From Candidatus Nitrosopelagicus sp. (GTDB taxonomy: Archaea > Thermoproteota > Nitrososphaeria > Nitrososphaerales > Nitrosopumilaceae): a DNA stretch of 53,433 bases. The notes beneath the pieces are model-generated. The model saw nothing but the letters and a program-made list of their open reading frames with translations, had not been told where the DNA came from and made no database searches. Positions 1 to 53,433 of the stretch are shown piece after piece. The position numbers and the translations under genes were made by a program. Positions within the stretch are counted from its first letter, which is position 1. Each line of letters starts with the position of its first letter. The stretch is taken from assembly GCA_028345965.1 (NCBI GenBank), contig JAOMEP010000007.1, forward strand, positions 1 to 53,433, in the 5' to 3' direction.

Positions 1-962
1 TTTGGATCTTTTTCAAAAAGATCTTTAATTCCAACACCTTTTTTTGCTTTTGTTCTATCACAAAATTTTAGAAAAGATGTGATACCATGAGCCTCAAAAA
101 TATTTAGTGCATATGTGATTCTAATTGCAGTGAATAATGGTTTTGCAGAAATACGATTTTGCGTTAATACGTACTGACGAATTCGAAGTAAGGTAGACAA
201 AGATTTGTTTTGTCCAATTTGAATTCCATTTTTTCTTAATGTTGTATAACGTTCATCTAATGAAAGTTGAAGGCATTTTTGAATTGCTTTCATTTCAGGT
301 GGCAAATCAACCATAATCCATTCGGTATTTGTTTTTTGGATATAGGGTTGAACGTCAGGGCTTTCATCAGTTCTTTGTAAAATATTCTGTATTCCAAGAG
401 ATACGATAATTTCAGTTGCCTTTACCTTCTCACTTGGAAGTGTTGCAGTCATTCCAAGTATGAGTGATTTTTCTTTGAAATGATTTGCAATTCCAGTATA
501 GGCATAATCACCAACAGCCCTATGAGCCTCATCAAATATCACAAGACTGAACTGATCAGTGTCAATCATATTTCGTTCTAAATCGTTACGAGTAATTTCA
601 GGAGTTGCACATATCACGCTATTCATCCAGGATTTTTTTCGTTTGTTTATCAAATCTTCACCGGTTACAATTCCAATATCATCTAATAGTAAATTTTCTT
701 TAAGGAAATCAAAATGTTGGTTGACAAGAACACGCGTTGGGGCTAAAAGTAACACGCCCCCTTTATTCTGAGATAATACATGAGCCATAATCTGTAATGC
801 AATGGTAGTTTTTCCAAGACCTGTAGGTAAAACAACTAATGAGTTTTCATTTTTTGCATCATTAGCAAGATTAGTCTGATAATCACGTAATTCAATAGAG
901 TTTGGTTTGATTAATTTATGCTCATAATATCCTGATCCCATAAAGTGAGAACAGAGAATCAT
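1..962 (-). CDS. hef: Hef-type DEAH helicase, N-terminal part (runs off window)
   Basis: An open minus-strand frame runs from an ATG at 962 (second in-frame ATG at 941) to the window edge, about 320 residues without a stop. It shows a superfamily 2 helicase core: an RDYQ segment near the N-terminus (Q-motif-like), Walker A LPTGLGKT, an APTRVLVNQH motif Ia, ATPEITRND, the DEAH box in VIFDEAHR, and motif III as GMTATLP. This arrangement matches archaeal Hef/FANCM (Mph1) helicases, which unwind stalled replication forks. The C-terminal half, which in euryarchaeal Hef carries an XPF nuclease, lies outside the window, so nuclease-bearing or helicase-only form cannot be told. It is transcribed away from the dCMP deaminase/polB operon. 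Confidence 0.85.
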   Translation of the reverse strand, partial: MILCSHFMGSGYYEHKLIKPNSIELRDYQTNLANDAKNENSLVVLPTGLGKTTIALQIMAHVLSQNKGGVLLLAPTRVLVNQHFDFLKENLLLDDIGIVTGEDLINKRKKSWMNSVICATPEITRNDLERNMIDTDQFSLVIFDEAHRAVGDYAYTGIANHFKEKSLILGMTATLPSEKVKATEIIVSLGIQNILQRTDESPDVQPYIQKTNTEWIMVDLPPEMKAIQKCLQLSLDERYTTLRKNGIQIGQNKSLSTLLRIRQYVLTQNRISAKPLFTAIRITYALNIFEAHGITSFLKFCDRTKAKKGVGIKDLFEKDP

Positions 963-1030
963 ATCATTTATGGTTTACAATTGATTAAAAGTCACTTAGA
1001 GGTTATATGTTGGCAGATTAAATAATTCCC

Positions 1031-1549
1031 ATGTCTGATAGTTTTGAAAGACCTGGGTGGGACGAATACTTTATGCTTCAGGCAAAGCTTGCAGCATTAA
1101 GATCAAACTGCATAACAAGAAGTGTAGGTGCAGTAATAGTTAGAGACCACCGACAGCTTGCAACAGGATATAATGGAACACCGCCAGGAATAACGAATTG
1201 TTTTGAAGGTGGCTGTAAAAGATGCAAAGACAGAATGGAAGATAAAGTCAAATCAGGAGAAGGTCTTGGAAGATGCCTCTGTAATCATGCAGAAGCTAAT
1301 GCAATCATGCATTGTGCAATTTTAGGCATAGAGGCAGGAACAAAAGGAGCCATATTGTATTCCACGTATGTTCCTTGTTTAGAATGTACAAAAATGGCCA
1401 TAACAATAGGAATACGAAAATTTGTATGTCTTGATGAATATCCAGAAACAGATTATGATTTAATTAAAGAAGCAGGAGTTGAAATTGAGATTTTAAATAA
1501 AGAAAAAATTGAGAAATGGGCAAGAGAAATGATATCCTCAAAGAAATAG
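1031..1549 (+). CDS. deoxycytidylate (dCMP) deaminase family protein
   Basis: This 172-residue zinc-dependent deaminase is of the cytidine/deoxycytidylate deaminase fold. The catalytic signature is visible as CNHAEANA (His zinc ligand and Glu proton shuttle) followed by PCLECTKMAI (the two Cys ligands). The N-terminal part has the RSNCITRSVGAVIV and GYNGTPPG segments typical of dCMP deaminases and ComE-like proteins. An extra Cys-rich insertion (CFEGGCKRCKDR, then CLC) resembles the second zinc site of dCMP deaminases. The expected reaction is dCMP to dUMP, feeding thymidylate synthesis. It is directly followed by DNA polymerase B, so dNTP supply and replication may be co-transcribed. The ATG at 1031 gives the normal family N-terminus. 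Confidence 0.88.
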   Translation: MSDSFERPGWDEYFMLQAKLAALRSNCITRSVGAVIVRDHRQLATGYNGTPPGITNCFEGGCKRCKDRMEDKVKSGEGLGRCLCNHAEANAIMHCAILGIEAGTKGAILYSTYVPCLECTKMAITIGIRKFVCLDEYPETDYDLIKEAGVEIEILNKEKIEKWAREMISSKK

Positions 1550-1551
1550 AT

Positions 1552-4110
1552 ATGGAAGCTGTAGAAGATTTCAAACAAGATAAAGTAGCAAATATCCCAA
1601 ATTCACTATTAATTTCTGCTTCATACAATGGAAAAACAAAGAAAGTTAGCCTCAAATTCTACAATCCCGAATCAGAGAAAATCTATCTGTGGGAAGACAA
1701 AACAGGCCATCAGCCATATTGCTTTTCAAAAATGGCACCAGAAGATTTAGATTTTCTGTCAGAAAGAGATGATGTAGTAGAAATCAAAACTGTAAAAAAA
1801 ATCGATACGTTAAAAGACAAAGAAATTCCAGTCTCAAAAATTATCGTCACAGACCCATTGGCAATAGGAGGTACACAGACAACACAGAGTATTAGAAATG
1901 TAGTGGAAGCATGGGAATCAGATATCAAATATTATGAAACTTATCTTTATGATAATTCATTAATTATTGGAAAATACTATAGAATCGAAAATGATACGAT
2001 AATTCCACATGACTTTGAAATGTCTGATGAGACCAATTTGGCAATGAAGAGCATGCTTTTTGATAAATTAGGAAATACAGGAATGACAGATACAAAACAA
2101 TTCCAAGAAGAGGTTTCGAATTGGGCTGAGCTTCTAGATCAGCCTGTACCAAAAATTAAAAGAATGAGTTTAGATATAGAGGTAGAAACAGACGGAAGAC
2201 TTCCAGATGTCAAAATTGCAGATAAAAAAGTTACAGCCATAGGATTTGAAGCAAGTGATGGAATGAGACGAGTTTTTGTTTTAAAAAGAGATGGAATTGA
2301 AGAAGGAGTAAATGATTTAGATAAAAATATCGAAGTCATATTTTATGAAAAAGATCAGGAGAAAAAATTAATTGAAGATGCATTTGAATTAGTAAAAAAA
2401 TATCCGGTGTTGATTACATACAACGGAGATGGATTTGATCTTCCTTACTTGTACAATCGTGCAAAAAGACTAGGTATTTCTGATGAAATAAATCCGCTAT
2501 ACATGATGAGAGATTCTGCAACTCTAACAAAGGGCGTACATCTTGATTTGTATAGAACGTTTTCAAACAAAGCATTTCAGATTTACGTATTTTCACAAAA
2601 ATATAGTGACTTTTCTCTCAATAGCGTTTCAAAAGGAGTTCTGGGAGAACAGAAAATGGATTATGGTGTAGAAATTGACAATATGACATATTATCAGATT
2701 GCAAAATATTGCCAAAATGATGCATATCTGACATTCAAGCTAACTAGTTTTAATCAAGATTTACTCATGAATCTTCTAGTTGTAATTACCAGAATTGCAA
2801 GAATGCCAATTGATGACATTTCAAGAATGGGCGTTTCACAATGGATTCGTAGTCTCCTGTATTACGAACATAGAAAAAATAACTTTCTCATTCCAAGACG
2901 AAATGAAATTGAAGAAAAATCATCTGGAATGGCAAATGATGCAGTAATCAAAGATAAGAAATATCGAGGAGGATTGGTTATAGAACCAATAGAAGGTGTT
3001 CATTTTGATGTAACAGTGATGGATTTTGCAAGTCTATATCCAAGTATAATCAAAGTGAATAATCTTTCATATGAAACAGTGAGGTGTCCACATGAAGAAT
3101 GTAAGAAGAATACAATACCAGGAACAGCACATTGGAAATGTACAAAGAAAAATGGATTAACATCATTAATTATTGGCTCATTAAGAGATTTGCGTGTAAA
3201 TTATTACAAGAGTCTTTCAAAAAAAGAAAACATAACAGATGAGCAAAAACAACTGTATACAGTAGTAAGTCAAGCTTTGAAGGTTATTCTTAATGCAAGT
3301 TATGGAGTTATGGGTGCAGAGATATTTCCACTGTATTTTCTTCCAGCAGCAGAAGCAACTACTGCATTAGGTAGACATATCATTATGGATACAATTGAGA
3401 AATGCAAAGGCATACAATTAGAGGTTCTATATGGTGATACAGATTCACTTTTTGTAAAAAATCCAACGGCACAACAAATAGATGATGTCATAAAATTGGC
3501 AAAGAAAGATCATGGTGTTGAATTAGAAATTGACAAAGAGTACAGATATGTGGTATTAAGCAATAGGAAGAAAAATTATTTTGGTGTTACAAAAAATGGA
3601 AAAGTGGACGTAAAAGGATTAACGGGTAAAAAATCACATACACCTCCATTCATCAAAACATTATTTTATGAATTATTAGACATACTTGCAGAAGTTCAAA
3701 ATGAAGAAGAATTCGAAAATGCAAAGAAGAAGGTAAGTGATAAAATTGCCATTTACGCAAAAAAAGTTCAAGACAAAAGTATTCCATTAAAAGAATTAAC
3801 GTTTAATGTGACGCTCAGTAAGGCCCTATCAGAATATGTGAAAACAATTCCTCAGCACATACGAGCGGCAAAACAACTTGAAACCACTAGAGAGATAAAA
3901 AAAGGAGATATCATATCATATGTTAAAATACTCAATAAACCGGGCGTAAAACCAGTGGAACTGGCAAGACAAGATGAAATCGACTCTGGAAAGTACATGG
4001 AGTTTATGGAAAGTACTTTGGAACAAATTACATCATCCATGGATTTAGATTTCGACACAATTCTTGGAAAACCTAAACAAACAGGGCTAGACCAATTTTT
4101 CTGGAATTAG
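1552..4110 (+). CDS. polB: family B replicative DNA polymerase
   Basis: This is a full-length archaeal family B polymerase of about 852 residues. Proofreading exonuclease motifs are present: Exo I in MSLDIEVE, Exo II in YNGDGFDLPYL, Exo III in YCQNDAYLTF. Polymerase motifs follow: A as DFASLYPSI, B as KVILNASYG, C as YGDTDSLF, and KKNYFG. The extreme C-terminus reads QTGLDQFF, a canonical PCNA-interacting (PIP) box, so it should act as a clamp-tethered polymerase. The start is ambiguous. ATG 1552 lies 2 nt after the deaminase stop; an in-frame ATG at 1516 would overlap that gene by 34 nt and add 12 residues. The 1552 start is chosen because operon spacing is otherwise tight. Confidence 0.96.
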   Translation: MEAVEDFKQDKVANIPNSLLISASYNGKTKKVSLKFYNPESEKIYLWEDKTGHQPYCFSKMAPEDLDFLSERDDVVEIKTVKKIDTLKDKEIPVSKIIVTDPLAIGGTQTTQSIRNVVEAWESDIKYYETYLYDNSLIIGKYYRIENDTIIPHDFEMSDETNLAMKSMLFDKLGNTGMTDTKQFQEEVSNWAELLDQPVPKIKRMSLDIEVETDGRLPDVKIADKKVTAIGFEASDGMRRVFVLKRDGIEEGVNDLDKNIEVIFYEKDQEKKLIEDAFELVKKYPVLITYNGDGFDLPYLYNRAKRLGISDEINPLYMMRDSATLTKGVHLDLYRTFSNKAFQIYVFSQKYSDFSLNSVSKGVLGEQKMDYGVEIDNMTYYQIAKYCQNDAYLTFKLTSFNQDLLMNLLVVITRIARMPIDDISRMGVSQWIRSLLYYEHRKNNFLIPRRNEIEEKSSGMANDAVIKDKKYRGGLVIEPIEGVHFDVTVMDFASLYPSIIKVNNLSYETVRCPHEECKKNTIPGTAHWKCTKKNGLTSLIIGSLRDLRVNYYKSLSKKENITDEQKQLYTVVSQALKVILNASYGVMGAEIFPLYFLPAAEATTALGRHIIMDTIEKCKGIQLEVLYGDTDSLFVKNPTAQQIDDVIKLAKKDHGVELEIDKEYRYVVLSNRKKNYFGVTKNGKVDVKGLTGKKSHTPPFIKTLFYELLDILAEVQNEEEFENAKKKVSDKIAIYAKKVQDKSIPLKELTFNVTLSKALSEYVKTIPQHIRAAKQLETTREIKKGDIISYVKILNKPGVKPVELARQDEIDSGKYMEFMESTLEQITSSMDLDFDTILGKPKQTGLDQFFWN

Positions 4111-4112
4111 AT

Positions 4113-4400
4113 ATGTTAGACGAAATTACATTAGGGATAGTTGCAATATTAGCAGGATTTTTCATCCTAATAGGATGGATTCCACAAATAATTCAGGGAT
4201 ACAAAACAAAAAAGTTAGAAGATGTTTCAAAATATCTGGTAATATCAATTTTTGTGGGAGCCGCGTTATGGCTCATTTATGGAATTGAAATTGATGACAT
4301 ATACATCATAGGAGTCAACGTAGCAGCAATGTTTCTAACAATGACAGTTCTCATAATGAAGCTAAAATATGAGAACGCCTTCAAATCAATTAGGAAATAA
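4113..4400 (+). CDS. SemiSWEET/PQ-loop small membrane protein
   Basis: This 95-residue protein has three predicted transmembrane helices. The first contains the PQ-loop hallmark GWIPQIIQGYKTK, and the second starts with a DVSKYLVISIFVG segment. The size and single PQ-loop repeat match SemiSWEET/MtN3-type half transporters, which dimerise to carry small sugars; relatives of unknown substrate also exist. It starts 2 nt after the polB stop and ends 1 nt before the likely tpiA ATG, so it belongs to the polB-tpiA-ppdK transcription unit. Family membership is seen; a sugar substrate is only inferred from the adjoining triose-phosphate gene. Confidence 0.75.
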   Translation: MLDEITLGIVAILAGFFILIGWIPQIIQGYKTKKLEDVSKYLVISIFVGAALWLIYGIEIDDIYIIGVNVAAMFLTMTVLIMKLKYENAFKSIRK

Positions 4401-4401
4401 A

Positions 4402-5064
4402 ATGTTTATCATAAATTGTAAGAATTATGACGAAATAGCAGGAGATAAAATTATTAAAATTGCAAAAACTGCAGAAAAGATTTCAAAGAAATACAAAGTG
4501 CCAATTGCAATATCACCTCCACATCATTTAATTCCATTAATTACAAAATTCAATATTACAGTTTTAGCACAACATGTAGACGATAAGAAAGTTGGAAGTA
4601 CAACAGGATTCATGGTACCAGAAATTGTAAAAAAATCAAAAATTAACGGATCCATAATCAATCATAGTGAACATAGAATTTCTGAAAAAGAGATAATATC
4701 ACTAGTAAAACGCCTAACAAAACTTAAACTGAAATCAATATTATGTGTAAAAAATGTCAATGAAGTAAAAAAGTATGCAAAATTGAATCCGACATTTATT
4801 GCAATTGAGCCACCAGAATTAATTGGAACTGGAAGAGCGATTTCTACAGAGAAACCGGCATTAATCACAAATGCAGTACAAGCAGTAAAGTCCGCTAAAA
4901 ATTCTACAAAACTTTTGTGCGGAGCAGGAATTGTTTCAGGTCAAGATGTTTCAAAAGCGAAAGAATTAGGTTCTAAGGGAATTCTTGTTGCAAGTGGAAT
5001 TGTCAAAGCAAAAAATTGGGAAAAAAGTATCTCAGAATTGTGTAAGGGTTTAAAAAGCCAGTAA
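4402..5064 (+). CDS. tpiA: triosephosphate isomerase
   Basis: This TIM-barrel enzyme interconverts dihydroxyacetone phosphate and glyceraldehyde 3-phosphate. At about 220 residues it has the short archaeal form (bacterial enzymes are about 250). Active-site residues are visible: Asn and Lys in the N-terminal NCKNY, the catalytic His in NHSEHR, the catalytic Glu in AIEPPELIGTG, and the phosphate-binding C-terminal CGAGI and GILVASGI loops. The reading frame is open from 4369, but that start would overlap the previous gene. The ATG at 4402, giving MFIINCKNY, matches the family N-terminus and begins 1 nt after the upstream stop. With the following PPDK it supports gluconeogenesis. Confidence 0.93.
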   Translation: MFIINCKNYDEIAGDKIIKIAKTAEKISKKYKVPIAISPPHHLIPLITKFNITVLAQHVDDKKVGSTTGFMVPEIVKKSKINGSIINHSEHRISEKEIISLVKRLTKLKLKSILCVKNVNEVKKYAKLNPTFIAIEPPELIGTGRAISTEKPALITNAVQAVKSAKNSTKLLCGAGIVSGQDVSKAKELGSKGILVASGIVKAKNWEKSISELCKGLKSQ

Positions 5065-5080
5065 ATCGTCAAAATTCTAC

Positions 5081-7759
5081 ATGGCAAAAAACAAGTCAGT
5101 TTATGCATTTGAAGAAGCAGATAGTAAAAACAGAATGCTGCTAGGTGGAAAAGGTGCAGGATTAAGCGAAATGACACGCCTAAAACTTCCAGTACCTCCA
5201 GGATTTACAATCACAACAGAAGTTTGTAACAACTATTATGGTAATGGAAAAAAACTTCCAAAAGATGTCATGCCATTAGTAATGAAAAATATTGCAAAGA
5301 TGGAGAAAAAGACAGGTAAAAAATGGAACTCTACAAAAAACCCACTTTTAGTGTCAGTTCGTTCTGGTGCTGCAATCTCAATGCCAGGAATGATGGATAC
5401 AATTTTGAATTTAGGGTTAAATGAGAAAACGGTAGAAGGATTTGCACAGCAAACAAAGAATCCTAGATTCTCATGGGACTCATATAGAAGATTTATTCAA
5501 TTATTTGGTAAAGTTGTATTTGGAGTAAATGATGAAAAGTTTGATCATGTTCTAGATTCTGCAAAAAAGAAACAAGGAGTAACTGATGATAGTAAATTAA
5601 ATGTTGAATCTTTAAAGAAAATTGTTTCAGAATATAAGAAAATTTGTGAAACGCATACAAAAAGGAAATTCCCAGACACACCTAACGAACAGTTAGGATT
5701 AGCAATTGAAGCGGTATTCAGAAGCTGGATGGGAGAAAGAGCTGTTGTCTATAGAGAGAAAAATGGAATTACAAAAGACATTGCAAATGGTACGGCAGTA
5801 AATGTTGTAACAATGGTCTTTGGAAATATGGGAGATGATAGCGCAACAGGAGTAGTGTTTACAAGAAATGGGCATAACGGTAAAAGAGAGATTGAAGGCG
5901 AATATCTAATCAATGCACAAGGAGAAGATGTTGTCGCAGGAGTTAGAACAGGAAAGAACGTTGATTTATTAAAAAAAGAAATGCCAAAATCTCATAAAGA
6001 ATTAAGTAATGCGTGTGCAAGATTAGAAAAACATTTCAGAGAACCGCAAGATATTGAATTTACTATAGAACAAGGAAAATTTTATCTTTTACAAACAAGA
6101 ACCGCAAAAATGAGTGCAGGTGCATTAGTAAAAACATCAGTAGACATGGTAAAAGAAAAATTAATTGATAAAAATAAAGCATTAACTAGAATTCCAGCAC
6201 AACAATTAGAAGCACTACTTCATAGAACTATGGATGAATCAAAAATTAAAGAACATAAAAAATTAGCAAAAGGAATTGCTGCATCACCAGGAGCTGCAAG
6301 TGGAATTGCTATTTTTGATGTAAAAAAAGCAATTGAACTTGGCGAAGCTGGAAAAAAGGTCATTTTAATTAGAAAAGAAACAAAACCAGAGGACGTGCCA
6401 GCATTCTTCTCAGCAGAGGGAATTTTGACTAGTCTTGGCGGAAAATCATCACATGCAGCAATAGTATCTAGAGGAATGGGTAAGCCATGTATTGTAGGAT
6501 GTGCAGAACTAAAAATCAATTATGACAATAATACATGTAGTGCAAATGGAATTACCGTAAAAGAAGGTGAAACGATAACAATCGACGGCAGCACAGGTAC
6601 GGTTTTGATGGGAGCAGTTCCAACGGTCGAACCTAAAGTAACAAAAGACTTTCAAACAATTCTTAGTTGGGCGCAAAATACAAAACAATTAGGAATTCGT
6701 GCTAATGCAGATACCCCAGATGCAGCAAAATTAGCAAGGCAGTATGGAGCACAAGGAATTGGATTGTGTAGGACAGAAAGAATGTTCAATGAGACAGATA
6801 GAATTGGATTATTTGTTGAAATGATTATGGCACAAACACCAGAAGAGCGAAATAAAATACTAAAAAAATTACAAGAATTACAGAAAAGTGATTTTATTGG
6901 AATCCTAAAAGCAATGGAAGGACATAAGGTTACAATTAGACTATTAGATCCGCCATTACATGAATTTTTGCCAAATCCAGAAGAGCTAAAGGAAAAAATG
7001 AATAAAGAAAACGATAAGAGTAAAAAAACTCAACGAGTGTTAGATAGAGCACGAGAACTAGCAGAAATTAATCCAATGATGGGACATAGAGGAGTAAGAG
7101 TAGCAATCACATATCCGGAAATTTATAGAATGCAGATTACAGCAGTGTTTGAAGCAGCAGCAGAACTTTCAAAGAAAAAAATCAATGCTAAGCCGCAAAT
7201 AATGATTCCACAAGTAGGAAGTTTGGCAGAATTAAACTACATTAAATCAATTTACGATGATGTTAAAAAACAGATGGAGAAAAAATTTAAGAAAAAATTT
7301 AAGATAAACTTTGGAACTATGTTAGAGGTAGTACGTGCATGTCTAACATCAGACGAATTAGCAGACACTGCAGAGTTTTTCAGTTTTGGAACAAATGACC
7401 TAACACAAGCAGTATTTAGTTTCAGTAGGGAAGATGCAGAAGGAAAATTCCTTCCAGAATATATGGAAAAAGAACTACTAGAAACTAGTCCATTCCAATC
7501 AATTGATGTTAACGGAGTAGGGCACCTAATGAAAATTGGAATTAAACAAGGAAGAGATATCAAAAAAGACTTGGAGATTGGAATCTGTGGAGAGCATGGA
7601 GGAGATCCAAATTCAATCAAATTCTGTCATTCTGCCGACGTCTCATATGTTAGTGCATCACCACATCGAATCCCTATAGCCATTGTTGCAGCAGCACAAG
7701 CTGAGATTGAACAAAAAAAGATAAAAAAATCAAAACCTAATAAAAAATCAAGGAAATAA
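5081..7759 (+). CDS. ppdK: pyruvate, phosphate dikinase
   Basis: This 892-residue enzyme forms PEP from pyruvate, ATP and phosphate, the usual gluconeogenic entry in thaumarchaea. The N-terminal ATP-grasp domain contains LGGKGAGLSEM and SVRSGAAISMPGMMDT. The central swivelling phosphohistidine domain has GGKSSHAAIVSRGMG near residue 460. The C-terminal PEP/pyruvate TIM barrel carries GLCRTERMF, FGTNDLTQ and the catalytic-Cys segment GICGEHGGDP. The order and length are those of PPDK rather than PEP synthase. It lies 16 nt downstream of tpiA in the same direction and ends in a lysine-rich tail. The ATG at 5081 gives the expected N-terminal lid. Confidence 0.97.
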   Translation: MAKNKSVYAFEEADSKNRMLLGGKGAGLSEMTRLKLPVPPGFTITTEVCNNYYGNGKKLPKDVMPLVMKNIAKMEKKTGKKWNSTKNPLLVSVRSGAAISMPGMMDTILNLGLNEKTVEGFAQQTKNPRFSWDSYRRFIQLFGKVVFGVNDEKFDHVLDSAKKKQGVTDDSKLNVESLKKIVSEYKKICETHTKRKFPDTPNEQLGLAIEAVFRSWMGERAVVYREKNGITKDIANGTAVNVVTMVFGNMGDDSATGVVFTRNGHNGKREIEGEYLINAQGEDVVAGVRTGKNVDLLKKEMPKSHKELSNACARLEKHFREPQDIEFTIEQGKFYLLQTRTAKMSAGALVKTSVDMVKEKLIDKNKALTRIPAQQLEALLHRTMDESKIKEHKKLAKGIAASPGAASGIAIFDVKKAIELGEAGKKVILIRKETKPEDVPAFFSAEGILTSLGGKSSHAAIVSRGMGKPCIVGCAELKINYDNNTCSANGITVKEGETITIDGSTGTVLMGAVPTVEPKVTKDFQTILSWAQNTKQLGIRANADTPDAAKLARQYGAQGIGLCRTERMFNETDRIGLFVEMIMAQTPEERNKILKKLQELQKSDFIGILKAMEGHKVTIRLLDPPLHEFLPNPEELKEKMNKENDKSKKTQRVLDRARELAEINPMMGHRGVRVAITYPEIYRMQITAVFEAAAELSKKKINAKPQIMIPQVGSLAELNYIKSIYDDVKKQMEKKFKKKFKINFGTMLEVVRACLTSDELADTAEFFSFGTNDLTQAVFSFSREDAEGKFLPEYMEKELLETSPFQSIDVNGVGHLMKIGIKQGRDIKKDLEIGICGEHGGDPNSIKFCHSADVSYVSASPHRIPIAIVAAAQAEIEQKKIKKSKPNKKSRK

Positions 7760-7822
7760 AATAATATTCTAAATCATTAGAACTAATCCACAGTATAATT
7801 ACAATATTACAAAAGAAAATTC

Positions 7823-8806
7823 ATGAAATGGAGATCTTCAACAAAAAAAGAGGGTTCAAACAATTCACGAAGGGATACTCTTGAAAGTTATGAACAAAAA
7901 TATCTTGAAAAATTTAACAAAGTGAAATCTGAAATTCAAAAAATACAGAAAAAGCAAAAAGATGTAGAAGTAAAGGAGTTAAAAGATAGAATTGCAAGAA
8001 GATTAAAGTTAGAAAAAGAAGCAGGGAAAAAATATAAAAAAATAATTACAAAACCATTAAAATCAGAAACAAAAGTTGAGGCGGAAATAGAAACAAAGGC
8101 TAAGGCTGAAACTGAAAGAAAAGTTGAGGCGGAAATAGAAACAAAGGCTGAAATTTTAGCAGATGTTAAATCAACAATTCAAAAAAGAATGTCAGGCGTA
8201 TTCAAAGGATTTAGGGAAACACAAAGTAAACCATCAACTGTTGCAGAAGATACAAGAAATTTTGTTCGTAAACGTCGTACCGAAAGAGTGGAAACAGTTG
8301 AAGAAATTCATGAAGAGAAAATTCAAAATGATGAATCAGTAAATAAACAAATTAAGAAAGAAGAAGAAAGAGAGAGAATCAAAGCAGAGAAATTTTTGAA
8401 GGAAGCTGAAGAAAAAGAAAAAGCCGAGGTAAAAGAAAAAGCCGAGGCTGAAAAGGCACTGAAAGAAGATATAAAGAAAAAGAGAGATGATGAAAAAGAA
8501 AAGAATAAGAGATTGTTAATTGAAGATGAAGAAAAATCTAAGAAAAAGACAAGCAAGTCAAAGAAAGGAAAATTAAAAACAGAAAAAGATATAGAATCAA
8601 AGATAGCAAAACTTGAAAAGAAATTGCAAAAAGAAGAAAAATCATCATCTGATTTTATCAAATCAACATTAGATACTGCCGTCTCTGAAGGATGGACTAA
8701 AACTAAAACTGTTGAAGAGTTAAGAAAATCTAAAGAAAAAATTACTATAAAAAAAGCAAAAGAATTAGTCAGCGAAGCATTTGATGCTAAAACTAAGAAA
8801 AATTAG
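7823..8806 (+). CDS. Lys/Glu-rich coiled-coil protein of unknown function
   Basis: This 327-residue protein is dominated by charged, low-complexity sequence rich in K, E, A and R, as expected for long alpha-helical coiled coil. It has no signal peptide or membrane helix. A 16-residue block (KVEAEIETKAKAETER type) is duplicated around residues 84-109, and a KEKAEAE unit recurs near residue 200. The C-terminal 60 residues (SSSDFIKSTLDTAVSEGW, then KKAKELVSEAF) are less repetitive and may fold. No family is recognised; similarity to myosin- or TolA-like proteins would reflect composition only. It is 63 nt from ppdK and converges on the next gene, with stops adjacent at 8806/8807. Confidence 0.7.
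   Translation: MKWRSSTKKEGSNNSRRDTLESYEQKYLEKFNKVKSEIQKIQKKQKDVEVKELKDRIARRLKLEKEAGKKYKKIITKPLKSETKVEAEIETKAKAETERKVEAEIETKAEILADVKSTIQKRMSGVFKGFRETQSKPSTVAEDTRNFVRKRRTERVETVEEIHEEKIQNDESVNKQIKKEEERERIKAEKFLKEAEEKEKAEVKEKAEAEKALKEDIKKKRDDEKEKNKRLLIEDEEKSKKKTSKSKKGKLKTEKDIESKIAKLEKKLQKEEKSSSDFIKSTLDTAVSEGWTKTKTVEELRKSKEKITIKKAKELVSEAFDAKTKKN
8071..8149 (+). repeat. 31-bp perfect direct repeat inside coiled-coil gene
   Basis: Positions 8071-8101 and 8119-8149 are identical over 31 bp, offset by 48 bp (16 codons), so the duplication keeps frame and repeats the peptide KVEAEIETKA. The identity at DNA level, including third positions, suggests a recent in-frame tandem duplication or slippage. A second shorter duplication (AAAGAAAAAGCCGAGG units) lies at about 8412-8448. 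Confidence 0.85.
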
Positions 8807-9013
8807 TTAACTGAAAATTATATTTGGTATTTGTCCAACAAACAAAATTACTTGTTCAAATGTATGAATTACAAAATCTTCAGAAGTAAGAAGATCGTGT
8901 GAATGCATATCCATCAGATCTATGGTAGCATGAGGATGTGCCTCAGCTAAAGAAGTGAAGCCTATAGAAAATATACCCACAGTCAAAATTGCAAGTAATA
9001 CTAGATTTCTCAC
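8807..9013 (-). CDS. small exported His-containing protein, unknown
   Basis: This 68-residue protein has an N-terminal hydrophobic stretch of about 20 residues ending in SLAEA, which looks like a cleavable signal peptide. The mature part is short, with HPHATIDLMDMHSHD, five histidines that could bind metal. The start is GTG at 9013; the overlapping ATG is out of frame. An AT box (TTTAAATT) about 28 bp upstream agrees with a leaderless start. It ends 1 nt from the convergent coiled-coil gene. No family is recognised; export and metal binding are inferences from composition. Confidence 0.6.
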   Translation of the reverse strand: MRNLVLLAILTVGIFSIGFTSLAEAHPHATIDLMDMHSHDLLTSEDFVIHTFEQVILFVGQIPNIIFS

Positions 9014-9037
9014 ATCAAATTATCCAAATACTACTAC

Positions 9038-9045
9038 TTTAAATT
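9038..9045. promoter_or_regulatory. shared AT box between divergent genes 9013(-) and 9069(+)
   Basis: TTTAAATT lies almost midway between the GTG at 9013 (minus) and the ATG at 9069 (plus), about 28 and 27 bp from each. This is the correct distance for archaeal TATA boxes of leaderless genes in both directions. Confidence 0.5.
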
Positions 9046-9068
9046 TTTCAAAATAATTTGATCAGTTA

Positions 9069-9146
9069 ATGGGAATAATATCTAAAGCAATCATACTTGG
9101 AGGAATCTTTGTTATTTTTTACGGAGTATTCACAATTTTAGAGTAA
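9069..9146 (+). CDS. 25-residue single-helix membrane microprotein
   Basis: The ATG at 9069 opens a 25-codon frame ending with TAA at 9146. The product begins MGIISKA and continues as one hydrophobic helix (IILGGIFVIFYGVFTIL) ending in Glu. A TATA-like TTTAAATT about 27 bp upstream supports a leaderless transcript. The frame sits in the gap between two genes on the other strand, with nothing else to explain it. The function is unknown; small single-helix proteins often sit in membrane complexes, but no partner can be named. Confidence 0.45.
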   Translation: MGIISKAIILGGIFVIFYGVFTILE

Positions 9147-9152
9147 AACAAG

Positions 9153-10529
9153 TCACCAAACATCATCAACTTCATCTAATTCTTTGTAGTCAAGAGAACG
9201 CTCTTTTTTAACAATCTTCAAACGAGAAATATCCCTTTTGAAAAATAAATCCAAACTCCAATCAAGCCAAACACGGAACTTTTTATCAGAACTCCGTATC
9301 TTAGAGAGGTACAAATTTCTCCATAAAAGATACGCCAAAAATCCGGCAATATTGATGCCAAAAAATGATGCAATGCCAGTTCTTTTTCCTATTATTGCAC
9401 TTTGACCTTTCCATGAATAATCAAATTTGGATAATGTGCCACCGTTCAATAATTCCTTTAGATTGGCTGCAGCAATTTTAGCATGAGCCTCAGCAATTTG
9501 AGCAGTTGGAGGAAATTTTTTCATTGTCAATTCAGGATCGAATACTGAACAATCACCAATTGCAAAAACTTCAGGGAATTGTGTAACCTGAAGGAATTCG
9601 TTTACAATAATTCGACCTTTGTATGTATTGAATAATGATTCTTTAATTAGATCAGTAGGAGTTACACCAGCGGTCCAAACAAGGGTTCTAGAAGAAATCG
9701 AATTAAGTTCAACTAATTCAGAATGACCTTTCTCTTGTGATGAATCACTAAGTAAAACCTTATTTGATTTAGAGTTACTTTTCAATAGTACTTCTTGTCC
9801 ATTAAATGATGTCACACCAGCATCTAGAATCACATCGATTCCTCGTTCCACCAGTTTTTCTTTTGCAAATCCAGCTAGTTTTTGTGGAAATCCAGTCAAG
9901 ATTTCAGTGGAGGCTTCAACTAATGTTACTTTGACATCATGTTCATCAATACTTGGATAATATTCAGATACATCATTAATGAAATCATTTAATTCTCCAG
10001 CAGTTTCGACTCCTGCAAAACCGCCACCGACTATGACAATTTTTAGTAAAGCCTTTCGGAGAATGGGGTCGGTTTCATTTTCGGCCTGTTCCATTAAATC
10101 AATAATTCGGTTTCGAAGTAAAATTGCGTCATTTATTGTACTCATTTGGTATGAGTTTTCTTGAACATCCTTCATACCAAAGAAGTTAGTTTGACTGCCT
10201 AATGCCACAACAAGAAAATCATAATGAATTAACATTCCACGATTTTCATTTGTGCCATACAGCGCAACAGATTTTCCATGTGGGTCTATGTACTTTATTT
10301 TTCCCTCATAGAATTTTGTTTTTTTTATCAAGGTTCGAATTGGGGTAACAATATGTCGGGTTTCAATTGTTCCAGAAGCCACCTGTGGCAACATGGGTGT
10401 AAAAAGTATGAAATTATCTTCACTAACTAGAGTAATTTCAATCTCAGAATTATTTTGAAAATAAGATTCAAGTTTCAAACAACACTCTATTCCTGCAAAA
10501 CCACCACCTAAAATGAGAATTCTTTTCAT
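9153..10529 (-). CDS. type II NADH dehydrogenase (FAD-dependent, NDH-2-like)
   Basis: This flavoprotein of about 458 residues is of the pyridine nucleotide-disulfide oxidoreductase fold. The FAD-binding GGGFAGIE is at the very N-terminus, and a second dinucleotide motif VIVGGGFAGVETAGEL near residue 170 would bind NAD(P)H. TLVWTAGV and FAIGDCSVF complete the FAD site. A hydrophobic stretch near the C-terminus (GINIAGFLAYLLW) and the basic tail suggest monotopic membrane attachment, as in NDH-2 enzymes that pass electrons from NADH to quinone without proton pumping. Sulfide:quinone oxidoreductases are related, but their conserved Cys pattern is not apparent. The frame is open to 10598, but the ATG at 10529 gives MKRILILGGG, the family start. 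It diverges from dys. Confidence 0.85.
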   Translation of the reverse strand: MKRILILGGGFAGIECCLKLESYFQNNSEIEITLVSEDNFILFTPMLPQVASGTIETRHIVTPIRTLIKKTKFYEGKIKYIDPHGKSVALYGTNENRGMLIHYDFLVVALGSQTNFFGMKDVQENSYQMSTINDAILLRNRIIDLMEQAENETDPILRKALLKIVIVGGGFAGVETAGELNDFINDVSEYYPSIDEHDVKVTLVEASTEILTGFPQKLAGFAKEKLVERGIDVILDAGVTSFNGQEVLLKSNSKSNKVLLSDSSQEKGHSELVELNSISSRTLVWTAGVTPTDLIKESLFNTYKGRIIVNEFLQVTQFPEVFAIGDCSVFDPELTMKKFPPTAQIAEAHAKIAAANLKELLNGGTLSKFDYSWKGQSAIIGKRTGIASFFGINIAGFLAYLLWRNLYLSKIRSSDKKFRVWLDWSLDLFFKRDISRLKIVKKERSLDYKELDEVDDVW

Positions 10530-10617
10530 GATACATAGGAAGAGGCGTTGTAGAATTAATAACGTATTATCACAAAATGGATAGGAATATCTAGGCAAAT
10601 AGATAATTCAAAATATC

Positions 10618-11559
10618 ATGATTACGCCGGGACGTCCTGTCAAAGATGTAGATATTTCTAGAAATTCTGATACAGATCATATATTCAAAGAACTTGCACA
10701 GGCAGGAGGATTTGAGGCAAGAAACGTAGCAGAAGGCGTGGATATTCTTTACAACATGATTAGTGATGAAAAATGTACAAAATTTTTGTCGTTTATTGGA
10801 GCAATTGTTTCAACAGGATTTAGAGGAATTATACGAGATATGATCAAGAAAAAATGGTGTAATGTCGTAATTACAACATGTGGTGCTTTAGATCACGATA
10901 TTGCAAGACATTTTTCAGAATACAAAGAAGGATCATTCACAATGGACGATAGGGAATTAGCAGATCAAAATATTCACAGACTAGGAAATGTTCTTGTACC
11001 AATGGAAAGCTATGGGCCATTGATTGAAGAAAAGGTTCAAGAGATTTTAGAAAAAGCATACAGTGAAGGTAAAAAAGAAATGTCAACTGCAGACATTAAT
11101 AGAGAAATAGGTAAAGCTATGGGCGAAGATTCATTTTTGTATTGGGCTTACAAAAATGACATTCCGGTAGTAGTTCCAGGAATTATGGATGGAGCAGTAG
11201 GTAGTCAAGTATGGATGTTCTCACAAAAACATTCTGATTTTAAATTAAATGTAATAGAAGATGCAAATTTTCTCTCAGGATTGGTATTCAAGGCAGAAAA
11301 ATCAGGAGCATTGATGTTAGGAGGAGGAGTTCCAAAACATCATACGTTATGGTGGAACCAATACAGAGAAGGATTAGACTATGCAGTGTATGTTACAACA
11401 GCACAAGAATTTGATGGAAGTTTAAGCGGTGCGCTAGTAAGAGAGGCGATATCTTGGGGCAAAGTAACAAAGGATGCTACAGAAACAACCATTCATGCAG
11501 AGATTACAACTGTTTTCCCATTCATGTACAAGGCATTATTAGAAAAACTAGAAAAGTGA
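10618..11559 (+). CDS. dys: deoxyhypusine synthase
   Basis: This 313-residue enzyme transfers the aminobutyl group of spermidine to a lysine of initiation factor aIF5A. Visible family motifs are GFRGIIRDMIKKKWC, TTCGALDHDIAR, FLYWAYKNDIPVVVPGIMDG, the active-site lysine segment GGGVPKHHTLWWN, and YVTTAQEFDGSLSGA. The length and motif order are those of archaeal and eukaryotic DHS. The XRE-CBS regulator follows 18 nt downstream and probably shares its transcript. Confidence 0.95.
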   Translation: MITPGRPVKDVDISRNSDTDHIFKELAQAGGFEARNVAEGVDILYNMISDEKCTKFLSFIGAIVSTGFRGIIRDMIKKKWCNVVITTCGALDHDIARHFSEYKEGSFTMDDRELADQNIHRLGNVLVPMESYGPLIEEKVQEILEKAYSEGKKEMSTADINREIGKAMGEDSFLYWAYKNDIPVVVPGIMDGAVGSQVWMFSQKHSDFKLNVIEDANFLSGLVFKAEKSGALMLGGGVPKHHTLWWNQYREGLDYAVYVTTAQEFDGSLSGALVREAISWGKVTKDATETTIHAEITTVFPFMYKALLEKLEK

Positions 11560-11577
11560 TAGGAACCAGAATCTAAT

Positions 11578-12126
11578 ATGTTACCATCAATTGAGAGTAT
11601 AAAACAACAACGACTCAAAATCAACATGACCCAAAAAGAACTTGCTAGATTGGTAGGAGTAAGTACATCAATGATAAATCAAATAGAATCAGGTCGAAGC
11701 GCTCCAAGTTATAACACTGCAAAAAGAATATTTGAAGTGTTAGCAAGTAAAGAAAGCGAGGCATCTACACATAATGCAGGAGAATTATGTAGTCAAAAAA
11801 TTGTAAAATTAAAACCAACTAATACACTTGGAGAAGCGATGTCGAAAATGGATAAAGAAAAAATTAGTCAAATTCCAATTTTTGACGATAATATTCCAGT
11901 AGGAGTAATTTCAGATTCAGGAATTATTGGTCACATGAGCGTCGGAGTCTCAAAAAAGATCAAAATTCAAGACATAATGGAATCAACACCTCCAATAGTG
12001 GATAATGAAACACCTGCAAGTACATTAGCGCCTCTCATAAAATATTCGAAATGTATTCTAGTTAGAAAAGGAACAAAAATTATTGGAATAATTACAGCAT
12101 CAGATACTTTGAAAATGATAGAATAG
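11578..12126 (+). CDS. XRE-family HTH regulator with CBS pair
   Basis: This 182-residue protein has two parts. Residues 5-60 form an XRE/Cro-type helix-turn-helix (MTQKELARLVGVSTSMINQ, then GRSAPSYNTAKRIFEVL). Residues 75-182 form a tandem CBS (Bateman) module (TLGEAMSKMDKEKISQIPIFD, GVISDSGI, IIGIITASDTLKM) that typically senses adenine nucleotides or S-adenosylmethionine. HTH-CBS fusions are frequent in archaea as ligand-responsive regulators. It follows dys and sits at the edge of the urease block, tail to tail with ureD with a 1-nt gap, so it is a candidate but unproven regulator of nearby promoters. Confidence 0.85.
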   Translation: MLPSIESIKQQRLKINMTQKELARLVGVSTSMINQIESGRSAPSYNTAKRIFEVLASKESEASTHNAGELCSQKIVKLKPTNTLGEAMSKMDKEKISQIPIFDDNIPVGVISDSGIIGHMSVGVSKKIKIQDIMESTPPIVDNETPASTLAPLIKYSKCILVRKGTKIIGIITASDTLKMIE

Positions 12127-12127
12127 A

Positions 12128-13030
12128 TTAGAGATAATCAGGTAAAATTTCTTTTCGTATAATCTTTAGAATTTCATAGATAGTTATTTTTTGATCTTCT
12201 GAAGAATTTCCTAAAATTCTAATTGAAATTCCAGAATCATTAGGCAATAAACTAGAACCCCCAGACATATTTTCCATATGAGAAAACAGATCATTAATCA
12301 AATCATTGATTTTTGTTACATCTTTTTTTGTTAATACATAGACAGAGGTAAGAATTGTTTTATTATCAAACATCGTAAGAGCTTGAATTTTTTGTGTTTT
12401 TGGAGTTAAAAGTGATGAATCCCTAAATTTTGTTTTTCCATTTATTTTTCCTTCAGTTTTTAGATAACATACATCGAAATCAAACATCTCACCCATTGCA
12501 ATTCTTCCAGGTACAATCGTTTCAGAGTAAATAACTGTGGATGATTCATCGATATCTAAATTTGTTTTTTGGTAAAATCGTGAATTTTTATACGGAATAA
12601 TTTGTTCAGGTATAAATTCAAGATACGAGTTATCCTTCAAATTAAGAGTCACCATATGTGTCGCATAATTTGATTCCATTTTGTAAATTCTAGTCGCACC
12701 TTGAGTTGTAAGATGAGATATTGCATTATTTTTTAGTTCAACATCCATTCTGTAGCGATCTCCTTGTAAAATTCCACCCGATGGAGATAGAATGAATACA
12801 TGTGCCATGGAAGGATAATCCAAGTCATAGTGCAAGGCTTTTTGCACATATAGTGGAACTTGTGTCTGCTTTCGAGTAATAATGGTTTTTTGTCTGTCCG
12901 AATCATTTTGTAATTCTAATTCCAAGAATCCAATCTTCCCAGATTTACCAACATTCATCTGCGCAACATCTCCGTCATATTGCGATATTTCATGTGGAAT
13001 ATCAGAAGGAGTACAGTGTTCTAGATTCAT
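12128..13030 (-). CDS. ureD: urease accessory protein UreD (UreH)
   Basis: This 300-residue UreD-family scaffold is the last gene of the ureE-F-G-D unit. Family features are SGGILQGDRYRMDVEL, HLTTQGATRIYKM, YLEFIPEQIIPYKNSRFYQ, IVPGRIAMGE and FDFDVC. UreD, with UreF and UreG, forms the complex on apo-urease that delivers nickel through an internal tunnel. Its start overlaps the end of ureG by 4 nt, indicating translational coupling. Sequence conservation in this family is low, but the motif order and gene context make the call firm. Confidence 0.93.
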   Translation of the reverse strand: MNLEHCTPSDIPHEISQYDGDVAQMNVGKSGKIGFLELELQNDSDRQKTIITRKQTQVPLYVQKALHYDLDYPSMAHVFILSPSGGILQGDRYRMDVELKNNAISHLTTQGATRIYKMESNYATHMVTLNLKDNSYLEFIPEQIIPYKNSRFYQKTNLDIDESSTVIYSETIVPGRIAMGEMFDFDVCYLKTEGKINGKTKFRDSSLLTPKTQKIQALTMFDNKTILTSVYVLTKKDVTKINDLINDLFSHMENMSGGSSLLPNDSGISIRILGNSSEDQKITIYEILKIIRKEILPDYL

Positions 13031-13686
13031 GGTTTCACCTGAGTGAGCATGTTTTTTGGAGGTTCATCAAATAAGACATCATGGATTATGTGCTGTGCCA
13101 CCTGTTCGACTCCTTGATCTGTTTTACAATTTACCAAAACATACGGTTTATTTTTTCTGACAATCTTTGCATCACGTTCCATTACGTTTAGGTCAGCGCC
13201 AATAGTTGGTGCAAGATCAATTTTGTTAATTACTAAAAGATCACTGGTTTCAATTCCAAGTCCACCTTTTCGAGGATATTTGTCACCTCCAGATACATCA
13301 ACAATGTATATTGTATAATCTGCAAGTGCAGGACTAAATGTCGTAGTGACATTATCACCACCGCTTTCAATTATTATCAAATCCAAGTCATCATATTTTG
13401 TTTCAATTTCTTCAATTACTGCAAGATTGATAGAAGGATCTTCTCTTACAGCCGTGTGAGGACAACCACCAGTTGCAAGACCAATAACCATATTTTCAGG
13501 AACTAATCCCTGTTCGGTTGCCAGGTTTTTTCGTATTCTATCAGCATCCTCTTTTGATATTACATCATTTGAGATTATACATACACGATAATTTTTTTTT
13601 GCAAGAAATGGAACAACTCTTTCAATTAACATACTTTTACCAGCGCCTACAGGACCACCAATACCTACACGAAGAATTCTAGTCAT
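13027..13686 (-). CDS. ureG: urease accessory GTPase UreG
   Basis: This 219-residue SIMIBI-class GTPase couples GTP hydrolysis to nickel insertion into urease. The P-loop GGPVGAGKSMLIERV is at residues 8-22, switch-region ESGGDN and the NKIDLAP specificity motif follow, and the metal-binding CPH motif appears in GGCPHTAVREDPS. It lacks the His-rich N-terminal extension of some UreG proteins. It lies 17 nt downstream of ureF and overlaps ureD by 4 nt. Confidence 0.97.
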   Translation of the reverse strand: MTRILRVGIGGPVGAGKSMLIERVVPFLAKKNYRVCIISNDVISKEDADRIRKNLATEQGLVPENMVIGLATGGCPHTAVREDPSINLAVIEEIETKYDDLDLIIIESGGDNVTTTFSPALADYTIYIVDVSGGDKYPRKGGLGIETSDLLVINKIDLAPTIGADLNVMERDAKIVRKNKPYVLVNCKTDQGVEQVAQHIIHDVLFDEPPKNMLTQVKP

Positions 13687-13703
13687 AACAAAAAAAAATA
13701 TGT

Positions 13704-14402
13704 TTATGTAATAAACATTTTAGAAAATTTGTTTTCATGAGTCATTTGTATAAGATCATAGTTTGGAGAAAATTGCCAACAATCATCAATTTTTGTGTCA
13801 GAGAATTTTTCTAAAATTTGCTGTATTTTGGGTTTTATTTCATGTAGAATTTTTTGGCTTTGTATATGATCAATGATTCCCAATCTTAATGCAGCGCCAG
13901 TAACACTAACACAAAAACCATACATCATCATTTGTGAAGCTTGTTCTTTTTTGACCCCCATCACAAAACTACACACACCTGTAACTACAGGATGCATTCC
14001 AGGAGACTCATTTTCGTTAATCTTCTGAGTATAAGTTTCAAGAAGATTGTTGGGCGATATGGCAGAGACACATTTGAGCATTTGCGAACCTGCCCTACAT
14101 GATGCTGCACGGGATTCTTGAATTAACTTCATAGAACAAAGAATATCATCACATTCAATGATTCCCAAAATATCATTATTTTTTGCACAATCATATGCAG
14201 CAGATAAGGCTACAGAATCAGCAGGACCTAATTGTTGCTCTAGTGTTACTTCAAGAAAATCAAAGATGTCACTTTGAGATGATGCACGTTTTTCATCAAA
14301 AATTGTTTCTAGTCCATTTGACATTGTATAAAGACCAGAAGGAAAAAATGAATCAGATAATTGCATTAGAGTTAGATCTGATGAATCAGTGTTCATGAAC
14401 AT
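13704..14402 (-). CDS. ureF: urease accessory protein UreF
   Basis: This 232-residue, all-helical UreF acts as the checkpoint protein in nickel incorporation. Visible conserved segments are LMQLSDSFFPSGLYTMSNGLE near the N-terminus, QQLGPADSVAL, and RAGSQMLK; the PVVTGV and MYGFCVSVTGAALRLG segments are typical of the C-terminal half. Its start overlaps the end of ureE by 17 nt, so the two are probably translated in a coupled way. Confidence 0.95.
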   Translation of the reverse strand: MFMNTDSSDLTLMQLSDSFFPSGLYTMSNGLETIFDEKRASSQSDIFDFLEVTLEQQLGPADSVALSAAYDCAKNNDILGIIECDDILCSMKLIQESRAASCRAGSQMLKCVSAISPNNLLETYTQKINENESPGMHPVVTGVCSFVMGVKKEQASQMMMYGFCVSVTGAALRLGIIDHIQSQKILHEIKPKIQQILEKFSDTKIDDCWQFSPNYDLIQMTHENKFSKMFIT

Positions 14403-14892
14403 TCATTCCATTGTTTGGGACAAATATTTGATCTTCAACAACTAATGAAATATGATCAATTATATCAGAAAATAATTTTTCAAATAACTCAACTTCGGTT
14501 TCATCATGAATTGGAAACATTATGCAGCCATCAGATGTAATAGATAATGGACGATGTCGATTTCCTATGATATGGCCAAGTTGAACAAGTAGGTTTGGAG
14601 ACCATTCATTTTCATTTATCATCACACGTATTACTTTTTCAGGTAATTGATGAATTATTATCAATTGTGAATTAATTTCCAAAACATCACCGTTTCGTAA
14701 AACCGTTCCAGGTTCTAATGATAATCCAATTTCTAAACCATCTTCAGTTTCAGCACGTAAATGTGATTTTTCCATTTGTGCTCTTGACAAAAATAATCTT
14801 TTCAAAGTGTTATTTTCTTTTGCAAAATCTATTTTTTCTTTAAGATTATTTCCATGATACGAATTACCTAAAATTGAATCAACGAGGAGCAT
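14386..14892 (-). CDS. ureE: urease nickel metallochaperone UreE
   Basis: This 168-residue UreE has an N-terminal peptide-binding-like domain (LSRAQMEKSHLRAETEDGLEIG) and a C-terminal metal-binding domain with LGHIIGNRHRPL. It ends in NVHEH rather than a long poly-His tail, so it should carry only the interface nickel site plus a few histidines. It is the first gene of the accessory operon and diverges from ureA. The motif TTAGCACTA lies 7 bp before its ATG, between the TATA box and the start. Confidence 0.93.
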   Translation of the reverse strand: MLLVDSILGNSYHGNNLKEKIDFAKENNTLKRLFLSRAQMEKSHLRAETEDGLEIGLSLEPGTVLRNGDVLEINSQLIIIHQLPEKVIRVMINENEWSPNLLVQLGHIIGNRHRPLSITSDGCIMFPIHDETEVELFEKLFSDIIDHISLVVEDQIFVPNNGMNVHEH

Positions 14893-14898
14893 TGATAA

Positions 14899-14957
14899 TA
14901 GTGCTAATTACTGTGTTTTAAACATAAATGGAAAATAGGTTTCTAATCGTTAAATAT
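14899..14957. promoter_or_regulatory. urease divergent promoter region with TAGTGCTAA site
   Basis: For ureA (plus), TTAAATAT at 14950-14957 is centred about 25 bp before the ATG at 14978. For ureE (minus), an AT box around 14915-14922 (TTTAAAAC on the minus strand) is about 27 bp before its ATG. Both genes therefore look leaderless. TAGTGCTAA at 14899-14907 lies between the ureE TATA box and start codon, a position where a bound protein would block initiation. Confidence 0.6.
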
Positions 14958-14977
14958 GTGAAAAAGCAGATTTATTC

Positions 14978-15280
14978 ATGTTTTTAACACCTAGAGAGAT
15001 TGATAAATTACAAATTTTTACCGCAGCACAGGTTGCATTAAGAAGAAAAGAAAGAGGGTTGAAATTAAATCATCCAGAATCGATTGCCATAATTGCAGAC
15101 CACATTTTAGAAGGAGCAAGAGATGGGAAATCGGTTTCAGAATTAATGAGTTCTGGAAAAAATGTATTAAAAAAAGATGACGTACTGCCAGGAGTCATAG
15201 ATATTATTCATACAATTCAAGTGGAAGCCACATTTAATGACGGAACAAAACTCGTGACAATTCACGACCCCATAGTGTGA
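14978..15280 (+). CDS. ureA: urease gamma subunit UreA
   Basis: This 100-residue urease gamma chain has the typical [22 protein letters not shown]-terminal region, [21 protein letters not shown], and the C-terminal [18 protein letters not shown]. The length is standard for a separate gamma subunit. It is followed immediately by the beta-alpha fusion. An AT box 25 bp upstream of the ATG suggests a leaderless mRNA. Confidence 0.97.
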
Positions 15281-15285
15281 TAGAT

Positions 15286-17409
15286 ATGATTTCCAGATGG
15301 CGTTCCAAAACACCTCACATAGGAGAATACATGCCTGCAGAGGGCAACATAATTGCCAATGAATCCAAGAAAACATTCAAACTAAATGTTTCAAACACAG
15401 GAGATAGACCAATCCAAGTTGGTTCTCATACACATTTTGCAGAGGCAAATAAGGCATTAGAGTTTGATAGAGAAAAAGCACTAGGATATCATCTAAACAT
15501 ATCATCAGGTACATCAATTAGATTTGAACCAGGAGAATCAAAACATGTCGAGGTTGTAGAATTTGGAGGAACTAAAACAATTTTTGGATTTAGTGGATTA
15601 GTTAGCGGAGAATTAGAATCAAAACGAGAAGAGGCGGTAAAAAATATTCATGAAAAAGGTTTCAAAAATGTTTTAGAAAATATAGAAAATGAATCAACTT
15701 CATTAGAAATTCCACGTAGTAGATATGTAGAATTATTTGGGCCAACCAAAGGCGATAGGGTCAGACTAGCAGATACAGATTTGGTGATAGAGATTGAAAA
15801 AGATTTGATCAAGTATGGAGATGAGTTGGTATTTGGTGGCGGAAAAAGTGCAAGAGATGGTCTTGGTCAAGCAAGTGGAGTATTACGAGATGAATCTGCA
15901 GATTTAGTGATTACCAATGCAATGATAATTGATCCAAAATTAGGAATAATTAAAGCAGATATTGGAATTAAAGATGGAAAAATTTTAGGTGTTGGAAATG
16001 CAGGTAATCCAAACGTCATGGATGATGTAGACATTATCGTATCATCCAATACAGAAATAATTTCAGGAGAACATACAATTTGTACGCCAGGTACAATTGA
16101 TAGTCATATTCACTTTATCTCACCTCAACAAGCAATAGATGCAATTTGTAATGGAACAACCACAATGATTGGAGGAGGAACAGGACCTGCAGATGGTACA
16201 AATGCAACAACATGCACACCAGGAGAATTTAATATTCATAAAATGATAGAAGCGGTAGAAGAATTTCCAATGAATTTTGGATTTTTGTGTAAAGGAAATG
16301 ATTCTAAAGAAGAGTCGTTGATGGAGCAAATCAAGGCAGGAGCATGTGGATTAAAACTGCATGAGGACTGGGGAACAACTCCGGCTACAATTAATTCTGC
16401 ACTAAATGTGGCAGATAAAACAGACACTCAAGTTGCAATACATACCGATACACTAAACGAATGTGGCTATGTGGACGATACTATTGCTGCAATTAATGGA
16501 AGAGTAATCCACACATACCATACAGAGGGAGCAGGAGGAGGTCACGCCCCAGACATTATGAAAATAGCATCAGAACCAAATATTTTGCCGTCATCGACTA
16601 ATCCTACAAGACCTTTTACTACCAATACACTAGAAGAACATCTGGACATGATGATGGTGTGTCATCATTTGAACCCATCAGTTCCAGAAGATATCTCATT
16701 TGCAGAATCAAGGATTCGAGCCGAGACGATTGCCGCAGAAGACATTCTACATGATGTGGGAGCACTTAGCATGATGTCTTCAGATAGTCAAGCAATGGGA
16801 AGAGTAGGAGAGGTTACAACAAGAAATTGGCAAACAGCAGATAAAATGAGAAAAATGAAAGGACCACTAGCAGAAGATAATGAAGATAATGACAATTTTA
16901 GAATCAAAAGATATATTTCAAAAATTACCATCAACCCTGCAATTACACATGGAATATCAGACTACGTGGGTTCAATAGAACCAGGAAAAATTGCAGATAT
17001 TGTTGTATGGATGCCACAGTTTTTTGGAATCAAACCAAAAATGATCATAAAGGGAGGATTCATCGCATATGCGTTGATGGGCGACCCTAACGCATCAATT
17101 CCAACTACAGAGCCAGTTTACTACAGACCAATGTTTGGAGCATTGGGAAAAGCAAAGAAAACTACATCAGTCACGTTCACATCACAACTTGCACTTGATA
17201 ACGGCTTGGAAGAAAAAATGAAAATTGAGAAAAAATTACTTCCTGTGAAAAATTGTAGAAACATTGGAAAAAAAGATATGGTGCATAATGATGCTACACC
17301 GAAAATAGAGATAGACCCAGAAACATATGAGGTAAAAGTTGATGGTGAAATCGCTACAGTTGATCCTGCTACAGAAGTATCACTAGGACGTTTGTATAGT
17401 TTATTCTAG
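15286..17409 (+). CDS. ureC: urease beta-alpha fusion (UreB-UreC)
   Basis: This single 707-residue frame contains a urease beta domain (residues about 10-115; [24 protein letters not shown]) and the catalytic alpha domain (from [24 protein letters not shown]). Active-site features of alpha are all present: the HIHF nickel ligands, the carbamylated Lys in [10 protein letters not shown], His in AIHTDTLNE and [15 protein letters not shown], the flap segment [14 protein letters not shown], and Asp in [11 protein letters not shown]. Urea is hydrolysed to ammonia and carbamate. An alternative GTG start at 15277 would overlap ureA by 4 nt. Beta and alpha are usually separate genes, so the fusion is notable. 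There is no internal stop or frameshift. Confidence 0.95.
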
Positions 17410-17900
17410 ATATTACCTAGCAACATCTTTCTATTGTTAATCGTTCTTCGTACTAACATAAATCCGGCAGCTGTTGTAAATGCGCCAAATAGAATATTGA
17501 CAATACTCATCTCACCAGACGAAGTTCCAGTTAATGTAAAGACCATTCCAAGAATCATCATTAAGCCACCCAAAGCACCAATAATGAGCATCGGGATTGG
17601 AAGTTTTTGTTTCATATCTCCACGACTTTTGTCGGGCAATACACCACTTGCGGCTACTTTATGACAAACATCACAAAAGTGCTTTTGCTTTTTTCCTTGC
17701 CACGCAGTTTGTAAGAAGAAGAATTCGGTTTGACACAAATCACATGGTTTTTGTGGTATTGTTACTTTGCCATTTTTTTCCCAATCTTGACCAACTTTTA
17801 GCATACATGGTTTACAGAAACTTCCAGGTACTCTCCAAAATTTATTGAACTTGTACTTTTTCATACCAAGTACTATGCCACAACCTGTACAAGACGTCAT
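17406..17900 (-). CDS. zinc-ribbon membrane protein, unknown
   Basis: This 164-residue protein has four Cys pairs in its N-terminal 85 residues (CTGC, CKPC, CDLC, CDVC), consistent with two treble-clef or ribbon zinc sites. Two hydrophobic helices follow ([18 protein letters not shown] and [18 protein letters not shown]). The zinc part would be cytosolic. It overlaps the ureBC stop by 4 nt, tail to tail, and sits between urease and the urea transporters. Whether it has any role in urea metabolism is unknown. Confidence 0.7.
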
Positions 17901-17995
17901 GTTAAAGCATCAATCCCAGCATTAAAAAGAATTTTGGATGAAAATCCAAGTAGTAATTTGTTGAATACATAATTAAAATGGTAAAAGGGGGGAGG

Positions 17996-20041
17996 TTATT
18001 TTGTTGCAGAGGCGTGCTTCTTGCCTGAGAACACTTCTGCGAAGCCTTTCCGTGCTTCCACAATCGGCATGAATATGATGATTGCGGCTGCAGCGCTGAC
18101 CCAAGCGATTGCGATTCCTACCCATAGTCCGTAGAATCCAAAGTCGAAGACGTATCCTGAGAAGTACAATGGCATTGGCCAGAATATGATAACTATCAAA
18201 GTGAGCAAGCCTCCACCTCTAACACTGAACTTGAAGGCTTTCTTTAGTTGTGCTTCATCTTGTTCACGCTTTGCAACTTCGGTAGCAGTGATTTCGTGTT
18301 GTTCCATGTCGTCAGTGACAAGGGACATGTGTTGGTCCAATTCTTTCCAATCGTATTTCTTGTTCTGAGCCAAACTGATGACTATACAGATTAATCCTGA
18401 TGATAATATCGCAACTACATTTCCATAAAGCATTGGGAATGCACCGCCAAGTGATGCTATATCTATGACTCCATTGGCTTCAGAGGCTGCAACACTTGTC
18501 CAAGTGGTTAGTGATAGACAGACACCTATTAGTGCGCCCGCTACCGCACCGGCACGAGTTGTTCTATTCCAAATAATCGTTAACGCAATCGGGATGACAG
18601 CAGAGCCAATCAATATTCCCATTGCTAAGTATACAAATCCTAAACTAAGTCCCATTCCTAACAGTACGACCGCAAGCGCACCCATTCCAAGTCCAAACGC
18701 AACTATAACACCACGACTCACCTTCAACAGCTGTTTGCCTGTAGCCTGTGGATTCTTGTAAGTACGGTATACATCGTATGTAATCAACGAAGATACTGCG
18801 ATTAGTTCTGCAGATCCTGCTGAAGTCACAGCCATGAATAGCATGACTAGCACCATGATGGCACCTATCTCACCCATTAGCACTGATGCTGCTGCTGGGA
18901 CTACAAGTCCGAGCTGCACCTGCTCTGGAGATAGCTCAACATCTATCGCCACCGCCGTCAGTCCCATAGTAGTTGCTAGTGTAAATGGAATTGCGAACCA
19001 GCACATTCCACCAAGTAAGAAACCCTTTACTGTGGAACTTGGTTGTGCAGCAATTGCACGTTGCCAGTAAGCCTGGTCAACAAAGACAGTTCCAAAGTTT
19101 CCAACAATATTGATAACTCCAAAGATTAAGCCTCCTGCCGAAGCCATTGTAAGGTATGCACCCATAGCGTTACCATATGTGCTTGGATCACCTTCAACTG
19201 CTCCGCCTTCAGCGAAGGTTGGCGATATCACCGGATTAAGCGAAGCTGCCTCCACCAGTTTGTTATACATTCCTTCGACACCACCAGTGATTGGACTGAT
19301 GAAGAATACCATCGCAACGAATGTTAGAATTACTATAAAGATAATGACCGTGTGCATGTAATCCGCTACAAACGTAGCCTTGAGACCACCTACAAGTGTG
19401 TAAATCATGACACCGACTGGGATTAAGAATGCTGCTAGAGAAATGTCCATACCGGTAAGTCCGTTAACTACGGCTGCTCCTCCAAGTAGAAGCATACCAG
19501 TTACAATCATGTTACATGTTAATGCGAAACCTAGGAAAACTTTGTGAGTACCAGCGCCGAATCTTGCTCTGATAATTTCTAAGAATGTGTGTGCGTTTGG
19601 TGCCTTTCGTTTTAGTTCAATGGCTAGAATTCCGAACAAAAGTACCTGAATTGATGCTCCTGCCGCATACCAGAAAGGACCACTTACACCGTAAAGATAC
19701 GCTACAGTTGAGGATTGAAGCAGTGTGGCAGCCCAAGTCCATGCTGACACGATTGCAGCCGCAGTTAGACCAGTTTTAATGATTCTTCCTGCAGTATTGA
19801 ATCCTTCAGAACTTTGCATGTTTCCAAGGTATTTTTCTTCAATCTTAATCTCGGCAGATATGATTCCGGCAAAGACCATTCCAAGACCAACAACAATAAA
19901 CCAACCGACGGATTCGTCTAATACTTCTCCAAGTACGAATTCCCCTTCAATGGCACCGGCGGCGTCTGCGCTTTGAATTAACCCCATTGATGCGATCGAC
20001 ATAAGAAATACCGACAGCATTGCCATAGAGCCAATTTTCAT
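17996..20041 (-). CDS. sodium:solute symporter, probable urea transporter
   Basis: This 681-residue SSS-family (DUR3-like) symporter has about 14-15 hydrophobic helices. The conserved core includes SAWTWAATLLQSSTVAYLYG, ANAHTFLEIIRARFG-type loop residues, GLKATFVADYMHT, NIVGNFGTVFVDQAYWQRAIAA and AGSAELIAVSS. These match urea/sodium symporters of ammonia oxidisers more closely than proline or pantothenate permeases. An N-terminal stretch ending SADA resembles an extra signal-like helix. Its codons are visibly richer in G and C than those of neighbours, including its paralogue at 20200-22503. The start is ATG 20041 with a TATA box about 24 bp upstream and a palindrome just beyond it. Confidence 0.88.
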   Translation of the reverse strand: MKIGSMAMLSVFLMSIASMGLIQSADAAGAIEGEFVLGEVLDESVGWFIVVGLGMVFAGIISAEIKIEEKYLGNMQSSEGFNTAGRIIKTGLTAAAIVSAWTWAATLLQSSTVAYLYGVSGPFWYAAGASIQVLLFGILAIELKRKAPNAHTFLEIIRARFGAGTHKVFLGFALTCNMIVTGMLLLGGAAVVNGLTGMDISLAAFLIPVGVMIYTLVGGLKATFVADYMHTVIIFIVILTFVAMVFFISPITGGVEGMYNKLVEAASLNPVISPTFAEGGAVEGDPSTYGNAMGAYLTMASAGGLIFGVINIVGNFGTVFVDQAYWQRAIAAQPSSTVKGFLLGGMCWFAIPFTLATTMGLTAVAIDVELSPEQVQLGLVVPAAASVLMGEIGAIMVLVMLFMAVTSAGSAELIAVSSLITYDVYRTYKNPQATGKQLLKVSRGVIVAFGLGMGALAVVLLGMGLSLGFVYLAMGILIGSAVIPIALTIIWNRTTRAGAVAGALIGVCLSLTTWTSVAASEANGVIDIASLGGAFPMLYGNVVAILSSGLICIVISLAQNKKYDWKELDQHMSLVTDDMEQHEITATEVAKREQDEAQLKKAFKFSVRGGGLLTLIVIIFWPMPLYFSGYVFDFGFYGLWVGIAIAWVSAAAAIIIFMPIVEARKGFAEVFSGKKHASATK

Positions 20042-20061
20042 AGATGTTTTCAGAACTTTTT

Positions 20062-20087
20062 GTTATATATCAATTCCAAGAATTGAT
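20062..20087 (-). promoter_or_regulatory. TATA box and perfect palindrome upstream of urea symporter
   Basis: Reading on the minus strand, TATATAAC (20062-20069) is about 24 bp before the ATG at 20041. Directly upstream is ATCAATTC-TTG-GAATTGAT (20069-20087), an 8-bp perfect inverted repeat with a 3-bp spacer that overlaps the BRE position. This placement is expected for an operator of a dimeric archaeal regulator such as an Lrp- or XRE-type protein. Confidence 0.6.
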
Positions 20088-20136
20088 AATATGACACTTT
20101 AGATTTCAAGTTCTGCGGCAGTTATATTCTAACAGT

Positions 20137-20144
20137 CGACGTCG
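20137..20144. promoter_or_regulatory. CGACGTCG palindrome in transporter intergenic region
   Basis: An 8-bp palindrome, CGACGTCG, stands out in otherwise AT-rich intergenic DNA between the two symporter genes and sits about 70 bp upstream of the first symporter's TATA box. It may be a protein-binding site; no regulator can be named. Confidence 0.25.
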
Positions 20145-20164
20145 GCTTAAAATTTATTATTTAT

Positions 20165-20173
20165 AAAAAAATA
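20165..20173 (-). terminator. T-run terminator after second symporter
   Basis: About 30 nt past the stop at 20200, the minus strand reads CTATTTTTTTATAAATAAT, a T-rich stretch of the kind that terminates archaeal transcription without a hairpin. No other terminator-like element lies before the next gene. Confidence 0.4.
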
Positions 20174-20199
20174 GTTTTGTGTTTGTTATATGCAAACCA

Positions 20200-22503
20200 C
20201 TAGACTAACACAATTGGTTTTGAGCTTAGAGTAAGTAACTTAGAAGTGACATGTCCCAAATCAGAATCAGTATCACTTAGACCCTTACGACCCATTACAA
20301 TTGTATCAACATTTAGTGAAGTTGCAAGTTCGGATATCTTTTTTGCAGGATCACCTAGCTTGACAATTCGTTCATAGTTTTTCAATTTGCTTGGAAGTAA
20401 AATTCCCAAAAGCATTTTTCGTCCATCTTGTTCCATCTTTAATGTCATTTCTTCATCCATGGATTCATCATCATCAGTCCACTCTATTATATGAGCAAGG
20501 TAAACTTTGATGTTGGAAGATTCCTTCATTACATAATTTACATAATTCAATGACCGCATGGATGAGACAGAGCCATCTACAGCGACAAGAATTTTTTGGG
20601 CAATTTCATTTCCAGAAAGATCATTACCATATTTGTCAGATTTTTTAGGTTTTGAAGAAATGACTATATTTTTCAAAACATGGGCAATTCCAGATCTTGA
20701 TTGTATTATAGGTAAAGCCCAAACTAAAGACCCAGCAGTTGCAGCCCACAATATGGCAACCCAGATCCAAACATGATAAACAGTTTCAGTAAAAACATAA
20801 TTTGATAAAAATAATGGAATTGGCCATACTACGACAAGAATCAAAGTTAGTGTCAAACCATACCTCATACTAAATTTAGATGCATTTTTGAGAGATTCCT
20901 CATTTGTTTCTTTTTCCAGGCGTTTTCTAATTTGCTCATCAACTACAAAAATTTCATGTTTTAGTTTAGAGAAATTAAAGTTCTCAGGTCGGAATAAACT
21001 TCCGATTACAGTGATTATGAGGCTGGTCAAAATTGATGCAAGATTTCCTGCCAATAATGCAAACATGTTAGAAGTAGATGCAAGAGAAATTTCTCCAGAG
21101 GTTGCATATGCATATCCAAGCCAAACTGTAACTCCACATCCAAGACCGATTATCGAAGCGATTGTTGCAGCATATCTATTGGTGTCTTTCCATAAAATTG
21201 CAAGTGAAATTGGTGCAACTGCAGAACCTATCAAAACACCCATTGCAAGATAGACGTATTGCAAGCTTACTCCAAACTGGAATAACATAGATGCCAAAGC
21301 ACCCATTCCAAGTCCAAATCCAAGTATAGCATATCTCGAAATTCTCATTAATTGCCTTCCGGTGGATGAAGGTTTGATGTATGTTCGAAATACATCATAA
21401 GTTACAAGAGAGGATACAGAGATTAATTGTGCAGAACCTGCAGCAGTTACAGCGGTGAATAAAACAGTAAGCATTAGAATTGCGCCGATGTCGCCTAAAA
21501 GATGTGCAGCTGCCAATGGAGCAACCAATCCGGAGCTAATTTCAAGAGGAGTTAATTCAAGATTTACCGCAACTGCAGCTAATCCTAAAGTTGTTGCAAG
21601 TGCAAAAGGAATGGCAAACCACGCCAATCCTCCTACTAAAAATCCAGGAACTACAGAACGAGGACGAGATGCAATTGCACGTTGCCAGTAGGACTGATCA
21701 ACAAAAACAGTACCAAAGTTTCCCACAATATTGATAACTCCAAAAATTAATGCCCCAACTGATGCAAGTGTTAAAAATGAACCAGCTGCATTTCCTTCAA
21801 CAGGATACATTGCAGCAGCGTTAGATAATTTTTCAAACATTCCAGAGATTCCACCAATATCAGGATTGACGAAATATATTGCAGATGTGAAAATCAAAAC
21901 GACCACAAAGATGAATGCTGTATTGAAATATTCTGCAAGAAATGTTGCTTTTAGACCACCAAACAAAGTATACGCAATTACACCTACAGGAATCAAAAAT
22001 GCAGCAATGTAGACATTAATTCCAGTTAGTGCATTTACAACAGCCGCACCGCCCAAAACCAACATTGCAGTTACTATGATATTTGTAAGAAATGCAAAAC
22101 TAAGAAATACCTTATGTGAGGATTTACCAAATCTTGAATTTATCATTTCAGGAAAAGTGTGAGACATAGGAGATTTTCGTTTTAATTCAATTGCCAATAT
22201 GGCAAATAATACAACCTGGATTGATGCACCAGCTGCATACCAAAAAGGACCACTTATCCCGTATTGATATGCCACAGTAGATGATTGAAGAAGAGTTGCA
22301 GCCCAAGTCCATGCAGATACAACAGAGGTAACGATTAATCCTGTTTTTACAGTTCTACCTGCAGTCGAAAACCATTCAAAAGTTTTCTTGGTTCCAAGCC
22401 ATTTTGTTTCAGCTTTAACCAAAATCAATACAACAGATGCCAGTAAAATTCCAACACCAATTAAAATTAGATAACCAATACTTTCATCAAGAATATAGGA
22501 CAA
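20200..22503 (-). CDS. sodium:solute symporter fused to universal stress domain
   Basis: This 767-residue protein pairs an SSS transporter paralogous to the previous gene (shared SAWTWAATLLQSSTVAYQYG, GLKATFLAEYFNT, NIVGNFGTVFVDQSYWQRAIA) with a C-terminal UspA-type domain from about residue 640 (KILVAVDGS at its start, VDTIVMGRKG and a GHVTSKLL-type ATP-binding loop at its end). The Usp domain would lie in the cytoplasm and could gate the transporter by ATP or energy state. The start is TTG at 22503, 25 bp from a minus-strand TTTAAATAA box, so a leaderless TTG start is likely. TAGTGCTAA lies just upstream of that box. Confidence 0.87.
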   Translation of the reverse strand: MSYILDESIGYLILIGVGILLASVVLILVKAETKWLGTKKTFEWFSTAGRTVKTGLIVTSVVSAWTWAATLLQSSTVAYQYGISGPFWYAAGASIQVVLFAILAIELKRKSPMSHTFPEMINSRFGKSSHKVFLSFAFLTNIIVTAMLVLGGAAVVNALTGINVYIAAFLIPVGVIAYTLFGGLKATFLAEYFNTAFIFVVVLIFTSAIYFVNPDIGGISGMFEKLSNAAAMYPVEGNAAGSFLTLASVGALIFGVINIVGNFGTVFVDQSYWQRAIASRPRSVVPGFLVGGLAWFAIPFALATTLGLAAVAVNLELTPLEISSGLVAPLAAAHLLGDIGAILMLTVLFTAVTAAGSAQLISVSSLVTYDVFRTYIKPSSTGRQLMRISRYAILGFGLGMGALASMLFQFGVSLQYVYLAMGVLIGSAVAPISLAILWKDTNRYAATIASIIGLGCGVTVWLGYAYATSGEISLASTSNMFALLAGNLASILTSLIITVIGSLFRPENFNFSKLKHEIFVVDEQIRKRLEKETNEESLKNASKFSMRYGLTLTLILVVVWPIPLFLSNYVFTETVYHVWIWVAILWAATAGSLVWALPIIQSRSGIAHVLKNIVISSKPKKSDKYGNDLSGNEIAQKILVAVDGSVSSMRSLNYVNYVMKESSNIKVYLAHIIEWTDDDESMDEEMTLKMEQDGRKMLLGILLPSKLKNYERIVKLGDPAKKISELATSLNVDTIVMGRKGLSDTDSDLGHVTSKLLTLSSKPIVLV

Positions 22504-22537
22504 TCACTAAACATAAAATAATAATTATTTAAACTCA

Positions 22538-22546
22538 TAGTGCTAA
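22538..22546. promoter_or_regulatory. TAGTGCTAA site upstream of symporter-Usp gene
   Basis: This exact copy of the recurrent nonamer lies a few bases upstream of the minus-strand AT box of the 22503 gene and about 35 bp upstream of the AT box of the Lrp-type gene at 22600. It could therefore serve either direction. Confidence 0.45.
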
Positions 22547-22599
22547 TTTAGGCGTGAGTTATTGAAACCCTTACATATTCTGACGAGCATACATGATTA

Positions 22600-23133
22600 A
22601 TGACAGACGAAATTGATGAATTAATAATTTCAGCCTTATCAAAAGACTCCAGACAAGATTCCGCAGAAATTTGGGATTTTCTAAGAGGTTTTGGGCATGA
22701 CGTAGCCCCCGAGGAAATTGAATCAAGAATTTCAAAACTATCTCAAGAAGGAGTGATCACAGGATATTCGATTACAATAGACCCAAAAAAACTACCAAAG
22801 CGAATAATCAGAACTACCCTAATCACATTCAAAGTGTCTCAATCACTTCGTAAAAGAACAGAAAGTTTGAAAAAATATCTAAAAGATGCTCCATTTGTAA
22901 TTTTTTCAGGAAGTACAAAAGGAGGATTAGATTGGATTACAATTAGATCATTCCCGTCGGTAGAAATTGCAGATGAAGAAACCGATATTTTCAGAAATTT
23001 GTTTGGAGATATTATTCAGACATACCAGGTTTATGATTTTGCACCAACAAAAGAGGTATCATTACACGCCCTATCATATACAGAAAAGGAACACAAAGAA
23101 TTTCTTAAAGAATGGATGCCACCATTTCTATAA
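22600..23133 (+). CDS. Lrp/AsnC-type transcriptional regulator
   Basis: This 177-residue protein has an N-terminal winged helix (DELIISALSKDSRQDSAEIW, then IESRISKLSQEGVITGYSITIDPKKL, the typical Lrp junction) and a C-terminal RAM-like ligand domain. TATA-like TTACATATTC lies about 24 bp upstream of the ATG, so the mRNA is probably leaderless. It diverges from the symporter-Usp gene, a common arrangement for a local regulator, and it converges with the ParB-like gene with adjoining stops. It is a candidate regulator of urea uptake by position only. Confidence 0.82.
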   Translation: MTDEIDELIISALSKDSRQDSAEIWDFLRGFGHDVAPEEIESRISKLSQEGVITGYSITIDPKKLPKRIIRTTLITFKVSQSLRKRTESLKKYLKDAPFVIFSGSTKGGLDWITIRSFPSVEIADEETDIFRNLFGDIIQTYQVYDFAPTKEVSLHALSYTEKEHKEFLKEWMPPFL

Positions 23134-23997
23134 TCATAATTTTAGAGTTTTCTTTAAAGTGACCCTTTCAAAATGAATTGTTTCATCCAACAATTCATGT
23201 AATTTGTAACGTAAATCCATCATGTATGTAACTACTTCACGTCTAACCTTTGGGTCAGAAATAGTTTGAGCTTCATTTGCTACAGAATCAATTCGTGATA
23301 GAGCCATTTTTAGACCAAGTTTTGTTTTTTTGGTAATTCTATGGGATTGTTCAGCTTTGGTTGTCCGAGGATCGTCATCTTTTTTTACTTTTGATTTCTT
23401 TATTGAACGAATCTGTTTTACTGTCAAGTGATCATCATAAATTCTCTGAGCCATTTCAGCTTGTTCTTCAGATGGAACACCTAGTAATTCGAGACTTTGG
23501 CTGACCGAAAGGGCATTTTGGATTAACTGCTTTTTTGCCTCAGATGGTAATTTCAAAAGTTGAATTCTATGCGATACATATTCTTCACTTTTTTCAATTT
23601 TACTTGCTAGTTCAGATACACCGCCCCATCCAAAATCATCAACATATTTTTTGAATGCTTCTGCCTCTTCAAGTGCATTAAGTGATTTACGCTGAATATT
23701 CTCGGTTAATTGTATCTCATAGGTTTGTTTATCACTTAATTCTCTGATTTTTGACTGAATGTGGCGCCATCTCAAAGAACGGCATGCCTCAAATCTTCGA
23801 TAGCCAGCAACAATTTCAAATCCTAATGCGACAGGTCTAACCAATATTGGCTGTAACAAACCATGTTCTGTGATACTTTTTACAAGTGAGCGGAATTCAG
23901 GGTCATTTTTGTCAATTTTATGCCTAACCTCAAATGGAGAATGCTTAATCATACGCATCTCAATTGGCTCAATAATACTAGAATCAAAATGTTCCAT
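23134..23997 (-). CDS. ParB-like DNA-binding protein
   Basis: This 287-residue protein has an N-terminal ParB/Srx-type domain (HGLLQPILVRPVALGFEIVAGYRRFEACRSL, in line with the ParB box GERR/GYRR) and a central helix-turn-helix (GWGGVSELASKIEKSEEYVSHRIQLLKLP). The C-terminal third is helical and highly charged. Bacterial and plasmid ParB proteins load at parS sites and use a CTP-binding clamp; here GYRRFEA retains the key arginines. No ParA gene is nearby. A TAGTGCTAA copy lies 8 bp before its ATG. Either chromosome organisation or gene regulation is possible. Confidence 0.85.
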   Translation of the reverse strand: MEHFDSSIIEPIEMRMIKHSPFEVRHKIDKNDPEFRSLVKSITEHGLLQPILVRPVALGFEIVAGYRRFEACRSLRWRHIQSKIRELSDKQTYEIQLTENIQRKSLNALEEAEAFKKYVDDFGWGGVSELASKIEKSEEYVSHRIQLLKLPSEAKKQLIQNALSVSQSLELLGVPSEEQAEMAQRIYDDHLTVKQIRSIKKSKVKKDDDPRTTKAEQSHRITKKTKLGLKMALSRIDSVANEAQTISDPKVRREVVTYMMDLRYKLHELLDETIHFERVTLKKTLKL

Positions 23998-24004
23998 GGT
24001 GGAA

Positions 24005-24013
24005 TAGTGCTAA
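24005..24013. promoter_or_regulatory. TAGTGCTAA site at ParB-like gene start
   Basis: This exact copy of the nonamer lies 7 bp upstream of the ParB-like gene's ATG, almost the same spacing as at ureE (6 bp). It would overlap the transcription start if the transcript is leaderless. Confidence 0.45.
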
Positions 24014-24115
24014 CATGAACTACTTAGACTTGTTGTTTTTCTAAGATCTTAGAATAATATCCACTATGAAAAAAAAGGCATTTTGGTTAAATTTAGTATA
24101 TAACTAATTTCAGGT

Positions 24116-24256
24116 GTGTCTCGCTTCGAAAAAGCAACAAAACCATACGACATTCAACCAACATTATGGATGTCTATCGGATTAACAATTTTGGTAGGTT
24201 CGATAATTGGCAAACTGATAGATGCCACAGAATTCACATCTCAGTTTTTAAGATAG
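24116..24256 (+). CDS. 46-residue small membrane protein
   Basis: A GTG at 24116 opens a 46-codon frame ending with TAG at 24256. The product begins with a soluble VSRFEKATKPYDIQPTLW segment followed by one transmembrane helix (MSIGLTILVGSIIGKLI) and a short tail. TTAAATTTAG is centred about 26 bp upstream, supporting a leaderless GTG start. It fills the gap between the ParB-like gene and the next plus-strand gene. The codon pattern is coding-like. The function is unknown. Confidence 0.55.
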   Translation: MSRFEKATKPYDIQPTLWMSIGLTILVGSIIGKLIDATEFTSQFLR

Positions 24257-24273
24257 TATAATTTTATTTTAAT

Positions 24274-24837
24274 GTGGAATTAGATACAACCGATTTGAAG
24301 GTAATGGGTGCTGTGAAAAAAGGTCTCACAACATTTGGTGGGATAAAAAATGGAGTTCATTTGAAAAAGGACGAACTGGTAAAAATTTTAGATATTTTGG
24401 ATAACAGTCAATTAATCTCATCAACAACTGGAACCGGATTATTAGGGCAGAAAAAATTAATTATCAACTTAACAGACAAAGGAGAAGAAAGAATTCAAGA
24501 GTATCTAGAAATGTTACGAGTTAAGTGGAAAGAAATGATTGATTTAGCAATAGCAGGTGAAAGAGACCAACTTGATCAAATAATTGTAGATAATCCATTC
24601 ATGGTGAACATGATGGTATTTTTTGGAGTTACAGATTTGCCAACTCTGAGTAGACTAAATTTAAGATTCCTTTTGGAAGGAAAACATCTTTGTTACAAAT
24701 GTAAAAAGGAGCTAAAAGGATTGATGCAAAAATTTGCAGTATCAGATGTTAGGAAATTTAATTTCAAACTACCTCGAGGAATGACTACACGGGATGACCT
24801 GTGTGCAGATTGCTTTAACAGTCTAGGTAGATCGTGA
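24274..24837 (+). CDS. winged-helix and zinc-ribbon protein, unknown
   Basis: This 187-residue protein starts at GTG 24274; the overlapping ATG at 24272 is closed after three codons. Residues 1-75 read as a winged helix (DLKVMGAVKKGLTTFGG, ILDNSQLISSTTGTG, INLTDKGEERIQEYL). The C-terminal part carries CYKC and CADC, about 45 residues apart, forming a likely zinc site. Together these suggest a nucleic-acid binding or transcription-related role. It overlaps the next, convergent gene by 15 nt. No specific family is recognised. Confidence 0.75.
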   Translation: MELDTTDLKVMGAVKKGLTTFGGIKNGVHLKKDELVKILDILDNSQLISSTTGTGLLGQKKLIINLTDKGEERIQEYLEMLRVKWKEMIDLAIAGERDQLDQIIVDNPFMVNMMVFFGVTDLPTLSRLNLRFLLEGKHLCYKCKKELKGLMQKFAVSDVRKFNFKLPRGMTTRDDLCADCFNSLGRS

Positions 24838-25077
24838 CATTCTTTTCTTAACTACCTGAAGTACAATTCTTGCAATAATTATACCGATTACAATAATTAT
24901 AGCGTACGTCCAAATATCAGCTAAATCTTGATCTTCCTGTTGTGCCTCATCTAGAGGTTTTGAATCAAATTGAGCACCAGGAGCGAATACGTCCTTATCC
25001 ATTACAGTCTCAGCAAAAGCAACACTAGGTACAATTGTAACTACCATGACAAATAATATAATTAAAAATAGATTCAA
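24823..25077 (-). CDS. small exported/membrane protein, two hydrophobic segments
   Basis: This 84-residue protein has an N-terminal signal-like segment ending SVAFAE, a short acidic region (DEAQQEDQDLAD), a transmembrane helix (IWTYAIIIVIGIIIARIVL) and a basic C-terminus (KKRMSRS). The topology would put the middle outside and the tail in the cytoplasm. The start appears to be TTG 25077; a minus-strand GTTAAAT box about 27 bp upstream supports it over the internal ATG at 25047. The function is unknown. Confidence 0.6.
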   Translation of the reverse strand: MNLFLIILFVMVVTIVPSVAFAETVMDKDVFAPGAQFDSKPLDEAQQEDQDLADIWTYAIIIVIGIIIARIVLQVVKKRMSRST

Positions 25078-25118
25078 GTGACTTTTTTGGTGATTTGGGG
25101 GATTTAACGATTTGTGAA

Positions 25119-25205
25119 TTAACCTAAAAAGTTGGTTACACCTAGAAAGAGACCAATGATGCTGATTAATACAACTACGACTCCCATTACCTGTTTGTCA
25201 TTCAT
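25119..25205 (-). CDS. 28-residue single-helix membrane microprotein
   Basis: The ATG at 25205 (minus) opens 28 codons ending in TAA at 25119. The product is MNDKQ followed by one hydrophobic helix rich in V, I and L ending VTNFLG. A minus-strand TGTTAAATTGG box lies about 28 bp upstream. It stands between two genes on the same strand, with its own promoter-like element, and no overlapping gene explains it. The function is unknown. Confidence 0.5.
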   Translation of the reverse strand: MNDKQVMGVVVVLISIIGLFLGVTNFLG

Positions 25206-25262
25206 AATAATTGTAAAAAAATGACCAATTTAACAATTCAGGGTGTTCGAATTTATTGAAAA

Positions 25263-25868
25263 TTAATTGAATTTGTTTTCAAAGACTACTTTATCTAATG
25301 ATAATTGTCCACCACGTTCTGCTGCAGGGGAAGCAGCCTTTCCGACAACAATCATCATCACAATTATGTGTTCATCAGGAAGATTGATGATTTTTGCTAT
25401 CTCATCATATTCAAAACCAACCATAGGGCAAGAATCAAGACCCATTTGTTTTGCAGCAAGCATTATGGTTTGTGCTGCAAATCCACAAGAACGCATTGCC
25501 TCATCTCTTCTATTTTGAGGACTTTCAGAATATTTTTTGTGCATTGCATCTCGAACATGTTCTTGTTTTTCAAGAGGATGATTCTTCCAATATCTCATAG
25601 GATCGTCTTTCCATGCATCCATATTTCCACATAGTAAGATGACAAGTGACCCATCTAGCGGTTGAGCTTGATTTCGAGCAGCGACATGAATTTTTTCTTT
25701 TACTGCTTGATCGGTTATGGTGACAAACCGCCAGTTTTGTTGATTGTAGCTGGTAGGAGAAAGTATTGTTAACTCCATCAATGATTTTACCTGTTCAGGA
25801 CTCATTTTGTAGGTGTTATCGAATTTTTTTATTGCACGTCTTGTTTTAATTGCATCAAAAGTATCCAT
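25263..25868 (-). CDS. nitroreductase family FMN oxidoreductase
   Basis: This 201-residue protein has the nitroreductase fold. The N-terminal IKTRRAIKKFD motif and LSPTSYNQQNWRF provide FMN phosphate and ring contacts, and AAQTIMLAAKQMGLDSCPMVGF and the IIVMMIVVGKA segment complete the core. These enzymes use NAD(P)H to reduce nitro compounds, quinones or flavins; the natural substrate here is unknown. It is 26 nt downstream of the methylmalonyl-CoA epimerase on the same strand, so it may be the last gene of that unit. Confidence 0.88.
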   Translation of the reverse strand: MDTFDAIKTRRAIKKFDNTYKMSPEQVKSLMELTILSPTSYNQQNWRFVTITDQAVKEKIHVAARNQAQPLDGSLVILLCGNMDAWKDDPMRYWKNHPLEKQEHVRDAMHKKYSESPQNRRDEAMRSCGFAAQTIMLAAKQMGLDSCPMVGFEYDEIAKIINLPDEHIIVMMIVVGKAASPAAERGGQLSLDKVVFENKFN

Positions 25869-25894
25869 TTTCTATATCAATTCCATTTTTTAAT

Positions 25895-26293
25895 TTATTT
25901 TTCAGGATGAGAACATAATTCAGTCAGTACCCCCTCTAAGGATTTTGGGTGAATGAATGTGACTTTAGTTCCAGCAGAGCCAGGACGAACCTTTCCCAAA
26001 AATTGTACTCCACAACCTTCCATTCTTTCTACCTCACCTTCAATGTTATCAGTTTCTAATGCCATGTGGTGTAGACCTGGACCTTTTTTATCAAGAAATT
26101 TTTTAATTGGACTATCATCTTTGGTTGGTTGCATCAACTCAATTCTTCCATTTTCCATAGAAATTATTGCAACCTTTACTCCTTCAGATTCTACTGTTTC
26201 AAATTCTATTTCATCAATACCAAGTGCTTTTTGATAGACCTTAGCTGACTCCTCTACATTGTTTACCGCAATCGCGATGTGATCAATTTTCAT
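25895..26293 (-). CDS. mce: methylmalonyl-CoA epimerase
   Basis: This 132-residue vicinal-oxygen-chelate protein has metal ligands recognisable in DHIAIAVNN (His), GPGLHHMALETDN (His) and the C-terminal LTELC (Glu). It interconverts (S)- and (R)-methylmalonyl-CoA between the carboxylase and the mutase. Its ATG begins directly after the mutase stop with no gap, giving a meaB-mcmA-mce order. In thaumarchaea this step belongs to the 3-hydroxypropionate/4-hydroxybutyrate CO2-fixation cycle. Confidence 0.93.
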   Translation of the reverse strand: MKIDHIAIAVNNVEESAKVYQKALGIDEIEFETVESEGVKVAIISMENGRIELMQPTKDDSPIKKFLDKKGPGLHHMALETDNIEGEVERMEGCGVQFLGKVRPGSAGTKVTFIHPKSLEGVLTELCSHPEK

Positions 26294-27892
26294 CTAAAAT
26301 ATCTCCTTTGGCTTATATTCACCAAATACTTCCCGTAACGTGTTACTGATTTCTCCGGTTGTAGCATATGTTTTAACAGAATCAAGTATGAATGGCATGA
26401 TATTCTTATCAGTCTCTGCCGCTGCCTGTAATTTTGATAATGCCGTATTAGTTTTTTTGTTATCTCTAGATTTTCGTAATGCCTTGATTGCCTTTTCTTG
26501 TTTTGCACCAAGGGAATCATCAATTCGTAGCAGTTTTTGTTTTGCCTCAACCTCATCTACAAATTTGTTGACGCCGACTAAAACTCGTGAAGAATCATCA
26601 ACCTCTTTTTTGATACGATAAGCATTTTGTCTAATCTCTGCTTGGAAGAATCCTTTTTCTATTGCTTTGAGTGAGCCACCCATTTTATCAATTCTTTTGA
26701 GATATGCCCATGTCTGTTCTTCAATCTCATCACATAATTCTTCTAGATAATGTGAGCCAGCCATTGGGTCTACTGTTTTTGTAATACCTGATTCAGATGC
26801 AACAATTTGTTGTGTTCTTAATGCAATTTTTGCAGATTCTTCAGTTGGTAAAGCCAATGCTTCATCTCTCGAATTGGTATGAAGTGATTGAGTTCCCCCC
26901 AATACTGCAGCCATTGTTTGCATTGCAACACGAACAATGTTGTTATCAGGTTGTTGTGCGGTAAGTGATTCACCACTAGTTTGAGTATGGAATTTTAATT
27001 GTAATGATTTTTCATTTTTAGCATGGAATCTTTCTTTTAAGATTTTTGCATATACTTTTCTTGCAACTCTGAACTTTGCTATTTCTTCAAAGAACTCAAT
27101 AGTACAACAAAAGAAAAATGATAATCTTGGAGCAAACTCATCAATTTTTAATCCCTGTGCGATACATGTTTCAATGTATTCTATGGCATTTGCAATAGTA
27201 AATGCAATTTCTTGTACAGCATTTGATCCTGCTTCTCTTATGTGATAGCCAGATATGGAAACAGGATACCATTGTGGAACCTCGGTTGCACAATAACCAA
27301 TCATATCACCGATTATACGCATCGATGGTTCAGGAGGATAGATGTACGTATTTCTTGCAATGTATTCCTTGAGTATGTCGTTTTGTGTGGTTCCTCGTAA
27401 TTGTTTACTTGAGAATCCTTGAGATTGTCCTACGGCAATATAGTATGCAAGTAATGTGGATGCGGTTGCATTAATCGTCATTGATGTTGAAACTTTACCT
27501 AATTCAATTCCGTTGAAAACGGTCTGCATATCTTTTAGAGATGAAATTGATACACCTACCTTTCCTACCTCACCTTCGGCTTGTGGTGCATCAGGATCGT
27601 GACCAATTTGTGTAGGTAAATCAAATGCCATGGATATTCCAGTTTGCCCCTTATCCAACATGAACTTGTATCTCTTGTTACTTTGTGCAGCATCGCCGAA
27701 TCCAGCATACTGACGCATAGTCCAAAATCTATCTCGATACATTCCTTGATGAATACCACGTGTGTACGGGAATTTTCCAGGAACTTCTTTTGTTTTCTTT
27801 TTAGTGGATTTTACATAAAATGGCTTAATTGGAATACTAGAATCGGTAACGTATTGTTTTTCTGCTAATTTTGTTTTCTTTTTCGCTGCCAT
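26294..27892 (-). CDS. methylmalonyl-CoA mutase, large (catalytic) subunit
   Basis: This 532-residue protein corresponds to the substrate-binding TIM barrel of B12-dependent mutases, without the B12 domain, which is encoded divergently at 28894. Core motifs are FPYTRGIHQGMY, WTMRQYAGFGDAAQSN, GQTGISMAFDLPTQIG, STSMTINATASTLLA, GTTQNDILKEYIARNTYI, and HTQTSGESLTAQQPDNN. The RQYAGF tyrosine fits methylmalonyl-CoA mutase rather than hydroxyisobutyryl-CoA mutase. It converts methylmalonyl-CoA to succinyl-CoA in the CO2-fixation cycle. The lysine-rich N-terminal extension of about 30 residues is unremarkable. Confidence 0.95.
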   Translation of the reverse strand: MAAKKKTKLAEKQYVTDSSIPIKPFYVKSTKKKTKEVPGKFPYTRGIHQGMYRDRFWTMRQYAGFGDAAQSNKRYKFMLDKGQTGISMAFDLPTQIGHDPDAPQAEGEVGKVGVSISSLKDMQTVFNGIELGKVSTSMTINATASTLLAYYIAVGQSQGFSSKQLRGTTQNDILKEYIARNTYIYPPEPSMRIIGDMIGYCATEVPQWYPVSISGYHIREAGSNAVQEIAFTIANAIEYIETCIAQGLKIDEFAPRLSFFFCCTIEFFEEIAKFRVARKVYAKILKERFHAKNEKSLQLKFHTQTSGESLTAQQPDNNIVRVAMQTMAAVLGGTQSLHTNSRDEALALPTEESAKIALRTQQIVASESGITKTVDPMAGSHYLEELCDEIEEQTWAYLKRIDKMGGSLKAIEKGFFQAEIRQNAYRIKKEVDDSSRVLVGVNKFVDEVEAKQKLLRIDDSLGAKQEKAIKALRKSRDNKKTNTALSKLQAAAETDKNIMPFILDSVKTYATTGEISNTLREVFGEYKPKEIF

Positions 27893-27898
27893 ATTTTA

Positions 27899-28816
27899 TC
27901 ACTTTATGAAATTTTTTGTCAGCTTGTCTGCTGCCTCAAACGGATCCATTTTTTTTTCTTGTACCTTTTTCAAATATGAAGAAAATGACTTGTTTTTACC
28001 AATCATTATTGAAATTTCCTGTCTGACGTTATTTAAAATAATATCTTCTAATTCAGATTTTAGGCGAGTTTTCTCAGAACTCTTTTTATCCTTTATTTTT
28101 TGTTTCATTAATTCCTTTAACTTTGAAGCTAACTCTTTGATTCCCTTATTTTTCTTTACAGATGTTTTGAGGATTACTGCTTCTTCTTCTGCAGTTCCGA
28201 TAAAATCTTGTAATGCCTGAAATAGTTGTGTTGCGCCATCCAAGTCACTCTTGTTTACCAAATAGATATCACCAATTTCTGTAATTCCTGCTTTTATGGT
28301 TTGAATGCTATCTCCAGTATGTGGATTAAATGTGACAACGGTAATATCTGCAATTTTTGAAATGTCAACTTCTGTTTGTCCCGCTCCAACACTTTCAATT
28401 ATTATTGGATTGAATCCGGCATATTCTAGTACACGTAAACTATTCCGAACTGAGTGCGCAATGGCTCCAGTTGCACCACGAGATGCAATACTTCGAATAT
28501 AGGTTCCAGTATCTGTTGATTCTGACATTCTAACACGGTCACCTAAGATAGCACCACCTGTAACATGGCTAGTAGGGTCTACTGCCAATACAGCCGGTTT
28601 TAGTTTTAATTTTTTCATCTCCATCGATAATTTGTTTATGAGAGATGATTTTCCAGCGCCTGCAGGACCTGTGATTCCAATAACAATTGCCTTGCCAGAT
28701 GTTTTGTAGATTTTTTTGATTAATTGACGTGCCTCTTTTGGGTCATTTTCCATTATGGATATAGCCTTTGCAATTGCACCTCTCTTTGCTTTTTTTAAAT
28801 CTGGAAGCATTGCCAT
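27899..28816 (-). CDS. meaB: MeaB/ArgK-type GTPase, mutase chaperone
   Basis: This G3E-family P-loop GTPase protects and reloads B12-dependent mutases. Motifs are ITGPAGAGKSSLINKL (Walker A), AVDPTSHVTGGAILGDRVRM, the IIESVGAGQTEVDI switch region and NKSDLDGA. The frame is open to 28876, but the family N-terminus matches the Met at 28816 (MAMLPDLKKAKRGAIAKAI); Met 28831 is also possible. It lies 6 nt upstream of the mutase large subunit in the same operon. A lysine-rich helical C-terminus is consistent with the dimerisation arm. Confidence 0.92.
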   Translation of the reverse strand: MAMLPDLKKAKRGAIAKAISIMENDPKEARQLIKKIYKTSGKAIVIGITGPAGAGKSSLINKLSMEMKKLKLKPAVLAVDPTSHVTGGAILGDRVRMSESTDTGTYIRSIASRGATGAIAHSVRNSLRVLEYAGFNPIIIESVGAGQTEVDISKIADITVVTFNPHTGDSIQTIKAGITEIGDIYLVNKSDLDGATQLFQALQDFIGTAEEEAVILKTSVKKNKGIKELASKLKELMKQKIKDKKSSEKTRLKSELEDIILNNVRQEISIMIGKNKSFSSYLKKVQEKKMDPFEAADKLTKNFIK

Positions 28817-28893
28817 ACAAAACCGTCTCATCCCTTGATTAAAAATCTTAGATGTAAAGAAAGATTTTAAAGCCAAATTTTAAGAATTAAGTC

Positions 28894-29316
28894 ATGAAGC
28901 AAAAGGTACAATCACGACGCGTCAAAATTCTAGTTGCTAAATTGGGTCTAGACGGTCATGATAGAGGCGCCCTAATCCTATGTAGAGCATTCAGAGATGC
29001 AGGAATGGAGGTAATCTATTCAGGATTATTTGCTACACCAGACAGAATTGCACAAATTGTAGAAGATGAAGATGCAGACGCTGTTGCCTTAAGTTTGCTT
29101 AATGGGGCTCACGGAACATTATTTCCAAGAGTTGTAAAAGAATTAAAAAAGAAAAAGATCAATGATGTGCTTGTTGTCGGAGGAGGAGTAATACCTGAAG
29201 AAGATAAAAAAGCATTAGAAAAATCAGGAGTTACAGGAAACTTTGGTCCAGGAACATCACTAGATTTGATAATTGAACACATTACAAAAGGCGTTTCTAA
29301 ACTAAGAAAATTATAA
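28894..29316 (+). CDS. methylmalonyl-CoA mutase, B12-binding subunit
   Basis: This 140-residue cobalamin-binding domain has the signature GLDGHDRGA (the DxHxxG motif whose His coordinates cobalt), followed by SLLNGAH and VVGGGVIPEED. It supplies the coenzyme to the separate large subunit encoded on the other strand. The gene starts 78 bp from the meaB start. ATTTTAAAG about 27 bp upstream serves as a TATA box for a leaderless ATG. It is convergent with ilvC, with a 2-nt gap. Confidence 0.95.
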   Translation: MKQKVQSRRVKILVAKLGLDGHDRGALILCRAFRDAGMEVIYSGLFATPDRIAQIVEDEDADAVALSLLNGAHGTLFPRVVKELKKKKINDVLVVGGGVIPEEDKKALEKSGVTGNFGPGTSLDLIIEHITKGVSKLRKL

Positions 29317-29318
29317 GT

Positions 29319-30317
29319 TTATTCAGTAGAATCAGGCCACATCATCTTTCTCATCTGTTTTCCTACAGTTTCGATTTGATGACCATCCAAGTCTTTCATG
29401 TATTTATCAAATGCAGCCTTTCCTTCGTTTTGATAATTATCAATCCATTCTTTGTTGAATGTTCCGTCTTGAATCATTGTTAGAACTTTTTTCATGTTTG
29501 CTTTTGTATCAGGTGTCATTACCATTGGACCTCTTGTTAATCCACCGTATCTTGCAGTCTCTGAAACACGTCTCCACATTCCATTAATTCCATATCTTTG
29601 AATCATATCTACAATTAATTTTAATTCGTGTAATACCTCAAAGTATGCAATTTCTGGTTGATAACCTGCTTCTACTAGAGTTTCAAATGCATTAACTACC
29701 ATTGAAGCTGAACCTCCACATAAATCGGCTTGTTCTCCGAACCAGTCAGTTTCTACTTCTTCTTTGAATGTTGTTTGTATTAATCCTGCACGTGCACTAC
29801 CAATTGCTTTTGCAATTCCTAATGTTCTATCCCATGCTTTTCCTGTTTTATCTTGTTCAACTGCAACAATTGATGGAGTTCCAAAGTTTTGTAGATATGT
29901 CTCTCGAACTTTAGAGCCAGGACCTTTTGGTGCAACCATGATTAGATCAACGTTTTCTGGTGCGTCAATCCATTTCCAGTAAATTGCTGCTGCATGTGAA
30001 AATGATAATGCTTTTCCATCAGATAGGTTTGGGCCAATCTCTTCTTTGTACACTTTTGCTTGAACCATATCAGGAATTAAAATATGAACAATGTCTGCTT
30101 TTTTTGTGGCATCAGCTACTGACATGACTTCATGACCATCATCTTTTGCTTTTTGCCATGTTGGACTACCCTCTTTTAGACCAACAATAATTTTGAGGCC
30201 TGAGTCTTTCATGTTGTTTGCCTGTGCATCACCTTGGATACCGTATCCAATTACTGCGACAGTTTGGTCTTTGATAGGGTCAAGACTAATGTCTGCGTCT
30301 TTCCATGTCTTTGCCAT
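29319..30317 (-). CDS. ilvC: ketol-acid reductoisomerase
   Basis: This class I KARI of about 332 residues carries out the second step of valine/isoleucine synthesis. The NADPH Rossmann motif VIGYGIQGDAQANNM, HILIPDMVQ, SFSHAAAIYW, VAPKGPGSKVRETY, the knotted C-terminal domain with EQADLCGG, and E-rich metal ligands are all visible. The frame is open to 30335, but MAKTWKDADISL starting at 30317 is the family start. A TATA box centred 25 bp upstream of 30317 supports it. It is divergent from a small membrane protein gene across a 49-bp shared promoter. Confidence 0.96.
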   Translation of the reverse strand: MAKTWKDADISLDPIKDQTVAVIGYGIQGDAQANNMKDSGLKIIVGLKEGSPTWQKAKDDGHEVMSVADATKKADIVHILIPDMVQAKVYKEEIGPNLSDGKALSFSHAAAIYWKWIDAPENVDLIMVAPKGPGSKVRETYLQNFGTPSIVAVEQDKTGKAWDRTLGIAKAIGSARAGLIQTTFKEEVETDWFGEQADLCGGSASMVVNAFETLVEAGYQPEIAYFEVLHELKLIVDMIQRYGINGMWRRVSETARYGGLTRGPMVMTPDTKANMKKVLTMIQDGTFNKEWIDNYQNEGKAAFDKYMKDLDGHQIETVGKQMRKMMWPDSTE

Positions 30318-30338
30318 ACTAAAATTCAAAGTCAATTC

Positions 30339-30344
30339 TATATA
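30339..30344. promoter_or_regulatory. central TATA box shared by ilvC and 30366 gene
   Basis: TATATA is centred about 25 bp from the ilvC ATG at 30317 (minus) and about 24 bp from the ATG at 30366 (plus). There is no second AT box for either gene in the 48-bp gap, so the element appears to be read in both directions. Confidence 0.6.
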
Positions 30345-30365
30345 ATCTATGCAATAATCAAGTTC

Positions 30366-30605
30366 ATGATTACAGATAATCCAAAATTTGTAAAGTTACT
30401 AATAATTGCAATATTTGCAATTGTAGTTCCTCTCAGCATTATAGGAATTAACATGTATGAGAAAAACGTTACAAATCCTCGAATATGGGAAGGATGGACA
30501 TGTAGTGAAATGGAGAAATTTGCATTAGAAGATAGAGATGATAGTCTAAACGATTATCAGGCAAGTAAATTTCATGAGGATTTGTCAGAATGTCTTTCTA
30601 GATAA
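30366..30605 (+). CDS. 79-residue membrane-anchored small protein
   Basis: From the ATG at 30366 the product has a single N-terminal helix (VKLLIIAIFAIVVPLSIIGI) followed by an acidic soluble domain with WTCSEMEKFALEDRDD and a final SECLSR. Two cysteines could form a disulfide if exported. The frame is open further upstream, but that part overlaps the ilvC coding start, and the TATA box at 30339 fixes the start. Similar short anchored proteins are common in thaumarchaea. The function is unknown. Confidence 0.6.
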   Translation: MITDNPKFVKLLIIAIFAIVVPLSIIGINMYEKNVTNPRIWEGWTCSEMEKFALEDRDDSLNDYQASKFHEDLSECLSR

Positions 30606-30725
30606 TTATAAAGTAATTATTTTTTTACAACTTGCACATTGGAGCTTTACTCCGTTATCTTCTAGTCTTTCAAATTTTTTAGAACCACATTCAGGACATA
30701 TTGGACATGCTCTTGCAGGTTTCAT
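30606..30725 (-). CDS. 39-residue zinc-ribbon protein
   Basis: The ATG at 30725 overlaps the stop of the SelB-like gene (ATGA, 4 nt), and the frame ends at 30606, 1 nt from the convergent gene. The product contains CPICPEC and CASC, a compact rubredoxin-like or zinc-ribbon arrangement, between the N-terminal MKPARA and the C-terminal KKIITL. It is similar in size to small ribosome- or RNA-polymerase-associated zinc proteins. Overlap with a translation-factor-like gene suggests a linked role, but no family can be named. Confidence 0.65.
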   Translation of the reverse strand: MKPARACPICPECGSKKFERLEDNGVKLQCASCKKIITL

Positions 30726-31639
30726 TGTGGCACACCGCTTCCAATTATGCGAACAGTGTTCGATTCAGGTTTTAGTAGTACACATACATCACCAGGCATT
30801 ACAATAACCGGTTTTTCAAATGTTAGTTTCATAGGAGATACGGATGCAAATTTTGCAGCCTTTATCTGAAGACCTACACTTACAAGACACATTTGATTTT
30901 CTGCCAAAGTTGATTTGAAGAACTGATTTTGTTTATAGTCTATAGTAATTTCAGTTACTGTTTTGATTGAAGTATCATTTGATAAGACATCACCACGAGT
31001 TATCTCATCATGTTTGATATTTTTAAGAGATAATCCAACTCTAGCAGGAGAAATGGATTCTTTGACATCATCGTCATGCATCTGAATTGATTTTACCATC
31101 GCTTCAATTTCAGAGGGATAGTGCTGAATCTTATCATATTGAGTAATTTTTCCAGACAGAACCTTTCCTAATGCCACGGTTCCCACACCTTTGACATCAA
31201 ATGTATGATCAATTACAATACTGGTACTTCCATCTTTTTTTGCAACGGTAAAGTTTGCTAATTCTTCTTTAATTTTATCCTGTTCAACTTTCGTGTATCC
31301 TTCAATTACAGTTCCCTTTATCATTAAATCTAATCTAGCCTCATCAACATCATATGAATGAGATAAAATTCCATCTTTTTTTCCAAGCGCATCTAATGCA
31401 AGAATTTGTTCACCCGTAAATTTATCCAACGTATTTACATGAAAGATTACGTATTCTGCTAACGCAATTGCCTGAAATAGAGGTTGGATTTTTTCGGGAA
31501 ATCCATTTGGAGTTACAAATGTGTAAATTTTTTCCGCTTCTTTCCTATCAAATAATGTTAGATCAGTAGACGTACCTTTTTTGCCAAAATCAGTTGCAAT
31601 TGATTGGTCACCTAAGATTACAAAATTTACAGACTCCAT
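30722..31639 (-). CDS. SelB/EF-Tu-like translation factor paralogue with degenerate G domain
   Basis: This 305-residue protein aligns by pattern with an elongation-factor GTPase plus domains 2 and 3. Domain 2 is clear (DHTFDVKGVGTVALGKVLSGKITQYD; SIQMHDDDVKESISPARVGLSLKNIKHDEITRGDVLS). The N-terminal region has the G-domain size, but its first loop reads GDQSIATDFGKKGTSTD, lacking the GxxxxGK[ST] P-loop, and no NKxD motif is visible. It probably does not hydrolyse GTP. Archaeal SelB-like proteins without selenocysteine are known relatives. It lies between a YchF/Obg-type GTPase and a zinc microprotein in one operon, suggesting a ribosome-linked function. Confidence 0.8.
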   Translation of the reverse strand: MESVNFVILGDQSIATDFGKKGTSTDLTLFDRKEAEKIYTFVTPNGFPEKIQPLFQAIALAEYVIFHVNTLDKFTGEQILALDALGKKDGILSHSYDVDEARLDLMIKGTVIEGYTKVEQDKIKEELANFTVAKKDGSTSIVIDHTFDVKGVGTVALGKVLSGKITQYDKIQHYPSEIEAMVKSIQMHDDDVKESISPARVGLSLKNIKHDEITRGDVLSNDTSIKTVTEITIDYKQNQFFKSTLAENQMCLVSVGLQIKAAKFASVSPMKLTFEKPVIVMPGDVCVLLKPESNTVRIIGSGVPQ

Positions 31640-31654
31640 TGATAACCACTAATT

Positions 31655-32875
31655 TTATCCAGAGGCTTTCTTTGTTGCGCTTACTAGTGAAATAACATCT
31701 CTATCTCGCAACTGATAGTGGGTTGGCAATCTAAGATTGTACCTCAAATCTTTTGCATGTAATAATCCCTTTGATAATCCGGTGTGAATTTCATTTGCTA
31801 AGTCTTTTACGGTTGCTCCATCTTTGAGTAAAATCAAATCAGGAAGTATGTGTCCTTTTTTATCAGAAAGTTTATTCTCATCAGCTACTGGGTAAACTGC
31901 ATTCATTTTTAATAATTTGAAGACGGTGACATTTATTGCAAATTGAACTCCAGTTCGCATATATTCACCCATGATATCTTGTTTGATGAAATTAAGTGCG
32001 TTTGTTTGTTTATCGTTTAATTCTTCAGGTTTAACAATATCAAACTGCTCAGATCCTGGAGAATATTTTATCAAATCTTGCTGTTCTGCACGTCTTAGAG
32101 TTAACTCACTATCAGCACTTGCAGGGACAGTGATGACTTCATTATATCGTTCACGAAGACGATTAAAGTTTTTGTCAGCACCAGGAACATCAATTTTGTT
32201 TGCAACTATGAGAGTAGGTTTTGAAATTTTACGTAAGATTTTTGCAAATTCTTTTGTTTGACCCATATCAAAGTCATCAAAAGCAATTTCTTCTAAATTG
32301 GTAGTTTTTAGTGCCTGAAGTACATGTGATTTTTTAACACCAATTCCTTGGTATAGCTCAGTTAATGCATCAACTTGGTCTGTACCATCACGAATATTTT
32401 TAGAAAGTTTATCTCTATTTCCTTCCAGAATTTTTTGATACCACATTACCAACTCTTCTTCAATGTCAGCAAAGTCAGATACAGGATCACCAGAACCAGG
32501 TTCTGTTATTTTTCCTGTTGCATCAATACTTCCAGAGCAATCAACAACATGTAACAATGCATCAGATTGTGCAGCAATAGAGAGAAATTGGTTTCCCAAT
32601 CCCTTCCCTTTCCATGCATCTTTGATTAATCCAGGTAAATCAATTAATTCGATAGGAATGTAACGCCATCCGTCAACACATTTTGAATTGTTTGGTTCAT
32701 CTTGAACATTAAACTCCATATGAACACACAAAGTAATTGCCTGACCGGTTCCTGTTTGCGGTTTTTTTGTTGTAAATGGATATGTGGAAATTTCAGTAGA
32801 TGCTAATGTTGCAGAATTAAAGAAGGTGGTTTTACCAGTATTTGTTTTACCTATAATTCCAATCTTTATCACCAT
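31655..32875 (-). CDS. YchF/Obg-family GTP-binding protein with TGS domain
   Basis: This 406-residue translation-associated P-loop GTPase has G1 GKTNTGKTTFFN, G3 DLPGLIKDAWKGKGLGNQFL and G4 VANKID. A helical insertion follows the G domain, and a C-terminal TGS domain is seen in LPDLILLKDGATVKDLANEIH to RDRDVISLV. The architecture is the archaeal YchF-like type. Bacterial YchF and eukaryotic Ola1 have NxxE at G4 and prefer ATP; here NKID implies GTP preference. It is 15 nt upstream of the SelB-like gene on the same strand. Confidence 0.88.
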   Translation of the reverse strand: MVIKIGIIGKTNTGKTTFFNSATLASTEISTYPFTTKKPQTGTGQAITLCVHMEFNVQDEPNNSKCVDGWRYIPIELIDLPGLIKDAWKGKGLGNQFLSIAAQSDALLHVVDCSGSIDATGKITEPGSGDPVSDFADIEEELVMWYQKILEGNRDKLSKNIRDGTDQVDALTELYQGIGVKKSHVLQALKTTNLEEIAFDDFDMGQTKEFAKILRKISKPTLIVANKIDVPGADKNFNRLRERYNEVITVPASADSELTLRRAEQQDLIKYSPGSEQFDIVKPEELNDKQTNALNFIKQDIMGEYMRTGVQFAINVTVFKLLKMNAVYPVADENKLSDKKGHILPDLILLKDGATVKDLANEIHTGLSKGLLHAKDLRYNLRLPTHYQLRDRDVISLVSATKKASG

Positions 32876-32907
32876 GAATTATTTTCCATTTTATTGTATT
32901 TATCTGA

Positions 32908-33273
32908 TTATTTTTTGAGTTTGTTTTCTATATTTGATATTGAATTTTGAATTTCTTTTAGATTCCATTTAATCTCGTCTAATTCTTCAGGAGTGATTTC
33001 ATCATGCCATTTTTCAAGCATTGTTTTTGTGATTTCAGTACAATTGTACAAAACGGCCCAGTATGGATGATGCTCTGCAGTTGTGTATGCCAATTCTGCC
33101 GCATCATCTACCCCAAGTTTTGCTCTTGTGACAGAATCCATTTTTTCACCAAAAATTTTTACAGAGTCATATTCGAGATTTGATTCCATCTTTATCTGAG
33201 TCTGTTTTTTCTCAAATTTTTCTACTAAAAGTTGAAGCTCGTCATAAAATGCTTGAAATGAATTATCAGACAT
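32908..33273 (-). CDS. conserved hypothetical helical protein
   Basis: This 121-residue soluble protein is probably all-helical: it has an N-terminal coiled-coil-like segment (FYDELQLLVEKFEKKQTQIK) and a C-terminal helix ending NIENKLKK. The central ELAYTTAEHHPYWAVLYNCTEI is the most motif-like part. Its ATG overlaps the stop of the CoA-binding protein gene by 1 nt (TAATG), so the two are co-translated. No family is recognised. Confidence 0.6.
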   Translation of the reverse strand: MSDNSFQAFYDELQLLVEKFEKKQTQIKMESNLEYDSVKIFGEKMDSVTRAKLGVDDAAELAYTTAEHHPYWAVLYNCTEITKTMLEKWHDEITPEELDEIKWNLKEIQNSISNIENKLKK

Positions 33274-33683
33274 TATGATAACCGACTATGTTCTGCCAAC
33301 ATGCATCTATTGTAAACAACATCAATTCCAGCATCTTTTGCTAGTTTTTCTGCTTCTTCATTATGAATTCCCTCTTGAAGCCAAATGACTTTGGGTTTTT
33401 TCTTTATTGCTTCTTTTATGATTGGCATTACCTGATCTGATGGTCGAAATACATCTACAATGTCAACATCATCAGGCACATCAGTAATCACATCATAGCA
33501 CTGTTTTTTCAGTATAACATCTGCATTTGGATTTACAGGAGTGATGTCATATCCATTTTCATGTAGATATTTTGGTACATAATGTGCAGCCTTATCGGGA
33601 TTTTTCGACATCCCTACAACTGCAATTTTTTTCATCTTTAAAATTTCTAAAATTTCTTCATCAGAATGAGGATCGTCTTCCAT
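33273..33683 (-). CDS. CoA-binding Rossmann-fold protein (YccU-like)
   Basis: This 136-residue single-domain protein of the CoA-binding_2 family has KKIAVVGMSKNPDKAAHYVPKYL as the nucleotide loop, ITPVNPN, DIVDVFRP and VIWLQEGI. It resembles the CoA-binding part of succinyl-CoA synthetase without a catalytic domain. Bacterial YccU homologues bind CoA, but their role is unclear. It is the first gene of a two-gene unit with the helical hypothetical protein. Confidence 0.85.
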   Translation of the reverse strand: MEDDPHSDEEILEILKMKKIAVVGMSKNPDKAAHYVPKYLHENGYDITPVNPNADVILKKQCYDVITDVPDDVDIVDVFRPSDQVMPIIKEAIKKKPKVIWLQEGIHNEEAEKLAKDAGIDVVYNRCMLAEHSRLS

Positions 33684-33714
33684 AGTAGAAAATTATTTTT
33701 TTGAACTAATTATA

Positions 33715-33834
33715 CTAATCGTCATGTTCATGCTCTGTTAAATGGCAATCACAGCTACAAAGCTCAGTGGTATGATTATTTTGGCAATCAATACACTCAA
33801 AGTGTCTATGATTCTCACAGCTAGAGCAGATCAT
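33715..33834 (-). CDS. 39-residue Cys/His-rich metal-binding microprotein
   Basis: The ATG at 33834 opens a 39-codon frame ending with TAG at 33715. The product contains nine cysteines-plus-histidine clusters: CSSC, HRHFEC, DCQNNH, CSCDCH and a final HEHDD. The pattern CxxC-x7-C-xx-C with later Cys/His pairs resembles a B-box or cross-brace zinc finger. A minus-strand TATATAATAAAT box lies 22-36 bp upstream. It sits alone between the YccU-like and mqnD-like genes. Confidence 0.6.
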   Translation of the reverse strand: MICSSCENHRHFECIDCQNNHTTELCSCDCHLTEHEHDD

Positions 33835-33914
33835 AAATAACTATACAACTACATGTTATTTATTATATATCAAGAAAACTTTGGTTATTATTACGACAAA
33901 GATCCTTCAAAATT

Positions 33915-34745
33915 GTGGATATTTCTGTAGGACATACACCAGATTCAGATGACGCATTCATGTTTTATGCAATGTTTACGGGTAAAGTAAAATCAGATGA
34001 CTTCAACGTCACTCATGTTATAGAAGATATTGAAAAATTGAATAGAAAAGCAAAGAATCCAGAATTAGATGTTACCGCAGTTTCAGTTCATGCATGTGCG
34101 CACATTCCAAATTATGTCATGTTAAGAAGCGGTGGAAGTTTTGGAATTAACTATGGACCAATTGTTACTGCAACAAAACCTATGACAATTGAAGAGATAA
34201 AAAAATCAAAGATTGCCATTCCAGGAGAGATGACTTCGGCATATTTGTTGTTACAATTAATGATTGGTAAATTTGATTATGTCGAAATGAACTTTAGTGA
34301 TATTCCAGAAGCTGTGAGAAGTGGCAAGGTTGATGTTGGATTGGTAATTCATGAAACACAATTATCATTTGAAGAAGAGGGGATACAAAAAATTCTAGAT
34401 GTAGGGGAATGGTGGGATAAAGAATCCGGAGGATTGCCAGTTCCATTAGGAGTTAATGTCATGAATGAAGAACTTGGTCCAGAATTAATTAACAAATTTG
34501 ACTTGTATTTACAAGAATCCATCAAATTTGCAAGAAATAACATTAAAGATGGAATTGATTATGCAATGAAATACAGTAGAGGAAAATCAAGAGAATTGAT
34601 TGAAAAATTTGTACTCATGTATGTTAATGAGGTAACTGTAGATATGGGAGAACCAGGAGAAAAGGCTGTAAAATTGATGTTTAAGATGGCAAAAGAAAAG
34701 GGACTTGTTCCTGAGTTTGAGTTAAAAATTTCAAAACCGCTCTAA
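33915..34745 (+). CDS. MqnD-like protein (1,4-dihydroxy-6-naphthoate synthase family)
   Basis: This 276-residue protein has a periplasmic-binding-like fold without a signal peptide. Motifs of the MqnA/MqnD family are present: VGHTPDSDDAFMFYAM at the N-terminus, the catalytic-region VSVHACAHIPNYVMLRSGGSFG, YGPIVTA, GEMTSAYLLLQL, and GLVIHETQLSF. MqnD converts cyclic dehypoxanthinyl futalosine to dihydroxynaphthoate in the futalosine route to menaquinone. An MqnE-like radical-SAM gene lies 2 kb downstream. The start is GTG at 33915. MqnA, a close relative, cannot be fully excluded, but the HTPDSDDAF segment favours MqnD. Confidence 0.85.
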   Translation: MDISVGHTPDSDDAFMFYAMFTGKVKSDDFNVTHVIEDIEKLNRKAKNPELDVTAVSVHACAHIPNYVMLRSGGSFGINYGPIVTATKPMTIEEIKKSKIAIPGEMTSAYLLLQLMIGKFDYVEMNFSDIPEAVRSGKVDVGLVIHETQLSFEEEGIQKILDVGEWWDKESGGLPVPLGVNVMNEELGPELINKFDLYLQESIKFARNNIKDGIDYAMKYSRGKSRELIEKFVLMYVNEVTVDMGEPGEKAVKLMFKMAKEKGLVPEFELKISKPL

Positions 34746-35000
34746 TTATTTTTTAGAATTTCTAAAAAACGAGGTAACAAACAATGCCATACCTGCCAAG
34801 AGAATAACAATTCCAATTGAGAATTCAATTTTCAATCTATTGTGAATTTCTTTTTGTTCAGATTCCAAGGTCGCATACATTTCAGGCTCAATCTTATCAA
34901 AATATTGGATTTGTGGATAATCAAAAAGCATGATGAATGAACCTAGAATCAATAAAATGATTCCAATGAAAAACCATGTGGGATTTTGTATATGTACCAA
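34746..35000 (-). CDS. small two-helix membrane protein, unknown
   Basis: This 84-residue protein has two hydrophobic helices (WFFIGIILLILGSFIMLF and IGIVILLAGMALFVTSFF) separated by a charged 30-residue loop. It ends in basic NSKK. The start seems to be TTG 35000, since a stop codon lies directly upstream and no ATG is in frame before the first helix. It is tail to tail with the mqnD-like gene. The function is unknown. Confidence 0.5.
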   Translation of the reverse strand: MVHIQNPTWFFIGIILLILGSFIMLFDYPQIQYFDKIEPEMYATLESEQKEIHNRLKIEFSIGIVILLAGMALFVTSFFRNSKK

Positions 35001-35071
35001 TTATTTTCTAAAAAAAGAATCAAAGATAAATTGTTCATATTGCTTATATTCAAAATTCACTTACTCTATAC

Positions 35072-35143
35072 ATGAAAACAAACCAAAATAATGATTCAAC
35101 ATATGATTACTCTGGACTTTTCATTGATGACGAAGAATTCTAG
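35072..35143 (+). CDS. 23-residue acidic microprotein (tentative)
   Basis: The ATG at 35072 opens 23 codons ending in TAG at 35143, giving an acidic, Asn-rich peptide ending IDDEEF. TTATATT about 25-28 bp upstream resembles a TATA box at leaderless spacing. There is no further support such as a known motif, so it may be a chance frame. Confidence 0.3.
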   Translation: MKTNQNNDSTYDYSGLFIDDEEF

Positions 35144-35199
35144 TTCTGAGCCTATCAAGTCAACATCTAGTATTTATTATGCAGAGCCATAAACTGTCC

Positions 35200-35418
35200 A
35201 TGAAGCTTTACTTAGACTTTGATCCTTGTGTTGAATGCAAAGAGATGATGACAGAATTGTCATCTGAAGAGATGCTTTTTGCAGACGATGAGACAAGAGC
35301 AGATGTATCAGCAAAATTCTTGAGACATTTGACATACAATCACAATGAGGTTGTTAAAGCAGTAATGTCAGAAGTAAAAAGTCAACAAAGAAGTCCAGAG
35401 TTTGACCTTTACAAGTAA
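35200..35418 (+). CDS. conserved hypothetical small protein
   Basis: This soluble protein of about 72 residues has a CVEC pair near residue 12 in LDFDPCVECKEMM. The frame is open from an ATG at 35179, but an AT box (GTATTTATT) centred at about 35172 places the transcript start at the second ATG, 35200. The rest of the product is acidic and helical (RADVSAKFLRHLTYNHNEVV). It ends 1 nt before the convergent dus gene. No family is recognised. Confidence 0.6.
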   Translation: MKLYLDFDPCVECKEMMTELSSEEMLFADDETRADVSAKFLRHLTYNHNEVVKAVMSEVKSQQRSPEFDLYK

Positions 35419-36384
35419 TTAGACTGTCACTTTCTGCAATAATAGTTCTTTAAGATCATCTGTAGTTTTTGCAGCACTTAGTCTATTCCGAAGTTGCCCT
35501 CCCCCAACAGTTCCTTTTGTAAATCGGATAGCCTGTTGCTTGATATTTGCAAATCTAATGTTGTATTTTTCTGTTAATTCGAGGTATGTGACAAATGCTT
35601 CTAACCTATCAGTAAGGGAATACTGTTTGTATGTACCATCTTCAAGAAAATCATTAATCTGCTCAAAAATGAATGGGTTGCCCATTGCACCTCTTCCAAC
35701 CATTAAATAATCACATCCAGTATAATCAAGAACTTTTTTAGCAATTTCAGGAGAGGTGATATCGCCATTTCCAACTACAGGAACAGAAACATTTTGTTTT
35801 AATTTTTTAATCATATCCCAGTCTGAATGCCCAGAGTATCCCTGAGAGACAGTTCGTGGATGTAATGTCATTAATTGTATTCCTTCTTGTTCTGCAATTT
35901 TTGAGATTTCTAAGAATAGAGATGTATTTTCTTCAGTGACACCCATTCTCATTTTTAGCGATATTGGTTTTTTCACAGTATTTACTAGTGTTCGAAATAT
36001 TTCTCGAGTTAAATCAGAGTTTTGTAATAATGCACCACCTGCCATTTGTTTTGTAATATGAGGAGCAGGACACCCCATATTGTAATCAATCATGTCAAAG
36101 TGAGGTTCTACAATTTTTGCAGCCTTTTCTAATGCAGTGATATCAGAGCCAAATAATTGAACGGATAACGGACGTTCTTTTTCAGAAAATTCAATAAATT
36201 CAGTAATATTTTTTGATTCAGATTCTAATTGTTCATGTTTAGCAACTATCGCATTTACGCTAGTTAATTCTGTAACAACAAGTCCTGCACCCATCCTTTT
36301 ACACATTATACGTAGTGCAGGATCACTTACGCCAGCCATTGGAGCCAGAAATACCTTACTTGTGAAATGTGGGAGTTGTGACAT
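35419..36384 (-). CDS. dus: tRNA-dihydrouridine synthase
   Basis: This 321-residue FMN enzyme reduces uridines in tRNA D-loops. It starts LAPMAGVSDPALR (FMN barrel entry), has SVQLFGSD, the catalytic Cys in YNMGCPAPHITKQMAGGALL, KMRMGV, HPRTVSQGYSGHSDW, PVVGNGDI and VGRGAMGNPFIF. The length is typical. The ATG at 36384 is about 23 bp from an AT box that also serves the divergent gene at 36437. Confidence 0.94.
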   Translation of the reverse strand: MSQLPHFTSKVFLAPMAGVSDPALRIMCKRMGAGLVVTELTSVNAIVAKHEQLESESKNITEFIEFSEKERPLSVQLFGSDITALEKAAKIVEPHFDMIDYNMGCPAPHITKQMAGGALLQNSDLTREIFRTLVNTVKKPISLKMRMGVTEENTSLFLEISKIAEQEGIQLMTLHPRTVSQGYSGHSDWDMIKKLKQNVSVPVVGNGDITSPEIAKKVLDYTGCDYLMVGRGAMGNPFIFEQINDFLEDGTYKQYSLTDRLEAFVTYLELTEKYNIRFANIKQQAIRFTKGTVGGGQLRNRLSAAKTTDDLKELLLQKVTV

Positions 36385-36402
36385 ATGATGTGTTTTTCAG
36401 AA

Positions 36403-36417
36403 TTATATATTAAATCT
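36403..36417. promoter_or_regulatory. overlapping AT boxes shared by dus and 36437 gene
   Basis: The segment TTATATATTAAATC lies about 23 bp from the dus ATG (minus) and 24-30 bp from the ATG at 36437 (plus). Starts are 53 bp apart, so the promoters overlap. Confidence 0.5.
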
Positions 36418-36436
36418 ACATTTCCTAAATGAAGTT

Positions 36437-36718
36437 ATGTTAGTAGATAAAAGAATTTTAGCAGGAGGCGTATCTATGATTGTCGTTGGAATGGTATTTT
36501 CAGGAATACTAACAGACATGACACCAATTGGCAGAGAAGGAATGACTGAAGAAGAAAAGTACGAGTTTATGGTTAATGAAAGAGAAAATGAAGATTTTAA
36601 AACACTTTCAGGTATTTTGGTTGGTATTGGATTTTTACTAGTTTTGATTAGTTTTGGGGCACGCAGAAAAAGAAAAGGCGGTGCAAAGAAAACAGAAAAG
36701 AAACCGGCAACTAAGTGA
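36437..36718 (+). CDS. small membrane protein with basic tail
   Basis: This 93-residue protein has two hydrophobic helices (ILAGGVSMIVVGMVFSGIL and LSGILVGIGFLLVLISFG), an acidic loop between them (GMTEEEKYEFMVNEREN), and a lysine-rich C-terminus. The loop would face outside and the tail the cytoplasm. It overlaps the convergent mqnE-like gene by 8 nt. No family is recognised. Confidence 0.6.
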   Translation: MLVDKRILAGGVSMIVVGMVFSGILTDMTPIGREGMTEEEKYEFMVNERENEDFKTLSGILVGIGFLLVLISFGARRKRKGGAKKTEKKPATK

Positions 36719-37811
36719 AGGTTTGAAGTGTTTTAAAGAATGTATTTCGTTGAATAGGGGTACGACCAATCTCTTTTGCTAAATTTGCTAATTCCAATAA
36801 TGAAGAGTTGGTAGGTTTCCCCGCTGCACGATAAATTTCCTCAGAAAATGCGGTTCCCACAAGATCATTTCCTCCATGTGATAATGCAACTTGAGCGAGT
36901 TTTGTTCCATAAGCAACCCAGTATACAGAAATATTCTTGAGTGTCTGTGCCAGCATTAGTCTAGATAGTGCAATAATTTTCAGATCATAGATAGAAGAGG
37001 ATTCATGTTCCACCTTGTGTTCCTTTTCAAGTTCAGTATTATCTAGACTGAACTTTAGTGGAATCAAAGTGATAAATCCATTAGTCTTTTTTTGTAACTC
37101 TCTAATCTTAATGAGATGATCAACTATGTGTTCTGGTTTTTCAATATGACCATAAAGCATTGTAACGTTGCTTTTAATTCCAAGATTATGTGCAACTTCG
37201 ATGGTATCAAGCCATTGTTGGCCAGTACACTTTCCTCGAATGATTTTTGTTCTAACATCAGGATGGAATAATTCAGCTCCGCCTCCAGGCATTGAGTCAA
37301 GACCTGCATCTTTTAGTCTAGATAAAATTTCAGTGACAGAGTTTTTTGTTAATTTTGAGAGAAAGAAAATTTCTGCTGCAGTGAATGCCTTAATGGTCAT
37401 ATCAGGATGTTTTTGTTTTATAGCAGACATCATTTGTTCGTAATAGTCAAGTTGTAAATCAGGATGAAATCCTCCTACAATGTGTACTTCAGTTGCACCC
37501 AAATCTTTTGCAGCTGCAACTCTTTTTTCTATTTGATCAGGAGTAAGTGTGTAAGCGTCATCTTCATCACCTTTACGATAAAATGCACACATTTGACAAC
37601 TGGCAGCACACAAATTTGTATAATTCATGTAGTATGAGGCAGCAAATGAAACAGTATCTCCTACAAGTTTTTTTCTTACAATATCAGCTGCTGCACCAAC
37701 GACATGAAGATTATCATCATTTAAGATCTCCATACCATCATCAAATGTTAGTTCTTCACCATTTATGGCATGTTCAATTGCAGTTGAAGTCCCAACCAAC
37801 TCTTCTAACAT
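36711..37811 (-). CDS. MqnE-like radical SAM aminofutalosine synthase
   Basis: This 366-residue radical-SAM protein has the cluster motif CAASCQMCAFYR (CxxxCxxC) preceded by MNYTNLC. HIVGGFHPDLQLDYYEQM, KAFTAAEIFFLSK, GLDSMPGGGAELF and SNVTMLYGHIE are characteristic of the MqnE/MqnC/CofH group and fit MqnE best. MqnE joins SAM and 3-enolpyruvyl-benzoate to make aminofutalosine for menaquinone. CofH (F420 pathway) is the main alternative, since thaumarchaea make F420. It is divergent from a zinc-finger microprotein with a shared AT box. The ATG at 37811 is 26 bp from that box. Confidence 0.82.
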   Translation of the reverse strand: MLEELVGTSTAIEHAINGEELTFDDGMEILNDDNLHVVGAAADIVRKKLVGDTVSFAASYYMNYTNLCAASCQMCAFYRKGDEDDAYTLTPDQIEKRVAAAKDLGATEVHIVGGFHPDLQLDYYEQMMSAIKQKHPDMTIKAFTAAEIFFLSKLTKNSVTEILSRLKDAGLDSMPGGGAELFHPDVRTKIIRGKCTGQQWLDTIEVAHNLGIKSNVTMLYGHIEKPEHIVDHLIKIRELQKKTNGFITLIPLKFSLDNTELEKEHKVEHESSSIYDLKIIALSRLMLAQTLKNISVYWVAYGTKLAQVALSHGGNDLVGTAFSEEIYRAAGKPTNSSLLELANLAKEIGRTPIQRNTFFKTLQTFT

Positions 37812-37832
37812 GTTTCACTTGATAACAGTGAA

Positions 37833-37840
37833 AATATAAA
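37833..37840. promoter_or_regulatory. central TATA box shared by mqnE-like gene and 37863 gene
   Basis: AATATAAA is centred 26 bp from the ATG at 37811 (minus) and 26 bp from the ATG at 37863 (plus). The gap between the two starts holds no other AT box. Confidence 0.6.
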
Positions 37841-37862
37841 ACAATGCAAACCAAGATTTAGT

Positions 37863-38030
37863 ATGGTGTTACCGTTAGTTGACGAGGATAAACCAAAGTG
37901 CTTTTTGTGCCATGATACATTTGATGACTATGATAATCTACGAGAACATCAGGAAACAAAGCATAAGGATTATTTTGAATTTCATGATAAGAAGAGAGGT
38001 CCCGCACCAGGCGATGTTAATATTTTTTAG
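37863..38030 (+). CDS. 55-residue C2H2 zinc-finger protein
   Basis: The ATG at 37863 opens 55 codons ending in TAG at 38030. The product has one classical C2H2-like finger: CFLC, then DTFDDYDNLREH and a second His in ETKH, giving C-x2-C-x12-H-x4-H. A short basic tail follows. It overlaps the 3' end of the convergent TPR gene by 14 nt. Single-finger proteins occur throughout archaea, some as DNA-binding regulators. The TATA box at 37833 supports a leaderless start. Confidence 0.7.
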   Translation: MVLPLVDEDKPKCFLCHDTFDDYDNLREHQETKHKDYFEFHDKKRGPAPGDVNIF

Positions 38031-38505
38031 ATTTTTGTGATTTTAGTAGTTCTAACGCCTTTTGTTTGCCCATATTTGCTAAATCATAGTCCTTGTCAAT
38101 TGTAAGCGCCTTTTTGAAGCAAACCAGAGCAGAATCGAGCTCACCCATCTCACCCAAAGACATACCCTTGCATGCAAGCGCCATTGCGAAACGAGGTTTG
38201 ATTTTTAATGCAGAATCATAACACTCTATGGCATCTAAAAATTTAGATTTGGCATGAAGCAATGTTCCTTTTCCAATTAACGCATCCAAATTTTTTGAAT
38301 CTTCCTTTAAAGCAGAATTATAAGTCTGAAAAGATTGTGAATTTTTTCCCATTCGTTGTAATGTAGCAGCCTTGTCTAATAATGCAGGGATATTTTTTGG
38401 ATCAGAATGAAGAACTTTATCATAAAGAAGAATGGCTTCGTCATATTCCTGATCTTCAGCAAGATCGGATGCTTGTTCCAACATTTTTTGGAATTTGTTT
38501 TCCAC
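38017..38505 (-). CDS. TPR-repeat protein
   Basis: This 162-residue protein has about four tetratricopeptide repeats, visible as AILLYDKVLHSDPKNIPALLDKA, the FQTYNSALKEDSKNLDALIGKG unit, the AIECYDSALKIKPRFAMALACKG unit and the ALVCFKKALTIDKDYDLANMG unit. It is cytosolic with a lysine-rich tail. Such proteins act as protein-protein scaffolds; the partner is unknown. It overlaps a zinc-finger gene at its 3' end. Confidence 0.85.
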   Translation of the reverse strand: MENKFQKMLEQASDLAEDQEYDEAILLYDKVLHSDPKNIPALLDKAATLQRMGKNSQSFQTYNSALKEDSKNLDALIGKGTLLHAKSKFLDAIECYDSALKIKPRFAMALACKGMSLGEMGELDSALVCFKKALTIDKDYDLANMGKQKALELLKSQKSKKY

Positions 38506-38534
38506 TGATTAGAATAATATTTCCTAGATAATAT

Positions 38535-39248
38535 TTATTTTCGTTTAATTTTTCGATATATTGAAAAACCAATTAGGGCGAATATACCAGATATAATTCC
38601 AACAAATATTACAAGAGGTGTAAAGTCTTCAGAGAAATATCTTGATTCAAGCCATGCGTTTGGCAATACGGTTACAAAATCATTTCCAGAGAAATCCTCC
38701 ACATATCCTATAGCAAGCGCCAGTTTTCCAGAGGAACCTGTTTTATCAAATACTGCCATGTAGTATGTACCAGGTGCTTCTATCTCAAGATCAATTTCTT
38801 GACGTTCCCAATATGTGATTTGACCAAAGGGTTCATAGAATTCTGTTGAAGGTATAGAACCATTATAATCAAAAACATATGCATCGTAACCTTCTGGAAT
38901 AGGATAATTGAAATTTTTGTCAGTATCTAGTACCTTTAGCTCATCCACCAGGTCAAGAAATGTTGAAGGTCCTATCAATACAAGCGAAGGAGTGAATTTT
39001 TCTAAATTATCTAGCTTTGGAATAACAATACTACTGAAAAGTCTGTCATCTTTTTCTGCATCAAATTTGTAAAACAATGCGTTGCCTTCCAATTCTTCGT
39101 ACATTGCCCAAGAAATAACAGGATCTGGAATTTCCAATGCAGATTCATAATCTGTATTCGTTCCATCTGTAGGAATTAATTTATGACCAAATGCAGATGC
39201 AGGAAGCATCAACAAACAAAACAATCCAATAAAGATAATTTTCTGCAT
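38535..39248 (-). CDS. exported protein anchored by C-terminal helix, unknown
   Basis: This 237-residue protein has an N-terminal signal peptide (IIFIGLFCLLMLPASAFG), an extracytoplasmic domain of about 185 residues rich in beta-like segments (FSSIVIPKLDNL, GTYYMAVFDKTGSSGKLALAIGYVEDF), a C-terminal helix (PLVIFVGIISGIFALIGFSIY) and a basic tail (RKIKRK). The architecture suggests a surface protein with a cytoplasmic stop-transfer tail, not a PEFG-sorted one. The HKLIPTDGTN region may bind a ligand or metal. No family is recognised. Confidence 0.65.
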   Translation of the reverse strand: MQKIIFIGLFCLLMLPASAFGHKLIPTDGTNTDYESALEIPDPVISWAMYEELEGNALFYKFDAEKDDRLFSSIVIPKLDNLEKFTPSLVLIGPSTFLDLVDELKVLDTDKNFNYPIPEGYDAYVFDYNGSIPSTEFYEPFGQITYWERQEIDLEIEAPGTYYMAVFDKTGSSGKLALAIGYVEDFSGNDFVTVLPNAWLESRYFSEDFTPLVIFVGIISGIFALIGFSIYRKIKRK

Positions 39249-39323
39249 GATTACCTATCAATGTTTGAAGATTTAACGCATGAATGCTAATTTCACATAG
39301 TAGACAAATCTAGGCATGAATAC

Positions 39324-39332
39324 TAGTGCTAA
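39324..39332. promoter_or_regulatory. TAGTGCTAA site upstream of 39383 gene
   Basis: This exact copy of the nonamer lies about 20 bp upstream of the TATA box of the 39383 gene and 76 bp upstream of the divergent gene at 39248. Confidence 0.45.
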
Positions 39333-39333
39333 C

Positions 39334-39360
39334 ACGTAATTTTTTTACGTTTGTTAAATA
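39334..39360 (+). promoter_or_regulatory. inverted repeat and TATA box of 39383 gene
   Basis: GTTAAATA (39353-39360) is centred about 26 bp before the ATG at 39383. Directly upstream is ACGTAA-N5-TTACGT (39334-39350), a perfect 6-bp inverted repeat in the BRE-proximal position, a possible operator. Confidence 0.45.
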
Positions 39361-39382
39361 CACGGTTTCGGGAGTAATCTCC

Positions 39383-39715
39383 ATGGAGCTAAAACTGCCA
39401 TTCAAATTAAAAATAAAATATCTAAATGCAACCGGAGATAGTTTTCAAGGTAAAGCTGTATTTCACGAAAAAGAGCATCCTATCAAAATTCATGCAGAAA
39501 ATAATGAAAAGATTATCAAAGTTCCATTCTCAGTAATGGGAGTTACTGACGATGAAATACTAGCGAGAGTGTCAGGACCATCAGGAGTATACGTAGAAGA
39601 CCGCATAAAATTCAAAGGACAATCAAAATGGGTAGAAATAGACTCAGACATAATATTTTTTGAAATTGCAAACAGTCAACACAAGTTTGATACTATGGAA
39701 ATATTTGTTAAATAG
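39383..39715 (+). CDS. hypothetical protein, beta-rich
   Basis: This soluble protein of about 110 residues has an alternating polar/hydrophobic pattern (MELKLPFKLKIKYL; KGKAVFHEKEHPIKI-type strand; IIKVPFSVMGVTDDEILARVSG) consistent with a beta sandwich. The frame is open from 39326, but the TATA box at 39353 makes the ATG at 39383 the start. It ends 1 nt from the convergent oxygenase gene. No family is recognised. Confidence 0.55.
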   Translation: MELKLPFKLKIKYLNATGDSFQGKAVFHEKEHPIKIHAENNEKIIKVPFSVMGVTDDEILARVSGPSGVYVEDRIKFKGQSKWVEIDSDIIFFEIANSQHKFDTMEIFVK

Positions 39716-40462
39716 TTAGGTCCAAGAATAAAAACAATTTTCGGTTGATTCTCCAAAAAAGAAAGTCAACGTTATGCGAGATTTTAATCCAGATATAGAT
39801 TCAATTTGATGATAAAATTTTGGATTTAAAATAACCATATTTCCAACGATAGGTTTTATTTTTGTTTGATAAACACCTCTAATCAAATCTGAAGAATAGC
39901 CAAATTCTGGTTCTCTCATCATTTCATCTTTTTTAGACCACATTTTATGAAAAATTGTTAGTTCTCCACCCACATCAGGAGATTGAAGATAAAGAATTGC
40001 AGATAATTGATTTTTGAATCGACTTACATTGTATTCACTCATCTCAAAATTAGAATTATCACGATGCAGGTGTACAGAATCTCCACTTTCATGTATTCGG
40101 ATTACAGCATCAGAGTAAACATTGCCATTTTCAGTTGTAGTGTATATTTTTTTTCCAAATAATTTTGATATTTTTTGTTGCATGAAGGTTAAAGGTGAAA
40201 TATTTTCGGAGAATAAATTTTTTAAAATTTCATTTGATTTTTTTGATTTTGAAAAGTATCTTTGCTTTTCATATATATGCGAACTTAGAGATGTACCAAA
40301 TTTTGTTGAAGAGTCATTTCTTTGAGACATATTCAAAATTTTACGAGATATAGAAATACAATCAGATTTTGATAAAACCTTTGGAATAATTAAAGCAGGA
40401 ATTTTTCCAGTAATCAAATCATCGTACGATGATGTTTCATCTAAAATTTGTGGAGCCCACAT
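39716..40462 (-). CDS. 2-oxoglutarate/Fe(II)-dependent oxygenase (prolyl-4-hydroxylase type)
   Basis: This 248-residue protein has a double-stranded beta-helix core. The iron ligands are seen as HLHRDNSN (HxD) and the distal His in PKFYHQIESISG, with the 2-oxoglutarate-binding Arg in SRITLTFFFG. LSAILYLQSPDVGGELTIFH is characteristic of P4H-like enzymes. The substrate is probably a protein side chain, not determined. The ATG at 40462 overlaps the upstream stop as TGATG, so it is coupled to the small 40462-40749 gene; an in-frame start at 40498 would overlap further. Confidence 0.82.
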   Translation of the reverse strand: MWAPQILDETSSYDDLITGKIPALIIPKVLSKSDCISISRKILNMSQRNDSSTKFGTSLSSHIYEKQRYFSKSKKSNEILKNLFSENISPLTFMQQKISKLFGKKIYTTTENGNVYSDAVIRIHESGDSVHLHRDNSNFEMSEYNVSRFKNQLSAILYLQSPDVGGELTIFHKMWSKKDEMMREPEFGYSSDLIRGVYQTKIKPIVGNMVILNPKFYHQIESISGLKSRITLTFFFGESTENCFYSWT

Positions 40463-40749
40463 CAGTATCCGCCAGCGCCCGAATGCGAGACTGTACATAC
40501 GAGTTTATTCTCAGAATTCCTGCCTGAAATTTCACATTTTACAAATTTATTATTGAGACTTTCTTCAATTTGAGTGATATTTCTAGAGTTTTCATCTACA
40601 GGAATACTTGGAATATCAATTTCAGTGAATTGAATTTGTTCCACATCTTGATAGCTATCCTGATTAGTATCCTTTTGATGTGAAACATTCATCTCAAACG
40701 AATTTGTTGTAATAATTTTTGTTACAGTTCCCCAAATTATATCAGACAT
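40462..40749 (-). CDS. small protein coupled to oxygenase, C-terminal SGAGGY tail
   Basis: This 95-residue protein begins MSDIIWGTVTKIITTNSF, resembling the start of staphylococcal-nuclease-like OB folds, followed by an acidic middle and KFVKCEISGR-NSENKLVCTV. It ends in a flexible SHSGAGGY tail. Catalytic nuclease residues are not evident. Its stop overlaps the ATG of the 2-oxoglutarate oxygenase. It may be a substrate or accessory of that enzyme; this is inference. Confidence 0.6.
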   Translation of the reverse strand: MSDIIWGTVTKIITTNSFEMNVSHQKDTNQDSYQDVEQIQFTEIDIPSIPVDENSRNITQIEESLNNKFVKCEISGRNSENKLVCTVSHSGAGGY

Positions 40750-40775
40750 TTTTTATCATAAGAAAAAGAAAGATG

Positions 40776-41744
40776 TTATGGTACAACAATAAGATTCAAC
40801 GGAAGATCTAATTTACCAAATGGTTCTGCAATGCGCAAATAGTAATCTTTGCCTGAATCATATTCAAAGTTCTCATAACTACCATAACCTATTGCAGGTC
40901 CCCATAAGATATTAACAAATTTGGCTTGTCCTGGTTTTAGTACGACATTACCAGATGTAAAGTCAGAACCAGAGTTTACCCATTTTTTTCCTCCATCCCA
41001 TACGGTGTAGTTGCATATTGATGGGCTAGTGCACATTAGTGTCTCATTTGAGGAACCAGTGTTTTGAACCATCATTTGTAGGTTTAAGAGAGGTTGGCCT
41101 GTTGCAGTGTATGCGATGTTATTGTATTGTTTAACACCCTTTCTAGTTTCTTCTTGCCAATCTGCTACATAATAATATGCAACATTACCAAGTTGGAATT
41201 TTTCACCGCTGCTCTGGTATGTTTTTAATTTGTATTCATCTTTAATTACTTTCTCACATTCGCGGATTTCTCTTTTGTTTTCACCGCCTTGACATTTGGC
41301 TAACATTTCATCAAGATCTGCATTGCCAGATGATTGTGATGTAGTAGTTTCTTTAGGAGTGGATTGATATTGTGATTTTGATGCACCGTCATCACTTACA
41401 GCGCTTGCGCTAACTTGCATGATACCCATCTTAATCAAATATTGAAGTGCGTTGACAAACTCATTTTCAGTTAGTGTACCATCTGCCCACCATCCTGCGT
41501 TATTCTTTACCCAAGCTGGAATAGTATCAGAGGCGCCTGAACTTCTGGTAGTTGATGGAACATTGATTATTCCATTTTCAATCATATATTGAACACCAGA
41601 AACAAATGCAGCGTCGTCAATTTGGCCTTCTGCCCACCATCCTGCATTATTTTTTACCCAATCAGGGACATTAGCAGCATCAACACTGCCAACCATAGAG
41701 GTCAGTAGTAAAACGCCTGCAATTCCCGCGAGTATTGCTTTCAT
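40776..41744 (-). CDS. secreted protein with two WVKNNAGWW repeats
   Basis: The start at 41744 (MKAILAGIAGVLLL) gives a clean signal peptide ending SVDAA; the open frame to 41777 adds an unlikely extension. Two repeats of about 40-60 residues follow: PDWVKNNAGWWAEGQIDD and PAWVKNNAGWWADGTLTE, each continuing into a VQYMIENGI-like segment. A Ser/Thr linker and a C-terminal domain with a beta-rich pattern (VLKPGQAKFVNILWGP) come next. This repeat is widespread in exported thaumarchaeal proteins, but its role is unknown. An AAGTGCTAA site and a TTATATAT box lie upstream. Confidence 0.82.
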   Translation of the reverse strand: MKAILAGIAGVLLLTSMVGSVDAANVPDWVKNNAGWWAEGQIDDAAFVSGVQYMIENGIINVPSTTRSSGASDTIPAWVKNNAGWWADGTLTENEFVNALQYLIKMGIMQVSASAVSDDGASKSQYQSTPKETTTSQSSGNADLDEMLAKCQGGENKREIRECEKVIKDEYKLKTYQSSGEKFQLGNVAYYYVADWQEETRKGVKQYNNIAYTATGQPLLNLQMMVQNTGSSNETLMCTSPSICNYTVWDGGKKWVNSGSDFTSGNVVLKPGQAKFVNILWGPAIGYGSYENFEYDSGKDYYLRIAEPFGKLDLPLNLIVVP

Positions 41745-41775
41745 TAAACATTGGACGCAATTACAATATATAAGC

Positions 41776-41803
41776 AAGTGCTAATTGGTCGACTAGTGCC
41801 TAA
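41776..41803. promoter_or_regulatory. AAGTGCTAA and TAGTGCCTAA sites in tandem
   Basis: Two variant copies of the recurrent nonamer lie 18 bp apart. The first is one mismatch from consensus (41776-41784) and the second has one insertion (41794-41803). They sit immediately upstream of the minus-strand TTATATAT box of the 41744 gene. Confidence 0.4.
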
Positions 41804-41848
41804 CATCACCATCTTTAGACTTTAATTCAATAAATTATCAAAAAAGAT

Positions 41849-42286
41849 ATGCCAAAATTTTCATTTACAAAATTAGTTGACATTGATAGAGACGTATTCT
41901 TTGCAATCAGTACAGATTATGAAAAGTTTACAAAAATTCTTCCAGAATATTTTCTAGAACTAAAAATTATTGAAAAAAAGGACAATACTACGATAATTTT
42001 TGAGACATTAAGATTCCTAGGAAAAACGGTTAACGTTACTACAGAGCATGTTGTAGAAAAACCAGATAGACATATTGTCAAAATGCTGGATGGACAAGCA
42101 AAAGGTACAGTCTTTGATGAAACATATGAAAAAGTTGGAGAACAGACAAAGGTTACAATCGAAGTTAATTTTGTACTATCGGGTGGACTCAAAATTTTGG
42201 GAATGTTTGCTAAAAGTAAGATTGAAAGTAGTATGAAAACGGTCTTAGACGAATTTGCAAATTATGCAAAAGATCACTCAAAGTGA
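41849..42286 (+). CDS. SRPBCC-superfamily (START/polyketide cyclase-like) protein
   Basis: This 145-residue protein has the helix-grip pattern: an N-terminal strand, VFFAISTDYEKFTKILPEYF, a central series of beta strands (TTIIFETLRFLGKTVNVTTEH, KVTIEVNFVL) and a long C-terminal helix (IESSMKTVLDEFANYAKDH). Members bind lipids, sterols or quinones; ubiquinone-binding COQ10-like proteins have this fold. Here it could bind menaquinone or an isoprenoid, but this is not shown. It overlaps the convergent FAD enzyme gene by 9 nt. Confidence 0.72.
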   Translation: MPKFSFTKLVDIDRDVFFAISTDYEKFTKILPEYFLELKIIEKKDNTTIIFETLRFLGKTVNVTTEHVVEKPDRHIVKMLDGQAKGTVFDETYEKVGEQTKVTIEVNFVLSGGLKILGMFAKSKIESSMKTVLDEFANYAKDHSK

Positions 42287-43654
42287 AGAAAGATGTTTTT
42301 CTATTAACGGATGTGCTAAAACAGCACTATGTGCTGCAGAGTCGGTTCCAATACCATAACTAATAGTAGAATCACCTACAAAAAATAACCCATCTACGTG
42401 AGATACAGAATGTGGCATTTTATTTTTCCATACTAAGCCTGGTTCTTTTACCACAGCCTCTACAAGTTTCCAAGCCATAGGCCTATCCCATAATAAGGAA
42501 TCATCAAAGTCAGGATAAATTTCAGATAACTCCTGTTTCATTTTTGAAACAATTTCTTTAATTCGTGTTGGATTCTCGGTTTCTTCAGGTTTTACAGGAG
42601 TGCCAACTATGATGAGATGTTCTCCTTTAGGAGATACGGATGGAGTAATGTTCGAAATAAAGAAAATTCCTTTTGAGACATAGTTTTCACCTACTGGAAA
42701 AACAACCTGACGTTCATCCAGTCTTTTTGATAATGCAAAATGAACTTCAACTACAGAAGTTGTTTTATTAAGTCGATTTGTTTTTTTGATAAAATCATCA
42801 TCAAAGACTCCAGAGTCAAATAATTGATTAATCGCATGATATGCAGGATATGAGATAATTACACAGTCACTTTGGACTATTTCCCCAGTAGATAGTTCAA
42901 CACCAGTTACCTTTCTATCTTTAACAATCACCTTTTTGATAGAAGACCCCAGATTAACTTGAGAATTTTTTTCTTTGACATAATTTGCCATTACCTCACT
43001 AATTCGATCATATCCGCCCATGTCGGGATATGCAAATTCACTTGTTCCCCCTTTGAATGGATTTGCACGAATTATGGTTCTTGCAAATTCACCAAGAGAG
43101 ATATGATCAGGGGTGTCTGCAAATGCAAGCATACAGACAGCATCAAAAAATTGTTTAGAATGAAAATCAAGTTTGGAGGTAACTTTTGTTAAAGGTACAG
43201 CGTCTAATTTTTCTGCTTTTTCCATACTAGTGAATGCCATAGGAAGAAGTATTTTCAGTAATGATATTCGGCTCTTGAATGGAATTAAAGACATTTTCAG
43301 AATATCTGCAATTCCTTTTGGGTAAGTATGGAATCCATTGTCATAAAATGCAATTTTATCGACAATTGCAAGTTTAAGTCTAGATTCTATCTTGACATCT
43401 TTTAGAATTTCATATATTGCCGATTTTTTGTAAAACGGCATTATATGAAAGCCATTATCTAAAATGTGGTTTTTGAATTCCATAGAGGCTGTTCGCCCAC
43501 CCACACGCTCAGATTTTTCATAAACAGAAACAGGGTATCCGTCATTCACCAAAAGAGTTGCAATTGATAAACCGCCGACTCCAGCGCCTATTATGGCGAC
43601 TGGTTTGGTCGACGGATTTTTTGAAATCTCTTTACTGTGATTTTCAGAATTCAT
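42278..43654 (-). CDS. FAD-dependent amine oxidase/phytoene desaturase-like oxidoreductase
   Basis: This 458-residue flavoprotein has the N-terminal FAD motif VAIIGAGVGGLSIATLL, the ERVGGRTASME RxGGR motif, a C-terminal GLFFVGDSTISYGIGTDSAAHSA FAD-binding segment, and PLTKV-type core residues. Related enzymes are carotenoid desaturases, protoporphyrinogen oxidase and geranylgeranyl reductases. Thaumarchaeal lipids and menaquinones have saturated or partly saturated side chains, but the actual substrate is undetermined. The ATG at 43654 is 1 nt after the upstream zinc-protein stop, so both share a transcript. Confidence 0.82.
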   Translation of the reverse strand: MNSENHSKEISKNPSTKPVAIIGAGVGGLSIATLLVNDGYPVSVYEKSERVGGRTASMEFKNHILDNGFHIMPFYKKSAIYEILKDVKIESRLKLAIVDKIAFYDNGFHTYPKGIADILKMSLIPFKSRISLLKILLPMAFTSMEKAEKLDAVPLTKVTSKLDFHSKQFFDAVCMLAFADTPDHISLGEFARTIIRANPFKGGTSEFAYPDMGGYDRISEVMANYVKEKNSQVNLGSSIKKVIVKDRKVTGVELSTGEIVQSDCVIISYPAYHAINQLFDSGVFDDDFIKKTNRLNKTTSVVEVHFALSKRLDERQVVFPVGENYVSKGIFFISNITPSVSPKGEHLIIVGTPVKPEETENPTRIKEIVSKMKQELSEIYPDFDDSLLWDRPMAWKLVEAVVKEPGLVWKNKMPHSVSHVDGLFFVGDSTISYGIGTDSAAHSAVLAHPLIEKHLSSL

Positions 43655-43655
43655 T

Positions 43656-43874
43656 TTATGCAGCAACAGTTGTTGTTGATTCGACTGGTATGACTCTTTT
43701 CTTATTTCGAGATTTGGTTCTCAAAATCATTTTGCAACAAGGACAGCGAATTTGTTCAGTGTCAAGCCATACTTCGCACCAACTGCAACGTTTTAGTCCG
43801 TATTGATATTTCATTGAATTTGGAACTTTCATTACTTTGTGCTGTGTGCATATTCCTTTACATGATGCTCCCAT
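43656..43874 (-). CDS. 72-residue zinc-ribbon protein
   Basis: From the ATG at 43874, the product has an N-terminal CKGIC segment and a rubredoxin-like ribbon with CSWC and CPCC about 13 residues apart, then a basic tail ending ESTTTVAA. It lies 1 nt upstream of the FAD enzyme. TTAAATAT on the minus strand is centred about 30 bp upstream of the ATG; a TTG at 43880 is also in frame. No family is recognised; it could deliver electrons if it binds iron, which is unproven. Confidence 0.65.
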   Translation of the reverse strand: MGASCKGICTQHKVMKVPNSMKYQYGLKRCSWCEVWLDTEQIRCPCCKMILRTKSRNKKRVIPVESTTTVAA

Positions 43875-43909
43875 GAACAAATTACTGAATTATGATATTT
43901 AATAGTTAT

Positions 43910-43933
43910 GCACTAGCGTGAGTCTAGTGCTAA
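43910..43933. promoter_or_regulatory. GCACTAG-N7-CTAGTGC palindrome containing TAGTGCTAA
   Basis: GCACTAG (43910-43916) and CTAGTGC (43924-43930) form a perfect 7-bp inverted repeat with a 7-bp spacer. The right arm is part of an exact TAGTGCTAA (43925-43933). The palindrome abuts the minus-strand AT box of the 43874 gene and overlaps the 3' end of the methyltransferase gene, including its stop codon. Confidence 0.55.
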
Positions 43934-44758
43934 TTTTTTACATTTTAGCATTAAATAACCGATCAGTTCATTTTCAGATGCAGATTGCATTTTTTTCATA
44001 GATTCAAAAAGTATTTTTTCTACATATTTAGAATAACGTGAAAGAATCTTTTTTTGTAATTCAGAACGATTATTGATATAATATTCAGCCAGAGGAGAGT
44101 AAACATTTTTTCCAATATCATTTGATTCTATAATTTCAAATCCATTTTTAGAAAGTTCATTAACAATATTTTTTTGGGAATAATGTTCTGATGACCAAGT
44201 GAATTTCAATATTCCAAGATTGCTAAAACTAGAATTATCTATAGCAGTAGGGATTGCAAGTGCAAGAATACCATCATCTTTTAAAACACGATTCGATTCA
44301 GAAAAAAAATCTCCAATAGGTTTGAAGTGTTGGGCAGATTCTAATGCAATTACACAATCTAATGAAGAATTGGAAAATGGAAGCATCCTTGCTGTAGAAT
44401 TTATTTTTGATATATGACCAGGATTAACCGAGGCTAATTGTGAGAAATTTACGTTTACAGAAGAGATTTGTAATGAAGGATATTGAGAACTCCAAATTTT
44501 TGCAGGTCCTAAAATTCCACTTCCAATATCAGCAATCACCTCTGCGGCAGATATTTCAGCCATTTCACCAATCATTTGACATAATCGTTTTTGCGCATCA
44601 GTAGGATGAGGAGTAGAATTATCCCAATATCCGAAATTCAGCATATCTCCACCAGTAGAGACCTCCATAATTGGAGAAAGGGAATCATATAATTTTACAA
44701 CGTCACTTTCATTTCTTCGAAATGTCCATAGAAGTAAATCTATAGGATTAATCAGCAT
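43913..44758 (-). CDS. class I SAM-dependent methyltransferase
   Basis: This 281-residue protein has motif I as VIADIGSGILG, post-I VNVNFSQL, SSLDCVIALESAQHF (motif IV-like) and NRVLKDDGILALAIP (motif V region). The N-terminal YDSLSPIMEVSTGGDMLNFGYWD is the lid typical of small-molecule methyltransferases, including tocopherol, sarcosine and quinone methyltransferases. It lies just upstream of the zinc protein and FAD enzyme on the same strand, so the three may act in one lipid or quinone modification pathway; this is inference from context. Confidence 0.83.
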   Translation of the reverse strand: MLINPIDLLLWTFRRNESDVVKLYDSLSPIMEVSTGGDMLNFGYWDNSTPHPTDAQKRLCQMIGEMAEISAAEVIADIGSGILGPAKIWSSQYPSLQISSVNVNFSQLASVNPGHISKINSTARMLPFSNSSLDCVIALESAQHFKPIGDFFSESNRVLKDDGILALAIPTAIDNSSFSNLGILKFTWSSEHYSQKNIVNELSKNGFEIIESNDIGKNVYSPLAEYYINNRSELQKKILSRYSKYVEKILFESMKKMQSASENELIGYLMLKCKKLALDSR

Positions 44759-44789
44759 GTTAAAAATAAAAAAACCGTGGATATATGAT

Positions 44790-44921
44790 TTAAGGCAAAT
44801 CCACTAATTCTTCAACACAGTGTTTGTGAACCCAAACCTCATCTGCGTTTTTGGCGATTTCCTTACCTTTTCGGATATCATCGCCGCAGCTTTTACATTT
44901 TCCGTCAAATCTTGCTTTCAT
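44790..44921 (-). CDS. 43-residue zinc-binding protein
   Basis: The ATG at 44921 opens 43 codons ending in TAA at 44790. The product reads MKARFDGKCKSCGDDIRKGKE with CxxC, then VWVHKHC giving HxxC, a C-x2-C...H-x2-C ribbon. This FDGKCKSCG...HxxC pattern is found in single-stranded DNA or PARP-like zinc domains. It lies between the methyltransferase gene and a divergent small gene, on the minus strand. The function is unknown. Confidence 0.7.
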   Translation of the reverse strand: MKARFDGKCKSCGDDIRKGKEIAKNADEVWVHKHCVEELVDLP

Positions 44922-44960
44922 GTAAGTCAATAGCGAGGTGTGCGTAAATGTGATACTTTG

Positions 44961-44995
44961 TTGATTAGATTGACCTGAACTCAGTCTAAAATCAA
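44961..44995. promoter_or_regulatory. imperfect stem-loop in 165-bp intergenic region
   Basis: TTGATTAGATTGA (44961-44973) can pair with TCAGTCTAAAATCAA (44981-44995) over 13 bp with one G-T pair and a 2-nt bulge, leaving a 7-nt loop. It may be an operator or part of a small RNA. A separate TTGGTCA/TGACCAA inverted repeat follows at 44999-45030. Confidence 0.35.
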
Positions 44996-45087
44996 TTCTT
45001 GGTCATAGAGGGATCAATTTTTTTGACCAACTTTGTCAATCAGAAAAGGCAATTTGGATATTATAGATCAAAATACAATGTACCAAT

Positions 45088-45240
45088 ATGCAAACTGAAG
45101 ATTTTGAATCCAAACCGGGACAGGATTTTTGGGACAATGCAAACAAGTATTCTTGGTCAAATGGAGAATACGAGTTTTTAAGAGAAATGTCATTTATCAT
45201 GGTAAATCTCCATCATCAGAACAAATCTGAAGAGCAATAG
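45088..45240 (+). CDS. 50-residue small protein, unknown
   Basis: The ATG at 45088 opens 50 codons ending in TAG at 45240. The product is acidic with an aromatic centre (GQDFWDNANKYSWSNGEYEF). ATATTATAG about 25-30 bp upstream supports a leaderless transcript. Its stop codon is the first three bases of an exact TAGTGCTAA motif. It lies in the same direction as, and 65 bp upstream of, TFB. No family is recognised. Confidence 0.55.
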   Translation: MQTEDFESKPGQDFWDNANKYSWSNGEYEFLREMSFIMVNLHHQNKSEEQ

Positions 45241-45286
45241 TGCTAAAGAAAAAAAATTAACACTAGAAGACATTACTAATTAATTC
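45238..45286 (+). promoter_or_regulatory. TFB promoter with TAGTGCTAA-N10-TTAACACTA dyad
   Basis: TAGTGCTAA (45238-45246) and TTAACACTA (45257-45265) form an inverted repeat with one mismatch and a 10-bp spacer, upstream of a TAATTAATT box (45278-45286) centred 24 bp before the TFB GTG at 45306. The placement suggests an operator or activator site controlling TFB. Confidence 0.55.
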
Positions 45287-45305
45287 AAACCGATATAGTA
45301 GAGTA

Positions 45306-46322
45306 GTGAAAAAAGATACTGAATCTAATAATCACGTTTGTAAGACTAACAAAGGGAAAGATGTTCTCTTAGTTTCTGACAGTACTACGGGCGAGGTAAT
45401 GTGCTCATCTTGTGGAGAAGTTATATCACAAAATGAAGCAGAGCTTGGACCGGAATCTATGCAAACAGGTGAAGATTACATGTCAAAATCCAGAACAGGT
45501 CGAAAATCAACTCTTGCATTCAACGACATGGGCTTATCCACAGTAATACAACAATCAGACAAAGATGCAACAGGTAAAAATTTGAGCGGAGAAATGAAAA
45601 GAACATTTTATCGTTTACGAATGTGGGATAAGAATAGCAAAGCACTTCCAGGCCATAGAAATATGCAGAAAGCTTTCACCCTCTTAGAAGGTCTCAAAGC
45701 AAAATTATCACTTACAGATGCAGCAGTTGAACAAGCAGCATACATTTACAGAAAAACCTTAGCCAAGAAAATTGGAAGAGGCAGAAGTATACCAGTGATT
45801 TTGAGTGCCTGCGTATATGCATCATGTAGATTCACAAATACTCCAAGAACCATCCAGGATGTTGCAGATGCAACAAATCTAAGAAGAACAAGCATACATA
45901 GAATTTACAGAATGCTAGTGCGAGATTTAGATTTGACATTAGAAACATACAACCCAGTAAGTTTCATTACAAGAATTACAACAGAGGTAGGTGCATCTGA
46001 AAAAACTAAACGAGATGCAATAAAATTCTTGATCAAAGCGGAAGAGTTGATGATTACCAGCGGTAAAAATCCTGTTGCAATGGCTGCAACAGTTGTGTAT
46101 CTTGCAGCCATATCAAATTCAGAAAAGGTTTCTCAAACTCAAGTATCAAAAGCAGCAAATATCAGCAGCGTTACAATTAGAAATCTTTGTAAAAAACTAA
46201 AGGATGCAAAGATAGCATCATTTGCAGACCCAAAATTAACTAAAGCTGTAAAAAGTAATGAAGAGACAACAAATGATGTAACATATAATGTCACTACAAG
46301 ACAAAAACTGAAAAAAGATTAA
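45306..46322 (+). CDS. tfb: transcription initiation factor TFB, degenerate zinc ribbon
   Basis: This 338-residue TFIIB homologue recruits RNA polymerase to TBP-bound promoters. Two cyclin-like repeats are clear (residues about 120-205 and 215-300), with RGRSIPVILSACVYASCRF, TIQDVADATNLRRTSIHRIYR, and AATVVYLAAISN. The B-finger/linker region has GRKSTLAFNDMGLSTVI. The N-terminal zinc ribbon is abnormal: the second pair CSSC is present, but the first is reduced to one Cys in HVCKTNKGKD. The start is GTG 45306. Thaumarchaea have several TFBs; this may be a specialised one. Confidence 0.93.
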   Translation: MKKDTESNNHVCKTNKGKDVLLVSDSTTGEVMCSSCGEVISQNEAELGPESMQTGEDYMSKSRTGRKSTLAFNDMGLSTVIQQSDKDATGKNLSGEMKRTFYRLRMWDKNSKALPGHRNMQKAFTLLEGLKAKLSLTDAAVEQAAYIYRKTLAKKIGRGRSIPVILSACVYASCRFTNTPRTIQDVADATNLRRTSIHRIYRMLVRDLDLTLETYNPVSFITRITTEVGASEKTKRDAIKFLIKAEELMITSGKNPVAMAATVVYLAAISNSEKVSQTQVSKAANISSVTIRNLCKKLKDAKIASFADPKLTKAVKSNEETTNDVTYNVTTRQKLKKD

Positions 46323-46516
46323 CCGAGTTCTGCTTTTGTAATACCACTCGTTTCTATTTCATAACGTAGTGGTGCTGGAAGTTCCAAATAGGTTTTATTC
46401 ACCAATATCTTAACTTGATCATCAGGAACTTGAACATGTTTTAGTAATTTTCCGCGTTGATGAGCATAAGATTTATTCCAAAAAGTATTTGCATCGAATG
46501 TTTCGATTTTGACCAT
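46319..46516 (-). CDS. 65-residue hypothetical, coupled to EF-2
   Basis: This soluble protein starts with an ATG overlapping the EF-2 stop (TAATG), so it is co-translated with EF-2. It contains WNKSYAHQRGKLLKHV and a C-terminal PLRYEIETSGITKAELG. It overlaps the convergent TFB stop by 4 nt. No family is recognised; linkage to EF-2 suggests a translation-related role. Confidence 0.55.
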   Translation of the reverse strand: MVKIETFDANTFWNKSYAHQRGKLLKHVQVPDDQVKILVNKTYLELPAPLRYEIETSGITKAELG

Positions 46517-48711
46517 TAGTCTCGGTCTATAAATTCAGTTGGAGCAGGAGGATTTGGACTTAATCCCTTTCTTTTTCGGATATCTTCAGTTAAAGTTGCA
46601 GCGATTGATTTCGGAACTGCAGTCCATGCTTTGAAGTGTGTATTCCACATTGCTTTACCAGCTGTTTGACCACGCATTTTTTCAGAAATATCAAATGTTT
46701 CAACTGCAGGAACTTCACCAATTACAATACTTGTTGCACCTTTTTGTTGCATATCCAAAACTTTACCACGTTTGCCCTGTAATACAGATGAAACGTTTCC
46801 AATTAGATCAGTTGGAACACGAACCTCAATTGCAAGCATCGGTTCTAACAATACAGGTTCTGCAGATAAAAATGCTGCAAGGCATGCACGTCTTGATGCA
46901 GGACCAATTTGAGATAATCCTCTATGAGCAGTGTCTTCATGGGGAACAAAATGTGTGAATGTGAATTTACAGTTTCTTACCTGTTCTTTTGTAAGCCCTC
47001 CCTCACTCATCACCTCATCGAATCCAGATAATAGTGAATCAGTGGATTCATCTACAAATTGAACACCTTTTGTTCCGTTAATCATAACGTTTCCACGAGA
47101 ATCAAACCGCATTACTTTCTTTGCAACATCTGGCGACCAACCTTTTTCACGTAATAGTTGTGCGGTTTCTTTTTTATCCTTCATTTCACTTAGAGTGCCA
47201 TTTCTACACATTTCAGCAATTTCAGGCTCTAGTGGTTCAACTTTCATGAAAATTTTATTATGACGATTAGGAGATTTTGCCATCACAGGTTCACAACCCC
47301 CGTTAATTGTCTCTCGGTAATTGATCAATGGTTCGGATGTCACAATCTCAACTTTGGCATCTTTGATCAGATTAACTGCTACATCAAGATGTAATACACC
47401 CATTCCGGCCATAATGGTTTCACCACTTTCTTCATCAATTTTGATTACAAGATTTGGATCTTCAATTGTAAGTTTTCTTAAAACCTCTACAAGTTTTGGT
47501 AAGTCTTTTGGATGTTTTGGTTCAATTGCCATTTGTACGACAGGTTCTGAAACATATTTCGATGCTTCAAATACAGGGATATCTTTCACGGTGGAAATAG
47601 TCTGTCCAGCACGAACATCAGTTAATCCCAATAATGCAGGAATATTTCCTGCTCCTAATTCACCTACTTGTTCTCGTACATTTGACATGAAAAAGTTTAC
47701 AGATTGAACACGTCCTTCACGTTTTGTATCAATAATGTTAATTGTTTGACCATCTTTGATTGTTCCAGAAAATAATCTTCCAATTGCTACAGGACCAGCT
47801 GCAGGATCAATTGTCATGTTCACACACATCATAATTGTAGGACCATTATCATCACAAGCAAGAAGTGCTTTACCAGTATCAGATTCCAAGTCACCTTTCC
47901 AAATTTTTGGTATTCTATACTTTTGTGCAACATGTGGAGGAGGATGATGTTTTACTACCATTCCAAGTACACCTTCAGCTAGCGGTGCCTTCTCGACTAA
48001 ATCTTCAACTTTGCCAGAATCAGAATATGCATCAATAACATCTTTGAAGGTTACACCTTTTTTCTTCATGATATCAACATTAATTGCCCACTTGTCTTTT
48101 GCAGAACCAAATGTTACACTACCATCTTGAATAGAAACCTTCCATTTTTCTTTGTATTCATCTTCAGCATAAGTATCAATTAATTCATTAAAGTTTGCAA
48201 CAACACCAGCTAGTGTTTCTTGCATTTTTTCAGGGGTTAATCTCAGCTCTTTGATAAGTCGATCAATTTTATTAATATACAAAACAGGTCTTACTCGCTC
48301 TTCAAGAGACATTCGAGTTACAGTTTCAGTTTGAGTCATGATACCTTCTACAGCATCACATACCACCACAGCACCGTCAATTGCCCTAAGACTTCTAATT
48401 ACACGTCCAGAAAAGTCGACGTGACCGGGAGTATCAATCATGTTGATAACGTAATCATCATTGTCTTGCTGATAATGTAATGTAACATTAGCCTGAACAA
48501 TTGTAATTCCTCTTTCTTGTTCTGCCTTCATTGAATCCATTGCCAATGCACTTCCAGCAGTGGAAGGAGAAATAATTCCAGAGTGTGCCAAAAGACTATC
48601 ACTCATAGTGGTTTTACCGTGGTCCACGTGTGCAATAACACCAAAATTTCTGATCTTATCTTTATCACTGATAATTTTCATCACTTCAGATGTGGACTTG
48701 TATTTAGTCAT
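46516..48711 (-). CDS. translation elongation factor 2 (EF-2)
   Basis: This 731-residue archaeal EF-2 drives ribosome translocation. G1 is AHVDHGKTT, G3 is DTPGHVD, and G4 is NKID. The effector region SALAMDSMKAEQERGITI and the C-terminal domain IV with TAHRGLSQIGPASRRA, whose His is the expected diphthamide site, are present. The length and domain order are typical. It is followed by a coupled 65-residue gene. Confidence 0.97.
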   Translation of the reverse strand: MTKYKSTSEVMKIISDKDKIRNFGVIAHVDHGKTTMSDSLLAHSGIISPSTAGSALAMDSMKAEQERGITIVQANVTLHYQQDNDDYVINMIDTPGHVDFSGRVIRSLRAIDGAVVVCDAVEGIMTQTETVTRMSLEERVRPVLYINKIDRLIKELRLTPEKMQETLAGVVANFNELIDTYAEDEYKEKWKVSIQDGSVTFGSAKDKWAINVDIMKKKGVTFKDVIDAYSDSGKVEDLVEKAPLAEGVLGMVVKHHPPPHVAQKYRIPKIWKGDLESDTGKALLACDDNGPTIMMCVNMTIDPAAGPVAIGRLFSGTIKDGQTINIIDTKREGRVQSVNFFMSNVREQVGELGAGNIPALLGLTDVRAGQTISTVKDIPVFEASKYVSEPVVQMAIEPKHPKDLPKLVEVLRKLTIEDPNLVIKIDEESGETIMAGMGVLHLDVAVNLIKDAKVEIVTSEPLINYRETINGGCEPVMAKSPNRHNKIFMKVEPLEPEIAEMCRNGTLSEMKDKKETAQLLREKGWSPDVAKKVMRFDSRGNVMINGTKGVQFVDESTDSLLSGFDEVMSEGGLTKEQVRNCKFTFTHFVPHEDTAHRGLSQIGPASRRACLAAFLSAEPVLLEPMLAIEVRVPTDLIGNVSSVLQGKRGKVLDMQQKGATSIVIGEVPAVETFDISEKMRGQTAGKAMWNTHFKAWTAVPKSIAATLTEDIRKRKGLSPNPPAPTEFIDRD

Positions 48712-48785
48712 ATGGCAATCATCCTAGATAATCGTGTATTAAACCTTATGAGAAATTATTGTTAACAAAGATCAAATTTCTAAAA

Positions 48786-49445
48786 TTAAAGATCAATTTC
48801 ACTTTGTTTCATCAATTGTTTTGTCATTTGAAGATATAATTCAGGATCCAATTCTTTAGCAAATCCTTTGTCGGTGTTTATGAGATAAACAGAATGAATA
48901 TGGGCGTTTTGAATATCTTCTAAATTTATTTTAGGATTTTTATAAAAACGGTCACATAATTTTTTAAGTTTTTTTACCTCATCAAGATTTCTTGCGTTTG
49001 GAGGAAGTAGAAATACTTTAGACATTGGCAAAATATTCACTACAGGAGTAGCAAGTGAAAATTTTCCGCAGTATTTGCTATATCGAGCAATTTTACTAAC
49101 AATTCGTGCAGCATAGTAATCTACAGTGTCTAATGCGTGTTCAGGAGGAGTAAATCCAGTCTCAATTTCAATTATTGTGGTTCCATTATTTTTTTTTCCA
49201 AATAAATCACATACCAAAATGTCAGATATTGATTTTTCAACATCAACTGTGAATCCTTTGGAAATTAATTCTGCCGCACAAATTAATTCAAGAACTGAAT
49301 GATTGATTTTTACTAAATTTTTCTTATAAAATTCAATTAGGTTTTGCCGGACAAAGTTCAATTTTGGAGTTAATTCAGGTGACAAATTCTTTGACAAGAG
49401 TTCAGTTATTGCATATACATCATCTTGAAATTTTTCAACATCCAC
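48786..49445 (-). CDS. PD-(D/E)XK-like nuclease domain protein
   Basis: This 219-residue protein has HSVLELICAAELISKGFTVDVE, then SDILVCDLFG and TIIEIETGF, which fit the Asp and ExE residues of the PD-(D/E)XK nuclease core. The C-terminal half is helical and rich in Lys. No known restriction or repair family is recognised, and no partner methylase is nearby. It could act in DNA repair; the assignment rests on motif pattern only. Confidence 0.6.
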   Translation of the reverse strand: MDVEKFQDDVYAITELLSKNLSPELTPKLNFVRQNLIEFYKKNLVKINHSVLELICAAELISKGFTVDVEKSISDILVCDLFGKKNNGTTIIEIETGFTPPEHALDTVDYYAARIVSKIARYSKYCGKFSLATPVVNILPMSKVFLLPPNARNLDEVKKLKKLCDRFYKNPKINLEDIQNAHIHSVYLINTDKGFAKELDPELYLQMTKQLMKQSEIDL

Positions 49446-49524
49446 TATACAATTACAGCGGAAAAGGAGCTTAAGAAGTTTATAGACTACCTAAATAAAA
49501 ATTGAAAATAAGAAAAGTGGACAG

Positions 49525-50007
49525 TTAGATTCGTGGTGTGAAACTAAGTCTGCCTTTTGCAGATAATACTACGATTGAAGAAATTGCAACAACAAGTACT
49601 AGAGATGCAATTGTACCAAATTCTGGAACAACTGCGCCATCAGCAATCTCTACTTCAACGGTTGATTTGTTAATTGAGGCAGAACCTTGTTGTGCGGTAA
49701 TTGAATACACGCCGTCTTGTTTCCACATTGGACCACCAACACCGATTGTTGAAGTGAATGAACCATCAGAATCAGGGTTAATTTGATCAATAGAAACAAC
49801 GTTTCCATTTGGTGCAAGAACCATGACTGTTACAGGAGTGTTACTTGATGTAGCATGTCCTGTGATGGTGATTGTTGTTGAACCCTCAACTGCATCTGCT
49901 TCAATTGTCAAGCCATCCATTGCATGTCCATCAGCAAATGCCATAGGCATTCCTGCAACTAGCATCAAGCTTGCCAAAATTGTCAGTGTGTGTTTAGAGT
50001 TAATCAC
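49525..50007 (-). CDS. PEFG-CTERM surface protein with Ig-like domain
   Basis: This exported protein of about 160 residues has a signal peptide (LTILASLMLVAGMPMAFA), one beta-sandwich domain (TVMVLAPNGNVVSID to GVYSITAQQG), and a C-terminal sorting signal VVPEFG followed by a hydrophobic helix and a basic end. PEFG-CTERM proteins are substrates of archaeosortases in thaumarchaea and are cut and anchored at the surface. A TTG-initiated frame extends to 50040, but the TATA box at 50029-50038 makes GTG 50007 the leaderless start. Confidence 0.85.
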   Translation of the reverse strand: MINSKHTLTILASLMLVAGMPMAFADGHAMDGLTIEADAVEGSTTITITGHATSSNTPVTVMVLAPNGNVVSIDQINPDSDGSFTSTIGVGGPMWKQDGVYSITAQQGSASINKSTVEVEIADGAVVPEFGTIASLVLVVAISSIVVLSAKGRLSFTPRI

Positions 50008-50028
50008 TGGTATAACAACCGAATATGT

Positions 50029-50038
50029 GTATATAAAC
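50029..50038 (-). promoter_or_regulatory. TATA box of PEFG-CTERM gene
   Basis: GTTTATATAC on the minus strand is centred 26 bp before GTG 50007. It falls inside the longer open frame and so excludes the upstream start. Confidence 0.6.
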
Positions 50039-50064
50039 AATCTGATTCAATGAAACATCATTTT

Positions 50065-50334
50065 TTATTTATTTTCTTTTAAAAATATACGAATTGCTTC
50101 TAGATGAGAGCAGTTTGCTTTCAATCCTTTCCCATGATGGAATTTGTAGAAATTTTTGAAACCAGGACATTCGCAAGAATCAGAAGTTACAAAATAAGAT
50201 TTTGAAGGATCGCTAGACGATTTAACTTGAAATAGATCATCTTCGATTTTTACAACACCTCCATTTTCAACAAGTTTTTCTGCTTTTTTGATTGTGTTAG
50301 AACTCAAATTATTGTGTCCATGCCATGTAACCAC
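50065..50334 (-). CDS. SWIM zinc-finger protein
   Basis: This protein of about 89 residues has a SWIM motif CECPGF...ANCSHLEAI (CxC then CxH). SWIM domains bind DNA or proteins in diverse contexts. The start is uncertain: GTG at 50334 or TTG at 50340, both within the 3' end of the rhodanese gene, giving a 26-32 nt overlap. Coupled expression with the rhodanese is likely. No partner helicase is nearby. Confidence 0.75.
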   Translation of the reverse strand: MVTWHGHNNLSSNTIKKAEKLVENGGVVKIEDDLFQVKSSSDPSKSYFVTSDSCECPGFKNFYKFHHGKGLKANCSHLEAIRIFLKENK

Positions 50335-50602
50335 CTTCAAGGTTGATTGCAGAAAATCCAGCCTTTACTAATTCATCAGCTGCAATATTCCCACGGTAAC
50401 CAGAAGCACAATAAACACAGATTTTCTTGTCTTTAAGATCATCGATTTGACCTTTTTTTGCATTTCTGATAGCTAAGCCCAGAGGCATGTTTTGAGAGTT
50501 TTCGATAGCTCCGTTAGCAACTTCGTCTGGCTCTCTAACATCAATAATAACAAATTGGTTTTGTTCTTGCTTAAGTTGGTCTTTTGTTATAGATTCTGCC
50601 AT
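50309..50602 (-). CDS. rhodanese-like sulfurtransferase
   Basis: This 97-residue single rhodanese domain has VIIDVREPDEVANGAIENSQNMPLG and the active-site loop CVYCASGYRGNIAADEL, where the Cys in CASGYRG is the persulfide carrier. It transfers sulfane sulfur to thiol acceptors or handles redox signalling. It shares a compact promoter with the plus-strand gene at 50655. The ATG at 50602 lies 25 bp from the central AT box. Confidence 0.92.
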   Translation of the reverse strand: MAESITKDQLKQEQNQFVIIDVREPDEVANGAIENSQNMPLGLAIRNAKKGQIDDLKDKKICVYCASGYRGNIAADELVKAGFSAINLEGGYMAWTQ

Positions 50603-50623
50603 AAGATATTACAATTGTATTGA

Positions 50624-50634
50624 CATATATTTTT
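50624..50634. promoter_or_regulatory. AT box shared by rhodanese and 50655 gene
   Basis: CATATATTTTT is centred about 26 bp from the ATG at 50602 (minus) and 27 bp from the ATG at 50655 (plus); the starts are 53 bp apart, with no other TATA-like element between them. Confidence 0.55.
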
Positions 50635-50654
50635 TAATTTAATCAAAATATCAT

Positions 50655-51041
50655 ATGAATGAAAAAGAATTACAAGAAATCGTAGAAAAATCTAGTTCAA
50701 ATTTTAAAATTTTAATTGAAAATGAATCATTTGTAGTGGATGAGATCAAAATGCTTCAGACAGATAATCCAATAACCGAACCTACCACTAGGGGAGGAGT
50801 GTATTTTGCAGAAATGAAAGAGTGGAAAGTTGAAGCCACAATTTTTGATACATCAATTGTAAAACACCTTTCAAAAGCAATGCTTGGACCTAACAAAGAT
50901 TTTCTTGATATAACATTGCATACAACAACGGAAAATGAACAGAAAATTTCACTTGTCACAAATCTTAAAAATAGTATGCAAAATGCATCGAAAATTATCC
51001 TCTATTTGACACTAAAAGATGTAACTATAAAATCACAATAA
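50655..51041 (+). CDS. conserved hypothetical protein
   Basis: This 128-residue soluble protein is acidic, with a central TTRGGVYFAEMKEWKVEATIFD segment and a beta-strand-rich C-terminal half (FLDITLHTTTENEQKISLVT). It has no signal peptide or metal motif. It converges with the J-domain gene, overlapping by 9 nt. No family is recognised. Confidence 0.6.
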   Translation: MNEKELQEIVEKSSSNFKILIENESFVVDEIKMLQTDNPITEPTTRGGVYFAEMKEWKVEATIFDTSIVKHLSKAMLGPNKDFLDITLHTTTENEQKISLVTNLKNSMQNASKIILYLTLKDVTIKSQ

Positions 51042-51866
51042 TTTACAGAATTTATCATATTCAGATTTCAATTTTTTATCGGATAATATTTCATACGCCT
51101 TATTGATTTGAGCCATTTTCTCTTCTGATGAATCTTTATTTCTATCAGGATGGTATTGTTTTGCTAGTTTTCTATATTGATTTTTAATTTCAGACTCAGA
51201 AGAATCGTTTGTCAATCCTAATACCAAGTAATAATTTGGTAATGAATTATCATTATACATTTCACTAAACTCTTTTGCCTCAGTACTTCGTTTATGAGAA
51301 CCGAAGATTTCTTCTTCAGACCATTCTGAATGATATTTTTCATAATCACGATCCTTTTTAGAATCTAACTTTGCATCATCATAACTGGTTTTCTTTCTTA
51401 GTATGATATGTCTTGCAAGATAAATGAAAATTCCTGCAATGATAACTATTGCAATAGCAAACGTAAGATAAAGATCTTCAGGACTAACATAATAATCAGA
51501 TACGGCCGATGGGGGATTAACTTGAGCACCTGAATCATAGAAAAATTTTGTAGATAATGTATAATCACCTGATTCAGCTACAACCAAATAATTTCCACTT
51601 TTTTGCCATCCACCAATTCCTGCAATAATTAAAGTAGAAAATTTATTTTCATCATCAGGATTAAGGCTTTCATTCCAAACGTTCTTTCCGTCAGAATCTC
51701 TTACAGAGATAAAAACAGAATCGAAGGGAGTGGAGCCCCATACAGAAATGAAATCAGATTTTTCATACAGAGGTTTGTCAATGTTGAGAGTTAATTCATC
51801 TCCAAATGCATTAGAAAGTGGTAAAAATAACATTAAAGATATAATCCCAAAATAGACTTTTTTCAT
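51033..51866 (-). CDS. membrane J-domain protein with exported Ig-like domain
   Basis: This protein of about 277 residues has a signal peptide (MKKVYFGIISLMLFLPLSNA), an extracytoplasmic domain of about 110 residues resembling the domain of the PEFG protein (FISVRDSDGKNVWNESLN; GIGGWQKSGNYLVVAESGDY), one transmembrane helix (LYLTFAIAIVIIAGIFIYLA), a charged linker and a C-terminal J domain (YYLVLGLTNDSSESEIKNQYRKLAK with the HPD motif). The J domain would face the cytosol and stimulate DnaK. The ATG at 51866 is chosen over 51881 for the clean signal peptide. Confidence 0.85.
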   Translation of the reverse strand: MKKVYFGIISLMLFLPLSNAFGDELTLNIDKPLYEKSDFISVWGSTPFDSVFISVRDSDGKNVWNESLNPDDENKFSTLIIAGIGGWQKSGNYLVVAESGDYTLSTKFFYDSGAQVNPPSAVSDYYVSPEDLYLTFAIAIVIIAGIFIYLARHIILRKKTSYDDAKLDSKKDRDYEKYHSEWSEEEIFGSHKRSTEAKEFSEMYNDNSLPNYYLVLGLTNDSSESEIKNQYRKLAKQYHPDRNKDSSEEKMAQINKAYEILSDKKLKSEYDKFCKLL

Positions 51867-51999
51867 AAGAAAATTAATCAAAGAATTAGATATAATGTAA
51901 ACTGTTGAATCTATTCGTAAAATTCACACCAGAAAATAACCAAAAGTGTTGAAAAAATTTAACAGGTTTTTGCTAATAATAGAGAACAGTTTAGTGGAC

Positions 52000-52143
52000 A
52001 TGGTAATAGGTTACTGCGTAAAATGTAGAGACAAAAGAGAAATGAATGGTACCCAAGCTGTGACCATGAAAAATGGAAAACCAGCAACAAAAGGTACATG
52101 CCCAACATGTGGCATCTCGATGTTCAGAATTGGTAAAGCATAA
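52000..52143 (+). CDS. DUF5679-type zinc-ribbon protein
   Basis: From the ATG at 52000, this product of about 47 residues reads YCVKCRDKREM, QAVTMKNGKPATKG and TCPTCGISMFRIGK. It matches DUF5679-type small zinc ribbons found in archaea, with CxxC pairs at both ends. The frame is open from 51946, but an AT box (GCTAATAATAG) about 25 bp upstream supports 52000. The function is unknown; related proteins may contact RNA or the ribosome. Confidence 0.78.
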   Translation: MVIGYCVKCRDKREMNGTQAVTMKNGKPATKGTCPTCGISMFRIGKA

Positions 52144-52177
52144 CTGAACATCAAATAATCTTTTTTGAAGAATTTTC

Positions 52178-52432
52178 CTAGGGATGGTTCCATTCATCAG
52201 ATATTCCATTCCATAGAGAACGGAAAGCTTTTGGCGATTGTTCAATTTCAGCTTGAATGCGATTATCTACTACAAAGAAAAAATTTTCCATTGCATCTAC
52301 ACCGCCATCATCAAAAAGTTCTTTCCCAATTTCTTTGAATCTAGATTTTTTTGATTCTAATTCATCAGACGTGGGATTTTGTAAACAAAATGTTAGTAAA
52401 TCAAGCATTTCTTCTTCTAACATAAAATCCAT
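52178..52432 (-). CDS. hypothetical small acidic protein
   Basis: This 84-residue protein is soluble and helical (MDFMLEEEMLDLLTFCLQ; KSRFKEIGKELFDDGGVDAMENFF). It has the same strand as the SNF2-type helicase and lies 37 nt downstream of that gene's stop, so it may be in the same transcript. No family is recognised. Confidence 0.55.
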   Translation of the reverse strand: MDFMLEEEMLDLLTFCLQNPTSDELESKKSRFKEIGKELFDDGGVDAMENFFFVVDNRIQAEIEQSPKAFRSLWNGISDEWNHP

Positions 52433-52469
52433 GATTACACTACAGTTTTTTGGTTAAAAAATATTGAGG

Positions 52470-53433
52470 TTATAATTTCGCTCCAAGTTTATCATGAATT
52501 TGAGCAAGAATCATTTTTGCCTTTTCTTTATTTTCAAAGGATTCACCTTGTTTATCTAATATCGAATCTATTTCAAATTCCTTATCCGTGAGAATTTCTG
52601 CAACATGCTCATCAAGAGTTCCTTTTCCCACCAAATAATATGCAAAGACTGTATTTTTCTGACCAATTCTATGCAGTCTATCTTCTGCCTGACGATGAAT
52701 TGCAGGACTCCAATCTAATTCTGCAAATATCACATACTTTGCATTTGTTAAATTAATACCAACATTACCCGCCCTCAAACCTGCAATCATTAATTTTGTT
52801 TGTCCTTTTTGGAATCTATCAATTTCACGTTGTCTAACTACATCAGTTTGACCTCCGATAATTGATGCAGGATTGTAATCTGCCAAGCTTTGATGTAATA
52901 AATTATGAATTGCCTTATGGTGGCAGAATACCACAACACTTTCTTCTATTTCCATAATATCATTTACAAAATTTGTTACGTGTTTCAGTTTTGCAAGACC
53001 TGCAGCTTGTCTTTCACTTTCTATTGCACGGTGATATGATGCAGATTTATCAAATGCAGATTCTGCATATTTTTGTTCTTCCTCTAATTTTTTCCAAATT
53101 TTTTGCAATTCAGATTTATAGAATTTTTCATCTGCATGAACAGGAGAAGAGTAACGTACCTTAGCTTTTAGTTCTTTGAGAACATCTGATTTTTTCCTTC
53201 TCAGCATAACATGTTTTGTTAATTGATTGCGTAAGGTATCACGTTTATTTTCAAGTACTATTGCTTTGCCTTTTTCATTCACATAGCAGAAATATTCACA
53301 AAATTCCTTAAAACTTCCGAGAAGACCAGGTTTTAAAATATCAACAATTGGCCAAATTTCAGAACCTCTATTGTAGATTGGCGTTCCAGATAAACCAACT
53401 CGATATTTTACACTTTCATCAGTGGCAAGTGCT
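52470..53433 (-). CDS. SNF2-family helicase, C-terminal part (runs off window)
   Basis: The minus frame is open from the window edge to 52470, about 320 residues. It starts in SNF2 motif III (VGLSGTPIYN) and continues through HVMLRRKKSDVL, the helicase C domain with VVVFCHHKAIHNLL, QKGQTKLMIAGLRAGNVGINLTNA and RAEDRLHRIGQ-type motif VI residues (EDRLHRIGQKN). These are Swi2/Snf2 ATPases of the RapA/SMARCAL1 type that remodel DNA-protein complexes. The N-terminal ATPase half lies beyond the window. An apparent Met at 53282 is not the start, since the frame continues upstream. Confidence 0.9.
   Translation of the reverse strand, partial: ALATDESVKYRVGLSGTPIYNRGSEIWPIVDILKPGLLGSFKEFCEYFCYVNEKGKAIVLENKRDTLRNQLTKHVMLRRKKSDVLKELKAKVRYSSPVHADEKFYKSELQKIWKKLEEEQKYAESAFDKSASYHRAIESERQAAGLAKLKHVTNFVNDIMEIEESVVVFCHHKAIHNLLHQSLADYNPASIIGGQTDVVRQREIDRFQKGQTKLMIAGLRAGNVGINLTNAKYVIFAELDWSPAIHRQAEDRLHRIGQKNTVFAYYLVGKGTLDEHVAEILTDKEFEIDSILDKQGESFENKEKAKMILAQIHDKLGAKL

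Follow-up and report, generated by a model that had tools for sequence, protein, structure and literature searches.

CarH and LitR, the MerR-family B12 photoreceptor repressors of bacteria, are among the closest described counterparts of the system considered here. Bacterial class II LitR regions contain photolyase, SDR and FAD oxidoreductase genes, and RudS (TudS-DUF1722) is located in a LitR operon, according to the parts of two reports that were available (PMC9758184, PMC11417400). The literature searched on ammonia-oxidizing archaea describes no light-sensing gene circuit, and no earlier description of a light-response switch such as the one proposed below was found.

The window, that is, the whole stretch of 53,433 nucleotides analysed, belongs to Candidatus Nitrosopelagicus sp. 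A sequence-only reading of it had pointed to a nonamer that recurs at promoters and had suggested a shared regulon of urease accessory genes, a urea symporter, a ParB-like protein and TFB, naming neither a regulator nor a signal. The element picked out there is half of an operator with two parts. Since this conserved site is shared with a gene resembling B12 light sensors and, in relatives, with photo-repair genes, a light-response switch is probably what it serves.

Operator architecture and conservation

The six exact copies of the nonamer in the window (at 14899, 22538, 24005, 39324, 43925 and 45238) all read TAGTGCTAA on the forward strand, and each is found shortly upstream of a gene, as had been claimed. 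The estimate of fewer than one copy by chance also holds, as 100 dinucleotide shuffles gave a mean of 0.40 and a maximum of 2. With one mismatch allowed the window is ordinary, having 17 matches against 11.4 expected, and 6 of the 100 shuffles reach 17. The copy at 43925 falls within the final codons of ORF 43913-44758, the methyltransferase gene, which agrees with the reported overlap of its 3' end, and lies upstream of 43656-43880 as well. The dyad GCACTAG-N7-CTAGTGC, the pair TAGTGCTAA/TTAACACTA at 45238-45265, the variants at 41776 (AAGTGCTAA) and 41794 (TAGTGCCTAA), and the spacing to the ATG at ureE (6 bp) and at the ParB-like gene (7 bp) were all located as described.

The operator consists of a pair of TTRGCAYTA-like half-sites in direct or inverted orientation, spaced by two helical turns (18-20 bp), and either abuts the BRE/TATA box or covers the gene start; some promoters have a single half-site (Table 1). 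Its clearest form, TTRGCACTA-N10-TTRGCAYTA-TATA, precedes the gene for a B12-binding protein on another contig of the same assembly.

Table 1. Half-sites, operators and adjacent genes in the window
Feature	Position	Strand	Remarks
Half-site TTAGCACTA	14899..14907	-	6 bp before ureE ATG, in ureE/ureA divergent gap
Half-site	22538..22546	-	Between SSF symporter 20200-22503 (-) and Lrp/AsnC-like gene 22600-23133 (+)
Half-site	24005..24013	-	7 bp before ATG of ParB-like gene 23134-23997 (-)
Half-site	39324..39332	-	Between divergent 38535-39248 (-) and ORF listed as 39326-39715 (+)
Tandem operator TTAGGCACTA-N9-TTAGCACTT then TATA	41776..41803	-	Promoter of surface protein 40776-41777
Inverted operator TTAGCACTA-N9-TAGTGCATA then TATTAAATAT	43907..43933	-	Promoter of zinc-ribbon/FAD oxidoreductase operon
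Inverted operator TAGTGCTAA-N10-TTAACACTA	45238..45265	+	Upstream of TFB 45306-46322 (+)
ureE (UreE_N)	14386..14892	-	Pfam PF02814
Sodium:solute symporter fused to Usp domain	20200..22503	-	
Lrp/AsnC-like regulator	22600..23133	+	Weak family matches; NCBIfam E 1.3e-7, below cut-off
ParB-like protein (ParB_N, HTH_ParB)	23134..23997	-	
Conserved protein without Pfam match	38535..39248	-	Cluster operator-bearing in 17/22 near B12 gene in other genomes
Putative surface protein	40776..41777	-	Homologues near B12 gene with half-site in 52/62
SRPBCC/polyketide-cyclase-like protein	41849..42286	+	Divergent from 40776; operator present at only 5/42 homologues
FAD-dependent amine-oxidase/desaturase-like protein	42278..43666	-	Homologues operator-bearing in 36/44
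74-aa cysteine-rich protein	43656..43880	-	Heads FAD oxidoreductase operon; tblastn relatives in fetched regions
SAM-dependent methyltransferase	43913..44758	-	3' end overlaps 43925 half-site
TFB (archaeal TFIIB)	45306..46322	+	Homologues operator-bearing in 24/46

What marks the nonamer out is its position and its conservation, not its number in the genome. Genome-wide over-representation did not emerge, the genome having 13 copies and its reversed-letter control also 13, and totals in same-genus relatives and in genome G025 are likewise close to the reversed control, an outcome that counts against the regulon idea. An intergenic k-mer ranking on the sampled part of the genome did not bring up the motif. 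In that sample of 386,516 bases, under a mask that puts the 43925 copy inside an ORF, the 47,112 noncoding bases contain 7 copies of TTAGCACTA (reversed control, 1) and the 339,404 coding bases contain 5 (reversed control, 5), which does not refute the idea.

Conservation upstream of orthologues was found at every site, being weak at ureE. TTRGCACTA is present in 14/14 aligned promoters of the operator at 43907..43933 and in 6/6 aligned symporter promoters (four with TTAGCACTA and two with TTGGCACTA), the symporter half-site of the window being directly upstream of TTTAAATAA. TAGTGCYAA occurs in all 11 aligned TFB promoters, the 39324 site in 12 of 13, and TTAGCACTT in 9 of 11 surface-protein promoters, eight of which also carry TTAGGCACTA. 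The nonamer is the only 9-mer core retained in all four divergent relatives compared at the ParB-like promoter, and in all six at the promoter of 38535-39248. The tandem is found in 15 of 31 same-genus genomes.

Ordinary genome-wide counts are what a chance nonamer would give, and a codon-driven word would fit the excess in G037, which belongs to a different family and has 38 copies where its control has 1, with 28 of the 38 lying inside ORFs. Promoter position, conservation and the tandem architecture contradict this explanation and leave it a negligible probability; a chance origin was rejected on position and conservation despite the unremarkable copy number. A large regulon in G037 was considered and rejected, as 23 of the 28 copies in ORFs have one reading direction and the copies probably reflect codon usage.

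Members of the regulon

The idea of a shared regulon stands insofar as a common operator is strongly supported, but its core differs from the urease, symporter and ParB-like genes that had been emphasised. The core comprises the B12-binding putative photoreceptor, the FAD oxidoreductase, the surface protein, TFB and the product of 38535-39248, and the operator stands before homologues of these genes in many ammonia-oxidizing archaea. The urease link is lineage-specific, with the site retained at 6 of 17 ureE loci, namely the six closest. In the same-genus relatives retaining those genes the site accompanies the symporter (6/6) and the ParB-like gene (11/11), while two ParB-like homologues from other genera are without the site; this comparison covered the less distant loci, 17 of 26 for ureE and 13 for the ParB-like gene. 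The urea and ParB-like genes are best read as having joined the regulon in the Nitrosopelagicus lineage. The ParB-like protein was itself rejected as the regulator, since its gene was not found in G019 (95% complete) or in G012 and G008 (about 65% complete), all three of which retain the operator.

Neighbourhoods of the B12 gene were compared in the best 80 of 112 candidate loci. Within these, 353 of 367 TTRGCACTA sites are noncoding, and the reversed control has 10 sites altogether. Scored over their 969 ORFs, the operator precedes the B12 protein gene in 77/80 cases and the DUF1722 gene in 40/47, but epimerase homologues in only 16/63; gene clusters 11-14, 16, 17, 19, 21-25 and 29 have no operator-bearing member, and the reversed pattern precedes 3 of the 969. 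In relatives, photolyase has its own operator at 2 of 10 loci (counting matches with an aligned start) and lies downstream of an operator-bearing DUF1722 gene at 6 more, and pyrimidine-dimer glycosylase has the operator at 4 of 8 full-length loci, the fragmentary L442-L445 being set aside. The glycosylase was not found in the genome of the window (72% complete) or in six other same-genus genomes. An SDR gene (PF00106) in G025 has a half-site 38 bp upstream. The content typical of class II LitR regions (photolyase, SDR, FAD-dependent oxidoreductase and DUF1722) is thus found under the operator in relatives, not all of it in the genome of the window.

The B12-binding protein

The most constant member of the regulon is the B12-binding protein, which has 283 residues and is encoded at positions 3065-3913 of contig C11. 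In the best 80 of 112 B12 loci, TTRGCACTA lies within 110 bp upstream of its gene in 74 and is lacking in six (reversed control, 0/80), and the strict tandem occurs in 38 (reversed control, 0). Genomes in which the tandem precedes the B12 gene come from three families, G053, G076 and G078 being among them. The strict tandem occurs in 18 of the 29 genomes that have the B12 protein (best E at most 1e-30) and in 4 of the 52 that lack it (Fisher p 2.6e-7, with relatedness not corrected). In those four (G029, G048, G054 and G065), three of the tandems are inside ORFs.

The proximal half-site abuts the TATA box in B12-gene promoters and the regulon includes a TFB gene, both of which would suit an extended BRE that is read by the TFB paralogue of the regulon and defines a core-promoter class rather than an operator. 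This is improbable, as ureE and the ParB-like gene have their half-site at the start codon, half-sites are direct or inverted at variable distance from TATA, and among the best 80 of 112 B12 loci a distal half matching TTRGCACTA occurs in 70, whereas both halves fit in 38.

The Wx9EH motif, which caps the adenosyl group in CarH/LitR, is present in 64/64 aligned B12 proteins, and the B12-binding motif D/ExHx2G/Px41SxT/Vx22-27GG in 62/64. An hmmsearch of the B12 domain gives E values of 4.5e-17 to CarH and 1.9e-21 to a photocobilin. The predicted fold likewise resembles CarH (VIA Z 18.5, 2.4 A over 197 residues) and a photocobilin (VIA Z 23.0, 1.8 A over 203), and the best PDB matches are photocobilins followed by the B12 domains of MerR-type light regulators. 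Because methionine synthase ties with CarH in the structure comparison (VIA Z 18.1 vs 18.5) and corrinoid methyltransferase proteins rank close behind CarH in the profile search, a B12 fold by itself does not point specifically to light.

The N-terminus lacks a MerR-type winged helix-turn-helix (no Pfam MerR match) and in the predicted models has three strands at residues 2-39. For this sheet Pfam gave no credible hit and Foldseek no match at E under 0.001; its best VIA Z is 4.4, to phytocystatin, and PC4, Pur-alpha and A100, which bind nucleic acids, score 3.4. A likeness to the N-termini of integrase-arm or transposase proteins was without support in the fold-match lists. The basic three-stranded sheet has neither a clear fold match nor a credible Pfam hit and is thus no more than a candidate DNA-binding domain.

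It is also conceivable, though unlikely, that some other DNA-binding protein is the one to which the operator belongs, for example an HTH_45 or Lrp/AsnC-like protein, with the B12 protein as a partner or regulon member. The HTH_45 protein has a winged-helix family match and its gene adjoins the B12 gene in Nitrosopelagicus, and the Lrp-like gene 22600-23133 shares its promoter gap with a half-site. However, an HTH_45-type gene forms a cluster in 8 of the best 80 of 112 B12 loci, a figure that is too low since the scoring excluded ORFs shorter than 90 aa, and among the fetched regions the Lrp-like gene occurs only around the ParB-like gene whereas the operator is far wider.

Proposed light response and its significance

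The favoured reading, with a probability of about 0.6, is a B12-based regulon whose operator is bound by the B12 protein acting as a light-released repressor. In the dark, the B12-loaded protein would multimerise, bind the half-sites through its N-terminal basic beta-sheet and block TFB/TBP at its own promoter and at those of the FAD oxidoreductase, the surface protein, TFB and, in relatives, DNA photorepair genes. Light would break the Co-C bond, whereupon the protein would release DNA and the genes would be induced. An ECF sigma factor extends the response in some bacterial light regulons, and the induced TFB might spread it further in the same manner. In Nitrosopelagicus, the urease accessory operon, the urea-adjacent symporter and the ParB-like gene may then have acquired half-sites. 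The odds are about even that this amounts to a new architecture, in which a CarH-like sensor on a beta-sheet DNA-binding domain controls photorepair, FAD oxidoreductase, surface proteins and a dedicated TFB, together with the use of urea in Nitrosopelagicus. Points against the favoured reading are the ordinary genome-wide counts, the patchy occurrence of the operator at TFB, epimerase, SRPBCC, photolyase and ureE genes, the six B12 genes lacking TTRGCACTA, the four genomes that have a tandem and no B12 orthologue, and the failure to find the glycosylase in same-genus genomes.

Alternatively, the regulon could be real and its signal oxidative stress or cobalamin status, which is rather unlikely. 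The B12 fold serves enzymes too, bacterial regulons for light and for singlet oxygen overlap, and ammonia-oxidizing archaea make cobalamin. Wx9EH, the photocobilins as best matches and the photolyase and pyrimidine-dimer glycosylase cargo argue instead for light.

Light inhibits ammonia-oxidizing archaea, which helps set where ocean nitrification happens. Confirmation of such a light-sensing regulator would give Archaea their first cobalamin photoreceptor circuit and offer a molecular handle on this light sensitivity, and a link between light and urea genes in surface-water Nitrosopelagicus would tie photobiology to nitrogen-source choice. The conserved operator, the candidate B12 photoreceptor and the list of UV-repair genes make the question testable in existing cultures.

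Comparison with known systems

The inverted site at 43907-43933 suggested CIRCE/HrcA, with whose consensus, TTAGCACTC-N9-GAGTGCTAA, it has the N9 geometry and TTAGCACT in common. This candidate was rejected, since the full consensus has no match in the window at up to 3 mismatches and the other sites there are direct repeats, outward pairs or single. The photocobilins 8j2w, 8j2x and 8j2y, which match best in structure at VIA Z 22-23 over 203-204 residues, are bacterial and differ from the archaeal protein in the remainder of the chain. The copper-response motifs of the ammonia-oxidizing archaeon Nitrososphaera viennensis are likewise upstream motifs common to co-regulated genes, but the consensus sequences given in the available part of that report, TTCSGSMTTTGWACYANT and RATTTAAABATAGATTTAAATAATAAS (PMC7785015), are unlike TTRGCACTA.

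With CarH/LitR the archaeal system has in common the Wx9EH and B12-binding motifs, a four-helix bundle plus Rossmann fold, a repeat operator at the core promoter, a regulator gene with its own operator, and the company of photolyase, FAD oxidoreductase, SDR/epimerase and DUF1722. It differs in having an N-terminal three-stranded sheet where CarH/LitR have a MerR DNA-binding domain, and 9-bp TTRGCAYTA half-sites 18-20 bp apart where the CarH/LitR operator consists of tandem 11-bp repeats, nAnnTnnACAn. It also differs in being archaeal and in having a TFB among the regulon genes.

Position and conservation of the nonamer

The sequence-only reading reported a recurrent nonamer at gene starts as the possible mark of a regulon shared by urease accessory, urea symporter, ParB-like and TFB genes. 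Six exact copies of TAGTGCTAA are indeed present, all on the + strand, at 14899, 22538, 24005, 39324, 43925 and 45238 (shuffle mean 0.40), and the dyad at 43910-43930, the pairing at 45238-45265 and the near-equal spacing to the ureE and ParB-like start codons (6 and 7 bp) are correct. The nonamer reads TTAGCACTA on the opposite strand, where most of these genes lie. The genome-wide excess by which that reading was to be judged is lacking, as the window's own assembly has 13 copies and the reversed-letter control 13, a result which taken alone would overturn the idea. That assembly measures 1.0 Mb, with the window as its contig C40, and its completeness is 72%. Counts of TTRGCACTA against the reversed control were 19 versus 14 in this genome, 20 versus 21 in G025 (a single-contig genome of the same genus) and 37 versus 20 in another comparison genome, G033. 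Copies are not equally frequent in coding DNA, however: of 386,516 sampled bases of the window's own genome, the 47,112 noncoding ones contain 7 copies of TTAGCACTA and the 339,404 coding ones 5, a roughly tenfold higher density in the noncoding part; the reversed control has 1 and 5 copies, respectively. Noncoding sites make up 13 of the 20 in G025, among them those in the intergenic regions upstream of TFB, 38535-39248 and the B12 gene described below. The evidence for the nonamer is its position and conservation, its genome-wide number being ordinary.

Genome G037 was considered as a carrier of a large nonamer regulon (TAGTGCTAA 38 versus 1 in the control; loci L238-L275), yet 28 of the 38 copies lie within ORFs and the excess probably reflects codon usage.

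Among same-genus relatives (see table), conservation upstream of orthologues holds for the ParB-like gene, the symporter, 38535-39248, 40776, the zinc-ribbon operon and TFB; over the 17 ureE loci it is weak. TTAGCACTA was absent at two ParB-like homologues of other genera compared alongside. In an unbiased footprint, each 9-mer of the 130 bp upstream was scored for presence in every one of several divergent relatives. At the ParB-like gene (4 relatives) and at 38535-39248 (6 relatives), GTTAGCACT and TTAGCACTA were the sole survivors of 122 9-mers. No 9-mer was kept in all divergent relatives compared at ureE or the zinc-ribbon operon, TTAGCACTA being present in 6 of 7 at the latter. Other stretches were kept at the symporter, 40776 (there also AATTAGCAC) and TFB; the exact nonamer drops out there through variation to TTGGCACTA, TTAGCACTT or TAGTGCCAA. 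Between the symporter and an Lrp-like gene, AGAATATGTAAGGGTTTCA (- strand reading) is kept in 4 of 4 divergent relatives.

Coordinates of features, half-sites upstream in the loci compared, and occurrence of TTRGCAYTA in -150..+30 of cluster members at the 80 B12 loci (best 80 of 112)
Feature	Position	Loci compared	Cluster
ureE	14386-14892	TTAGCACTA 6/17 (the six closest)	
Symporter	20200-22503	TTRGCACTA 6/6	
AGAATATGTAAGGGTTTCA stretch	22563-22581		
ParB-like	23134-23997	TTAGCACTA 11/11 (same genus)	
Conserved protein	38535-39248	TTRGCACTA 12/13 (G008 without)	17/22
WelO5-like oxygenase	39716-40498		
40776, putative surface protein	40776-41777	TTAGCACTT 9/11; tenth TTAGCACTA and TTAGCACCA; G008 neither	52/62
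Zinc-ribbon/FAD oxidoreductase operon	43656	TTRGCACTA 14/14	36/44 (FAD oxidoreductase)
TFB	45306-46322	TAGTGCYAA 11/11	24/46
B12 protein	C11:3065-3913		77/80
DUF1722 protein			40/47
120-aa protein			30/36
144-aa protein			10/13
117-aa protein			9/10
Epimerase			16/63
SRPBCC			5/42

A two-part operator at the B12 gene

Two half-sites, direct or inverted and 18-20 bp apart, occur at 40776, the 43656 operon, TFB and sites on contigs C11 and C34, often directly upstream of a TATA box. In 81 genomes the tandem pattern TAGTGYYWA-N8-12-TAGTGYYWA is matched 22 times (reversed control 4), and 15 of 31 same-genus genomes have it. In ten of these 15 the tandem stands before the same gene, an ORF of 284 codons encoding two B12-binding domains; in three it precedes the zinc-ribbon operon and in one a homologue of 40776. 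Orthologues of this B12 gene in two other families also have the tandem, 76 bp before the start in f8 (G078) and about 30 bp before it in f2 (G053, G076), where the ORF reading can be extended over the sites. On contig C34 at 25743 (L004; also L417 in G025) GTTAAATATC comes after a half-site pair, and no clear gene begins directly beyond it on that strand; the target of the pair is possibly a small gene, an RNA or the divergent gene at 744-1445 of L004.

Loci of the B12 gene were collected from GTDB genomes by protein similarity, without use of the motif, and the best 80 of 112 confirmed candidates (44-100% identity) include near-duplicates, so that counts are not independent. TTRGCACTA lies within 110 bp upstream of the gene in 74 of these 80 loci (70 on the gene's strand; reversed control 0/80), in most cases 56-59 bp ahead of the start codon. 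A second half-site (consensus TTAGCAYTA) lies 19 bp further downstream and extends into the TATA box; 38 of the 80 match the strict tandem pattern (reversed control 0). Named records in which the gene is 61-100% identical bear the label Candidatus Nitrosopelagicus or unclassified marine thaumarchaea. In the window's own genome (L001/L232, contig C11) the gene has upstream neighbours for two sensory-looking proteins, one winged-helix (HTH_45) and one with a MEDS domain.

Regulon membership

Across the same best 80 of 112 loci, 353 of 367 TTRGCACTA sites are noncoding (reversed control 2 and 8), noncoding DNA accounting for 171,884 of 889,941 bases. TTRGCAYTA occurs in -150..+30 of 354 of 969 ORFs (reversed pattern 3) and in none of clusters 11-14, 16, 17, 19, 21-25 and 29 of that survey. 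The per-cluster counts place the sites at 39324, 41776, 43925 and 45238 in an old conserved gene set, and the ureE, symporter and ParB-like sites are additions shared with close relatives.

Of 10 photolyase loci, 2 have an operator for photolyase itself; in 6 the gene comes after a DUF1722 gene with TTRGCACTA within 130 bp upstream, and 2 show neither arrangement. The gene for a pyrimidine-dimer glycosylase (PF03013, E 6e-25) was detected in 11 of 81 family genomes, the window's own assembly (72% complete) not among them; the operator is present at 4 of its 8 full-length loci.

Among the operator-bearing genes of the window lies a WelO5-like 2OG-Fe oxygenase (PF22814, E 1.5e-28), which has diverged more quickly than the genes around it (36-98% identity). 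The ParB/Noc-like protein, here in an archaeon and adjoining urea genes, matches TIGR04285 at E 7.9e-45, below its cut-off. A half-site also accompanies a 226-aa protein without Pfam match (L433 1567, G033) that by eye resembles a cluster present at 4 of these 80 loci of the B12 gene.

Candidate regulator and comparison with CarH and LitR

The near-constant site before its own gene and co-occurrence make the B12 protein a candidate binder of the operator. The strict tandem is present in 18 of 29 genomes with the B12 gene versus 4 of 52 without (p 2.6e-7, a statistic that ignores relatedness), and in 7 of 12 versus 2 of 32 among genomes at least 90% complete. All 64 aligned B12 proteins have Wx9EH and 62 have the full B12 motif; as given in parts of PMC8156234 and PMC9304148, Wx9EH, absent from methionine synthase, and the B12 motif form the CarH signature. 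In the AlphaFold2 model (mean pLDDT 89.8) residues 2-39 form a three-stranded sheet, accompanied by a helical bundle and a Rossmann-like part. Ranked by VIA Z, the nearest solved structures are photocobilins (22.0-23.0), followed at 21 by the B12 domain of a MerR-family protein from Chloracidobacterium; CarH (18.5-18.9) ties with methionine synthase (18.1). All 50 Foldseek matches listed belong to photocobilins, CarH/LitR or that Chloracidobacterium domain. The N-terminal sheet is conserved and lysine/arginine-rich, with no informative fold match in the structure comparison. Sensor domain and cargo genes point to light as the probable signal. Among the open-licence papers listed for cobalamin photoreceptors, CarH/LitR, photolyase or promoter motifs in Nitrosopumilus, Thaumarchaeota or archaea, titles and abstract openings describe no such circuit, and the portions available of PMC6593220, PMC7785015 and PMC9239080 mention only photolyases or other motifs.

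Since the proximal half-site abuts the TATA box and, at ureE and the ParB-like gene, the site falls at the start codon, the simplest action of the operator would be blocking of the core promoter, though activation is also conceivable. Core-promoter blocking would correspond to the mode of CarH, a dark repressor on direct repeats that overlap the promoter, according to sections of PMC8156234 and PMC9304148. Class II LitR regions of Pseudomonas contain photolyase, SDR, FAD oxidoreductase and UfaM (PMC9758184, in part), and a LitR-controlled operon codes for photolyase, LitR and RudS, a TudS-DUF1722 fusion (PMC11417400, in part). The archaeal gene list resembles these bacterial regions in photolyase, FAD oxidoreductase and DUF1722, and weakly in SDR/epimerase.
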